In this document: one piece after another, positions 1 to 64,000 of the stretch
Layout of the letters: every line of letters starts with the position of its first letter
How positions within the stretch are numbered: position 1 is the first letter of the stretch
NCBI RefSeq assembly: GCF_037975245.1
Contig: NC_092573.1
Span: forward strand, 24,953,265 to 25,017,264
Direction: 5' to 3'
Origin: Apostichopus japonicus
Lineage: Eukaryota; Echinodermata; Holothuroidea; Aspidochirotida; Stichopodidae
DNA length: 64,000 bases
The notes under the pieces: model-generated
Databases searched by the model: none
Told to the model about the DNA's origin: nothing
The model's input: the letters and a program-made list of their open reading frames with translations, nothing else
Translations under genes and position numbers: made by a program

Positions 1-352
1 TTGTGTTATGCCTAAGCATAAGCATATACATCTATCATGAAGGGTAAATTAAACTTATGTCCAGAGGGCTATGTAAGCAAGTACACTCCAAGCCACAGAA
101 ATGAAACATAAAGTGAGTGAAGTAAATACGAAGAGTAATAACATTAGGTTAAAATCGCAAGTTTGTTTTTTAATTTTTAGTTATTTACTATCCTTTTCTC
201 TATTTCCATCTCTCTTCCTTCCTTTCCTTTCTATTTTCTTGTTGTATCCCTCTGTCATGTCCTCTTTTGTATTGATCTCTGTATATTTTGTATTTATTTC
301 TACATGATCACTAGCTTAGATATCATTACTTTCTGTTTTTTCTAGTGTCCTT
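1..352. other. Left flank outside the protease array, no gene seen
   Basis: This stretch has a pyrimidine-rich run (about 180-260) and no recognisable coding potential. If a B gene lay just left of A1 as in the other units, the stretch should resemble 13,575-13,925, and it does not. Similarity to the B-A spacers starts near 353, so I place the left edge of the repeated array there. A single short block near 130-160 weakly resembles 14,008-14,030. Confidence 0.5.
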
Positions 353-1074
353 CATTATGTTTAGTTCTAACTGTATTGCAATATTGTATTTAACTTGTAC
401 AAACATATGAGAACTAAATTTGAAATTGAAATTGAAAAATAAAAACTTACGTTAAAATGCAGACCTTTTTTCCGTATATCACTGCTTCAGTGTCTCCATT
501 TCACCCTGGATTGTCGTTCGATTCAGACACTATGGACAGATAACAGGAAAGAGCTATAAGAATCATTCAACCATATATGCATTTTGCCGTGTTAGAAGAT
601 GTGAATAAAAATGCTGTTAAATATACATGAAGGGAGGTCTATGTATATAGATATTTCTTAATGCAGATAAAAGCTGGAGCTGAAACCAGGGAGTTGCTAT
701 TCTCCCTGCTCATACTAACCAAGTAAAACCATTTTGGGTTATATTGATGCTCTACAGCCAACAGAACGGTTGGATGAGAGATAAATCTTACTATTTACCG
801 TGAACCATTCCTGATAATGTGATCTCTCTTATCAAGAGGAAACATCACGGTTACAATTAACTAATTTTTTTAAAACTTTGTATAGAAAAAGTGTTTCATC
901 CAATGATGAAATCTTTTAAATTCCATTGTCAAGAACATAACCAAATCTGTAATGATTAAATGTTACAGTCTCACGGTATAGGTTGTGAATATCTATTCTT
1001 AATTCTTCTGCCAGTTTGTATGTAACGTTAATTAAGAACAAAATCATTTACGTGCGGGTTTGTATATGGTATAT

Positions 1075-1128
<54 letters not shown>

Positions 1129-2879
1129 ATATACCATATAGCTTTAGGGTAGCTTGCTATTGGTGTGGCTATGTTTAGGAATTAATAAAAATAATGAACA
1201 TTCTCTTGGTAACATAGGAGAATATAAGTTGATCATCAAAATTTGTTGTTATCTCTTCCTCCTACGTCACGCAGTCGATCCCCCTCCCCACACCGACGCC
1301 TTACCTCATATATGATGCGATACATAACCGTTTGTCAGGTCATTAGGTTATGCAAGTTCGATCATTTATCGTAGATTAATTTTAACGTTACTTCTGCTGT
1401 TTAGTCTTTGAGCGGCCATCCTGTGACAAACAGTCACAATGTGGGGAATTATGTGGACGTCATCATTATTTGGTAACGGTTACGTTTGCTATGGTTACCC
1501 GTTGATAAGGGTAATGATTTTTTAAGTGTGTATTTATAATCTTTTCGTCAGTAGTAAGTCAGTATATATATTTGTACTGTGCACATATCCAGCATACTTC
1601 CTTAACCACTTCTTCTTTGGCTTTTCCTAAATGTTAGTAAACTATTGATACCATAATTGATATTGTAACTTCGAAACGCTTTAACTCGTCTCATCTTCGT
1701 GAATAGAGAATACCGCATTAGAGAGGCCACTTTCCAATGTCACAATAATCGCAACAATCATAAACATTCTACTAATGTGTTGTAAAACCTCCGGCCCATC
1801 CTGACAACAACGAGGTTGATAAAGTAATGTAATCTGTAATGTATGATCCTCTCCTATGTTAGTTTCCAACTTTCCTTTTCATCTTCGTTGGGAGATAACT
1901 TTGAACCAGTACCATGGCCGGATTTTACCATTGGTCAAGATGGTCCGGGCATACGGCTCCCGATATAGGGTGCACCAAAGTCAGAGGAAGACAGGGAGGG
2001 TGAAGGGAAGAAATGACCTGTTAAAAAAATTCACTGAATATCTTTAAACCGTTTTACATTAACTGTGCATCTGAAGTAATTAAAGCGTGAACTTCATACA
2101 ATGCCTGTGTTGGTTGTTTTGAACATCACATTTATGTCTGTCCCAGGGCCACGGAAAATGTTAACCGACCCTGGCCAGTGCATACGTCATCATATTGTAA
2201 GATTTTATTTAAAATGTCCTCTGCATGAACCACACGCACCCCTCCGAATATTATCATCGGGTCTCAGCCCCAGCGTCCACCCCCACCATACAAAGTACAG
2301 TATTATAACATACATCCTAGTGTACATTACATAAATACATAAAACATGTGTGCGTTACAACCTAAACAGTCGAAAAGTCTTCAACATTGTTTCAAAGGAA
2401 ATGAAATATAGCACCAATTTGTATCTGAGCACCTTACCATTTGCAACCAAAATTTGTAAAGGGGCCACCCATCCTCTCGATGACGTAACATATTAGCCCC
2501 TCCAACTACCCCCCCCCCCCCCCGCCTTCCTTCCGACTCCAAGAAGAAACATTGTGTAAAAAGGATAATGAATTTGCGAAACTTGTGAATTTGTTTACAA
2601 GGTAGGACGGGTTATTTCCTTACCTTGTTAGCTTTTAGAATCAAATGACATCCATTGATCAATCAATTCTTTGAGCTAACAATCCATTTATGGATCTTTG
2701 TCTACAAAGCTCATTCATGAGTGACGTCATGTATTACGGAAGCAATTAAGTTAATACCTCCCTGACCTTTATCACGATTAATTGTCAGCTGATATCTAGG
2801 AAACCCATCGACTAATACCTTCATCCTTAATACAGCAGAATCATTGTGTGACGTGTCCATGTTTCAGGTTCTGAAAAGA
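353..2879. repeat. Composite spacer upstream of A1
   Basis: Positions ~353-605 and ~1,518-2,960 match the spacers between B1 and A2 (13.9-15.5 kb) and between B2 and A3 (24.1-25.7 kb). The block ~605-1,517 is absent from those two. Its right part (1,420-1,500) instead resembles the other spacer type upstream of A4 (35.49-35.63 kb) and of B4 (45.18-45.31 kb), and both types have a TA run at a comparable place. The spacer therefore looks like a mosaic of two types. A run of C bases lies near 2,510-2,523. No gene is seen. Confidence 0.6.
1063..1140. repeat. Perfect palindrome around a (TA)n run
   Basis: Arms at 1,063-1,080 and 1,123-1,140 are exact reverse complements (TATATGGTATATGGTATA on the left) and the centre is pure TA repeat, so the whole segment is self-complementary and could extrude as a cruciform. 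It lies in the composite spacer upstream of A1. Confidence 0.85.
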
Positions 2880-2887
2880 TATATAAA
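2722..2887 (+). promoter_or_regulatory. A1 core promoter: CRE palindrome and TATA box
   Basis: TGACGTCA at 2,722-2,729 (a cAMP-response-element palindrome) is followed by a conserved CAGCTG E-box and then TATATAAA at 2,880-2,887, 77 bp before the ATG at 2,964. The same order recurs upstream of A2 and A3, and in altered form upstream of A4. The TATA position predicts transcription start near 2,910. Factor binding is inferred. Confidence 0.6.
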
Positions 2888-2963
2888 CTTTCAGCAAAGT
2901 CTGTAAATTCATTCAAATTTTGAACATTCGTAGAAGAGACGACAAGCAAGCTATTACAACAAG

Positions 2964-5900
2964 ATGTATTCATCCATTGTTTTCTGGATCAGTCTTTTAC
3001 TATCTCTTTATTCTCTCACCACTGGATCACCATTATGGGACGCCGAAAATGGTAAGTAGTTTACCTCGTTAAGTTATTTTCTTAGTTATTAACGGAAAAT
3101 TTGTGATTGAACTTCTGTTAAAATTTTAAGACACAAGAGAACATTTATAACCGTTTTGCGTATTAATTTGTCTACAATTTTATACAAAATGTAACATTTC
3201 TTTACTATTCAAATAGCAAAAACGTAATTATTAGTAACTGCAAAACAAATCTCTTAATTCTATTATCAATATTACAATTGTTCTCATGTATTTAGGAGTT
3301 CCGCATTAGACATAATTGATTAACTATTTCTAATATTATTAGGCTAGTCAATGACAGATTTGTGTATCTTAATAACAACAAAGATGAAGATATCCATCCA
3401 TGCTGGAATACGACGTCCAGAATTTATATGACGTCATAATCTTTGGATCCTCATAAATTGTAAATAAAGTTATAATCGTAATATTAATCATTATTTTTAT
3501 TTTCCAGAAATCGAAAACAGACTAGAATTAGAAAACTTCGAGGCTCGATTTTACAGCCAACTAGAAGAAACAGGTAAATGAAATAGTAACTCCATCATAT
3601 TAATTTCTATCTTGTTAAAGAACCGTATAAAGCAATCCACTGCTTGGTTATCAAATCATCTTTTCAATGTCTTTTTAATGAAAGGTAGTGTTTGTGAATT
3701 CAATTTTGTCGAGCACGTCAAATAAAAAAAAAATCAATTATTAAAAAAATAACAAAGACCTAAAGTTAAATATTAGATTGAAAATATATCTGTGTTTCTA
3801 ATATTCCTTGACTATTTTACGTATACAGATCCAAACAGCCCATTGGAAGTCAGAGGAGATCGACCGGGGCAGGCTACTGAACAATCGAGATGTGACGTCA
3901 TCACAGGTGTGCCAAATGACGTCAGGTCAGCTCTTCGACTTAGTTCGTTTTACAGCAAATATACGCATGCGTACAACATTCCTGTTTTGGGATCATTTCG
4001 TGTGTCTGATAGGGCCTTGCAAAGAGCTTGTTACGTCGTTCGTTTCCTACTAGCTGACAGACCAGATCTAAGGCAGGCCATGTACGCCAAATATGGACGG
4101 GTCGCCATCATGGCCACCAACGAAGTAACACAGAACATTCCCGAACATTCCTTTCTGCCACCATTTTGGAACACCCGAGCGAGGGGTCTTGGAGGTACCC
4201 TTCAGATACCCGTGTCTACTGGAGCAGAGGAAAACGTCCTTTGTTTGAGAAGTGACGGATACAGAGAGGACATTTTCCTTCATGAATTTGCTCACGGCAT
4301 TCATAAGATCGCCCTTACAACTGCCGTAGCAGGTTTCAACAGCCGTCTCACCAACGCTTATAACAGCGCCAGAAGACGCGGGCTTTGGCAGAACACGTAC
4401 GCAGACGACACAGTAGATGAGTATTTCGCGGAAGGGGTTCAGAGCTTCTTTAACGTAGAGTCTCCTCCCGTATTCGGAATACACAATGACATCGACACGA
4501 GAGAGGAGCTAGCTGCCTACGATCCTACCCTGTATAACCTAATCAGAGAGGCTTTCCCTTGTATGAACAACATCGTAGACCGTTGTCAAAATCAAGGTAA
4601 GTTAGTCATGTTAATTCAGGTTCAGATTTTCAGTACTTTTGGTTTCTAAAATTCAAAGTAAGTTAGTAACGCTATTCATTAGCGTGATTAGACGACTTTT
4701 CAATAATGAATACACAAATTGATACATTTTCCCAAAACGTTCCCCGTTGTTTGTTTTTCAAGATGACTGAGTACTAATAGGAAATTATTTTAGTTGATTC
4801 CAGTAGTTTACTGCGCAAAATGCCTAACTGCAAGTAATACTCAATGTAATACTCAATGTAATGTAATACTCAATGTATGTAATACAATGTCATACTCAAT
4901 GTAGATATTGTAAAAATAGAGAAAATTGGAGATCCAATGTATACAGTTGCTTTAACAGTTTTCAGTAAGATTAGTATTTTCAACCAAAGAGAAACTACGG
5001 CTGAAAGATACCACAAAACTTCGGTATGAATGTCACAAATAACAAAGTTTCATCAATATATTAGCAATTGCACCTACATATACATAGACACAGGTTGTGC
5101 AAAGGAAATGTACAGTGAAGTTTCTGCTATCGGTGATGCCTCGATTTGCTTATCTTTATAAAATAATTGTTTCAAACTTGGCCTAATGTTCGTGTGTCCT
5201 CCCTTCATTGTTTAAAACTTGTTTAAAAGATTGTTTCAAACTTGTCGTAATGTTCGTGATTCCTCCCTTCTTGACAAACGCTTATTTTTTATATTTATCT
5301 TTTCTGTACTTTAGGTCAAATTAGCAGCCAGCCGTTGAGAATGAACTGTGCAGGGACAAATACTGGAGGTAAAGACAAATATGTTATTTTCTCATAGAAT
5401 TTCAATAGACTGAATCTTGAAACATCCAGGGTGGATTTCTTGCTATTAAACTGGAAACTGTTTTTATCTGTATGGTTTACATAATATATCGATTTTAGAT
5501 TGTTGTTTATATATTTGCATATTTTATCCTGCTATCATGCTAATAAAGCTGCAGACGGTTTGAAGCTATGTATATATACATGGGCGTAGGCAAGGAGGAA
5601 GGGCGAGGGTGGGATCGGGCTATTCGGCGGGGGTGGTTCAATCAAGCCCCATCCTCTTATATCCCTTCGTTTTATAATCTGCAGATTCATTATTTTACCT
5701 AGATGATATTTTTAGTATGAAGTACACTTTAAAAGTAACTCTCCGAGAATACCGTTAAGACAACAGACAATTGATATGGCAATTGTTTAACCTTAGTTTT
5801 TACGTACTCGCTCGAATTGGAAAAAAATATATATCATGTATGTTACTTATAGTACTAAATAACAAAACAAGGTTATGTAAAAATCCCTACTATTTAACTA

Positions 5901-6218
5901 CAAAATTGCTTTGTTGGAACAACAGATGAATCCTAAAACTAACAGCTGATAGAAAACTCTGATCTAACGCATAGTCGGATAAAAGATAAAATTTTGCTTA
6001 AAATATTGTTTCCAAATCAGAATGAGTTCTTCGAACAAAGACATAATAACATTTACAATTATAACATTGTTCTTTCAGGTTCAGGAGGCCGTCCAAGGAA
6101 TCAGTGTGAAGATAGAAACCAGTTCTGTCCTTCTTGGGCTTCTCGGGGTGAATGCCAAAGAAATCCAGCCTACATGTTACCAAACTGTCCACTGAGCTGT
6201 AATCAATGCCAGGGATGA
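2964..6218 (+). CDS. A1: secreted zinc metalloprotease (HEFAH/EYFAE) with C-terminal ShKT domain
   Basis: Five exons, all joined in phase 1 at GT-AG introns: 2964-3051, 3508-3573, 3829-4596, 5315-5368, 6079-6218; 371 aa. Residues 1-21 are a signal peptide. Exon 2 encodes a short charged segment. The catalytic domain fills exon 3 (about residues 72-304). H203-E204-F-A-H207 gives two zinc ligands and the catalytic Glu, and E249 or E253 in D-E-Y-F-A-E is the likely third ligand, a gluzincin-like layout. Exon 4 is an 18-residue linker with one Cys (319). Exon 5 is a ShKT domain with cysteines 335, 342, 351, 362, 366 and 369. The HExxH plus EYFAE combination recalls the lethal-factor-like (M34/ATLF) fold group, but that is inference from motif and spacing. 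I know no gene name. It differs from A2-A4 at residue 67 (T for N) and 332 (R for G). A conserved AATAAA lies at 6,882. Confidence 0.87.
4838..4905. repeat. Short tandem duplication in A1 intron 3
   Basis: The motif TAATACTCAATG is repeated several times here. At the matching place in A3 (about 27,587) it occurs once, although the surrounding intron is almost identical, so this is a recent local expansion in A1. Confidence 0.75.
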
Positions 6219-7800
6219 TTTCCATTCTCGTTTATTGTTAGATCAAATGTTCACAACTTAACGTATCATATTGAGTCGAATTTCCACATTCTAGTGCTAC
6301 AATATAATCCACCATTGAAGGGAAGATAAGGAATCTGAGAACATAATCTGGAACTGTAGTATATCATATCATGAAACGATTAATGTTTAGGCATAGACTT
6401 CAAACGTTTAACAGTAAAAAAAAATAGTAATATTTAATTATATGAGTGCGCAACAAAGTTTCCACCATTGTCTCAGAATTGTATAGTGAATCCTTCTTTG
6501 TACTCGTATTCTAGTATAATTGACTGTACACATACTCACACTCACCCTCATTGGTTTGTACTCAAGAAAGTATGGAAATCAAGTACATAAATATTAGTGT
6601 TAGATAAGTACCTGTTCGTAAAGACTCCAATATACTCGTATTCATTCCAAGGTAAAATTCTACTCATGGTACTCATACTGTTGTACTCATGTTATACAAG
6701 TCTGGTAACTCGATAATTAGGAACATATATGTTAGCTTGTTTGAGAGGTAACCATTTAATTATGAATATTACGTAGTATGTTAGAATACCATTAAGCATG
6801 AGTTGGTTATACATTTTGCATGACATTCACTTACGTGGTTAATCGTACTAAATATTACACATCAGTCAGCGTTTCGTAAGAAATAAATGCAAATATATTG
6901 TTGATAGTTGGGTGAGAGGGGGTGGGGTGAGGAAGGGGGTAAGTTTCATATATTAATCGGTGATAATTGATTCGTGACCTGAGGTATATGTTATACTGTC
7001 TGCGGGAAGGACAAGGTATGGGTAAAAAAATAGTAACTAAAAATCACAATATTTGTCTAGCCAAACTCACTTAATGGACAATTGAACCTGTTTGTAAAAA
7101 AAATCTTAATTCCTCGAAAGTTGTCGAGCCGATTCCCTGTCAGTAGAAAGTGTACACGCGCATGTGCTGTCAAATGAATTTACCCAATCAATCAATGATC
7201 ACGTTTGCATCTGATATGACGTAATTTATTAAATATATATGTTGAAATATATACTATGTTGCAGATGTCATTTTTCTTTTGTATAGTTATTGGCAGGAAT
7301 ACAATATCCTATCTAGGGAAACATTGCAACTTATGCTGTTTGACAAAATACTAGCCTAAACGATGACTTGCATTTAATGATATTGATTATGTTCCACGAA
7401 AATTGAGCAATTAATGATACTATCGGATAATCAACGGCCGGACGCCCGTATGCAATAGAAGCCAATAGGTCAAAATAATTGAGCCCAACCATCAGTCTAA
7501 CATTGACAATAATATGGGCGGTAGTACTCACTGGTAAGTGTTCTGGACGAACTAAAGCTGATTCCTCGTTCGTTTTAGCTATAATTGCAAACGCAATGAA
7601 AGAAAGTGCTATAAAAAAAAGCAAAAACTTATGAAGATATGAGTGATCTTAAACAAAGAAGTCTCTGAGACTAGCGAAACACTGGACAATTAACCTACAG
7701 CAACTTTTTAGAAGGTACTAGGGGACATGACTTACCAGTGACACCATTTGAATGCACTGGCAGTATAGGCTACCATCCCACTCTTACAAATGTGTAAGCC
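6219..7800. other. 3' flank of A1, no gene
   Basis: The likely A1 3' UTR runs to AATAAA at 6,882-6,887, a signal kept at the same offset in all four A copies. Beyond it is a G-rich run (6,908-6,945) and AT-rich spacer. From about 6,700 to 7,740 the sequence is nearly identical to 39,580-40,620 behind A4, closer than to the flank of A3. The 97-codon minus-strand frame at 7,331-7,624 is identical to the one at 40,210-40,503 but is not kept behind A2 or A3, so I do not call it a gene. Confidence 0.6.
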
Positions 7801-7801
7801 A

Positions 7802-8430
7802 ATCAGGGGTCTTTCATCAACTCTAGAAAATGTGAAACTCTGGATGCAATTTAACCGTCTTAAGATGAATGATGAAAAATCGGAGTTTATCGTTTTCGGA
7901 AGCAATCGCCAACTATCAAAGTGCAATACAGACGTTTTATCCATTGGGGACACTCCCGTCCGTCGTACCCATAGTGTGAAGCTACTAGGTGTTTACTTGG
8001 ATGAAACCCTCAATCTCAAACATCATATTTCCATGAAAGCTCGTGCATCAGCCCTCGCCATGTTTAATCTGAAGAAGATCCGGAAATATTTGGACAAGTC
8101 GACATGTCTCAAAATTGCAAATGCCATGATTTTCTCTCATATGGACTATTGCAATGGTCTTTTTATCAACCTCCCGGCCTCCACACTTCATCCCCTACAA
8201 AGGATCCAAAATTACACGGCTAAAATTATTCTCGGCAGATCAAAATATGATAGTGCCTCCGCAACATTGAAGGAGCTGAACATCCTCCCCGTCAATGTCC
8301 GTGCCGAGTACAAGATCCTCCTCCTCGTTTATAAGTGTATACATAATTCAGCACCAGCTTATCTGTCCGAGTTGCTGGAAATTAAGACACCTGGTCGTTC
8401 AACACGCTCGTCAAAGGGCATCCTTCTCAA
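7802..8430 (+). pseudogene. LINE reverse transcriptase C-terminal fragment, interrupted
   Basis: About 210 codons of open frame are left of a 5'-truncated LINE ORF2. The catalytic YxDD region is not present; what remains is the thumb and C-terminal part, with the MNDEKSEFIVFG and IFSHMDYCNGLF segments. The frame is cut after AAG at the 9-bp target duplication and continues at 9,489. It cannot make a working enzyme. Confidence 0.85.
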
Positions 8431-9488
8431 GGAAGCCACTAAATACTAACCCGCGTAGCGGTTCGGTTCATCGGTAAGGATCCCGAGCGAGAATGATCTC
8501 ACCTGACGTCACAGTCTTGCATAACTACGTAGATGCACATGTTGTACATTTCACGTGTACAGTGCGGGTACGAGCTCGTGTAACACGTACGAATTGCCGG
8601 GCCAAGTCCCGCTCGCGATTAAGTAAAAGAGGTGAAAATAGGAGACAAGTACACAAATATATCCAAACGTTACACGGTTTATTCTTGACATTCTAAGTTA
8701 ACAAATGTATATAAGAAAGCTGCAAGAAAGTACTGTTGTATTTATCTTTATATCTCAAGTATAGCAGGTCTCACAAGTTATTACACAGAGTTAACTAACC
8801 TCCAAGACCTGGTTGTGTACATATATCATTTTAAAAACTACAAGTACCGTTTCAAACCCATATATCTATCTTCATCTCAAGTAACAGGTGTCACAAGTTA
8901 TTACAGAGAGTCAACTAACCTCCAAGACCTGGTTGTGTACATATATCATTTTAAAAACTGTGAGTACCGTTTCAAACCCATATATCTATCTTCATCTCAA
9001 GTAACAGGTCTCACAAGTTATTACATAGAGTAAACTAACCTCCTAGACCTGGTTGTGTACAAATATCAAATTTAAAAGCTGCAAAATTCACTTCAAACGT
9101 TTAGATCTATCTTCATTTCAAATAACAGGTCTCACAAGTTATTACATAGAGTCAACTAACCTCCTAGACCTGGTTGTGTACATATATCATTTTAAAAACT
9201 GCAAGTACCGTTTCAAACCGCTATTATATCTATCTTTATCTCGTAGCAGGCCTCACAAGTTGTTACATAGAGTCAACTAACCTCCAAGACCTGGTTGTGT
9301 ACATATATCATTTTAATCTCGTAGCAGGCCCCACAAGTTATTACATAGAGTCAACTAACTTCCGAGACCTGGGCAAAATAACGTAATTCGGGAACCGAGA
9401 GCGCCGAGCACAGTTGCACCCGAAACCGAGTTCCGAGGGCACTCGAAATGGTCCGACCCGCTGTAGGGGTTAGTATTTAGTGGCTTCC
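8431..9488. mobile_element. Non-autonomous DNA transposon with inverted ends and 9-bp target duplication
   Basis: The ends are inverted repeats: GGAAGCCACTAAATACTAAC at 8,431 and its reverse complement ending at 9,488, with weaker pairing for some 40 bp more. The 9-bp sequence CCTTCTCAA flanks it on both sides (8,422-8,430 and 9,489-9,497). Removing the element plus one flank copy restores the LINE reading frame exactly. A 9-bp duplication and long inverted ends suggest a Mutator-like (MULE) element. There is no transposase; the inside is mostly a 120-bp tandem repeat. The family assignment is inference. Confidence 0.82.
8740..9400. repeat. 120-bp tandem repeat inside the DNA transposon
   Basis: The phrase CTCACAAGTTATTACA and its variants recurs at about 8,770, 8,890, 9,010, 9,131, 9,252 and 9,330. 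There are five near-complete units of about 120 bp plus one shortened unit. Short open frames across it are by-products of the repeat. Confidence 0.9.
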
Positions 9489-10215
9489 CCTTCTCAAGGT
9501 TCCTTTCACACGCCGCAAATGTTTCGCAGGCCGCTCTTTCAGCGTCGCTGGCCCTAGACTTTGAAACGCTCTCCCCGTCGACACGAGAAATTCGAAGACC
9601 ATCAGAACTTTTAAATCGTTTTTATAATTGTTTTGTTTGTTCAGCGCCATTGAGGTTTTTTTTTTACAGTAATGTGCGCTTTACCAAGTGTTACCACCTT
9701 AACCTTAACCTTAAGCCTATTACCCTCCTTCCAGATGAGAGTCAACGATCACATGAAGCCATACAAGCATTACCAGTTAAGCGGTTTCCAATTTCATTGG
9801 ACAGGGGGAAATGAAATGTCCGACCAAACAGTATTTCTGCGTTTTATTAACGGCTTTCAATGTAACAGTTAGGAAGCTGAAAATTGTTCATGTCATCCAA
9901 ATAACAAAGATGACAACCATCTAATGTTGTTCTGTCCGAATCGTGTTTGCATATAGGCCTACAAATCGGTCAACAGATTAGAAGTTGTTTAACGCATTTC
10001 ACTCTCTATAATGTTCATATAAGATGCCCAATTAAAGCGAATTGCGAACAAAAACCATTGGCTATCAATAAACCGTGTTCAATTATCATCAAATAACAGA
10101 AAATTCCAAGGATTGCTACCTTTTGTCCCTAGAATTTAAGTCTCCAAGTCAACGCTGCGCTGTAGTAATGTTAAACTTTGTACCGCCGTCTGAGATCGCA
10201 GCTCTGATAAATCAT

Positions 10216-10509
10216 TAATTCAATATTATCAATTCGATATTATCATTTTCAATATTATCAATTCAATATCAATTCAATATCAATTCAATTCAATTCAATT
10301 CAATATTATCAATAAATCAATTCGAGTCACACCCAGATTAATGTATGTCGTCCAGTTACAGAGTTGTTGACAATTAACAATTTATAATCATGGACGTTAA
10401 ATATGAATGTGAGAGACTGACTTCTGTCAGCTTTCGGCTTTGATAAGCCAATGAGGCTTTTCCGCGAGTTCCGGCTTGCAGGAGGATCTAATATACATAC
10501 ATACATCAT
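10216..10509 (-). mobile_element. Short unit-1-specific insertion, retroposon-like
   Basis: Units 3 and 4 read straight from GATAAATCAT into CTCGTAGTTC (about 30,990 and 41,165; 41,165 has one change). In unit 1, ~294 bp intervene, flanked by ATCAT on both sides. The left end is an AATTC/AATATTATC simple repeat, which would be the tail of an element lying on the minus strand. I recognise no family; the small minus-strand frame at 10,327-10,521 is not similar to anything I know. Confidence 0.55.
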
Positions 10510-10879
10510 CTCGTAGTTCATTTAAGCAAAATCCTTGGTTATTCTTTGTTATTCTTTGTGGAGTGGAGTTAATATAAAGTATGGACAAAGTGGGAAAAGA
10601 AAATCTGAAAGCTTCACTTTTTGGGAGTTTAGCCCAGAATTATCAATATATATAAATCAGGCTATGCCTAAATGATACCTCTTGCTTTGGAATGATTGAA
10701 GATCTAAGCAGTTTGTAATAATTTTGCTTTACAAAGTATCAGCCTTCCTCAAAAAATAAAATACACTTATGAAGGAACCACATGTTCGCAATAGAATATC
10801 TCATGTTGTGCCTCTAAATAATTTATTCAGAATATTGACAGCTGTTTTATATATAGATTTCAAGTAATACAACGTAAAG

Positions 10880-10995
10880 TTATTGATGAAGTCATCCCTC
10901 AAGGAAGCAATCAAAAAAATACATCTCCCTAAACTATTTTAATATTAATTGTCAGCTGATAACAAGGATATATCGACAAGGGAAAAAAACAGAAT
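10880..10995 (+). promoter_or_regulatory. Orphan A-promoter-like module, unit 1
   Basis: The run GGAAGCAATCAA, then ATACATCTCCCT and ATTAATTGTCAGCTGATA keeps the order and spacing of the A promoter (2,730-2,810: GGAAGCAATTAA, TACCTCCCTGACC, ATTAATTGTCAGCTGATA). No A exon follows. The CRE position reads TGAAGTCAT here. Confidence 0.6.
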
Positions 10996-12145
10996 CTCTC
11001 ATGATGAAATGGTTAGCTTGTGGAAAATTGTGGTACCGTAGTGATTTGTATGGGAAAAGAAGGGTGGGGCATTAAAGAGGGGTTAAGCAGATGAAAGAGG
11101 CAGATGTTTAAGTGACTTGAATAAATGTTCCTAAATAACACGGAGAATATCCGTTTCATCCGTATGCGGCTGATGGGGTGCATTGCTTCAGAAACAAAAT
11201 AATGTTAAGTCCCAGAAGGACTGCTACGTTTAAAGTTGAAGTTTAAGTTTAAGTGAATTAAAAAAGAAGACATATATATTCTTTAACGGTTTTTTTATTG
11301 CAAACTTTCAAACTATTGCAAACTAATAGAAATAAGGCAAGTTATTATATAAACACATAACAATGTGCGAACCAGCGCAACTCAAGTACATGTAAATTAT
11401 CAAATTTAGAGGTTATAGTAAATTATAGAAAAAAGCTTATGCTGTAAACTATTAAATATATAAACACGATATGAAAATGATAAGTTAACCAAATTATTGA
11501 TATAATCTTTTAGCTTACGACTAAAGAAAATTTGTCATTAATTGTTGGTTAAATAGCAAATAGCATGAAGTAATTATTTTTTAATTCAGTCTTGAATTTA
11601 CAAATATAAACTCATGATGCTTAATACGAACTATCCTGTGATGAAGGGCAAGATATTAGGGATATTAAGTCAACAGTGTGAGCCTACATAAATGACGTGC
11701 CACTATCTTCATAAAAGTAATATAGACTAGATAAATGGTCAACAATATTGCCAAAAATATGATGGAAATTTAGATATTGATCACCCATGGTCAAATTACA
11801 ACAAACATTTGACTGCATGCACTTGAAACATGGCTAACCACAGTGAGACAGTTCATCGTCTATTTAAAATGCATAATAATGCGAACCTCCGGTAAGTACT
11901 TTTGAAAACCACAAGCATATTTTTCGTTCCAATCTGAGCCCAATATGCTGATGAGAAATGACCTTAACGACACACGAATTTTTAATATATTTCATGGTAA
12001 TACTTTTAGGGAGAAAACCAGTAGATATTAAACGTCTTAAATGATACATATCTATGAATATTGAATACTGGACATTATAATGATTCGATATAATGTAAAA
12101 TCTATAGAAGTAATAATAACATCGATGTTTTCTCTTTAAACATTC

Positions 12146-13291
12146 TTAACATACGTTACAACTCTGTCTACACGATATCCTCATATACAGTGGATTTCGC
12201 GTACACTCTCCGTTACTCGCCCACCTCGCACAGTTGACGTTGTCGTCTGCACAGTTTGATGAAGACCGTCTGCACTGCTGACAACTTACGGGACAGTTCG
12301 GTAGCATCCAAGCAGGATTCCTCGAACACTCTCCTCTTGCAGCCCAAGCTGAACAGTTGGGATGAGTTTCTTCACAATCGGGGTTGGTTTCGTCTCCTTC
12401 CGTCTCGGTGGTATCCTCACATCCATAGTAACGATTGATTTTAAGAATATCAGTAGCGCTGAAGTCGTTTCTGTTGCCTATGGAAACTCCCGCCTGTCGA
12501 GGAACTATAGTCGGTCGTCCGTTGCGGCTGAAGGCATTCATTGGATAATGCATGATAGAGTAATAGTCATAACGGGTTTGTAAATGATCAATAGTGTCCT
12601 GGTTATACCTGACAAAGTTGTACTCTAATCCAGACTGGATGTTTTGGTAATAAACGGTTACAAATTGATCTCTGTCGGTTCTTGTTTGTTCGTGTTGAAA
12701 TCCTACAGCATGCATTAGTTCGTGCATGATGGTTCCTCTGTGAAAGTTACAAGCGCCCCCAACCGACAATTCTTGGCGTCCTCCTCTTCGACCAACCGCC
12801 GAAAAGCAACCCTGTCTTGGTACGATGTGAACGTAATCTCTTTGTCCATTCCAAGGAGTAAACCGAATACAGGTTGTTTGGTGGTAACGGTTAATGGCGG
12901 CAAGGATTCTTTGTCGAGCACCGGCGTCGAAGGAACGGTCGATAAAATACGGCACGACACCTCCTGGCCACCGTACATTACGGTTACGAACAGCATTCTG
13001 GGCAACCTGAGAAACGTTGTAGTCGACTTTGATGTCGCCCTCTATCAGATAATGTTCAATTCCTGAGTCAATGTTTTGATTTTCTTTAAATATGTACTCC
13101 ATACTGTCCTCCTCCTGGTTGGTACCAAAGATGCTCAGTTCGAGTGGTGTTGGCAGCTTGGAGATAACCTCAAAACTGGGCACTTGATTCAACTCGCCAT
13201 TAACAAGATCAATCGGGTTGTCTCTGCTCAGTGGTATACAGGACGAGTAGCTCACCAGCACTATGGTTAAAATAAATGATACAATCTTCAT
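12146..13291 (-). CDS. B1: secreted astacin metalloprotease with two ShKT domains
   Basis: Single exon, 381 aa. Residues 1-18 are a signal peptide. The propeptide (19 to ~99) contains I-E-G-D; D86 matches the aspartate switch that blocks the zinc in astacin zymogens. The mature domain starts near residue 100 (NRNVRWPGGVVPYFI). It has the zinc site H190-E-L-M-H194-A-V-G-F-Q-H200-E and the Met-turn S-I-M247-H-Y249. C141-C291 and C162-C181 match the two conserved astacin disulfides. ShKT 1 (cysteines 306, 313, 322, 333, 337, 340) and ShKT 2 (347, 354, 363, 374, 378, 381) follow, the last Cys being the C-terminus. All catalytic residues are present. Astacins cleave extracellular proteins or peptides; the substrate is unknown. 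It is convergent with A1 and divergent from A2. Residue 372 is I where the other copies have T. Confidence 0.94.
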   Translation of the reverse strand: MKIVSFILTIVLVSYSSCIPLSRDNPIDLVNGELNQVPSFEVISKLPTPLELSIFGTNQEEDSMEYIFKENQNIDSGIEHYLIEGDIKVDYNVSQVAQNAVRNRNVRWPGGVVPYFIDRSFDAGARQRILAAINRYHQTTCIRFTPWNGQRDYVHIVPRQGCFSAVGRRGGRQELSVGGACNFHRGTIMHELMHAVGFQHEQTRTDRDQFVTVYYQNIQSGLEYNFVRYNQDTIDHLQTRYDYYSIMHYPMNAFSRNGRPTIVPRQAGVSIGNRNDFSATDILKINRYYGCEDTTETEGDETNPDCEETHPNCSAWAARGECSRNPAWMLPNCPVSCQQCRRSSSNCADDNVNCARWASNGECTRNPLYMRISCRQSCNVC

Positions 13292-13390
13292 CTTGATGTA
13301 CGGCTCTCTGTATGTTCTGTCAGTGATTGATAACGTCCTCGGTAGCTGAAGATTGGTGATTCTATGACGGTTTGTCGGGCTGTGTGTCGG

Positions 13391-13683
13391 TATTTATTAG
13401 TTTGAACAAGTTCAACAACTTCCGATGACTGGCTTAAACGGCTAGCCTTTCAATGACCTCGTTTGTGACGTTCAATCCTTATTTGGTTAATGTACTTACA
13501 CTCTACCAAGTAAAATCTAGTCACGTAATGGGGTTGTCTTTGATTTTTTCGACCCTGGGAATCGTCATATCTAAATGTGAACAACTAATGGTATGGTAAC
13601 AAAGTGAGTCAATTGATTGTGTTTTACTGCTTGGTCATATTTACGAGATTATATCCTTACATGGCTCAATTTATGTGACGTCA
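13391..13683 (-). promoter_or_regulatory. B1 upstream region: TATA-like box, palindrome and CRE
   Basis: On the minus strand TAATAAATA lies at 13,399-13,391, about 100 bp before the ATG. Next to it is the perfect palindrome TTGAACAAGTTCAA (13,402-13,415), and TGACGTCA lies at 13,676-13,683. The TATA-like box is found upstream of all five B copies; the 14-bp palindrome is intact at B1, B2 and B5 and broken at B3 and B4. Confidence 0.5.
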
Positions 13684-15325
13684 CAGCAAGGGAAAATCAT
13701 GTGTTCCTTGGTCACTCAGTGACCCTGCAAAAACTCAAGATGGTTGGTTATCGTTAATTTCAGGTATAAATGGTTATAGCAGTAATATGATCCATATTCC
13801 CCACACCCCTCATCCCAGCCCTAGAAATTTAAGTTTCAATACGAGCTCGATATCGTTTTATTAACAAGAATGACCAAAAGCAACAGATATTCCGGGCGGG
13901 GTGTTTCATTGTCTGATTTATTGTACTGTGCTTAAACATTATGTTTAGTGCTAACTGTATTGCTATATTGTATTTAACTGGCACAAAAATATGAGAACTA
14001 AATACGTTAATAACGTTAGGTTAGAATCGAAGACCTTTTTTTATATATCGCTGCTTCAGTGTCTTCATATAACCATGGACTTGTCGTTCGATTCAATCAC
14101 TATGGAAAGATAGCAGGAAAGAGCTATTAGGACCAGTCAGTCCTATATGCATCTTGCCGTGTTAGAAGATGATGTTTAGGTGTATATTTATAATCCTTTC
14201 GTCAGTAGTAAGTCAGTGTACTTATTTATTCGTCGGTCTGTCCAAACTGTGCACATATCCATCATACTTCATTAACCACCTTCTTCTTTGGCTTTTCCCA
14301 AATGTTACAAACGCATAGATACCATATAATTGATAATGTAACTTTGAATGCCGCAGTAGAAAGGCTACTTTCCCCTGTAACAATAATCACAACAATCATA
14401 AACATTCTACTAATGTGACGATGTAAAACCTCCGGCCGATCCTCACAACAACAAGGGGGACAAAGTAATGTATAATATTCCTGTCGTACGTTAGTTTCTA
14501 AACTTTCCTTTTCATTTACGTAAGAAGATAACTTTGAACCAGTACCATTGCCGGATTTTACCATTGTTCAAGATGGTCCGGACAAACGGCTCCCGGTATA
14601 GGGTGCACAAAAAGCCAAAAGGAACAAAGGCAGGGTGCAGGGAAGAAATGACCTGTTCAAATATTTCACCGAATATCTTTAAAATAGAGGATATATCAAA
14701 ATAGTAGATCAATAGAAAGTATGATTGAAATTGTTATTGTATATACAGACACGTTAACTGTGCACCTGAAGTAATTAACACGTTCATACAATGCCTGTGT
14801 TGGTTGCGTTGAACATCGAATTGATGTCTGTCCCGGGGCCACGGAAAATGTTAATTCGACCCTGTCCAGTGGATACGTCATCATATTGTAAGATTTTATT
14901 TAAAATATCCTGTGCATAAACCACACGCACCCCTCCTAACAATATCATGGAGTCTCAACCCCAGCGCCCACCTTCTCAGTGCAGACAGTAATTATAAATT
15001 AAATCCTAGTGTATAGTACATAAATGTATAATATGTGTGTGCGTAACAACCTAAACAGTCGAAAATTCTTCAACATTGTTTGAAAAGATATGAAATATAG
15101 CACCATTTTGCATCTGAGCACCTTACCAATTTTCACCAACATTTCTAAGGGTGCCCCCTCCTCTCGATGAAATAATATATTAGCCCCCCCCCCCCCTCCT
15201 CCTACCCCAAATAGAAAAATGGTGGTCTCGCTGCTGTACAACTGGCGAGTGATAAAGAGGATAATGAATTTGCGAGACTCCAGTATTCCATCTATGGATC
15301 TTTGTCTATAAAGTTCATTCATGAG
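13684..15325. other. B1-A2 divergent spacer, type I
   Basis: No gene seen. It is repeated at B2-A3 (23.9-25.5 kb) and partly left of A1. A block at 14,262-14,564 keeps a minus-strand frame that is similar in the B2-A3 copy but has lengths and ends that differ, so I treat it as conserved spacer. A C-run lies near 15,184-15,197. Confidence 0.5.
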
Positions 15326-15494
15326 TGACGTCATGTATGACGGAAGCAATTAAGATAAATACCTCCCCTGACCTCTATCACGATTAATTGTCAGCTGATA
15401 TCTAGGACACCCATCGACTATTACCTTCATCCTTAATACAGCAGAATCATTGAGTGACGTGTCCATGTTTTCAGGTTCTGAAAAGATATTTAAA
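15326..15494 (+). promoter_or_regulatory. A2 core promoter
   Basis: TGACGTCA is at 15,326-15,333 and the TATA position reads TATTTAAA (15,487-15,494) instead of TATATAAA. This may weaken the box relative to A1. Confidence 0.55.
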
Positions 15495-15566
15495 CTTTCA
15501 GCAAAGTAAATTCATTCAAATTTTGAACATTCGTAGAAGAGACGACAAGCAAGCTAATTCAACAAG

Positions 15567-18500
15567 ATGTCTTCATCCATTGTTTTCTGGATCAGTCTTT
15601 TACTATCTCTTTATTCTCTCACCACTGGATCACCATTATGGGACGCCGAAAATGGTAAGTAGTTTACATCGTTAAGTTATTTTCTTAGTTATTTAACGGA
15701 AGATTTGTGATTGAACTTCTGTTAAAATTTTAAGACACAAGAGAACATTTATTACCGTTTTGCGTATTAATTTGTTACAATTTTATACAAAATGTAACAT
15801 TTCTTTACTATTCAAATAGCAAAAACGTAATTATTAGTAACTGCAAAACATATCTCTTAATTCTAATATTATAAAAATTACAATTGTTCTCATGTATTTA
15901 GGAGTTCCGCATTAGACATAATTGATTAACTATTTCTAATATTATTAGGCTAGTCAATGACAGATTTGTGTATCTTAATAACAACAAAGATGAAGATATC
16001 CATCCATGCTGGAATACGACGTCCAGAATTTATATGACGTCATAATCTTTGGATCCTCATAAATTGTAAATAAAGTTATAATCGTAATATTTATCATTAT
16101 TTTTATTTTCCAGAAATCGAAAACAGACTAGAATTAGAAAACTTCGAGGCTCGATTTTACAGCCAACTAGAAGAAACAGGTAAATGAAATAGTAACTCCA
16201 TCATATTAATTTCTATCTTGTTAAAGAACCGTATAAAGCAATCCACTGCTTGGTTATCAAATCATCTTTTCAATGTCTTTTTAATGAAAGGTAGTGTTTG
16301 TGAATTCAATTTTGTCGAGCACGTCATATAAAAAAAAAACCAATTTAAAAAAAAATAACAAAGACCTAAAGTTAAATATTAGATTGAAAATATATCTGTG
16401 TTTCTAATATTCCTTGACTATTTTACGTATACAGATCCAAACAACCCATTGGAAGTCAGAGGAGATCGACCGGGTCAGGCTAATGAACAATCGAGATGTG
16501 ACGTCATCACAGGTGTGCCAAATGACGTCAGGTCAGCTCTTCGACTTAGTTCGTTTTACAGCAAATATACGCATGCGTACAACATTCCTGTTTTGGGATC
16601 ATTTCGTGTGTCTGATAGGGCCTTGCAAAGAGCTTGTTACGTCGTTCGTTTCCTACTAGCTGACAGACCAGATCTAAGGCAGGCCATGTACGCCAAATAT
16701 GGACGGGTCGCCATCATGGCCACCAACGAAGTAACACAGAACATTCCCGAACATTCCTTTCTGCCACCATTTTGGAACACCCGAGCGAGGGGTCTTGGAG
16801 GTACCCTTCAGATACCCGTGTCTACTGGAGCAGAGGAAAACGTCCTTTGTTTGAGAAGTGACGGATACAGAGAGGACATTTTCCTTCATGAATTTGCTCA
16901 CGGCATTCATAAGATCGCCCTTACAACTGCCGTAGCAGGTTTCAACAGCCGTCTCACCAACGCTTATAATAGCGCCAGAAGACGCGGGCTTTGGCAGAAC
17001 ACGTACGCAGACGACACAGTAGATGAGTATTTCGCGGAAGGGGTTCAGAGCTTCTTTAACGTAGAGTCTCCTCCCGTATTCGGAATACACAATGACATCG
17101 ACACGAGAGAGGAGCTAGCTGCCTACGATCCTACCCTGTATAACCTAATCAGAGAGGCTTTCCCTTGTATGAACAACATCGTAGACCGTTGTCAAAATCA
17201 AAGTAAGTTAGTAATGTTAGTTATATTCAGATTTTCAGTACTTTTGGTTTCTAAACCTGAAGTAAGTTAGTAACGCTATTCATTAGCATGATGAGACGAC
17301 TTTTCAATAATGAATACACAAATTGATACATTTTCCCAAAACGTTCCCTGTTTGTTTGTTTTTCAAGATGACTGAGTACTACATGGAAAAAAATATATAG
17401 GGGATTTCAGTAGTTTATTGCGCAAAATGCTTAACTACAAGTAATACTCAATGTAGATATTGTAAAAATAGAGGAAAGTTGGAGATCCAATACATACAGT
17501 TGCTTTAACAGTTTCGGTAAGATAAGTACTTTCAATCAAAGAGAAACTACTACTGGAAGATACCAGAAAAAGTCGGTATGAATGTCACAATTACAAAGTT
17601 TCATCAATATATCAGCAATTGCACCTACATATACAGAGACACAGGTTGTGCAAAGGAAATGTTTAGTGAAGTTTCTGCTATCGGTGATGTCTCGTTTTGC
17701 TTATCTTTATAAAAAACATTGTTGAAAACTTGTCGTAATGTTCGTGTGTCCTCCCTTCTTGACAAACGCTTAGTTTTTATATTTATCTTTTCTGTACTTT
17801 AGGTCAAATTAGCAGCCAGCCTTTGAGAATGAACTGTGCAGGGACAAATACTGGAGGTAAAGACAAATATGTTATTTTCTCATAGAATTTCAATTAACTG
17901 AATCTTTGGATTCATGTTATTAAAGACCTGAGACATCCAGAGTGGATTTCTTGCTATTAAACTGGAAACTGTTTTTACATGTATGGTTTACATAATATAT
18001 ATCGATCTTAGATTGTTGTTTTAAATTTTGCATATTTTATCCTGCTATCATGCCAATATAGCTGCAGACGGTTGGAAGTTATGTATATATACATGGGCTT
18101 GGGCAAGGAGGAAGGTCGAGGGTGGGGTGGTCTTATTGGGCGGGGGAGGTGGTTCAATCAAGCCCCATTCCCTTTATATCCCTTCGTTTTATTATCTGCA
18201 GATTCATTATTTTACCTAGATGATATTTTAAGTATGAAAGTTTAAAAGTATAACTCTCTGAGAATACCGTTAAGTCAACAGACAATTGATATGGCAATTG
18301 TTTTACCTTAGCTTTTACGTACTCGCTCGAATTGGAGAAAAAATATATATCCTGTACGTTACTCATTGTGGTTATGTAAAAATCCATACTAGTTAACAAC
18401 AAAATTGCTTTGTTGAAACAACAAATGAATCCTATAACTAACAGCTGATAGCAAAATGTGATATAACGGATGGTCGGATAAAAGATAAAACTTTGCTTAA

Positions 18501-18717
18501 AATACTGTCTCCAAATCAGAATGAGTTCTTCGGACAAAGACATAATAATATTTACAATTATTCCATTGTTCTTTCAGGTACAGGAGGCCGTCCAGGGAAT
18601 CAGTGTGAAGATAGAAACCAGTTCTGTCCGTCTTGGGCTTCTCGGGGTGAATGCCAAAGAAATCCAGCTTACATGTTACCAAACTGTCCATTGAGCTGTA
18701 ATCAATGCCAGGAATGA
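15567..18717 (+). CDS. A2: secreted HEFAH/EYFAE metalloprotease with ShKT domain
   Basis: Exons 15567-15654, 16114-16179, 16435-17202, 17803-17856 and 18578-18717 give 371 aa with the same domain order as A1: signal peptide, short charged segment, protease with intact HEFAHGIH and EYFAEG, linker, ShKT. The second residue is S rather than Y, and the protein starts the protease exon with DPNNP. The last base of exon 3 is A instead of G at the donor (AA|GTAAGT), which changes the junction residue 308 from G to S and makes the donor slightly weaker. Intron 3 is shorter than in A1 and A3. It ends in Q-E. The poly(A) signal is at 19,401-19,406. Confidence 0.87.
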
Positions 18718-21700
18718 TTTCCATTCACGTTTATTGTTAGATCAAATGTTCACACCTTAACTGTTAAGTATCATGTTGCGTTGAATCTCCACAATCTCGT
18801 GCTACAATATAATCCACCATTATGGAAGAATAAGAAGTCTGAAAACATAATCTGTTACAGAAGTATATCATATCATGAAACGATTATATATATAGGCATA
18901 GACTTGAAACGTTTGATTGTGAAAAATTGCAATATTTAATTAAATGGGTGCGCAACAAAGTTGTCACCATTGTATTAAACGGTTAGTAACTATCACAATT
19001 GTATAGTGAGTCCGTACTTCGTACTCGTATTCTAGTATAATTGACTGTCATATACTCACCCTTATTGGTTTGTACTCAGGGAAGTTTGGAGATCTAGTAC
19101 ATAGTTATTAGTGTTAGATCAGTACCTATTATTAAAGACTCCTATATACTCGTCTTCATACCAAGGTAAAATTCTACTTATGGTACTCATATTGTTGTAC
19201 TCGTGTTATACAAGTCTGGTAACTCGATAATTAGGAACATATCTGTCAGCTTGATTGGGGGAACCATTTAGGTATGATTATTACGTAGTATGTTATAATC
19301 TGAAAAGTCCAAAATACACCATTAAGCATGAGTTATGTAGGGCATGAACTTACGTGGTTAATCGTACTAAATATTACACATCAATCAGCGTTTCGTAAGA
19401 AATAAATTCAAATATTTTGTTGAAAGTTGGGTATGAATAAAAAAAATTCTACTAGAAATATCACATTGTCTGATTATTGTCGACTTACTGTTCCAGCCAA
19501 GCTCACTTAATTGACAATTGATCCTGTTTGTAAAATATCATAATTTCCCGAAAGTTGCCGAGCCGTTCCTGTCAGTCGAAAGTATACACGTGTCTGTGCT
19601 ATCAAATTAATCAACCTATCAATCAATCAATCAGTCAATCACGTTTGCATCTCATATGACGTAATTTATGAAATATACGTTGAAATATGTTGCAGATGTA
19701 TATTTTCTTGTGTGGTGATTTGCAGGAATACATTATCCTATCTAGGGAAAATTGCGACTTTCGCTGTTTGACAAAATATTGGCATAGTAAACGATGAGTT
19801 CCATTTAATGATACTGATAAGTTTTCACGAAAATTCAGCAATTAATGAATTCTATCGGATAATCAACGGACGGGCACCCATGTGCAATAGACGCCAATAA
19901 GTCAAAAGAAATTGAGCCCTACCAGCAGCCTAACGTTCTGAACGAACTATAGCTGATTTCATGGTTAGTTTTAGCTCTTAGAAAAGCAATGAAAGAACGT
20001 GCTACAAAACAAAGCAGAAGATTTATGAAAGATATGAATGATCTGAAACAAAGAAGTCTCTGAGCCTAGCGAAACACTGGACAATTAACCAATAGTAATG
20101 TTTTGAAAGGTACTAGCTTAATGCCTATTACCCTCCTTCCAGAAGAGCGTGAATGACCATGTACATCCTGCCCCACCAGCATTGCCAGTTAATAGTTTTT
20201 CAAATTTCGTTGGACGGGGGGGGGGTATGAAATATCCGACCAAACAGTATTACTGCGTTTTATTAACGGCTTTCAATGTAACAGTAAGGCAGCTGAAAAT
20301 TGTTCATGTCATCCAAATTAACATAGATTTCAACCATGTAATGTTATTCTGTCCGAATCAAGTTTGCATATGGCCTACAAATCGGTCAACAGATTAGAAA
20401 TTGTTTACCACTTTTCACTCTCTATAATGTTCATCTAAGATACCCCAATTGCAACGTATTGCGAACTAACACCATTGCCTATCAATATGCAGTGGTCAAT
20501 TTTCATCAAGTAACAGAAAATTCCAAGGATTGTAACCTTTTGTCCCAACATTTTAAGTCTCCATGGCAACGCTGCGCTGTATTAATGTTACACTTTGTAC
20601 CGCCCTCTAAGAACGCAGCTCTGATAAATCATCTCGTAGTCCATTTCAGCGAAATCCTAAGCCATTCTTCGTGGAGTTAACATGTTTTCTTATCTTTGTT
20701 GTCATATTTTGTAAGATAATTCTGAAGTATTATATTCTACCAAAATAAGAGGCAGACAGAGAGAAAGGTGCTGAGAGAGAGAGTTAAAAAAAAAGATACG
20801 TTATGAAGGGACACTGCATACGATTATTAGGTCAACATAACGTGAGCGTTTCAAGTTGACTTTTAATATAAGTATCGATAAAGTTGAAGAGGAAAATCTG
20901 AAAGTTTCACTTTTTGGCAGTTTAGACCAGAATTGTAAATACATAATAGGCTAGGCCTAAATGATACCTTTTGCTTTGGAATGATTGAAGATCTAAGCAG
21001 TGTGTAGTTATTTTGCTTTACAAAATTTCAGCCTTCTTCATGAAATAAAATACACATACGAAGGAACCACATGTTCGCAATAGAATATTTCATGTTGCGC
21101 CTTTAGATAATTTATTCAGAATATTGACAACTGCTTTATATAGAGCTTTCAGGTAATACAGCATAGAGTTATTGATGAAGTCTTCCCTCAACGAAGCAAT
21201 CAAGAGAGATACATCCCCCTAACCTCTATTAATATTAATTGTCAGCTGATAACTAGGATATCTCTCGACAAGGGAAAAAAACAGAATCTATCAGGATGAA
21301 ATGGTTAGCTTGTGGAAATTCTGGTAGTGATTCGTATGCGATGGGAAAGGTGGGGCATTAGAGAGGTGTGAAGCAGATGAAAGAGGCAGATGTTTAAGTG
21401 GCTTGAATGGATATTCCTAAATGACACGGAGAATGTCCGTTTCATACGGATGTGCCTGATGGGGTGCATTGCTTCAAAAACCAACGTTAGGTCCCAGAAG
21501 AACTGCTGCGTTTAAAGTTAAAGTTTAAGTGAAGTTAAAAAAGAAAACACTTATATTTTGCAACGATTTCTTTATTGCAAACTTTCAAACTTTTGCAAAA
21601 TGATAGAAATAAGGTAAGTTATCTATATAAACACATGACACTGTGCGAACCAGCGCAACTCAGGTACATGTAAATTATCAAGTATAGAGGTTATAGTAAA

Positions 21701-22307
21701 TTATAGAAAACATTACACTATGAACAATTAAATATATAATTTTCAGTTAACCCTCGGTTTTACAAATATAAACTCATGATGCTATATACGAACTAGCTTA
21801 TGATTAAGGCAAATATATTAGGGATATTAAATCACTCAACGGTCTCAGCCTAGAAAGCGTGCCATTTAACTTCATAAAAGTAACACTTTAGATACAAAGT
21901 TTAGATAATGAACACCCATGATCAAATTTCAACAAACATTTGACTGCATGTACTTGAAACATAATTATCCACACTAAGACAGTTCGTTGTCTATTTAAAG
22001 GAATACTCCTGAACGTCTGTGGAAATGCAAAAGAATCCGAACCTCCGGTTAAGTACTTTTGAAAACCACTAGCATATTTTTCGTTAAAATCTAAGCCAAT
22101 TATGCTGATGAGAAATGATCTTTAACGACACACGAATCTTGATATATTTCATGGTTATACTTTCAGGAAATAACACAGTTGATATTAAATGCTTAAATGA
22201 CACATAACTGTGAATATTGAATACTGATTAAATCGTTATAATTATTCAAATATAATGTCTAATCTATAAAACTAATAAAATTATCGATGTTTTCTCTTTA
22301 AGCATTC
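18718..22307. other. A2-B2 convergent spacer
   Basis: No gene. It is more diverged and shorter than the other A-B spacers. The site occupied by the LINE in unit 1 is altered here (about 20,115). It contains the orphan A-promoter-like module (21,168-21,295) and the B2 3' UTR with AATAAA on the minus strand at 21,576-21,571. A G-run lies at 20,216-20,225 and a purine-rich run near 20,750-20,800. Confidence 0.5.
21168..21295 (+). promoter_or_regulatory. Orphan A-promoter-like module, unit 2
   Basis: It keeps the same ordered blocks as the A promoters: CGAAGCAATCAAG, ATACATCCCCCTAACCTCTAT, ATTAATTGTCAGCTGATAACTAGG and CTCGACAAGG. No A-like exon 1 follows. Confidence 0.6.
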
Positions 22308-23453
22308 TTAACATACGTTACAACTTTGTCTACACGATGTCCTCATGTATAGTGGATTTCGCGTACACTCTCCGTTACTCGCCCACCTCGCACAGTTGAC
22401 GTTGTCGTCTGCACAGTTTGATGATGACGGTCTGCACTGCTGACAACTAACGGGACAGTTCGGCAGCATCCAAGCAGGATTCCTGGAACACTCTCCTCTT
22501 GCAGCCCAAGCTGAACAGTTGGGATGAGTTTCTTCACAATCGGGGTTGGTTTCGTCTCCTTCCGTCTCGGTGGTATCCTCACATTCATAGTAACGATTGA
22601 TTTTAAGAATATCAGTAGCGCTGAAGTCGTTTCTGTTGCCTATGGAAACTCCCGCCTGTCGAGGTACTATAGTCGGTCGTCCGTTGCGGCTGAAGGCATT
22701 CATTGGATAATGCATGATAGAGTAATAGTCATAACGGGTTTGTAAATGATCAATTGTGTCCTGGTTATACCTGACAAAGTTGTATTCTAATCCAGACTGG
22801 ATGTTTTGGTAATAAACGGTGACAAATTGATCTCTGTCGGTTCTTGTTTGTTCGTGTTGAAATCCTACAGCATGCATTAGTTCGTGCATGATGGTTCCTC
22901 TGTGAAAGTTACAGGCGCCCCCAACCGACAGTTCTTGGCGTCCTCCTCTTCGACCTACGGCCGAAAAACAACCCTGTCTTGGTACGATGTGGACGTAATC
23001 TCTTTGTCCATTCCAAGGAGTAAACCGAATACAGGTTGTTTGATGGTAACGGTCAATGGCGGCAAGGATTCTTTGTCGAGCACCGGCGTCGAAGGAACGG
23101 TCGATAAAATACGGCACGACACCTCCTGGCCACCGTACATTACGGTTACGGACAGCATTCTGGGCAACCTGAGAAACGTTGTAGTCGACTTTGATGTCGC
23201 CCTCTATCAGATAATGTTCAATTCCTGAGTCAATGTTTTGATTTTCTTTAAATATGTACTCCATACTGTCCTCCTCCTGGTTGGTACCAAAGATGTTCAG
23301 TTCGAGTGGTGTTGGCAGCTTGGAGTTAACCTCAAAACTGGGCACTTGATTCAACTCGGTATTAACAAGATCAATCGGGTTGTCTCTGCTCAGTGGTATA
23401 CATGATGAGTAGCTCACCAGCACTATGGTTAAAATTACCGATGCGACCTTCAT
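22308..23453 (-). CDS. B2: secreted astacin metalloprotease with two ShKT domains
   Basis: Intact single-exon 381-aa copy with every zinc ligand, the Met-turn, the aspartate switch and all 16 conserved cysteines as in B1. The signal peptide begins MKVASVIL. Distinctive residues are T32 and N53 in the propeptide, D134 in the protease and E290 in place of G just before the last astacin Cys. It is convergent with A2 and divergent from A3, whose start lies 2.26 kb away. Confidence 0.94.
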   Translation of the reverse strand: MKVASVILTIVLVSYSSCIPLSRDNPIDLVNTELNQVPSFEVNSKLPTPLELNIFGTNQEEDSMEYIFKENQNIDSGIEHYLIEGDIKVDYNVSQVAQNAVRNRNVRWPGGVVPYFIDRSFDAGARQRILAAIDRYHQTTCIRFTPWNGQRDYVHIVPRQGCFSAVGRRGGRQELSVGGACNFHRGTIMHELMHAVGFQHEQTRTDRDQFVTVYYQNIQSGLEYNFVRYNQDTIDHLQTRYDYYSIMHYPMNAFSRNGRPTIVPRQAGVSIGNRNDFSATDILKINRYYECEDTTETEGDETNPDCEETHPNCSAWAARGECSRNPAWMLPNCPVSCQQCRPSSSNCADDNVNCARWASNGECTRNPLYMRTSCRQSCNVC

Positions 23454-23543
23454 CTTGTCTCCGTTTGTTCTGTCAGTGATTGATAACGTCTTTAGTAGCT
23501 GAAGATTGATGTTTCTATGACGGTTAGTCGAGCTGTGTGTGGG

Positions 23544-23568
23544 TATTTATTAGTTTGAACAAGTTCAA
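23544..23568 (-). promoter_or_regulatory. B2 TATA-like box and 14-bp palindrome
   Basis: TAATAAATA (minus strand, 23,552-23,544) adjoins TTGAACAAGTTCAA (23,555-23,568), as at B1. The upstream CRE position is changed to TGACGTAA here. Confidence 0.45.
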
Positions 23569-25471
23569 CAACTTCCGATGACTGGCCTAAACGGCTAACC
23601 TTTCAATGACCTCGTTTGTGACGTTCAATCCATATTTGGTTAATGTACTTACACTCTACCAAGTAAAGTCTAGTCACGTAATGGAGTTGTCTTTGATTTT
23701 TTTCGACCCTGAGAATCGTCATATCTAAATGTGAACAACTAATGGTATGGTAACAAAGTGAGTCAATGGATTGTGTTTTACTGCTTGGTCATATTTACGA
23801 GATTATATCGTTACATGGCTCAATTTATGTGACGTAACAGCAAGGGACAATCATGTGTTCCTTGGTCACTCAGTGACCCTGGAAAAACTCGAGATGGTTG
23901 GTTATCGTTATGACTGATTTCAGGTATCAATGGTTGTAGCAGTAACACGATCCATCTTCCCCACACGACTCATCCCAGCCCTAGAAATTAAAGTTTCAAT
24001 ACGAGCTCCATATCTTTTAATTAACAAGAATGACCAAAAGCAACAGATATTCCGGGTGTGAGTGTTTCATTGTCTGATTTATTGTACTGTGCTTAAACAT
24101 ATAATTATAAAAATTATGTTTAGTTCTAACTGTATTGCTATATTGTATTTAACTTGTGATAACATATGAGAACTAAATATGAAATTGAAAATAGAAAAAT
24201 AACGTTTGGTTAAAGTCTGAGACCTTTTTTTCGTATATCGCTGCTTCAGTGTCTTCATATAACCATGGACTTGTCATTCGATTCAGTCACTATGGAAAGA
24301 TAGCAGGAAAGAGCTATTAGGACCATTCAGTCCTATATGCATCTTGCTGTGTTAGATGATGATTTTTTAGATGTATATTTATAATCCTTTCGTCAGTAGT
24401 AGTCAGTGTACTTATTTGTTTCGTCGGTCTGTCCAAACTGTGCACATATCCATCATACTTCATTAACCACCTTCTTCTTTGGCTTTTCCCAAATGTTACA
24501 AACGCATAGATACCATAATTGATAATGTAACATTGAATGCCGCAGTAAAAAGGCTACTTTCCCCTGTAAAAATAATCACAACAATCATAAACATTCTACT
24601 AATGTGACGATGTAAAACCTCCGGCCGATCCTCACAACAACAACAAGGGAGACAAAGTAATGTATAATATTCCTGTCGTACGTTAGTTTCTAAACTTTCC
24701 TTTTCATTTACGTAAGAAGATAACTTTGAACCAGTACCATTGCCGGATTTTACCATTGTTCAAGATGGTCCGGACAAACGGCTCCCGGTATAGGGTGCGC
24801 AAAAAGTCAGAAGGAACAAAGGCAGGGTGCAGGGAAGAAATGACCTGTTCAAATATTTCAACGATCATCTTCAAAATAGAGGATATATCAAAATAGTAGA
24901 TCAATAGAAAGTATGATTGAGATTGTAATTGTATATACAGACACGTTAACTGTGCACCTGAAGTAATTAACACGTTCATACAATGCCTGTGTTGGTTGCG
25001 TTGAACATCGAATTGATGTCTGTCCCGGGGCCACGGAAAATGTTAATTCGACCCTGTCCAGTGGATACGTCATCATATTGTAAGATTTTATTTAAAATAT
25101 CCTGTGCATAAACCACATGCACCCCTCCTAACAATATCATGGGGTCTCAACCCCAGCGCCCACCTACTCAGTGCAGACAGTAATTATAAATTAAATCCTA
25201 GTGCATAGTACATAAATGTAAACAGTCGAAAATTCTTCAACAATGTTTCAAAAGATATGAAATATAGCACCATTTTGCATCTGAGCACCTTACCAATTTT
25301 CACCAACATTTCTAAGGGTGCCCCTCCTCTCTATGAAATAATATATTAGCCCCCCCCCCCCTCCTCCTACCACAAATAGAAAAATGCTGGTCTCGTGATA
25401 AAGAGGATAATGAATTTGCGAGACTCCAGTATTCCATTTATGGATCTTTGTCTGTAAAGCTCATTCATGAG
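23569..25471. other. B2-A3 divergent spacer, type I
   Basis: No gene; closely matches the B1-A2 spacer with small insertions and deletions. A C-run lies near 25,351-25,362. Confidence 0.5.
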
Positions 25472-25649
25472 TGACGTCATGTATTACGGAAGCAATTAAG
25501 ATAAATACCTCCACTGACCTCTATCTCGATTAATTGTCAGCTGATATCTAGGAAACCCATCGACTATTATCTTCATCCTTAATACAGCAGAATCATTGAG
25601 TGACGTGTCCATGTTTTCAGGTTCTGAAAAGATATATAAGATATATAAG
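25472..25649 (+). promoter_or_regulatory. A3 core promoter with doubled TATA motif
   Basis: TGACGTCA lies at 25,472-25,479. The TATA element is duplicated as two TATATAAG copies (25,633-25,640 and 25,642-25,649), replacing the AACTTTCAGCAAAG sequence that follows the box in the other copies. Confidence 0.55.
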
Positions 25650-25713
25650 TCTGTAAATTCATTCAAATTTTGAACATTCGTAGAAGAGACTACAAGCAAG
25701 CTATTTCAACAAG

Positions 25714-28700
25714 ATGTATTCATCCATTGTTTTCTGGATCAGTCTTTTACTATCTCTTCATTCTCTCACCACTGGATCACCATTATGGGACGCCGAAAAT
25801 GGTAAGTAGTTTACCTCGTTAAGTTATTTTCTTAGTTAGTAACGGAAAATTTGTGATTGAACTTCTGTTAAAATTTTAAGACACAAGAGAAAATTTATTA
25901 CCGGTTTGCGTATTAATTTGTTTACAATTTTATACAAAATGTAACATTTCTTTACTAATCAAATAGCAAAAACGTAATTATTAGTAACTGCAAAACAAAT
26001 CTCTTAATTCTATTATTATTAATATTACAATTGTTCTCATGTATTTAGGAGTTCCACATTAGACAAAATTGATTAACTATTTCTAATATTATTAGGCTAG
26101 TCAATGACAGATTTGTGTATCTTAATAACAACAAAGATGAAGATATCCATCCATGCTGGAATACGACGTCCAGAATTTATATGACGTCATAATCTGTGGA
26201 TCCTAATAAATTGTAAATAAAGTTATAATCGTAATATTAATCATTATTTTATTTTCCAGAAATCGAAAACAGACTAGAATTAGAAAACTTCGAGGCTCGA
26301 TTTTACAGCCAACTAGAAGAAACAGGTAAATGAAATAGTAACTCCATCATATTAATTTCTATCTTGTTAAAGAACCGTATAAAGCAATCCACTGCTTGGT
26401 TATAAAATCATCTTTTCAATGTCTTTTTAATGAAAGATAGTGTTTGTGAATTCAATTTTGTCGAGCACGTCAGATAAAAAAAAATCAATTATTAAAAAAA
26501 ATAACAAAGACCTAAAGTTAAATATTAGATTGCAAATATATCTGTGTTTCTAATATTCCTTGACTATTTTACGTATACAGATCCAAACAGCCCATTGGAA
26601 GTCAGAGGAGATCGACCGGGTCAGGCTAATGAACAATCGAGATGTGACGTCATCACAGGTGTACCAAATGACGTCAGGACAGCTCTTCGACTTAGTTCGT
26701 TTTACAGCAAGTATACACATGCGTACAACATTCCTGTTTTGGGATCATTTCGTGTGTCTGATAGAGCCTTGCAAAGAGCTTGTTACGTCGTTCGTTTCCT
26801 ACTAGCTGACAGACCAGATCTAAGGCAGGCCATGTACGCCAAATATGGACGGGTCGCCATCATGGCCACCAACGAAGTAACACAGAACATTCCTGAACAT
26901 TCCTTTCTGCCACCATTTTGGAACACCCGAGCGAGGGGTCTTGGAGGTACCCTTCAGATACCCGTGTCTACTGGAGCAGAGGAAAACGTCCTTTGTTTGA
27001 GAAGTGACGGATACAGAGAAGACATTTTCCTTCATGAATTTGCTCACGGCATTCATAAGATCGCCCTTACAACTGCCGTAGCAGGTTTCAACAGCCGTCT
27101 CACCAACGCGTATAACAGTGCCAGAAGACGCGGGCTTTGGCAGAACACGTACGCAGACGACACAGTAGATGAGTATTTCGCGGAAGGGGTTCAGAGCTTC
27201 TTTAACGTAGAGTCTCCTCCCGTATTCGGAATACACAATGACATCGACACGAGAGAGGAGCTAGCTGCCTACGATCCCACCCTGTATAACCTAATCAGAG
27301 AGGCTTTCCCTTGTATGAACAACATCGTAGACCGTTGTCAAAATCAAGGTAAGTTGGTCATGTTAATTCAGGTTCAGATTTTCAGTACTTTTGGTTTCTA
27401 AAATTCAAAGTAAGTTAGTAACGCTATTCATCAGCGTGATGAGACGACTTTTCAATAATGAATACACAAATTGATACATTTTCCCAAAACGTTCCCCGTT
27501 GTTTGTTTTTCAAGATGACTGAGTACTAATAGGAAATTATTTTAGGTGATTTCAGTAGTTTACTGCGCAAAATGCCTAACTGCAAGTAATACTCAATGTA
27601 GATATTGTAAAAATAGAGAAAATTGGAGATCCAATGTATACAGTTGCTTTAACAGTTTTCAGTAAGATTAGTATTTTCAACCAAAGAGAAACTACGGCTG
27701 AAAGATACCACAAAACTTCGGTATGAATGTCACAAATAACAAAGTTTCATCAATATATTAGCAATTGCACCTACATATACATAGACACAGGTTGTGCAAA
27801 GGAAATGTACAGTGAAGTTTCTGCTATCGGTGATGCCTCGATTTGCTTATCTTTATAAAATAATTGTTTCAAACTTGGCCTAATGTTCGTGTGTCCTCCC
27901 TTCATTGTTTAAAACTTGTTTAAAAGATTGTTTCAAACTTGTCGTAATGTTCGTGATTCCTCCCTTCTTGACAAACGCTTATTTTTTATATTTATCTTTT
28001 TTGTACTTTAGGTCAAATTAGCAGCCAGCCGTTGAGAATGAACTGTGCAGGGACAAATACTGGATGTAAAGACAAATATGTTATTTTCTCATAGAATTTC
28101 AATAGACTGAATCTTGAAACATCCAGGGTGAATTTCTTGCTATTAAACTGGAAACTGTTTTTATCTGTATGGTTTACATAATATATCGATTTTAGATTGT
28201 TGTTTTTATATTTGCATATTTTATCCTGCTATCATGCTAATAAAGCTGCAGACGGTTTGAAGCTATGTATATATACTTGAGCGTAGGCAAGGAGGAAGGG
28301 AGAGGGTGGGATCGGGCTATTCGGCAGAGGTGGTTCAATCAAGCCCCATCCTCTTATATCCCTTCGTTTTATAATCTGCAGATTCATTATTTTACCTAGA
28401 TGATATTTTTAGTATGAAGTACACTTTAAAAGTAACTCTCCGAGAATACCGTTAAGACAACAGACAATTGATATGGCAGTTGTTTAACCATAGTTTTTAC
28501 GTACTCGCTCGAATGGGTAAAAATATATACCATGTATGTTACTTATAGTACTAAATCACACAAAACAAAGTTATGTAAGCATCCATACTATTTAACTACA
28601 AAATTGCTTTGTTGGAACAACAGATGAATCCTATAACTAACAGCTGATAGAAAACTGTGATCTATCGCATGGTCGGATAAAAGATAAAACTTTGCTTAAA

Positions 28701-28916
28701 ATATTGTCTCCAAATCAGAATGAGTTCTTCGAACAAAGACATAATAACATCTACAATTATTACATTGTTCTTTCAGGTACAGGAGGCCGTCCAGGGAATC
28801 AGTGTGAAGATAGAAACCAGTTCTGTCCTTCTTGGGCTTCTCGGGGTGAATGCCAAAGAAATCCAGCCTACATGTTACCAAACTGTCCACTGAGCTGTAA
28901 TCAATGCCAGGAATGA
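25714..28916 (+). CDS. A3: secreted HEFAH/EYFAE metalloprotease with ShKT domain
   Basis: Exons 25714-25801, 26260-26325, 26581-27348, 28012-28065 and 28777-28916 encode 371 aa with the A1 domain plan and intact HEFAHGIH and EYFAEG. Differences include H at residue 16 of the signal peptide and T86 in the protease. The last base of exon 4 is T instead of G (GGAT|GTAAAG), which weakens the donor and turns the junction Gly 326 into Cys, giving an extra unpaired cysteine just before the ShKT domain. Skipping exon 4 (54 nt, phase 1-1) would keep the frame, so a shorter isoform is possible. The poly(A) signal is at 29,579-29,584. Confidence 0.86.
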
Positions 28917-31900
28917 TTTCCATTCACGTTTATTTTTAGATCAAATTTTCACAACTTAACGTATCATATTGCGTCGAATTTCCACATTCTAGTGCTACAA
29001 TATAATCCACCATTGAAGGGGAGATAAGGTATCTGAGAACATAATCTGTAACTATAGTATATCATATCATGAAACGATTAATGTTTAGGCATAGAATTCA
29101 AACGTTTAATAGTAAAAAAAATAGCAATATTTAATTATATGGGTGCGCAACAATGTTTCCACCATTGTCTCAGAATTGTATAGTGAATCCTTCTTTGTAC
29201 TCGTATTCTAGTATAATTGACTGTACACATACTCACACTCACCCTCATTGGTTTGTACTCATGAAAGTATGGAAATCAAGTACATAAATATTAGTGTTAG
29301 ATGAGTACCTGTTCTTAAAGACTCCAATATACTCGTATTCATACCAAGGTAAAATTCTACTCATGGTACTCATACTGTTGTACTCGTGTTATACAAGTCT
29401 GGTAACTCGATAATTAGGAACATATCTGTTAGCTTGATTGAGAGGTAACCATTTTATTATGAATATTACGTAGTATGTTAGAATACCATTAAGCATGAGT
29501 TGGTTATACGTTATGTAGGACATTCACTTACGTGGTTAATCGTACTAAATATTACACATCAGTCAGCGTTTCGTGAGAAATAAATGCAAATATTTTGTTG
29601 ATAGTTGGGTGAGAGGGGGGTGAGGAAGGGGTAAGTATCATATATTAATCGGTGATAATTGATTCGTGACCTGAGGTATATGTTATACTGTCTGCGGGAA
29701 GGACAAGGTATGGGTAAAAAAAATGTTTTACTAAAAATCACATTATTTGTCCAGCCAAACTCACTTAATGGACAATTGAACCTGTTTGTTAAAAAAAAAA
29801 TCTTAATTCCTCGAAAGTTGTCAAGCCGAGTCCTTGTCATTAGAAAGTGTACACGCGCATGTGCCGTCAAATGAATCACCCTATCAATCAATCAATCAGT
29901 GATCACGTTTGCATCTGATATGACGTAATTTATTAAATATATGTTGAAATAAATACTATGTTGCAGATGTCATTTTTCTTTTGTATAGTCATTTGCAGGA
30001 ATACAATATCCTATCTAGGGAAGCATTGCGACTTTCGCTGTTTGACAAAATACTAGCCTAAACGATGACTTGCATTTAATGATATTGATTATGTTCCAAG
30101 CAAATTTAGCAATTAATGATACTATCGGATAATCAACGGCCGGACGCCCGTATGCAATAGAAGTCAATAAGTCAAAATAATTGAGCCCAACCAGCAGTCT
30201 AACATTGACAATAATATGGGCGATAGTACTCACTGGTAAGTGTTCTGAACGAACTAAAGCTGATTCCTCGTTCGTTTTAGCTATAATTGCAAACGCAATG
30301 AAAGAAGGTGCTATAAAAAAAGCAAAGACTTATGAAAGATATGAGTGATCTTAAACATTGAAGTCTCTGAGACTAGCGAAACACTGGACAATTAACCTAT
30401 ATCAACTTTTTAGAAGGTACTAGGGGACATGACTTACCAGTGACACCATTTGAATGCACTGGCAGTATAGGCTACCATCCCACTCTTACAATTGTGTAAG
30501 CCTATTACCCTCCTTCCAGATGAGAGTCAACGATCACATGAAGCCATACAAGCATTGCCAGTTAAGCGGTTTCCAATTTCATTGGACAGGGCAAATGAAA
30601 TGTCCGACGAAACAGTATTTCTGCGTTTTATTAACGGCTTTCAATGTAACAGTAAGGCAGCCGAAAATTGTTCATGTCATGCAAATAACAAAGATGTCAA
30701 CCATGTAATGTTGTTCTGTCGGAATCAAGTTTGCATGTACGCCTGCAAATCGGTCAACAGATTAGAAATTCTTTACCACGTTTCATTCTCTATAAGGTTC
30801 ATCTAAGACACCCAATTGCAGCGAATTGCGAACTAAAACCATTGCCTATCAATTTTTCAGTGGTCAATTATCATCAAACAACAGAAACTTCCAAGGATTG
30901 TACCCTTTTGTCCCTACATTTTCAGTATTCAAGGCAACGCTGCGCTGTAGTAATGTCAAACTTTGTTCTGCCGTCTGAGATCGCAGCTCTGATAAATCAT
31001 CTCGTAGTTCATTTAAGCGAAATCCTAGCTCATTCTTGGTGGAGTTGTAGTGACTGAACCTGACTTTTTACATGTTTGTTATCTTTGTTGTCAAAGTTTG
31101 TAAGAAGTATTAGATTCTATCAAAATTAGAGGGAAAGAGAGAGGTGGTGAGAGAGAGAGAGAGGTGGGTGGAGAGAGAGTTAAAAAAATAATCGTTATTA
31201 AGAGATGCTTATTATTAGGTCATCATAACGTGACAGCGTTTCAAGTTGACTTTTTATATAAAGTATGGATAAAGTTGAAAAGGAAAAGCTGAAAGCTTCA
31301 CCTTTGCAGTTTAGCCCAGAATTGAAAATAAATATCAGGCTATGCGTAAATGATACCTTTTGCTTTGGAATGATTGAAGATCTAAGCAGTTTGAACTAAT
31401 TTTGCTTTATAAAGTATCATCTTTCTTCAATAAAACACACTTATGAAAGAACCAAATGTTCTCAATAGATTTAATTTTGCGCCTTTATATAATTTATTCA
31501 GAATATTGACAACAGCTTTATATAAAGCCTTCAGGTAAAACAGCGCAGAGTTCTTGATGAGGTCATCCCTGAAGGAAGCAATCAAGATAGATACATCTCC
31601 CTAACCTCTATTAATATTAATTGTCATCTGATAACTAGGATATATGTCGACAAGGGGAAAAACAGAACCTCTCATGATGAAATGGTTAGCTTGTGGAAAT
31701 TTTGGTAGTGATTCGTATGCGATGGGAATGGTGGGGCATTAGAGAGGTGTGAAGCAGATGAAAGAGGCAGATGTTTAAGTGACTTGAATGGTTATTCCTA
31801 AATAACACGGAGAATGTCCGTTTCATTCGTATGTGGCTGCTGGAATGCATTGCTTCAAAAACAAACGTTAAGTCACAGAAGAACAGCTACGTTAAAAGTT

Positions 31901-32814
31901 TAAGTTTAAGTGAAGTTAAAAAAGAAAACACTTATATTCTGGAACGGTTTTTTCTTTATTGCAAACTTTCAAACTTTTGTAAACTGATAGAAATAAGGCA
32001 AGTTATCTATATAAACACATGACACTGTGCGAACCAGCGCAACTCAAGTATATGTAAATTATCAAATTTAGAGGTTATAGTAAATTATAGAAAAAGGTTA
32101 TGCTATAAACTATTAAATATATAAACACGATATGAAAATGATAAGTTAACCAAATTATTGATATAATATTTAAGCTTACGACTAAAGAAAATTTGTCATT
32201 AATTGTTGGTTAAATAGCAAATAGCATGAAGTAATTAATTTTTTAATTTAGTCTTGGATATACAAATATAAACTCATGATGCTTTATACGAACTATCCTA
32301 TGATGAAGGGCAAGATATTAGGGATATCAAGTCAACGGTGTGAGCCTACATAAATAGCGAGCAACTTCCTTCATAAAAGTAATATAGACTAAATAAACGG
32401 TCAACAATATTGCCAAAAATATGATGGAAATTTAGATATTGATCACCCATGGTCAAATTTCAACAAACATTTGACTGCATGCACTTGAAACATGGCTAAC
32501 CACAGTGAGACAGTTCATCGTCTATTTAAAATGCAGAAGAATGCGAACCTCCGGTAAGTACTTTTGAAAACCACTAGCATATTTTTTCGTTCCAATCTGA
32601 GCCCAATATGCTGATGAGAAATGACCTTAACGACACACGAATTCTTAATATATTTCATGGTAATACTTTTAGGGAGAAAACCAGTAGATATTAAACGTCT
32701 TAAATGATACATATCTGTGAATACTGAATACCGATGAAGACATTCTAATTATTCGAATATAATGTAAAATATATCAAAGTAATAATAATATCGATGTTTT
32801 CCCATTAAACATTC
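28917..32814. other. A3-B3 convergent spacer
   Basis: No gene. It has the empty LINE site (about 30,496) and the empty site of the second unit-1 insertion (about 30,995). It contains the orphan promoter-like module at 31,549-31,675 and the B3 3' UTR with AATAAA on the minus strand at 31,960-31,955. A GA-rich run lies at 31,130-31,180. Confidence 0.5.
31549..31675 (+). promoter_or_regulatory. Orphan A-promoter-like module, unit 3
   Basis: It has the ordered blocks GGAAGCAATCAAGATAGATA, CTCCCTAACCTCTAT and ATTAATTGTCATCTGATAAC; the E-box is changed to CATCTG here. The former CRE reads TGAGGTCAT. Confidence 0.6.
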
Positions 32815-33960
32815 TTAACATACGTTACAACTTTGTCTACACGATGTCCTCATGTACAGTGGATTTCGCGTACACTCTCCGTTACTCGCCCACCTCGCAC
32901 AGTTGACGTTGTCGTCTGCACAGTTTGATGAAGACGGTCTGCACTGCTGACAACTAACGGGACAGTTCGGTAGCATCCAAGCAGGATTCCTCGAACACTC
33001 TCCTCTTGCAGCCCAAGCTGAACAGTTGGGATGAGTTTCTTCACAATCGGGGTTGGTTTCGTCTCCTTCCGTCTCTGTTGTACCCTCACATCCATAGTAA
33101 CGATTAATTTTAAGAATATCAGTAGCGCTGAAGTCGTTTCTGTTGCCTATGGAAACTCCCGCCTGTCGAGGAACTATAGTCGGTCGTCCGTTGCGGCTGA
33201 AGGCATTCATTGGATAATGCATGATAGAGTAATAGTCATAACGGGTTTGTAAATGATCAATAGTGTCCTGGTTATACCTGACAAAGTTGTACTCTAATCC
33301 AGACTGGATGTTTTGGTAATAAACGGTGACAAATTGATCTCTGTCGGTTCTTGTTTGTTCGTGTTGAAATCCTACAGCATGCATTAGTTCGTGCATGATG
33401 GTTCCTCTGTGAAAGTTACAGGCGCCCCCAACCGACAATTCTTGGCGTCCTCCTCTTCGACCTACGGCCGAAAAACAACCCTGTCTTGGTACGATGTGGA
33501 CGTAATCTCTTTGTCCATTCCAAGGAGTAAACCGAATACAGGTTGTTTGATGGTAACGGTCAATGGCGGCAAGGATTCTTTGTCGAGCACCGGCGTCGAA
33601 GGAACGGTCGATAAAATACGGCACGACACCTCCTGGCCACCGTACATTACGGTTACGAACAGCATTCTGGGCAACCTGAGAAACGTTGTAGTCGACTTTG
33701 ATGTCGCCCTCTATCAGATAATGTTCAATTCCTGAGTCAATGTTTTGATTTTCTTTAAATATGTACTCCATACTGTCCTCCTCCTGGTTGGTACCAAAGA
33801 TGCTCAGTTCGAGTGGTGTTGGCAGCTTGGAGTTAACCTCAAAACTGGGCACTTGATTCAACTCGCCATTAACAAGATCAATCGGGTTGTCTCTGCTCAG
33901 TGGTATACAGGACGAGTAGCTCACCAGCACTATGGTTAAAATTAATGATGCAATCTTCAT
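32815..33960 (-). CDS. B3: secreted astacin metalloprotease with two ShKT domains
   Basis: Intact single-exon 381-aa copy. All catalytic residues, the aspartate switch and the disulfide cysteines match B1. It has MKIASLIL in the signal peptide, G32 and N43 in the propeptide, D134 in the protease and G293 (CEGTTE) in the short linker before ShKT 1. It is convergent with A3 and divergent from A4, 2.15 kb away. Confidence 0.94.
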   Translation of the reverse strand: MKIASLILTIVLVSYSSCIPLSRDNPIDLVNGELNQVPSFEVNSKLPTPLELSIFGTNQEEDSMEYIFKENQNIDSGIEHYLIEGDIKVDYNVSQVAQNAVRNRNVRWPGGVVPYFIDRSFDAGARQRILAAIDRYHQTTCIRFTPWNGQRDYVHIVPRQGCFSAVGRRGGRQELSVGGACNFHRGTIMHELMHAVGFQHEQTRTDRDQFVTVYYQNIQSGLEYNFVRYNQDTIDHLQTRYDYYSIMHYPMNAFSRNGRPTIVPRQAGVSIGNRNDFSATDILKINRYYGCEGTTETEGDETNPDCEETHPNCSAWAARGECSRNPAWMLPNCPVSCQQCRPSSSNCADDNVNCARWASNGECTRNPLYMRTSCRQSCNVC

Positions 33961-34059
33961 CTTGATGTACGGCTCTCTGTTTGTTCTGTCAGTGATTGAT
34001 AACGTCTTCAGTAGCTGAAGATTGGTGATTCTATGACGGTTTGTCGAGCTGTGTGTTGG

Positions 34060-34366
34060 TATTTATTAGTTTGAACAAGTCAACAACTTCCGATGACTGG
34101 CCTAAATGGCGAGCCTTGCAATTAGTTTGACCTCGTTTGTGACATTTCAGTCCTTATTTGGTTAACGTTTTCTTACTCTACCAAGTAAAGTCTTGTCACG
34201 TAATGGAGTTGTCTGATTTTTTCGACCCTGGGAAGCGTCATATCTAAATGCAAACATCAAATGGTACAAGCTAAAGAATTAAGTCGTTAGTCAATGAAAT
34301 TTGTTTTACTGCTTGGTCATACTATACAAGAATATGTCCTTAGATGGTTCATTTTATGTGACGTCA
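34060..34366 (-). promoter_or_regulatory. B3 upstream region
   Basis: TAATAAATA (minus strand, 34,068-34,060) and TGACGTCA (34,359-34,366) are kept. The neighbouring 14-bp palindrome is broken by a one-base loss. Confidence 0.45.
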
Positions 34367-35355
34367 CAGCAGGGAAATCATCCCTTTGTTGGTCACACAA
34401 TGAATCTGGATTTATTTTAGAGATGGCTGATTTTCCTCTTGAATAATTCGATGTGTACGTCGCCGTAATATAACCCCCCCGCCCCTTGAACGTGATACAC
34501 TTTTTCTCTACATGTTACATTTAGTGACACAAGAGGGTTGGTCATCAATGGCGATATCATGTGGATTAGGATTATCTTTGGTAGTCATCTTAACCGTGAT
34601 ATTCAAAATGGGGATTGTAAGTGTCGCCAACTATTTGTGTGGTTTTGAAACAATTCGGAAGAACAAGAAATTATCCATATTGTTTTGGAGTGAAATAAAT
34701 AGGAAAAATTTGGAACATAGCTAAAATTCAAAAGTTGCAAAATATAAAGAATATGTTACACCTTAGCAACCTTGGTAATATCAACAATTCTCAAAGAGGA
34801 GGAGATTCCTCCTTCCCGTAGATCCTTGTAAAACTTGAGGAAGAAAGTTTGAATACCAAAGATCTAAACGAATGTTTCTTCAAAGTACAAACCCTTAAAG
34901 TTAAAGCATTGGAATATTTCGTTTGTGGAATAAACGAGAATGATAAAACAACAGATTTCTGATGTTTTTTCTGTTCTTTTTTTTTTGTATCGCTCTGTTT
35001 CTACAGATATAATAGACCAAGGAATACATACATAAAACAATATGTGGTTGAAATGAACCCGTGTTGTGATGACAATCTGAATTTTTTATTTCTACAAAGT
35101 TTGTTCGTGCTATGTTCGTTACCTCAGTATCTTGTTTCTCTGCTATGAAGTATCTTCGCTGTTTTAGGGAATTTGAAACAGTATTTAAAATTCTTAGTGT
35201 CAATCATTCTAATATATGATATGTGAGGATGGAAGTAATTGTTAAAATTTAGGGAGAGGACCCAAGTTAGTCCAAATGACAATAATTGGTTATATTAAAC
35301 TGTATGTATTCTGATGCACTTAAACTGTATGCAAACCAACCACAACCATTCTAAT

Positions 35356-35451
<96 letters not shown>

Positions 35452-35845
35452 GTGTACCCTTTGCAGTTTATTGTGCAGTTTAACGGCATAACCTCCATTT
35501 GAACTGTTTGCATTTATATGAACTAACCTCTTGTGACAGACATTCAGACGGTATATATGAATTATGCAGACGTAATCATTACTTTGCAATCTTAAGTATT
35601 GTTCCTTTAGTCACCGGTTGTTTGAAACGTTCAAGTTTGTAGGTATAGCTTATCGTCACACATGTCATTCAGTTGCTGGTGTATAAGTAAGTGTTCTTGT
35701 TAATTATTTCTGTTTTACTGTTAATCTGTACAATCTACTTCATCACTGATTCATTTACCATTTTGCTTTTAACAGTTTAAACTGTGTGATTGTTTAAGCT
35801 AAAGACCCATTTATGGATCTTTTGTCTATAAAGCTCATTCATGGG
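34367..35845. repeat. B3-A4 divergent spacer, type II
   Basis: Unlike the B1-A2 and B2-A3 spacers over most of its length. It is shared with the region upstream of B4 (44.2-45.47 kb) and, inverted, upstream of B5 (45.89-47.1 kb). A (TA)n run broken by TTTATA and AAATA lies at 35,356-35,451. No gene is called. Confidence 0.6.
35356..35451. repeat. (TA)n microsatellite
   Basis: Nearly pure alternating TA with a few A or T interruptions; it lies in the type II spacer. Confidence 0.95.
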
Positions 35846-36032
35846 TGACGTCTTATATTGCGGAAACAATCAAGATAAATACATCCCATGACCTCTATCA
35901 CTATTAATTGTCAGCTGATATCTAGGACACCCCTCGACTAATATCTTCATCATACATCAGAGTCAGCAGAATGATACAGCAGAATTATTCAGTGACGTGT
36001 ATATGTTTTCAGGTTCTAAAAAGATTTATAAA
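35846..36032 (+). promoter_or_regulatory. A4 core promoter, diverged
   Basis: The CRE position reads TGACGTCT (35,846-35,853) and the TATA position TTTATAAA (36,025-36,032). The E-box CAGCTG is kept. This is the most diverged of the four A promoters. Confidence 0.5.
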
Positions 36033-36108
36033 CTTTCAGCAAGTCTTTAAATTCATTTCAATTTGAAACATTCGCAGAAGAGACGACAAGAAAAGCTATT
36101 TCAACAAA

Positions 36109-39097
36109 ATGTATTCATCCATTGTTTTCTGGATTAGTCTATTAATATCTCTTTATTCTCTCACTCATGGATCACCATTATGGGATGCCGATCAAGACAA
36201 TGGTAAGTAGTTTAACTCGTTAAAAACGTACTAAAATTATTAGTAACTGCAAAGCAAATTTCTTAATTCTATAACATAAATGTTACAATTGTTCTCAAGT
36301 ATGAAGAGGGTCACATTAGACATACTTGATTAACTATTTCCAATAGTGTTAGGCTAGACAATGACAGATTTGTGTATCTTAATAAAAACAAACATGAAAA
36401 TATCCATCCATGATGGAACACGACATCCAGAATATATATGACGTCATTATCTGTGGATTCTCATAAATTGTAAATAAAGTTATGATTCTTAATATTAATC
36501 CTTATTTTATTTTCCAGAAATCGAAAACAGATTAGAATTAGAAAACTTCGAGGCTCGATTTTACAGCCAACTAGAAGAAACAGGTAAATGCATATTAATC
36601 CTATCATATTAATTTCCATCTTGTTAAAGAACCTTATAAAGCAATCCTCTGCTTGGTTATAAAACCTTCTTTTTAATGAAAGATGTTGTTTGTGAATCAA
36701 ATTTTGTCGAGCTTGTCAGGTCACAAAATCGATTATTGAAAAAGTAACAAAGATCAGAAGTTTAAATATCAGATTGAAGATACATCTGTGTTTCTAAATA
36801 TTCCTTTACTATTTTACGCATACAGATCCAAACAGCCCATTGGAAGTCAGAGGAGATCGACCGGGGCAGGCTAATGAACAATCGAGATGTGACGTCATCA
36901 CAGGTGTGCCAAATGCCGTCAGGTCAGCTCTTCGACTTAGTTCGTTTTACAGCAAGTATACGCATGCGTACAACATTCCTGTTCTGGGATCATTTCGTGT
37001 GTCTGATAGAGCCTTGCAAAGAGCTTGTTACGTCGTTCGTTTCCTGCTAGCTGACAGACCAGATCTAAGGCAGGCCATGTACGCCAAATATGGACGGGTC
37101 GCCATCATGGCCACCAACGAAGTAACACAGAACATTCCCGAACATTCCTTTCTGCCACCATTTTGGAACACCCGAGCGAGGGGTCTTGGAGGTACCCTTC
37201 AGATACCCGTGTCTACTGGAGCAGAGGAAAACGTCCTTTGTTTGAGAAGTGACGGATACAGAGAAGACATTTTTCTTCATGAATTTGCTCACGGCATTCA
37301 TAAGATCGCCCTTACAACTGCCGTAGCAGGTTTCAACAGCCGACTCACCAACGCTTATAACAGTGCCAGAAGACGCGGGCTTTGGCAGAACACGTACGCA
37401 GACGACACAGTAGATGAGTATTTCGCGGAAGGGGTTCAGAGCTTCTTTAACGTAGAGTCTCCTCCCGTATTCGGAATACACAATGACATCGACACAAGAG
37501 AGGAGCTAGCTGCCTACGATCCTACCCTGTATAACCTAATCAGAGAGGCTTTCCCTTGTATGAACAACATCGTAGACCGTTGTCAAAATCAAGGTAAGTT
37601 AGTCATGTTAATTATGTTCAGATTTTCAGTACTTTTGGTTTCTAAAATCCAAAGTAAGTTAGTAACGCTATTCATTAGCGTGATTAGACGACCTTTCAAT
37701 AATGAATACACAAATTGATACATTTCCCAAAAACTTTTCCTGTTGTTTGTTTTTCAAGATGACTGAGTACTACATGAAACTTTTTAGGTGATTTCAGTAC
37801 TTACTGCGCAAAATGCCTAACTACAAGTAATACTCAATGTAGATATTGTAAAATAGAGAAAAATTGGAAATCCAATGCATAACAGTTGCTTTAACAGTTT
37901 TCAGTAAGATTATTATTTTCAACCAAACAGAAATTACGGCTGAAAGATACCACAAAACGTCGGTATGAATGTCACAATAACAAAGTTTCATAAATATATT
38001 AGCAATTGCACCTACATATACATAGACACAGGTTGTGCAAAGGAAATGTTCAGTGAAGTTTCTGCTATCGGTGATGCCTCGTTTAAAACTTGTCGTAATG
38101 TTCTTGTGTCCTCCCTTCTTGACAAACGCTTATTTTTTATATTTATCTTTTCTGTACTTTAGGTCAAATTATCAGCCAGCCGTTGAGAATGAACTGTGCT
38201 GGGACAAATACTGGAGGTAAAGACAAATATGTTATTTTCCCATAGAATTTCAATAGACTGAATCTTTGGATTCATGTTATTAAAGACCTGAAACATCCAG
38301 AGTGGATTTCTTGCTATTAAACTGGAAACTGTTTTTATCTGTATGGTTTACATAATATTTCGATTTTAGATTGTTGTTTTTATATTTGCATACTTTATCC
38401 TGCTATCATGCTAATAAAACTGCAGACGGTTGGAAGCTATGTATATATACATGGGCGTAGGCAATGAGGCAGGGCGAGGGTGGGGTGGGGCTATTCGGCG
38501 GGGTGGTTCAATCAAGCCCCATCCTCTTTATATCCCTTCGTTTTATAATCTGCAGATTCATTATTTTACCTAGATGATATTTTTAGTATGAAATACCTAG
38601 TACACTTTAAAAGTAACTCTCCGAGAATACCGTTAAGACAACAGACAACTGATATGGCAATTGTTTAACCTTAGTCTTTACGTACTCGCTCGAATGGGTA
38701 AAAATATATACCATGTATGTTACTTATAGTACTATATCACACAAAACAAAGTTATGTAAGCATCCTTACTATTTAACAACAAAATTGCTTTGTTGGAACA
38801 ACAAATGAATCATATAACTAACAGCTGATAGAAAACTGTGATCTAACGCATGGTCGGATAAAAGATAAAACTTTGCTTAAAATATTGTCTCCAAATCAGA
38901 ATGAGTTCTTCGGACAAAGACATAATAATATTTACAATTATTCCATTGTTCTTTCAGGTACAGGAGGCCGTCCAGGGAATCAGTGTGAAGATAGAAACCA
39001 GTTCTGTCCTTCTTGGGCTTCTCGGGGTGAATGCCAAAGAAATCCAGCCTACATGTTACCAAACTGCCCACTGAGCTGTAATCAATGCCAGGGATGA
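36109..39097 (+). CDS. A4: secreted HEFAH/EYFAE metalloprotease with ShKT domain
   Basis: Exons 36109-36202, 36518-36583, 36826-37593, 38163-38216 and 38958-39097 encode 373 aa. Exon 1 is two codons longer than in the other copies (DADQDN instead of DAEN), and introns 1 and 2 are shorter. The protease has intact HEFAHGIH and EYFAEG. The residue matching D82 is A, by the same base change that destroys a TGACGTCA inside exon 3. All five junctions are phase 1 with normal donors. The poly(A) signal is at 39,762-39,767. This is the most diverged A copy in introns and 5' end, while the protease exon stays almost identical. Confidence 0.87.
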
Positions 39098-42000
39098 TTT
39101 CCATTCACGTTTATTGTTAGATCAAATTTTCACAGCTTAAAGTATCATATTGCGTCGAATTTCCACAATCTACTGCTACAATATAATCCACCATTGAAGG
39201 GAAGATAAGGAATCTGAGAACATAATCTGTAACTGTAGTATATCATATCATGAAACGATTAATGTTTAGGCATAGACTTCAAACGCTTAACAGTAAAAAG
39301 AAAATAGCAATATTTAATTATATGAGTGCGCAACAAAGTTTCCACCATTGTCTCAGAGTTGTATAGTGAATCCTTCTTTGTACTCGTATTCTAGTATAAT
39401 TGACTGTACACATACTCACACTCACCCTGATCGGTTTGTACTCAAGAAAGTATGGAAATCAAGTACATAAATATTAGTGCTAGATGAGTACCTGTTCTTA
39501 AAGACTCCTATATACTCGTATTCATACCAAGGTAAAATTCTACTCATGGTACTCATACTGTTGTACTCGTGTTATACAAGTCTGGTAGCTCGATAATTAG
39601 GAACATATCTGTTAGCTTGTTTGAGAGGTAACCATTTAATTATGAATATTACGTAGTATGTTAGAATACCATTAAGCATGAGTTGGTTATACGTTATGTA
39701 GGACATTCACTTACGTGGTTAATCGTACTAAATATTACACATCAGTCAGCGTTTCGTAAGAAATAAATGCAAATATTTTGTTGATAGTTGGGTGAGAGGG
39801 GGTGGGGTGAGGAAGGGGGTAAGTTTCATATATTAATCGGTGATAATTGATTCGTGACCTGAGGTATATGTTATACTGTCTGCGGGAAGGACAAGGTATG
39901 GGTAAAAAAATAGTAACTAAAAATCACAATATTTGTCCAGCCAAACTCACTTAATGGACAATTGAACCTGTTTGTAAAAAAAAATCTTAATTCCTCGAAA
40001 GTTGTCGAGCCGATTCCCTGTCAGTAGAAAGTGTACACGCGCATGTGCTGTCAAATGAATTTACCCAATCAATCAATGATCACGTTTGCATCTGATATGA
40101 CGTAATTTATTAAATATATGTTGAAATATATACTATGTTGCAGATGTCATTTTTCTTTTGTATAGTTATTGGCAGGAATACAATATCCTATCTAGGGAAA
40201 CATTGCAACTTATGCTGTTTGACAAAATACTAGCCTAAACGATGACTTGCATTTAATGATATTGATTATGTTCCACGAAAATTGAGCAATTAATGATACT
40301 ATCGGATAATCAACGGCCGGACGCCCGTATGCAATAGAAGCCAATAGGTCAAAATAATTGAGCCCAACCATCAGTCTAACATTGACAATAATATGGGCGG
40401 TAGTACTCACTGGTAAGTGTTCTGGACGAACTAAAGCTGATTCCTCGTTCGTTTTAGCTATAATTGCAAACGCAATGAAAGAAAGTGCTATAAAAAAAAG
40501 CAAAAACTTATGAAGATATGAGTGATCTTAAACAAAGAAGTCTCTGAGACTAGCGAAACACTGGACAATTAACCTACAGCAACTTTTTAGAAGGTACTAG
40601 GGGACATGACTTACCAGAGACAACATTTGAATGCACTGGCAGTATAGGCTTCCATCCCATTCTTAAATGTGTAAGCCTATTACCCTCCTTCCAGATGAGA
40701 GTCAACGATCACATGAAGCCATACAAGCATTGCCAGTTAAGCGGTTTCCAATTTCATTGGACAGGGGGAAATGAAATGTCCGACCAAACAGCATATCTGC
40801 GTTTCATTAACGGCTTCAATGTAACAGTAAGGCAGCTGAAAATTGTTCATGTCATCCATATAACAAAGATATCAGCCATTTTTTGTTCTGTCCGAATCAA
40901 GTTTGCATATACGCATACAAATGGGTCAACAGATTAGAATTCTTTACCACGTTTCATTCTCTATAACGTTCATCTAAGACACCCAATTGCAGCGAATTGC
41001 GAACTAAAACCATTGCCTATCAATTTTTCAGTGGTCAATTATCATCAAATAACAGAAACTTCCAAGGATTGTACCCTTTGTCCCTACATTTTCAGTATTC
41101 AAGGCAACGCTGCGCTGTAGTAATGTTAAACTTTGTTCTGCCGTCTGAGATCGCAACTCTGATATATCATCTCGTAGTTCGTTTAAGCGAAATCCTAGCT
41201 CATTCTTGGTGGAGTTGTAGTGACTGAACCTGACTTTTTACATGTTTGTTATCTTTGTTGTCAAAGTTTGTAAGAATGTAAGAAGTATTAGATTCCATCA
41301 AAATTAGAGGGAAAGAGAGAGGTGGTGAGAGGTGGAGGTGGGTGGAGAGAGAGTTAAAAAAAATAATCGTTATTAAGGGACGCTTATTATTAGGTCATCA
41401 TAACGTGACAGCGTTTCAAGTTGACTTTTTATATAAAGTATGGATAAAGTTGAAGAGGAAAAGCTGAAAGCTTCACCTTTGCAGTTTAGCCCAGAATTGA
41501 AAATAAATATCAGTCTATGCGTAAATAATACCTTTTGCTTTGGAATGATTGAAGATCTAAGCAGTTTGAACTAATTTTGCTTTATAAAGTATCATCTTTC
41601 CTCAATAAAACACACTTATGAAAGAACCAAATGTTCGCAATAGATTTTATTTTGCGCCTTTATATAATTTATTCAGAATATTGACAACAGCTTTATATAG
41701 AGCCTTCAGGTAAAACAGCGCAGAGTTCTTGATGAGGTCATCCCTGAAGGAAGCAATCATGATAGATACATCTCCCTAACCTCTTTAATATTAATTGTCA
41801 GCTGATAACTAGGATATCTCTCGACAAGGGGAAAAACAGAATCTCTCATGATGAAATGGTTAGCTTTGGAAATTTTGGTAGTGATTCGTATGCGATGGGA
41901 AAGGTGGGGCATTAGAGAGGGGTGAAGCAGATGAAAGAGGCAGATGCTTAAGTGACTTGAATGGTTATTCCTAAATAACACGGAGCATGTCCGTTTCATT

Positions 42001-42980
42001 GGTATGTGGCTGCTGGGGCGCATTGCTTCAAAGTCACAGAAGAACAGCTACGTTAAAAGTTAAAGTTTAAGTAAAGCAAAGAAAGAGAACACTTAAATTC
42101 TGGAACGTTTTTTTCTTTATTGCAAACTTTCAAACTGAAAACTTGTAAACTGATAGAAATAAGGCAAGTTATCTATATAAACACATAACACTGTGCGAAC
42201 CAGCGCAACTCAAGTATATGTAAATTATCAAATTTAGAGGTTATAGTAAATTATAGGAAAAGGTTATGCTATAAACTATTAAATATATAAACACGATATG
42301 AAAATGATAAGTTAACCAAATTATTGATATAATCTTTAAGCTTACGACTAAAGAAAATTTGTCATTAATTGTTGGTTAAATAGCAAATAGCATGAAGTAA
42401 TTATTTTTTAATTTAGTCTTGAATTTACATATATAAACTCATGATGCTTTATACGAACTATCCTGTGATGAAGGGCAAGATATTGGGGATATTAAGTCAA
42501 CGGTGTGAGCCTACATAAATGACGTGCCACTTCCTTCATAAAAGTAATATAGACTAAATAAACGGTCACCAATATTGCCAAAACTATGATGAAAATTTAG
42601 ATATTGATCACCCATGGTCAAATTTCAACAAACATTTGACTGCATGCACTTGAAACATGGCTAACCACAGTGAGACAGTTCATCGTCTATTTAAAATGCA
42701 GAAGAATGCGAACCTCCGGTAAGTACTTTTGAAAACCACTGGCATATTTTTCTTTCCAATCTGAGCCCAATATGCTGATGAGAAATGACCTTAACGACAC
42801 CAATTCTTAATATATATATCATGTAATACTTTTAGGGGAAAAAAACCAGTAGATATTAAACGTCTTAAATGACACATATCTGTGAATATTTAATACTAAT
42901 TTAAGACTTTATAATAATTCGAATAAAATGTAACATATATCAAAGTAATAATAATATCGATGTTTTCCCTTTAAACATTC
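39098..42980. other. A4-B4 convergent spacer
   Basis: No gene. The first half (to about 40,620) is nearly identical to the A1 3' flank. It has the empty LINE site near 40,670, the orphan promoter-like module at 41,722-41,847 and the B4 3' UTR with AATAAA on the minus strand at 42,121-42,116. Confidence 0.5.
41722..41847 (+). promoter_or_regulatory. Orphan A-promoter-like module, unit 4
   Basis: It has GGAAGCAATCATGATAGATA, CTCCCTAACCTC, ATTAATTGTCAGCTGATAAC and TCTCGACAAGG in the A-promoter order. The CRE position reads TGAGGTCAT. No A exon follows. Confidence 0.6.
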
Positions 42981-44126
42981 TTAACATACGTTACAACTCT
43001 GTCTACACGATGTCCTCATGTACAGTGGATTTCGCGTACACTCTCCGTTACTCGCCCACCTTGCACAGTTGACGTTGTCGTCTGCACAATTTGATGAAGA
43101 CGGTCTGCACTGCTGACAACTAACGGGACAGTTTGGTAGCATCCAAGCAGGATTCCTCGAACACTCCCCACTTGCAGCCCACGCTGAACAGTTGGGATGA
43201 GTTTCTTCACAATCGGGGTTGGTTTCGTCTCCTTCCGTCTCGGTGGTATCCTCACATCCATAATAGCGATTAATTTTAAGAATATCAGTAGCGCTGAAGT
43301 CGTTTCTGTTGCCTATGGAAACTCCCGCCTGTCGAGGTACTATAGTCGGTCGTCCGTTGCGGCTGAAGGCATTCATTGGATAATGCATGATAGAGTAATA
43401 GTCATAACGGGTTTGTAAATGATCAATCGTGTCCTGGTTATACCTGACAAAGTTGTACTCTAATCCAGACTGGATGTTTTGGTAATAAACGGTGACAAAT
43501 TGGTCTCTGTCGGTTCTTGTTTGTTCGTGTTGAAATCCTACAGCATGCATTAGTTCGTGCATGATGGTTCCTCTGTGAAAGTTACAGGTGCCCCCAACTG
43601 ACAGTTCTTGGCGTCCTCCTCTTCGACCAACCGCCGAAAAGCAACCCTGTCTAGGTACGATGTGGACGTAATCTCTTTGTCCATTCCAAGGAGTAAACCG
43701 AATACAGGTTGTTTGATGGTAACGGTTAATGGCGGCAAGGATTCTTTGTCGAGCACCGGCGTCGAAGGAACGGTCGATAAAATACGGCACGACACCTCCT
43801 GGCCATCGTACATTACGGTTACGAACAGCATTCTGGGCAACCTGAGAAACGTTGTAGTCGACTTTGATGTCGCCCTCTATCAGATAATGTTCAACTCCTG
43901 AGTCAATTTTTTTATTTTCTTTAAATATGTACTCCATACTGTCTTCCTCCTGGTTGGTACCAAAGATGCTCAGTTCGAGGGGTGTTGGCAGCTTGGAGTT
44001 AACCTCAAAATTGGGCACTTTATTCAACTCGGCATTAATAAGATCAATCGGGTTGTCTCTGCTCAGTGGTATACAGGATGAGTAGCTCACCAGCACTATG
44101 GTTAAAATTACCGATGCGATCTTCAT
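42981..44126 (-). CDS. B4: secreted astacin metalloprotease with two ShKT domains
   Basis: Intact single-exon 381-aa copy with all catalytic residues. It has the most changed propeptide (L-I-N-A-E-L-N-K-V-P-N-F, and K-K at 72-73), V78 and T180 beside the astacin Cys 181. It shares A32, V78 and S319 (WAASGEC) with B5, which supports B5 being derived from B4 or from a common copy. It lies head to head with B5. Confidence 0.94.
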   Translation of the reverse strand: MKIASVILTIVLVSYSSCIPLSRDNPIDLINAELNKVPNFEVNSKLPTPLELSIFGTNQEEDSMEYIFKENKKIDSGVEHYLIEGDIKVDYNVSQVAQNAVRNRNVRWPGGVVPYFIDRSFDAGARQRILAAINRYHQTTCIRFTPWNGQRDYVHIVPRQGCFSAVGRRGGRQELSVGGTCNFHRGTIMHELMHAVGFQHEQTRTDRDQFVTVYYQNIQSGLEYNFVRYNQDTIDHLQTRYDYYSIMHYPMNAFSRNGRPTIVPRQAGVSIGNRNDFSATDILKINRYYGCEDTTETEGDETNPDCEETHPNCSAWAASGECSRNPAWMLPNCPVSCQQCRPSSSNCADDNVNCARWASNGECTRNPLYMRTSCRQSCNVC

Positions 44127-45470
44127 CTTGTCTCCGTTCTGTCAGTGATTGATAACGTCTTTAGTAGCTGAAGATTGATGTTTCTATGACGGTTAGTCGA
44201 GCTGTGTGTGGGTATTTATTAGTTTGAACAAGCTCAACAACTTCCGATGATTAGCGTTAACGGCGAGCCTTTCAATGACCTCGTTTTTCACGTTTCAGTC
44301 CTTATTTGGTTAATGTACTAACACTCTACCAAGTAAAGTCTAGTCATGTAATGGAGTTTCTTCGATCTTTCAACCATGGAATTCGTCATATCTAAATGTT
44401 AACATTTAATGATACAAGCTAAACAATTAAGTCGTGAGTCAATGAAATGTGTTTTACTGCTTGGTCATACTATACAAGAGTATGCACTTAGATGGTTCAT
44501 TATATATGACGCAACAGCAGGGAAGTCATGCTTCTCTGGGTCACTCTATGGAATTGGAATTATTTTCGAGAGGGCTGAAGTGGGTTTTTTTGCCGTGGTA
44601 TCCCCCCCGACCCCTTGAACGTGATAACTTTCTCTCTAAAATGTTACCTTGGGTGACACAGGAGGATTGGACAACAATAGCGATGTCACGGGCACTGGGA
44701 TTATGTTGGGCTGTTTTTAATTCGTGTTATTCATACTGGGATTGGGGGTGGTCAAAACTTTTGGATGTCGCAAAAAAAAATCCGAAGAACAAGAATTACT
44801 CCATAATTTGTTTTAAATGGAAAATTTTGACTTTAAATTAATGCAAATGTTCCAAATTATGAGATCATGTTAAATCTGAGTATCCTTGATTATATCAAAT
44901 TTCTCAAATGGGAAGAGTTCCTTCTCCCCGTAAACCCCCTTCCTGGGCCACAACATCAACCACTGCAGGGTTCCCAAGCAAAATTGTTTTATATGTTAAG
45001 GTACAATGAATGTTTCTGTTCGCTTAATGACCCTGACCTCCACGCCTCCTCCTCCCACCCCCCCCCCTATGCACCACTCCTGTTACCCCAATAGTTTAAA
45101 CATGCCAATGATATATATGGTTACGTCACTATATATATATTCATTGTACACTGTGTCATGCAGTTAAATTCCATTTGAACTGTTTGAATTTATATGAACT
45201 TACCTCTTGTGACAGACAGTCAGACGGTTCATAGGAATTATGCAGACGTAAACATTACTTTGCAATCTTAAGTATTGTTGCTATGGTTACCGGTTGCTTG
45301 AAATGTTCAGTTTCGTAGGTACAGCTTATCGTCACACAGGTCATTCAGTGACTGTGTATGAGTAAGAGTTCTTGTTAATTCCTTTGACTTTATGTTTTAC
45401 TGTTAATCTGTACACTTCATCACTGATTCATTTAGCATCTTGCTTTCATTAGTATAAACTATATGATTGT
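44127..45470. repeat. Upstream region of B4, degenerate type II spacer
   Basis: TAATAAATA (minus strand) lies at 44,221-44,213. Further up, the CRE position is lost (TGACGCAA). Blocks match the B3-A4 spacer up to about 45,470, where similarity ends just before the place an A promoter would begin. No A copy is present. A C-run lies at 45,056-45,067. Confidence 0.55.
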
Positions 45471-45714
45471 TGATATTTGTAACTTTAATACCTTTTAACC
45501 CGTTTATCATTAGTACTAGAGAAACGCATTGTGGCTAAGGATGTTTACTATGTTGTGGAAATCTGACTTTTCTTTAATTTTTATTCCCTGTTAATGGATA
45601 GTTTTGTCCAGTTTTAGATATTTGTAGTTCTGTAAATACTGTCTTGTAAATGATACTCTATGACAAAGTTAGCGTTGTATCAGTAGTACACATGATTTTG
45701 AAAGAACAAATAGA

Positions 45715-45752
<38 letters not shown>

Positions 45753-45889
45753 CTCTCTTTGTTCTCATATCGCTAAGATCATTGGAATCCTTCATAAACT
45801 TCGTTATTTCTTACCATCACATACACTCTTAAAACATTATACGTTTCCCTTATGAGCACGGCATCCGCTTACCCAACATTGTTGTTGAT
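45471..45889. other. Centre of the inverted repeat
   Basis: It matches neither arm. A (TA)n run lies at 45,717-45,749. No gene is seen. Confidence 0.5.
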
Positions 45890-47129
45890 TGCATACCGTT
45901 TAAGTGCATCAGGATACACATAGTTTAATATATCTAGATTTGGTTTAACCATTTATTGTCATTTGGACTAACTTGGGTCCTCTCCCTAAAAGTCAACGAT
46001 TACTCCCATCCTCATACATCAAGGATTAGAATGATTGACAATTCGGCTAAAAGAATTTTAAATACTGTTTCAAATTCCCTAAAACAGCGAAGACTATATT
46101 TCATGGCAGAAAAACAAGATACTGAGGTAAAGGACATGACACCAACAAAATTTGTGGATATGTCAAACTCAATTTGTCATCACAATATTCAGGTTCATGT
46201 CCCTCACATATTGTTTTATTCATTCATTTATTGGTCTATTATATCTGTAGGAACAGAGCAGTACAAAAAAAAAAAAAAACAGAACAGAAATCTATTGTTT
46301 TATCATTCTCGTCAATTACTCAAACGGAATATTTCAATGCATTCGTTTAGATCCCTGGTATTCAAACTTTCTTTCCCAATGTTTACAAGGATCTACGGGA
46401 AGGAGGAATCCCCTCCCCTTTGAGAATTGTTGATATTATCAAGGTTGCTAAGTTGTAACATTTTTTTTTTATATTTTGCAACTTTTGAATGTAAGCTATG
46501 TTCCAAATTTTTCATATTTATACCCCTCAAAAGAAAATATGGATAATTTCTTGTTTTTCCAATTTGTTTCGAGACCACCCAAAATATTTTAGCGACGCTA
46601 ACAATCCCCAGTTTGAATAACATGGATTAAGATGACTGCCCAAGATACCCATAATCCATGTGATATCGCCATTGATGACCAACCCTCTGTGCCACTAAGT
46701 GTAACATTTAGAGAAAAAGTGTATCACGTTCAAGGGGGCGGGGGTTGTATTACGGCGAAGTATACATTTAATTATTCAAAAGGAAAATCAGCCATCTCGA
46801 ACATAAATCTAGGTTCATTGAGTGAGCATGAAGAGCATGATTTCCCTGTTGTGACGTCATATAATATGAACCATCTAAGGGCATATTCTTGTATAGTATG
46901 ACCAAGCAGAAAACACATTTCATTGACTCACAGCTTTATCTTGTATCATAAGATATTTGCATTTAGATATGACGATTCCCAGGGTGGAAAAAAATCAAAG
47001 AAAACCCCATTACGTGACAAGACTTTACTTGTTAGAGTGTAAGTACATTAACCAAATAAGGACTGAAACGTCACAAACGAGGTCAAACTAATTGTAAAGC
47101 TCTCCTTTTAGGCCAGTCATCGGAAGTTG
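45890..47129. repeat. Inverted type II spacer upstream of B5
   Basis: Reverse complement of about 34,090-35,330. TGACGTCA is kept at 46,852-46,859. A 155-codon frame (45,956-46,423) has a similar shorter frame in the B3-A4 copy (minus 35,203-34,901), but the ends differ and an 8-base difference lies near the start, so it is not called as a gene. Confidence 0.6.
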
Positions 47130-47155
47130 TTGAACTTGTTCAAACTAATAAATAC
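47130..47155 (+). promoter_or_regulatory. B5 palindrome and TATA-like box
   Basis: TTGAACTTGTTCAA (47,130-47,143) is followed after three bases by TAATAAATA (47,147-47,155), about 100 bp before the ATG. The CRE is about 395 bp upstream of the ATG. Confidence 0.5.
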
Positions 47156-47253
47156 CGACACACAGCTCGACAAACCGTCATAGAATCACCAATCTTCAGC
47201 TACTGAAGACGTTATCAATCACTGACAGAACAAACGGAGAGACGTACACCAAG

Positions 47254-48399
47254 ATGAAGATTGTATCAGTAATTTTAACCTTAGTGCTGGTGAGCTACTC
47301 ATCCTGTATACCACTGAGCAGAGAAAACCAGATTGATCTTGTTAATGCCGAGTTAAATCAATTGCCCAGTTTTGAGGTTACCTCCAAGCTGCCAACACCC
47401 CTCGAACTGAGCATCTTTGGTACCAACCAGGAGGAGGACAGTATGGAGTACATATTTAAAGAAAATCAAAACATTGACTCAGGAGTTGAACATTATCTGA
47501 TAGAGGGAGACATCAAAGTCGACTACAACGTTTCTCAGGTTGCCCAGAATGCTGTTCGTAACCGTAATGTACGGTGGCCAGGAGGTGTCGTGCCGTATTT
47601 TATCGACCGTTCCTTCGACGCCGGTGCTCGACAAAGAATCCTTGCCGCCATTGACCGTTACCATCAAACAACCTGTATTCGGTTTACTCCTTGGAATGGA
47701 CAAAGAGATTACGTCCACATCGTACCTAGACAGGGTTGCTTTTCGGCCGTTGGTCGAAGAGGAGGACGTCAAGAACTGTCAGTTGGGGGCGCTTGTAACT
47801 TTCACAGAGGAACCATCATGCACGAACTAATGCATGCTGTAGGATTTCAACACGAACAAACAAGAACCGACAGAGATCAATTTGTCACCGTTTATTACCA
47901 AAACATCCAGTCTGGATTAGAATACAACTTTGTCAGGTATAACCAGGACACAATTGATCATTTACAAACCCGCTATGACTATTACTCTATCATGCATTAT
48001 CCAATGAATGCCTTCAGCCGCAACGGACGACCGACTATAGTACCTCGACAGGCGGGAGTTTCCATAGGCAACAGAAACGACTTCAGTGCTACTGATATTC
48101 TTAAAATCAATCGTTACTATGGATGTGAGGATACCACCGAGACGGGAGGAGACGAAACCAACCCCGATTGTGAAGAAACTCATCCCAACTGCTCAGCGTG
48201 GGCTGCAAGTGGAGAGTGTTCAAGGAATCCTGCTTGGATGCTACCGAACTGTCCCGTTAGTTGTCAGCAGTGCAGACGGTCATCCTCAAACTGTGCAGAC
48301 GACAACGTCAACTGTGCGAGGTGGGCGAGTAACGGAGAGTGTACGCGAAATCCACTATACATGAGGACATCGTGTAGACAGAGTTGTAACGTATGTTAA
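47254..48399 (+). CDS. B5: secreted astacin metalloprotease with two ShKT domains, inverted copy
   Basis: The only B copy on the plus strand: single exon, 381 aa. H190-E-L-M-H194 with H200, Met-turn M247 and Y249, the aspartate switch D86 and all ShKT cysteines are intact. It has E24-N-Q-I in place of D-N-P-I at the mature signal-peptide end, L37 and T43 in the propeptide, G298 (T-E-T-G-G-D) in the linker and S319 shared with B4. The likely poly(A) signal AATAAA is at 49,270-49,275, about 870 bp past the stop. It has no A partner; it lies head to head with B4. Confidence 0.94.
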   Translation: MKIVSVILTLVLVSYSSCIPLSRENQIDLVNAELNQLPSFEVTSKLPTPLELSIFGTNQEEDSMEYIFKENQNIDSGVEHYLIEGDIKVDYNVSQVAQNAVRNRNVRWPGGVVPYFIDRSFDAGARQRILAAIDRYHQTTCIRFTPWNGQRDYVHIVPRQGCFSAVGRRGGRQELSVGGACNFHRGTIMHELMHAVGFQHEQTRTDRDQFVTVYYQNIQSGLEYNFVRYNQDTIDHLQTRYDYYSIMHYPMNAFSRNGRPTIVPRQAGVSIGNRNDFSATDILKINRYYGCEDTTETGGDETNPDCEETHPNCSAWAASGECSRNPAWMLPNCPVSCQQCRRSSSNCADDNVNCARWASNGECTRNPLYMRTSCRQSCNVC

Positions 48400-49345
48400 G
48401 AATGTTAAATGAGAAAATATCGACAATTTTGTTTTACAAATTATACATTATAGGCTATTCGAATCATTATAATGTCTAAATCAGTATTCAATATTCACAA
48501 ATATGTGTCATTTAAGATGTTAATATCTACTGTTTTATTTCCTTAAGGTATAACCATGAAGTATATCAAAATTCGTGTGTCGTTAAAGGTCATTTCTCAT
48601 CAGCATATTGGGCTCAGATAAAAAACTAAAGGTTTTAAATAGTAATTACTCGGAGGTTCTGATTGTTCTGCATTTTTTATAGACTTTCAGGAGTCTTCAT
48701 TTAAATACAAAATGAACTGTATTAGTGGGGATAACTATGTTTAAAGTAAATGCAGTCAGATGTTTGTTGCAAGTTGATCATGTGTGACCATTATCTGTAT
48801 TTCTAGCATATATTTTGGCAAATATTGTTGACCGTTAAGCTAGTCTATATTACCATTATGAAGTGATGTGACACGTCATTAATGTATAAGTGTACGCTGA
48901 GAACGTTAATTGGTTTAATATTCCTAGTATTTGTCCCTTCATCATAGGCTACTTCGTATATGCATCATGGGTTTATATATTTAAAATCGAGAATCAATTG
49001 AAAGTTAATTACTTCATGTTATTTGCTATTTAACCAACAATTTATGAAAAATTTTCTTTAGTCGTAAGCTAAAAGATTATATCAATCATTTGGTTAACTT
49101 ATAATTTTCATATCGTGTTTATATCTTTAATAGTTTATAGCATAACTTTTTCTATAATTTACTACCTCTTTATTGACATGTACTTGAGTTGCGCTGGTTC
49201 GCACAGTGTCATGTGTTTATATAAAGAACTTACCTTATTTCTATCAATTTGTAAAAGTTTAAAGTTTACAATAAAGAAATCGTTGCAAAATATAAGTATT
49301 TTCGTTTTCGGCTTCACTTAAACTTCAACTTAAACGTAGCAGTTC
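48400..49345. repeat. 3' flank of B5, right end of the array
   Basis: Reverse complement of the 3' flanks of the other B genes (for example 11,220-12,140). Similarity ends near 49,345 at the ACTTAAACGTAGCAGTT block, which sets the right edge of the array. No gene. Confidence 0.65.
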
Positions 49346-49600
49346 GCCTGGGCAGGGGGGTCAATCCGAATTGAAGAGTCGGGAGGGGAAGGGACTTAAA
49401 TGACTGAACATGGATATCGCTGAAGGAGTCCGCGAGCGCCTTGACGCAAAACATTCATCAGGTGGGGTCCATGGGCCGCCGTAGGGACCCTGATGATGGG
49501 GTCCAAGGACGAAACCCGTTGGAGAACAGCGATTAGACTTAAATTAAGAAAGACTTATCTATTTAACATCCGGGTGTATCTTTCGGCCTTTATCATGATT
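49346..49600. other. GC-rich hairpin-bearing segment at the array edge
   Basis: More GC-rich than its surroundings. GGACCC (49,485-49,490) can pair with GGGTCC (49,499-49,504), and CTGATGA (49,490-49,496) is followed by GTCCAAGGAC and GAAAC (49,511-49,515), an order recalling a hammerhead ribozyme core but with extra bases. It may be the remnant of a retroelement; I do not recognise the family. Confidence 0.3.
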
Positions 49601-51345
49601 AATAAAATTGAAACTTAATCCCAAAGCGGAAACATACCTAAACTTTGCACACAAGAATAAAATCAACTTGTTATACAGATGTCTGCAATATGCACACATA
49701 TGGTATCAAAAGTACATTTACAAAGCACAATTGGGTATCTGGGCACATTCACTTTATCGGAAACATGAAACCCTAGCAAATAAAGATACTTCAGGACCGT
49801 AGCCTGGGTAGACTTTCTAGGGGGGGGGGGGTAGTTGAGGAATATAGAGAAGCATTATGTTACATAGTCTTTATGTTACATAGTAAGTTACATCTAAACA
49901 TTCTTAAGTTTGAGATCTCATGTTTTAGAAGTTTACCCATAGAAATTAAAAACATTTTGTTCAGTAAAATCACATTGTAGGGAAAAACTGGGACTCAAAG
50001 TTACCTTGTAATGTAAGCTCTGCTTTATTCACTGTTTTACACAGGTAACTGGATATATAAAAACACGCTAGGGCATTGATGGTAGCCGTATCTTATATAT
50101 GCTGAGGGGAAACCATATTGGGGATTTAGGTGTAAATTAATTGTTAGGTTTGTGTTATAATTATTTGTTTTATATGCCAAAAGGGGACCTACTGAGTAGG
50201 GGGTGGGGGTTTTGATCAGAGTGGGTGGGCCGTGTAGGGGACTGTGCCTCAATATTCTTAGTTAAAACATTGGGGCACTGAAATAGGGGCTAATGATGAA
50301 ACTGATAGGCCTACATAAAGATATAGACGTAATAAATATAGTATGTCAGTGTCACTGTAGACTGATATACATGTTCACGCAGGTTAACTCTTAGGAGCTT
50401 TCTACATTTATTGTTATTCTAACCAAACTCGTGAAAATCAAAACAAACACACGTTCACCGCATCCGCGATCGTGCATATACGTGATGAATGGTTAAAATA
50501 AACCTTGTCTTCTTTCTGAACGCCTTTCCTACAATATACGTATAGAATCTTGAGGTTGCACACTATTGACTAATGAAATCGGAAGAAATTAACATTTCGC
50601 CCAAACTATAACTGAAATAGATCATACTGTCCAGGCGTTCACATTATCGTAGGCCTCCCAGCAGGTCACGACCCTGTTATTAATGACAATAGTAACATTT
50701 TGTGAACTTACATATGTACAAAACTACTAACCTAGAACTTGAGGTATAATGACTAACATGGTTTTAACAACAACAGCAGCTTAGCACCCAGGCTTTACAA
50801 CATATACGTATCTGTCTCAAAACTCCTACGAAAAATGTGATTATCTCAAAAACACTTATAACTATCATGAGTGGCATTGAACATTATTCCCTGACTGGCG
50901 ATGGGAGGCAGGGTCATGATCCTCTGCCCCCCCCCTCCCCACCCCTCCTTGCACACGTCACTGTATATGTATCTATATGGTATGGAATTGGAATAGACCC
51001 AGGTAATTGACGGCGGGAACGGAAGTCTGTTTGACATATATGCTAACAGCACTTCTCTCCTTTAACACTAAACTGAGCACTTGAAATGTTTAGAAAGGAA
51101 TTTAGTGCTATACATGCCTGATATTAACAGTGTTTATGAGTATATGGTTATTTTGTGATGAGGAAACAGGTCAATAGTATTGACTTATAGAAAGAAAAAT
51201 ATATTATAATTTTGTGGTTATCACGTATTTTAAATTTTTTAGATATGCTTCAGCAATTATATAATAAACAATACTGTTATGACAGGAAACAGGAAGGAGA
51301 GAACCATCCATCTGGAATATACCGCAGCTAATGTTGATGTTAATG
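49601..51345. other. Intergenic, nothing recognised
   Basis: AT-rich DNA with a G-run at 49,821-49,832 and a C-run near 50,930-50,937. The open frames are short and unconvincing. Confidence 0.4.
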
Positions 51346-51760
51346 GTACTGTCAGAGAAGTAACATGGACCAACATCGATACTCTCATTGTTCTGAGAGC
51401 CGGATGCCATGTCCTGGCTTCTAGAGATACCAACTGTAGAAATTAATATACACCTCAACCGAAACCATGCTTGGTCCATGGATGGTCCATGTCAGGGAAC
51501 CAACATGGACCAACATGGACCAACATCAATACTCTCGTTGTTCTGAGAGCCGGATGCCATATCCTGGCTTCTAGAGATGCCAACTGTAGAAATTAATATA
51601 CATCTCAGCTGAAACCATGGTTGGTCCATGGATGGTCCATGTCAGAGAACCAACATGGACCAACAACTATACTCTCGTTGTTCTGAGAGCCGGATGCCAT
51701 ATCCTGGCTTCTAGAGATGCCAACTGTAGAAATTAATATACACCTAAGCTGAAACCATGG
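51346..51760. repeat. ~140-150-bp tandem repeat, three copies
   Basis: The phrase GTTCTGAGAGCCGGATGCCAT recurs from about 51,390, 51,540 and 51,680, followed each time by CTGGCTTCTAGAGAT and GTAGAAATTAATATACA. Copies are joined by GGTCCATG and CATGGACC stretches that can form hairpins. The matching minus-strand frames are caused by the repeat. Confidence 0.88.
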
Positions 51761-53132
51761 TTGGGCTCTCCTTTTGGGTTCCAGTTCTTTTACTGCATAC
51801 ACCAGGGCACAGTTGCTCCTTGTTTCGCTACTGCCTAAGGTAACACTATATGAATACTAAATATGTAAATTCTTTATGTTAAGGGTTATCTTTAGTCATG
51901 CCTTTCAAGGAGAACTTGCTATTTTCTTTACAATATGCATGGATCAAAACTACATATATAGTTTTACCTATAATAATTATGAAAGGTCCATCAGATGGTC
52001 TTCAATATTATAGACGATTGGGTTAAAACATATTTCTTTTAATTATAACTATTTTCATGATCATATCACATTTTTTTCTAACTGCTTTTATTCGCAAACT
52101 GAATTCGTTCTTTGAAATTCAATAAAGTTAATAATCTTTCGAAGAAGAAGAAGAAACATAAGGTGGTAAATATTGTATATTTTACTCTGTTAGTAAGTAT
52201 TATTCTTTATTAAATAATCAATATAACCTAACGTTGTTATCCCTATATACAATTACCTTCATGCTTAACTGTCTTAAGCAAGTTATGGGTAAGGTATACT
52301 TGCATATGTATTTCTTTATAATTTTGTCCTTCTTATCTATCCTTAAATAATGAAAAGATGATTACATTCATGTCGATTTATGCAAAACTGCATTCTGATG
52401 AACACGTCGATCCATTATTACAAGAACAACGGAATGGTCATATGGCACCATATCAGCCAATCATAACAAAGAATAGAATGAACGAAAGAACACGCTTTCT
52501 ACTCATATATCCTTCACAAAGCGAGGCTCTGGATAATTATTGTCCGCTTGACTTCAAAATTCCATCAAAAATTCACATCAAAGGTTCTTGTTTGAATAGA
52601 TGTTTTACGTATTACGAAGAAAGAAAATATAGACTCTTCAAAACTCATTTTCCATGAAACGGTTATTCCTTCTGTTTTTCCAGATATACATTTACCAAAA
52701 TACTCACATATACTTTTTAAAGTCTTTTCTACTCGTTTAAACGTATATTATCAGATGTGATTTTATACAATATGCTACATATTTTTATTTTGTTCAACAG
52801 TACCTTGAACCATTCGAAATTATTCTAGATAAGACCCAATAACACCACCATAATATAACAATCGTCTTAAAATGTTGACTTAACTTATGCGTCGACGATA
52901 ACAACTACCCTTTGTTGTTTCTGAAAGCAAAGTCAAACGGAAATAAAATCGAGGATGCATATTGCACGAGGAAAGGAATCAAAACGATTGCCTAAGGGAA
53001 ACAGTGACGAATTGACTAATAAGGAAACAAAGCATATGTCAATCTCGACTGCTTATTAACAGAGAAAGATTTAACTATATACAAATACATTTGGATGTAA
53101 TTTAACTAAAAGAAGAGATACAGTGTCGATTT
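51761..53132. other. Intergenic, upstream of the SRCR receptor gene
   Basis: AT-rich, with no supported gene. A 99-codon frame at 52,358-52,657 resembles nothing I know. A weak TATA-like CTATATACAA near 53,075 could serve the SRCR gene. Confidence 0.4.
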
Positions 53133-53165
53133 GTGCAGGGACTTTTTCCCCTGAATTATCACAGA

Positions 53166-56100
53166 ATGGTTTACACTTTACGGATATTCCTGTTAGCAAC
53201 AATAAACTTATCCTTGTCAAGATGTGGACGGGAACCCCTTGAAGGAGGTAAGTTGCATTTCAGTGGATCATTTTGCGTAGTCAGTGTTGGAAATACGACA
53301 GTGCACCTTTCTGGGGAGATCCCCCTCCCAATCCTCTTTTTCAGTAATTAAAAGTAACCAATTTCATGAGCAAGCAGGGACAGGTGCCTCCGCAAAGCAT
53401 TTCACAGGGGAGGTTAAGACAATTGGTATTACAAAGTCCAAAAAAATAAATCAAATAGTGCCAGTATGCTGATACTTAAACGAGCTGGTTAATCAAGCAT
53501 TGGAAGGTTGACATATTCTCTTGTATTATATGCAAATTAGAACAGGCCTATGCAAACTTTCATCAGCTAAGTCCATCAATCGCCAGCAAGGTTAACCATT
53601 TATTGAATCAAACATGTAATGTTAATATATGTCTGTTATTCTCTCTCTCCACCTCTCTCTCCACCCGCCTCTCTCCACTCCACCTCCACACCTCTCTCTC
53701 TTGTCGCAGATGTTCGTCTTATTGGTTCAACCGTGCACTCCGAAGATCAACCAGTTGTTGGTCGTTTGGACATATACCATAACGGTACTTGGGGAACCAT
53801 ATCAAAAAGTGGATGGTCCAAATCAGCTTCAGATACCGTATGTCGTCAGCTGGGCCTTAGTTTTACTGGTCAGGTGTCCTACAAGACTTTCGAACAAACC
53901 GAAGGAAAAGTATGGTTGCAAGGGTCGGACTTAATGTGCGAAAATAACAGTACTCATATACGAGATTGCAAGGTGAATAAATGGGATTGTAATGGCTGTA
54001 GGCATGTTAATGACCTTGCTATAGCTTGCCATGGTAAGTTTTATACACCTCTGATGTTAAAAACAGTTGCGTTCGCTTAAATATGCAATAAAATACACAC
54101 GACCCTGATGTCTAAGTATATAGAGCAGATTCATGGGCTAGAGCGTATAGTAAGTGAAAAGCGTTACTAGATCCCAGTAGCGGATCAAGGGAACAAAATC
54201 TTACAGCTTCACGATTTGAAAAAGAGCGATAAATCAGAAACTGGGTGGGGGTGGGGTGAGGAAAGGTGGTATGAGGTGGGTGGGTTGGGGTGGGTGGGTG
54301 GGTTTTAATTAACATGATGCACTAAGATAGATGTACATTACAAACTGAAATTTCCCGCAATTACATAGCAAACCGTAATATAGATTTCTCCAACACCGAT
54401 GTTACTTCTACCTTTGAATTTATGGACCTCTGTGAATCCCCCTCCTCCCTTCCCCTGAACACCTCAACTACTAGAAATAAAGCACCATAAAGTAAGTGTG
54501 ATAACAGAATCTACGTTGATTGGTTAATTAGTCGTGAGAGGTACTACAGTATTCCGAAGTTGAAATAGTTACTTGCCCTGTCCGTAACGTGATCTCTTCT
54601 CTTCATAGGACAATGAAAAATTAAAATGCTATTATCAATAATCGACAGTTTTTAATAAATCAAAGAATCAGATTAGGGGAATATACAGGACGGACTGATT
54701 CAAATCCCGATTCTGTTGATCCGTGCCAGTATTATACTGGTGTTCCTTAACTACTAGAGTATTATACTACTAGTATTATACTATTAGTATTATACTACTA
54801 GTATTATACTATTAGTATTATACTACTAGTATTATACTACTAGTATTATACTACTAGTATTATACTATTAGTATTATACTACTAGTATTATACTACTAGT
54901 ATTATACTACTAGTATTATACTATTAGTATTATACAACTAGTATTATACTATTAGCATTATACTACTAGTATAATACTATTAGTATTATACTACTAGTAT
55001 TATACTGTTAGCATTATACTACTAGTATTATACTAGTAGTATTATACTAGTAGTATTATACTATTAGTATTATACAACTAGTATTATACTATTAGCATTA
55101 TACTACTAGTATTATACTAGTAGTATTATACTACTAGTATTATACCATTAATTTTATACTTCTAGTATTATACTACTAGTATTATACTATTAGTTTTTAT
55201 ACTACTAGTATTATACTACTATGTTATACTATTCATATTACACTTCGAGTATTATACTACTAGTAATATACTACTATCATTATAGTACAAGATATACTAA
55301 CAAATGTAATCATTGCACCACCAAGAACTCATTTCATTTGGTTGGATGAAAGAATTTGTTTCATTTATACTACCAAATTATCATTATTTTTCCACTATGG
55401 AGCAATGGAGATTGAGTAACACCGCCTACAGTTACCACATCTTTATTATCCTACATTGGATCGCCAAATGTTATTCATGTCCATGTTTATTATACTACTG
55501 TGAATTAGTAATACATGGCTTTCCGTGTTACAGTTTCAATTTATATATCATGGCAATAACTTTTCAATCTCAACAAGCCGTACGACTTGTAGGAGGACCC
55601 TCTGAATTTGAAGGACGGGTAGAGATCTTCCGGAAGGACATCTGGGGTACAGTTTGTGATGACCGCTGGGATGACACCGACGCTGCCGTTGTCTGTCGCC
55701 AGCTGGATCTAAGCGACAGGGGTACAGCTGTGAACAAAGCGGAGTACGGCAGAGGGGTCGGTGCCATCATGGTAGATGAGGCAGGATGTATAGGGACTGA
55801 AGAATACTTGGATGAATGCACCAAAGGTGAATGGAAAAAACATGATTGCACACACCAAGAAGATGCTGGGGTCAAATGTCAAGGTACGTTACGTCATGAA
55901 TCTTAGTCCCAGTTTTGTTAAATGTCAGCAGAGATATCGGAGTTTTCCTCAAACAAGATATCTTTCATCGGATTTAAGCTTGAACGAGTTTGTCACTGTA
56001 CAGAACATTTCTTGGTATATACAACTTTCTTGTAAGCTTATGTAAAGAGTTTGAATCCAACCAAACATACAATTGACAAGGGTTGCAATTAGAGGTTACC

Positions 56101-58767
56101 CATATGGCATTAGAGAGTGTTATTTGCAATATATAAGTTTACTGTTTACAGTGTGTGAGTATAGATTACGGTGTGTACAGATATACTCTAATACCTTATA
56201 GTAACATTCAGTGTGAACCACAATCACAGTGCATTTTTCCAGTACGAGTTCTATATGATTTCGTAAACACCAACAACGGGTATTTGCCAGGCATGGTAAC
56301 ACTTGCTAAGTAGAATATCGGGTACAGTTCATTTATTAATGGAGCCGTCAAACATGAATATGCATATTTCTATATTACATCCATTACGTATCTACTTGAA
56401 CATACTGCACGGCCATAAAAGGACTAAAGATAAATTGTAACTCATTTAATGATAAATTTATAAATTAATAAAATAAATTAATGTTATAAATTGTAACTAT
56501 TTAAAAGAATGGTGTCACGTGATCCGTTTTTCTAATCAATAAACTTCAGTGGTTAGATCAATATTGCATGTACCCAAGTGAAGTTTATGGTTTATATTCT
56601 GTCAATACAGGAGTTCGGCTAGTTGGAAGCGACTCTCATTCGTCTGGGCGCGTCCTTATGTTCCTTAACGGTACCTGGGGCACTGTTTGCGGGGATGGTT
56701 GGGACGACACCGATGCCACTAACTTATGCCAACAGCTAGACCTGGGGAATACTGGCTTTGCCGTACAAGGATCTCAATTTAACGAGTCATTTACTACTTG
56801 GAAAGCTGTTGTCAACTGTATCAGTAATGAAACCTCATTGCGAGACTGTCCCCGGATTGAACAGATGGAGCAAACTAACTGTCCCGGTGGAGAAGACGCA
56901 GGGGTCATTTGCTCTGGTAAGTCGGAAGCATTTATTACCTTTATGTTTCTTTGTATGATTTCCAGCTGCAATTTTATTTTTCAAGCAACAATATCTTCAT
57001 TACAAATTGTTATCATATTTTGTTGTCAGTCACAATTCATGCTACAGTGATCAGTGAAACGTCTTAACCGTCATCTGGACCTCTGAAGGTTGGTCTATAA
57101 ATGTGCAAAATCTTCCTCATTTATTCTTTTCCCGCTGTCTTTTTTTTTTAATTAATTTTTTTTTTAGTTTTGTGAGTACAATGGTTAGTTATCGCAAAAG
57201 AGCTTGAATTTTCCAACACTAGGATTCATCTGGCAAAATATTATTACCTAATCTTATCAAAGGGATGTTGATCTAAAATACCTATGGGGTGGGTTCAATC
57301 AACGTATTGAATTTCTTGAACAAACACCCAATTAATACAGTACCACTTATGATATATATAAATAATAGGTTATTATATTGAACAGGAAAATCACCACTTG
57401 CAAATATCATTCAGAAGATGGTTCACACACCTCAAATTCCTGCACTTTAAACTACCAAATCATTCGATTGAGAATTTACTTGTTATTACCATTGACCAAA
57501 AACGATTCTTGGACAGACAAATCTAGAAAAGGAAAACAAGATATCGTGGGAACTAAATCTGGCATCATTCGTCTTAAACATCAGAAACGACCTGCACTCT
57601 CAGATACGTCAAAACAATTCCTTTGAAGTTACCACCGGATTAATCGGATTAAAATATTAATCCAGCAGAACTCAGTAATTCGCATTGACTTCATTGCCAC
57701 TCTTCTCCCATAGAAAAAATAAAGGTTCCAAATTCCTGCTACTCCTTATCACTTACGAAAGAAGAGCCATAGATTTGCTCGAAAGTTCTTCAAAATCCGA
57801 ACAGTGACATTGATAGTGATTCTTCTGTACATTAATTGTTTTCAATTTAGCTGTTTGTTCGAGTCAACCATGCCATAACGGGGCAGCGTGTATCCCCGAA
57901 TCAACGGGTTACAAGTGCGCCTGTACGTTAGGTTATTCTGGGATAAGGTGCGAGTTCTCACCGTCTAAAAATCAGAGTAAGTAAACGTAAAAGAAATCTG
58001 TACTCACCCAGCCAAAGAATGTCTCATATAAAAAACAGATATGTATAAGTACAGGGTTTGACATAAGAGTATTTTGGAATATTGAAGCATATGCGTTTAT
58101 ATAGATTTTACCTTTACCTAGTGGGATTTGAAAGAAATAGCAGTACAAGGCGTCATCAATGGTCACTAGTTGCTTCGATCCTTCATACCGCCCTCAACTC
58201 ACATTAGCCAATGTTGACATTGTATAAAATTCTAAAAAAAGAAAAAAGTCCCCAAGGCAAAAAGCATCATTACAATGTGTCAATGAAAAAGAATTCTACT
58301 ATCAACAGCGTCATGGTTACCAGTGACGGGGAAATAAATCATGATTACCATATGTTTTCCCCAGGAAGGAAATGTTTTGAAGTATTGTAACACATGGCTA
58401 ATTAATAGTAGTGGTGAATGGTGTGTGAGGTATTTCCTTATTTTCTTCCATATTAATCTATCCATATTTCTTATAATCAATTACAGGTTCCTTGTTTCAA
58501 GTGGGGGTGATCACTGGATTAGCAATCCTTACCATTGCCGTGATTATCCTGTCGATTGTCAATATCAAGCAGAGAACCTCGTCGTCGTCCATGCAACAGC
58601 CGCAACAGCAACAACCGCTTGGAAAAATGGACTCATTGGGGAGCTATGAAGTCATGGGACAGAGTAAAGAACCAGCCAGTAATTACGTAATGAGGCGTAA
58701 TGAACCGCCTCTTTCCGACCAAGCGATATATGGAAACGACGCCGTCTCACGCCGTATAGTATTATGA
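53166..58767 (+). CDS. Single-pass receptor: three SRCR domains, EGF, transmembrane helix
   Basis: Six exons, all phase-1 GT-AG junctions: 53166-53247 (signal peptide), 53710-54033 (SRCR 1), 55578-55883 (SRCR 2), 56611-56916 (SRCR 3), 57851-57976 (EGF), 58487-58767 (helix and tail); 474 aa. Each SRCR fits one exon. SRCR 2 and 3 have the six cysteines of group A, including WGTVC. SRCR 1 lacks that Cys (WGTIS) but gains one in W-D-C-N-G-C. The EGF domain (about 341-376) has six cysteines. The helix is about 387-408. The 66-residue tail is Q-rich and has Y435-E-V-M, Y448 and Y463-G-N, and ends R-I-V-L. An in-frame ATG at 53,133 is an alternative start; I chose 53,166 because the hydrophobic signal follows at once. 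SRCR receptors bind microbial or self ligands; the ligand here is unknown. A possible poly(A) signal is at 59,541. Confidence 0.85.
53637..53709 (+). other. Long polypyrimidine tract before SRCR 1 exon
   Basis: CT-rich run of about 65 bases leading into the acceptor TCGCAG, making this a strong 3' splice site. Confidence 0.8.
54240..54305. repeat. G-rich GGGT repeat in SRCR intron 2
   Basis: Repeated GGGTGGG groups on the plus strand could form a G-quadruplex in the DNA or transcript. Confidence 0.6.
54751..55290. repeat. 14-bp minisatellite in SRCR intron 2
   Basis: The unit AGTATTATACTACT and one-base variants (ACTATT, ACTAGT) repeat for about 540 bp, near 36 copies. Many units are close to self-complementary (AGTATTATACT), so the tract is rich in short hairpins. 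It ends about 290 bp before the SRCR 2 exon. Confidence 0.93.
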
Positions 58768-59032
58768 TATAGTTAAAAGTGGTCTGTGGATACCAGACCT
58801 ATATTATACTAGTTTATACAACACCTAATTGTATTCTGGTCATTTGATTGGTCAATTGCTCGTTGATCGCATGCAAAATCCGCTCTATTCCACTCTATGA
58901 AATAGAACTATGGGTTATACTTTTTTGGTAGCACTTTTTTCAATGGTAAGAGAGCAGAGAAACCTGTCTGTTCAAAACAATCTGTTGCATGAGTGCATTT
59001 TACCCATCTTAATATAATATGTTGTATAAAAC
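58768..59032. other. 3' flank of the SRCR gene
   Basis: Likely 3' UTR and spacer with no other feature. Confidence 0.4.
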
Positions 59033-59183
59033 AAATAATGAATGGTTTCCATTCGTGCAATAGTGCAAATATTTCATGAGATGAAAGATGGAATGTTCCA
59101 TTCAACGAGGCGCAGCCGAGTTGAATCGAACAAATAACATCTTTCAACGAATGAAATATTGCACTCATAACCATTCATTATTT
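59033..59183. mobile_element. Fold-back MITE-like palindrome
   Basis: The ends AAATAATGAATGGTT (59,033-59,047) and AACCATTCATTATTT (59,169-59,183) are exact inverted repeats. Inner parts also pair imperfectly (TTTCAT/ATGAAA, GAAAGATG/CATCTTTC, CAACGAG/GAGTTG) around GGCGCAGCC. The size and structure suit a fold-back MITE. A longer element is possible. Confidence 0.6.
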
Positions 59184-59300
59184 TTATAATAACGACATAT
59201 GTACGAGTACAACAGCATGAGTACGAGAACGAGTTAAGTTGACAAAGGGTACAACTAATGCTCTCAGCACAAGTATACGTGTACTTCAATGTTGCACTGT

Positions 59301-59373
59301 TACTACTACCACTACTACTACTACTACTACTTTTACTACTACTAATACTACTACTACAACTACAACTACTACT
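59301..59373. repeat. (ACT)n microsatellite
   Basis: Trinucleotide ACT/CTA run with a few changes. Confidence 0.95.
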
Positions 59374-60442
59374 TTATCTTTATAAGGTTTCTAACATGCC
59401 TCAAGTAAGCATGCTAACAAAAATCCACGACAAGACTGTATGATTACATTTAACCTTTGATTATACGAGTAGCATGCATGGTGGGTCCAATAATTATGAC
59501 GCAGTAAGACTTTGAACTTGCAAAGCTTACTCATTGTTTGAATAAATTTCTCTAATTTCTACGTAAAGTTAACCTTTGCAACATGCACAGAGGAAATTTT
59601 CGTATTTTGACAAACTTTTGACGAAACTCTGGACAATTTCTGTGGTAGTATCTTTATGAAATAAATGGCGCCATATTGGGACCTTTTATGACGCAGTTTA
59701 CTAAAGGAGAGCTGAATGCCCCCGAAATACCTTTAAATGATCCTAAACGAGTTAGAATACTATCCTTTGTCTTTAATGCGGATGTAACAAGTACAATGCG
59801 ATAGTTCTAGAAAGATATATTGGGAATATTTTATTCATTCGTTACATTAGATACCAAAAAAATATAAATGAAAAAATAAATAAATAAAAAACAAACGGTC
59901 TTGCTGATGTAAATAAGCTAACATAAAAGAAGTTAGATGGACATTACTTTGCAGATTTTGTAACAAACACATTGTGAGACTTGCTGGCACATTTTCAAAT
60001 TTGAATTTCTTTCTGTTGCTATGGTAAGCTCATGACTATTCATATATGTGTCATAATTGGAAGTCTGTTGTCTATAAAAAGATCAAAGAGGCCGGCGTGC
60101 TCTAGTTGCATTTCAACGGCCATTTACCAGAATGTGTACTTGCTTTCTTTTTAAATGTTTCCTCTCATGTTTTATGTAATTTTTCATGGAATGCATGACA
60201 CATTAAGACACCAATTGCGCATGCGCAGAGTGAAATTGTAAGTGTCAATCAAGACTGAGACGTGCCTACACCATACTTCTATTGTTACGATTGTACAACG
60301 TGGACTAATGTCGACAATATAGGAATGAACAATAACTATTGTTAAATCTATTGTACGTCCTTGATGATAGGAAATGCGGATATGAATTTCAAGAAATGAC
60401 CCACCAAGAACTGGAAAATTAACAACAATTCGTCTAAGGTAA
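59374..60442. other. Intergenic, nothing recognised
   Basis: AT-rich sequence with no coding signal. Confidence 0.4.
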
Positions 60443-60508
60443 TGTGTCTGTGTGTGTATGTGTGTGTGCGTGGTGGGTGCGTGTGTGTGTCGGGGGGGGG
60501 GGGTGTAT
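60443..60508. repeat. (GT)n microsatellite ending in a G-run
   Basis: GT-rich alternating run followed by a run of about 12 G from 60,492. Confidence 0.9.
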
Positions 60509-61300
60509 GGGAGCATTTTGAATCACTTTAACTGACCGGAGCCGCCACACCCGTATGCGCTGTAGACATTTTATTATGAAGTGGTTGTTTTTTAATCAAA
60601 CTGGTGAACTCAATACTTATTTCTCGGGGTGAAAGGAAAGGTTATATTTAAGACCCAATTTAAAAAGCCATAAAGAGTCATCCATAATTCGATCCCATGG
60701 ACTTCAAGTTCAGCACTGATGTTATTATTTTTATAATGGTCGCTAAGTAACGTCGCTAAAACACTATGTGTAGATATGACGTGATCATTTCTTGTGTTTA
60801 TTATTTTCATTTTAGAGTCAATGTACAGTTCGAATGATGATATCAAATACAAATCTGTGTGGCTATAAAGTGCAAGTATTATATTGAAATATCCACAGAG
60901 GACCATTAATGTTTGAATATGGGGAACTATTTTATACACTGCAGTGTTTAAAGTATCTTTTCATTTGTGACAATAAATATTGCGGGGTACAAAATGTATA
61001 TTTAATTCATATTTAAAATAAAAATAAAAATCACCCCTTCATCTAGCTCTCCTCAGCACCTTTCTCTCTCTGTCCTTTTGCAGTTTATTCCCTACCCTCT
61101 TCCCATAATCCTCTCTTTGCCTCTCTACTGTTTATATCCTACCTCTCCTCTTCCCCCTGCTGGTTTCTTTCTTTCTTCTCTCCATCCCTTGTCTACTAAT
61201 CCCCTGACATCCATCTCTTTGTGTTCACCTTGCATATTAACCTGTCTGTATTCTGCATGTGCTTGTATTTTCCCTCGTAGTTTCTGTAACTTGTCATTTA
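60509..61300. other. Intergenic, pyrimidine-rich near 61,040-61,230
   Basis: No gene. A CT-rich stretch gives a spurious open frame. Confidence 0.4.
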
Positions 61301-61304
61301 GCCT

Positions 61305-61337
61305 CTGAAGCAGATCCTGCTAGGATCGAAACTTCAG
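61305..61337. other. Two-tier hairpin with CTGA and GAAAC
   Basis: CTGAAG (61,305-61,310) pairs with CTTCAG (61,332-61,337), and inside it GATCC (61,313-61,317) pairs with GGATC (61,323-61,327); CA lies opposite GAAA. Similar CTGA-hairpin-GAAA sequences are seen in some retroelements, including Penelope-like ones. The assignment is only a suggestion. Confidence 0.4.
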
Positions 61338-61474
61338 GACCACTAACTTTTACTAATTCATATTTAATCAACTAATCTTACGATTTCCCTTGATTTAATT
61401 ATTATTTATTTCAAAAATACTTCCTCGTACAGCGTTAAGGTGAATATGTCCACCGTCTTTTCTTATATTACTTG

Positions 61475-61475
<1 letters not shown>

Positions 61476-61519
<44 letters not shown>
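61476..61519. repeat. (TA)n microsatellite
   Basis: Pure alternating TA run. Confidence 0.95.
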
Positions 61520-61524
<5 letters not shown>

Positions 61525-61543
61525 TAGTGGTCCATACTCATAA

Positions 61544-61862
61544 TATAAAAGATAAACAAGCGAATAGAAATGTAGCGAGCTACGGGCTGGAGCTATTCTA
61601 ATCCCTATTTACTTTTTATTGCTGGTTGTTCTATTCATTCCTAAGTTAAAAATATTCACTAAACAAAAAACAAAAATTTGCTGGTTGTTCTAATCATTCC
61701 TAGTTTAAAAATCACTCATGCTTATCACTATTGTCGTCTTTGGATGTATATTAGCCCTCGTATTTAATTGATCTTGTACAATTGCCTGACGATGGAGTGG
61801 TGACCACTCCGAAATATAGCAGTATGTCGTTGTTAAAAATATTCGCTTGTTTATCTTTTATA
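61544..61862. mobile_element. MITE-like element with 23-bp inverted ends
   Basis: The left end starts TATAAAAGATAAACAAGC (61,544) and runs 23 bp; the right end (61,840-61,862) is its exact reverse complement. Both sides abut TA-rich DNA, so a TA target is possible but cannot be proved. It has no coding capacity. Inside are two copies of TTTGCTGGTTGTTC-like sequence (~61,619 and ~61,678) and a hairpin GGAGTGG-TGA-CCACTCC (61,794-61,810) between CTGACGA and GAAA. Confidence 0.72.
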
Positions 61863-62953
61863 TATATATATATCTAATCGATGATGGCACCTATAGTGTT
61901 CGGTGGATAATGTAGCGTCATGTTGAGCTCTGGGCGATGTTGTAAATGCGTATACAAATATAATACCAAATGGTATTGACGCCTCCTAGCAAAACTCTAC
62001 AAGCACAACGAGCCAACTTACTTGTCAGAGTACACTCACATTTACATGAAGAATGCTGCTATAACCTTAAAAATATGATTCATGCAAGTTTGCCATAAAC
62101 CTTTTCGTCGATGAGAAACAAACGCAATTATAATAAAAGAAAAATAAGGATCACTCTGTTTTTGAAAGAGTAGTTTCCATCAATATCATCGTGACCCAAC
62201 AAGTGTTGCCAGACTTTAAGTGGGGTTTTCGGCCAAATCGTACAATGGCACGTTTTGTTACGTCATGTGTCGAATGGAGAATTTTCATTGGTCAAGGTTT
62301 TGTTAGCGCTGTTAACTAACTGGTCGGTTTTTACCTCCATGCTGAGAGGTATAGACACAGAATCTACTTTCATATGGCAAGCTCTCTTGAACTAAAGGTT
62401 TCAGGTTGTGGCAGTATTATGAAGAAGAAAAGATGTCAAGTTACCTTGTAATGCCGCAGTGTAGGACTCATAGTTCAGTAGTTTATTATTATGCAAATAT
62501 ACTGCAACGTTTGAAGCACATTGTGTGATGAAATAGCAACGCTATAATCCATTTGCAATGCAGCTGAGATGCTAGACAGTTAAACTTTGATTGTACCTCA
62601 TGAAAGTGGGATTGTATTCCAGAATTATAAGTGCGCTTGTGCCTCTCATTGGATACTGGATTCGGAATCCTGTGGCCGTTAACATCAAGTCACCTTGAGT
62701 CTCATGGTGTATTACAAAAGCAAAGATATCATACGGAGAGTCATTTATCTTCGTTAAAGTTGTGCTTTCTGTATGGGGAATTCACCAAATTTCCTATGAA
62801 AGACTCACCGTCAAACGAAACGAGAAATATGCATAAACGTAAGATTCATACGAACATATACGTACATAAACTAAAGTCTATAATCACGTCACCGACCTTA
62901 CACTCTCGTAAGGCAGTTCAGCACTTCTCACTGCCACCATCCAATTAACACAG
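61863..62953. other. Intergenic, nothing recognised
   Basis: No supported gene. A frame at 62,631-62,948 looks random. Confidence 0.35.
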
Positions 62954-63089
62954 GTCGCATAGACCGGTACAGACGGTTTTGCTCGACGAAGTGCCACAAA
63001 GTCGTACTCCCCGTCCAGCAACCATCGCTACGAGAAAACGGTTTCGGCGAACTTACGGCGAAAATCCACGCCCCGTTGTTGGTCATCTG
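62954..63089 (+). CDS. Candidate internal exon of an unknown gene
   Basis: A GC-rich 136-base segment follows an acceptor-like CCAATTAACACAG and precedes the strong donor CTG|GTAAGT. One frame is open throughout and reads as a basic, R/P/T-rich peptide (ending RTYGENPRPVVGHL). The neighbours are AT-rich. No partner exons are found in the window. It could equally be a 5' UTR exon or chance. Confidence 0.28.
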
Positions 63090-64000
63090 GTAAGTTGATC
63101 AGGGAGATTTAGAAAGTTTATGTAGGAGGCGTAACTGTATGAACAACATATTACCACTGCGTGTGTACGATCGGGTCGTGGCGTGTAATACTAGAAGTAT
63201 CAACTGCCCCTCTCCCCCACGCCTTCTTTTTTTTTAGAATGGAAAGAATCCTTTTCTGTGTTTGCATTCCTTCACTTACCCCCCCCCCCCCCCCCCCGGA
63301 GAGATGGGCAAGCGATAATATATCATTATTTTTATACCTTTCGTTTGGTCTTAAAATAGTTGAATTTTAATTTCAACGTAATTAGTTAATAAATTATCGT
63401 TTCGGTTATCCTGTGCCTACCAATAGCCTAACAGTAGTAGTTTATTGATGGCAAATGTTATGAAACCTGTAACTATTTCTAGATATATTTGAGCAAGAAA
63501 CTGTTTAGCTGTTTTGCTGTGATCAATATGGACTAAACTTTGAACAAATATATATTAATGCACAATAACTACTACTAGAGATCATAGATTTCTACTTCAA
63601 GTTGACAGTAATTAGCTTATTGAGTTAGGCTAACTAGATTATGGGTCAATAACTGGTATTTTCATAACCTTGTTTCCGCAAAAGAAAGGGATCAATAGCT
63701 GTACAACAAGATCACTGGAGTAATCGAAGGAAACTAAACGCGGAGGATTGTTTGTGTTTCCTTAATTCGTCGAGGGGCGGGCGGGGGGTGTCTTCTTATG
63801 AAAATAATATATATAATATAATATATGTTATTGCACAGCTGCATGCTTGTAACTTTTGTCAAGGTTTCCCAGATGATAAGCAATGGTTTGTGTTCATCAT
63901 ATGCCCTCCGCCTCTGTAACGCGAAAAGGGAAAACTAAGTTTGTTGTTGTCTAAACTCAAGTTGTTGCTGCTGCTTTACAACGTCTTAAACTAACGTTAA
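63090..64000. other. Right end of the window, no gene
   Basis: A C-run of about 17 bases lies at 63,281-63,298. The rest is AT-rich with no coding signal. It may be the intron after the candidate exon. Confidence 0.35.

Follow-up and report, generated by a model that had tools for sequence, protein, structure and literature searches.

A tandem array of head-to-head genes predicted to encode a bacterial-type zinc peptidase and an intronless ShKT-astacin in the sea cucumber Apostichopus japonicus

Why should two metallopeptidase genes that both carry a ShKT module alternate along the same stretch of an animal genome? The question is raised by 64,000 nucleotides of Apostichopus japonicus contig NC_092573.1 (positions 24,953,265 to 25,017,264, hereafter the window), and the answer that we favour, at a probability of about 0.6, is that the locus is a tandem array of head-to-head secreted zinc endopeptidases, one (gene A) with a catalytic domain derived from bacteria and the other (gene B) an intronless astacin with ShKT domains. 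A literature search retrieved no paper that deals with the A/B array or with animal members of the A family; the available portion of PMC13228809 makes no mention of astacin, ShK or metalloprotease, and that of PMC5638244 none of astacin or ShK.

Reading the sequence of the window revealed intact copies of A (four) and of B (five) that alternate over 46 kb, with a sixth B copy (B0, window coordinates -2597 to -3742) just to the left, in the order B0 / A1 B1 A2 B2 A3 B3 A4 B4 / B5. All four A copies are on the + strand (exon 1 starts at 2964, 15567, 25714 and 36109) and the B start codons lie at 13291, 23453, 33960 and 44126 on the - strand and at 47254 on the + strand, a B gene and the next A being oriented head to head. 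A-to-A spacing is 12.6, 10.1 and 10.2 kb and B-to-B spacing 10.2, 10.5 and 10.2 kb, the greater length of the first unit being due mainly to extra sequence at about 7.8-10.6 kb. Aligned pieces of more than 600 bp are 77-97% identical between the array copies, which are tandem duplicates, and pairwise dN/dS among copies is low in both A and B (0.08-0.33). The array is closed by B5 (47254..48399, + strand), an inverted duplicate without an A partner whose inverted repeat arms are 96-97% complementary. The alternation that the first-pass annotation described over ~46 kb is therefore seen through B4, and its strict order ends at 44 kb because B5 is inverted and lacks an A. Since the ATGs of B0 and A1 are 5.6 kb apart and B5 has no A, close head-to-head pairing is limited to three array junctions: B1/A2, a candidate shared promoter region (13292..15566, ATG-ATG distance 2276 bp), B2/A3 (23454..25713, 2261 bp) and B3/A4 (33961..36108, 2149 bp). 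Searching the window against Rfam at gathering score gave 0 matches. Perfect TGACGTCA sequences (CRE sites) occur 18 times in the window versus 0.84 expected, many of them copies of the same sites, and full CRE sites lie within 700 bp upstream of three of the four A genes and three of the six B genes. Sites common to A and B may be read as a weak hint of co-regulation; as proof of it they were dropped.

The proposed splicing of gene A rests on sequence-predicted exon models with GT-AG borders. A1 (2964..6218, 371 aa) comprises exons 2964-3051, 3508-3573, 3829-4596, 5315-5368 and 6079-6218, separated by four introns that are all in phase 1. The same architecture is modelled for A2 (15567..18717; exons 15567-15654, 16114-16179, 16435-17202, 17803-17856 and 18578-18717), A3 (25714..28916; exons 25714-25801, 26260-26325, 26581-27348, 28012-28065 and 28777-28916) and A4 (36109..39097, 373 aa; exons 36109-36202, 36518-36583, 36826-37593, 38163-38216 and 38958-39097), the last having two additional codons in exon 1. 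In A1 a hydrophobic leader precedes the catalytic exon 3 (3829..4596) and a ShKT module encoded in exon 5 (6079..6218; Pfam ShK 1.2e-9; 35.3 bits versus a cut-off of 20.9 for PF01549) with its six-cysteine spacing present. Exon 3, recognisable by HEFAHGIH...EYFAEG, contains an HExxH motif (H203, E204 and H207 in A1 numbering) followed downstream by a tyrosine (Y242) and ExxAE (E249, E253), the ligand roles of which are presumed from homology. On these features A is predicted to be a secreted gluzincin-type peptidase. Bacterial DNA contamination as the source of A was ruled out: the gene is split into five exons by GT-AG introns and lies on a contig of 26.8 Mb.

To which family does the catalytic domain of A belong? 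It has no Pfam model of its own: the spliced A1 protein matched only ShK at E<=0.01, and its score against ATLF (PF07737) is 16.0 bits, below the gathering cut-off of 27.4, so that we term A a distant relative and do not file it in PF07737. A profile of the A family matched the solved structures 9g0j (1.5e-5) and 2n6j (1.1e-4); the A1 sequence alone as query found no match. Two structure models of A had pLDDT values of 51.1 (poor) and 59.8 (weak to modest), Foldseek of the A model against the PDB gave no hit at E<=0.001, the lowest E being 0.1, and the VIA Z of the model was always <8. A shares the co-linear HExxH, Tyr and ExxAE motifs with PPEP-1/Zmp1, PPEP-3 and ATLF (M34), which the A-family profile matched at 1e-5 to 1e-4 and which provided the best structural rows, but it differs from them in falling below the Pfam cut-off, in its EENxLC ... 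HEFAH signature and in the ShKT at its C-terminal end. The motif and profile comparisons point to a distant relationship of A with the superfamily of Pro-Pro endopeptidases and lethal factor (ATLF, M34). The Svx peptidase of Pectobacterium, judged by the available part of PMC13164431, was weighed as a parallel to A for hydroxyproline-rich substrates.

Gene B, by contrast with A, falls squarely into a known family. B1 (12146..13291, - strand, 381 aa, intronless CDS) matches Pfam Astacin at 2.3e-63 (PF01400, ~214 bits versus a cut-off of 22.5) and ShK twice (PF01549, 59.9 bits versus 20.9; ShKT1 at 12272-12379, ShKT2 at 12149-12256), and further copies are B2 (22308..23453), B3 (32815..33960) and B4 (42981..44126), likewise on the - strand. 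No match of A to Pfam Astacin was found at E<=1, and the view that A and B are two unrelated families stands. The B layout consists of a hydrophobic leader, a prodomain with a variant aspartate-switch motif, the catalytic domain and two ShKTs. With motif definitions taken from the accessible part of PMC9848320, the zinc motif HEXXHXXGXXH reads HELMHAVGFQH in all six copies, EXXRXDRD reads EQTRTDRD in the five B copies of the window, SIMHY is present in six of six, and the prodomain FXGDI position reads IEGDI throughout (six of six, I replacing F). B is thus predicted to be an ordinary astacin (M12A) zymogen with two ShKTs and intact catalytic motifs. The same portion of PMC9848320 describes ShKT-bearing astacins such as Hydra HMP2, HAS7 and Mytilus ShKT8 and lists them for many phyla, echinoderms being absent from that list. 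B resembles these proteins in combining the astacin signature with C-terminal ShKT domains and is unlike them in its intronless CDS and its tandem amplification with an unrelated peptidase. Elsewhere in the sea cucumber genome, what looks like an astacin gene of many exons, eight or more of them encoding ShKT, lies at C3:28.10-28.12 Mb.

A separate A-type gene, AL, lies at C13:23.84 Mb, 1.1 Mb from the array, and encodes four ShKTs and an LDLa module with no B adjoining. It has lost five catalytic residues, appears to be a catalytically dead pseudoenzyme and showed no match to Pfam ATLF. An A-type gene can therefore bear ShKT without a neighbouring B, which is relevant to the earlier proposal that A and B, lying side by side, passed the module between them. 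The shared motif on which that proposal was built is real in both genes, except that B4 and B5 have S for R (WAASGEC), and the spacing C-x6-C-x8-C-x10-C-x3-C-x2-C in A and B is real as well; yet of the 16 further distinct ShKT domains of this genome that were compared, 12 have the same spacing, which is thus the norm of the module and not a mark of the A-B pair. A-ShKT and B-ShKT1 (in its B0-B3 form) agree at 23 of 36 residues (63.9%), the joint highest value for A and including a short MLPNCP stretch, but the third ShKT of AL also agrees with A at 23 of 36, and just one of the 23 residues (the Q that precedes the final Cys) is private to A and B-ShKT1 relative to 17 other distinct ShKTs. The same codon is used at 11 of the 23 residues in both comparisons, the other 12 differing. 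Exchange between these adjoining genes is favoured by DNA identity (64.8% to B-ShKT1 versus 58.3% to AL ShKT3), and tblastn of A-ShKT placed B slightly ahead (4e-12 versus 4e-10 for AL). In the tree of ShKT domains that the first-pass annotation had put forward as a check, maximum-likelihood reconstructions did not join A-ShKT with B-ShKT1 (supports were low), although in an AU test on these 36 residues their grouping was not rejected (p about 0.17). A clade of A-ShKT with all four AL ShKTs was rejected (p 0.015), so that the history of ShKT within the A lineage is not a simple one. On balance, passage of the module between A and B looks improbable to us, and the domain is better regarded as a common module in both enzymes than as evidence of a swap.

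Bacterial sequences provide the closest counterparts of the A catalytic domain. The best bacterial match is ~51% identical; 24 of the 377 genomes from Enhygromyxa's phylum contain relatives, as does Alcanivorax, and those found outside the sea cucumber genome in the bacterial and viral collections searched are all bacterial; in the viral collection the A sequence alone matched 0 stretches and the A alignment as query gave one match (35% over 57 residues). Of the 23 bacterial rows aligned, 16 show 38-51% identity to A1 and seven show 22-30%, and many inner nodes of the tree with these relatives are weak. The peptidases of Enhygromyxa's phylum and Alcanivorax (L015-L020, L071-L093) are uncharacterised members of the same catalytic family, several having N-termini that by eye look secretion- or lipoprotein-like. 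They are single-frame genes whose recognised accessory modules are Big_5, ricin lectin or VHL beta, whereas A is multi-exon and has ShKT instead. A bacterial origin of A is likely on these comparisons. The opposing idea, that A descended vertically from an ancient animal or eukaryotic gene and was never acquired from bacteria, gains from the 50% divergence of A and AL and from their common catalytic-exon 3' border and phase (by eye), which together argue against a very recent entry of the A lineage. However, A1 is as near to a bacterial sequence (50.7%) as to AL (49.4%), and the Pfam library covers eukaryotes, yet none of its models fits the A catalytic domain above cut-off; we consider vertical inheritance rather unlikely.

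Do A and B then act together? Since the head-to-head pairs were kept through duplication, every copy is intact and dN/dS is low, a joint role as a two-enzyme system is plausible at the level of sequence. A and B could instead have been chance neighbours that unequal crossing-over copied together with no common function, for any tandem unit amplifies both of its genes whatever they do, and B5 was copied without A. That account, which deserves some credence and which we nonetheless doubt, has to accommodate the intactness and low dN/dS of all copies of both genes, and chance adjacency is unlikely where few ShKT gene types (a lower bound) were found in a 671-Mb genome, an argument made post hoc.

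For the favoured reading, paired secreted endopeptidases with a bacteria-derived A, the most likely history would begin with an ancestor that acquired the A catalytic domain from bacteria. Once this domain had come to occupy a phase-1 exon next to exons for ShKT, at least the A lineage and the dead LDLa/ShKT paralogue AL would have arisen. A ShKT-astacin would independently have lost its introns and settled head to head with A, after which the pair was presumably amplified. The same cells may produce and export A and B, with expression of both driven from the intergenic region that they share, and B would become active once cut near the NRNVRWPGG junction. Both enzymes might be anchored by their ShKT tails to an extracellular or luminal target, a task that Ig-like, ricin-lectin and VHL-like modules may perform in some bacterial relatives of A, and two different specificities could jointly degrade extracellular protein. 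A more specific version, to which we give little weight, is that capture of a bacterial Pro-Pro-endopeptidase-like enzyme by a sea cucumber lineage and its fusion to the animal ShKT module yielded the amplified active A and the dead AL as a possible decoy or regulator, with A and the ShKT-astacin, paired head to head, directed against a proline-rich extracellular protein such as collagen. If true, secretion of A and B could serve gut digestion, evisceration or body-wall softening.

At this locus a bacterial-type metallopeptidase family that lacks a Pfam model turns up in an animal genome, in a multi-exon, ShKT-bearing and amplified form, and the apparent pseudoenzyme paralogue AL offers a comparison for active A. 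It also carries a correction, in that likeness of ShKT domains at consensus positions should not count as domain exchange. Autolysis and evisceration of sea cucumbers are of practical interest, and A and B are testable candidates for sea cucumber tissue metalloproteinases.

The genome searched here (671,581,487 bases in 35 contigs, with the window at C13:24953265-25017264) compares with a published Apostichopus japonicus assembly of 671.6 Mb (stated total 671,643,915), described as having 23 chromosomes and 34 scaffolds (PMC10344927). When the window, extended leftwards by 30 kb, was compared with itself, the alternation of secreted metalloprotease genes (A) and astacin genes (B) described in the first-pass annotation was borne out: the array runs from B0, which lies outside the window on its left, through A1, B1, A2, B2, A3, B3, A4 and B4 to B5. 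Direct repeats recur at 12.6, 10.1 and 10.2 kb (A) and at 10.2, 10.5 and 10.2 kb (B), and an inverted B copy forms the right end. Each B lies head to head with the next A, and the ATG-ATG distance is 2276, 2261 and 2149 bp in the three inner B-A pairs, 5561 bp in B0-A1 and 3128 bp in B4-B5. No additional A or B was detected by tblastn (E<=1e-4) in the 26 kb read left of B0. The greater length of the first unit (12.6 kb) is mainly due to additional sequence at window 7803-10569, which contains a 120-bp tandem repeat; an ORF at 7769-8449 resembles by eye a retrotransposon reverse transcriptase and gave no Pfam match. At window 53607-58767 (plus strand), at least three SRCR exons (Pfam) and, near 58.5 kb, a hydrophobic segment resembling a membrane helix look like a scavenger-receptor-like gene. 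On contig C35 (16,099 bp), COX1 gives a sensible translation under code table 9, in which AAA is Asn, and is followed by a short ORF taken for nad4L and then cox2; both the code and this gene order point to an echinoderm. The unplaced contig C29 (31,219 bp), with several COX1 pieces, is probably misassembled or a nuclear mitochondrial copy.

Gene A is predicted to encode 371-373 aa in five exons, with four introns that are all phase 1 and GT-AG; exon 1 specifies a putative hydrophobic leader, exon 3 the catalytic domain and exon 5 one ShKT. Gene B is a single open frame of 381 aa; B1 matches the Pfam model Astacin at about 214 bits and has two ShK matches. HEFAH and DEYFAEG are retained in all four A copies, and HExxHxxGxxH and SIMHY are intact in all six B copies. 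Nei-Gojobori dN/dS is low for A (0.12-0.33 in six pairwise comparisons, with only 13 to 34 differences per pair) and for B (0.08-0.17 in 15), which speaks for functional copies. An RGD tripeptide (EVRGDRPG) lies at the beginning of the catalytic domain in all four A proteins (A1: window 3829-3900), and NVGQRPG stands at this position in AL, the second A-type gene on C13. Among the fetched astacin regions, the nearest to B by tblastn was one on C3 (55% over 60 residues, E 3e-18; 44% over 75 residues, E 1e-15), apparently a single multi-exon gene with eight or more ShKT exons downstream of its astacin part (C3:28101394-28123724, minus strand). Its catalytic region matches B in separate pieces and is thus apparently split by introns; as the closest of the fetched regions is an intron-split ShKT-astacin, we infer that B is an intronless derivative of such a gene, via retroposition or intron loss.

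AL, which lies some 1.1 Mb away from the array at C13:23836526-23844107 and is read as one gene from the order and strand of its exons, would encode two LDLa domains, a ShKT, a 250-aa catalytic-like domain and three further ShKTs. This catalytic-like domain is 49% identical to that of A, and the catalytic exons of both genes end, by eye, at the same point and in the same phase. AL lacks five catalytic residues of A: it has RALAQ in place of HEFAH, Ser in place of the zinc-ligand Glu and Val in place of the Tyr. Its frame is otherwise open and retains the final Glu of ExxAE, and AL is apparently a secreted pseudoenzyme. In an unrooted tree with many weak bacterial nodes, A1, A4 and AL were split from all bacterial sequences (branch support 99.7/100), and A1 grouped with A4 (98/100). 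HExxH and the Glu that serves as zinc ligand are likewise missing (VQTFAS, GAYFAEG) from a bacterial family member from the phylum of Enhygromyxa (L074:212-883, plus strand). In some bacterial members (loci L072 and L082; 3 of 25 in a further check) a VHL beta-like domain flanks the catalytic domain. The VHL beta domain binds hydroxyproline in VHL, and its bacterial counterparts could point to proline-rich substrates.

The first-pass annotation had further proposed that A and B exchanged their ShKT module. PF01549 gave at least 30 matches in the genome and tblastn two more, yielding 32 domains (22 distinct) in the array and at four other sites: AL, C3:28.10-28.12 Mb (at least eight ShKTs), C13:1.91 Mb and C3:21.76 Mb. 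DNA identity slightly favours an exchange (64.8% between A-ShKT and the first ShKT of B, B-ShKT1, versus 58.3% with the third of AL, AL-ShKT3), as does tblastn of A, in which B scores slightly above AL; on account of these DNA identities we slightly raised our confidence in an exchange and lowered that in our main reading. At the residue level, however, A-ShKT is equally like both (23/36 each, with the same codon at 11 of the 23 shared residues in either case), and one residue shared by A and B is private to the pair when set against 17 other distinct domains. The best ShKT trees leave A and B-ShKT1 apart; forcing them together cost 6.5 log units (AU p 0.169) and forcing A with AL-ShKT3 1.6 log units (AU p 0.305), the 36-residue module being too short to settle its history. 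A single clade of A-ShKT and all AL ShKTs was rejected (20.4 log units, AU p 0.015). Nothing in the ShKT comparisons calls for an exchange, which we consider improbable and which, had it occurred, would be old.

We favour, with a probability of roughly 0.6 for the whole, an amplified head-to-head A-B pair of secreted peptidases in which A carries a bacterial-type catalytic domain. Upstream regions are conserved across the copies of A and likewise of B, and contain 2-4 (A) and 3-5 (B) TGACG half-sites per 450 bp, compared with 63 in 40,000 bases of flank and at least three in 325 of 5,000 random 450-bp windows; given the non-independence of the array copies and the post hoc choice of the motif, this is a hint only of co-regulation. 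Perfect TGACGTCA palindromes number 18 in the window versus 0.84 expected, and sit upstream of A and B copies as well as within exon 3 and intron 1 of A. That A and B form a joint secreted system, as initially suggested, is a plausible hypothesis. A itself merits attention: it is an animal peptidase of bacterial type that bears a ShKT domain, has been amplified and has an apparently dead paralogue.
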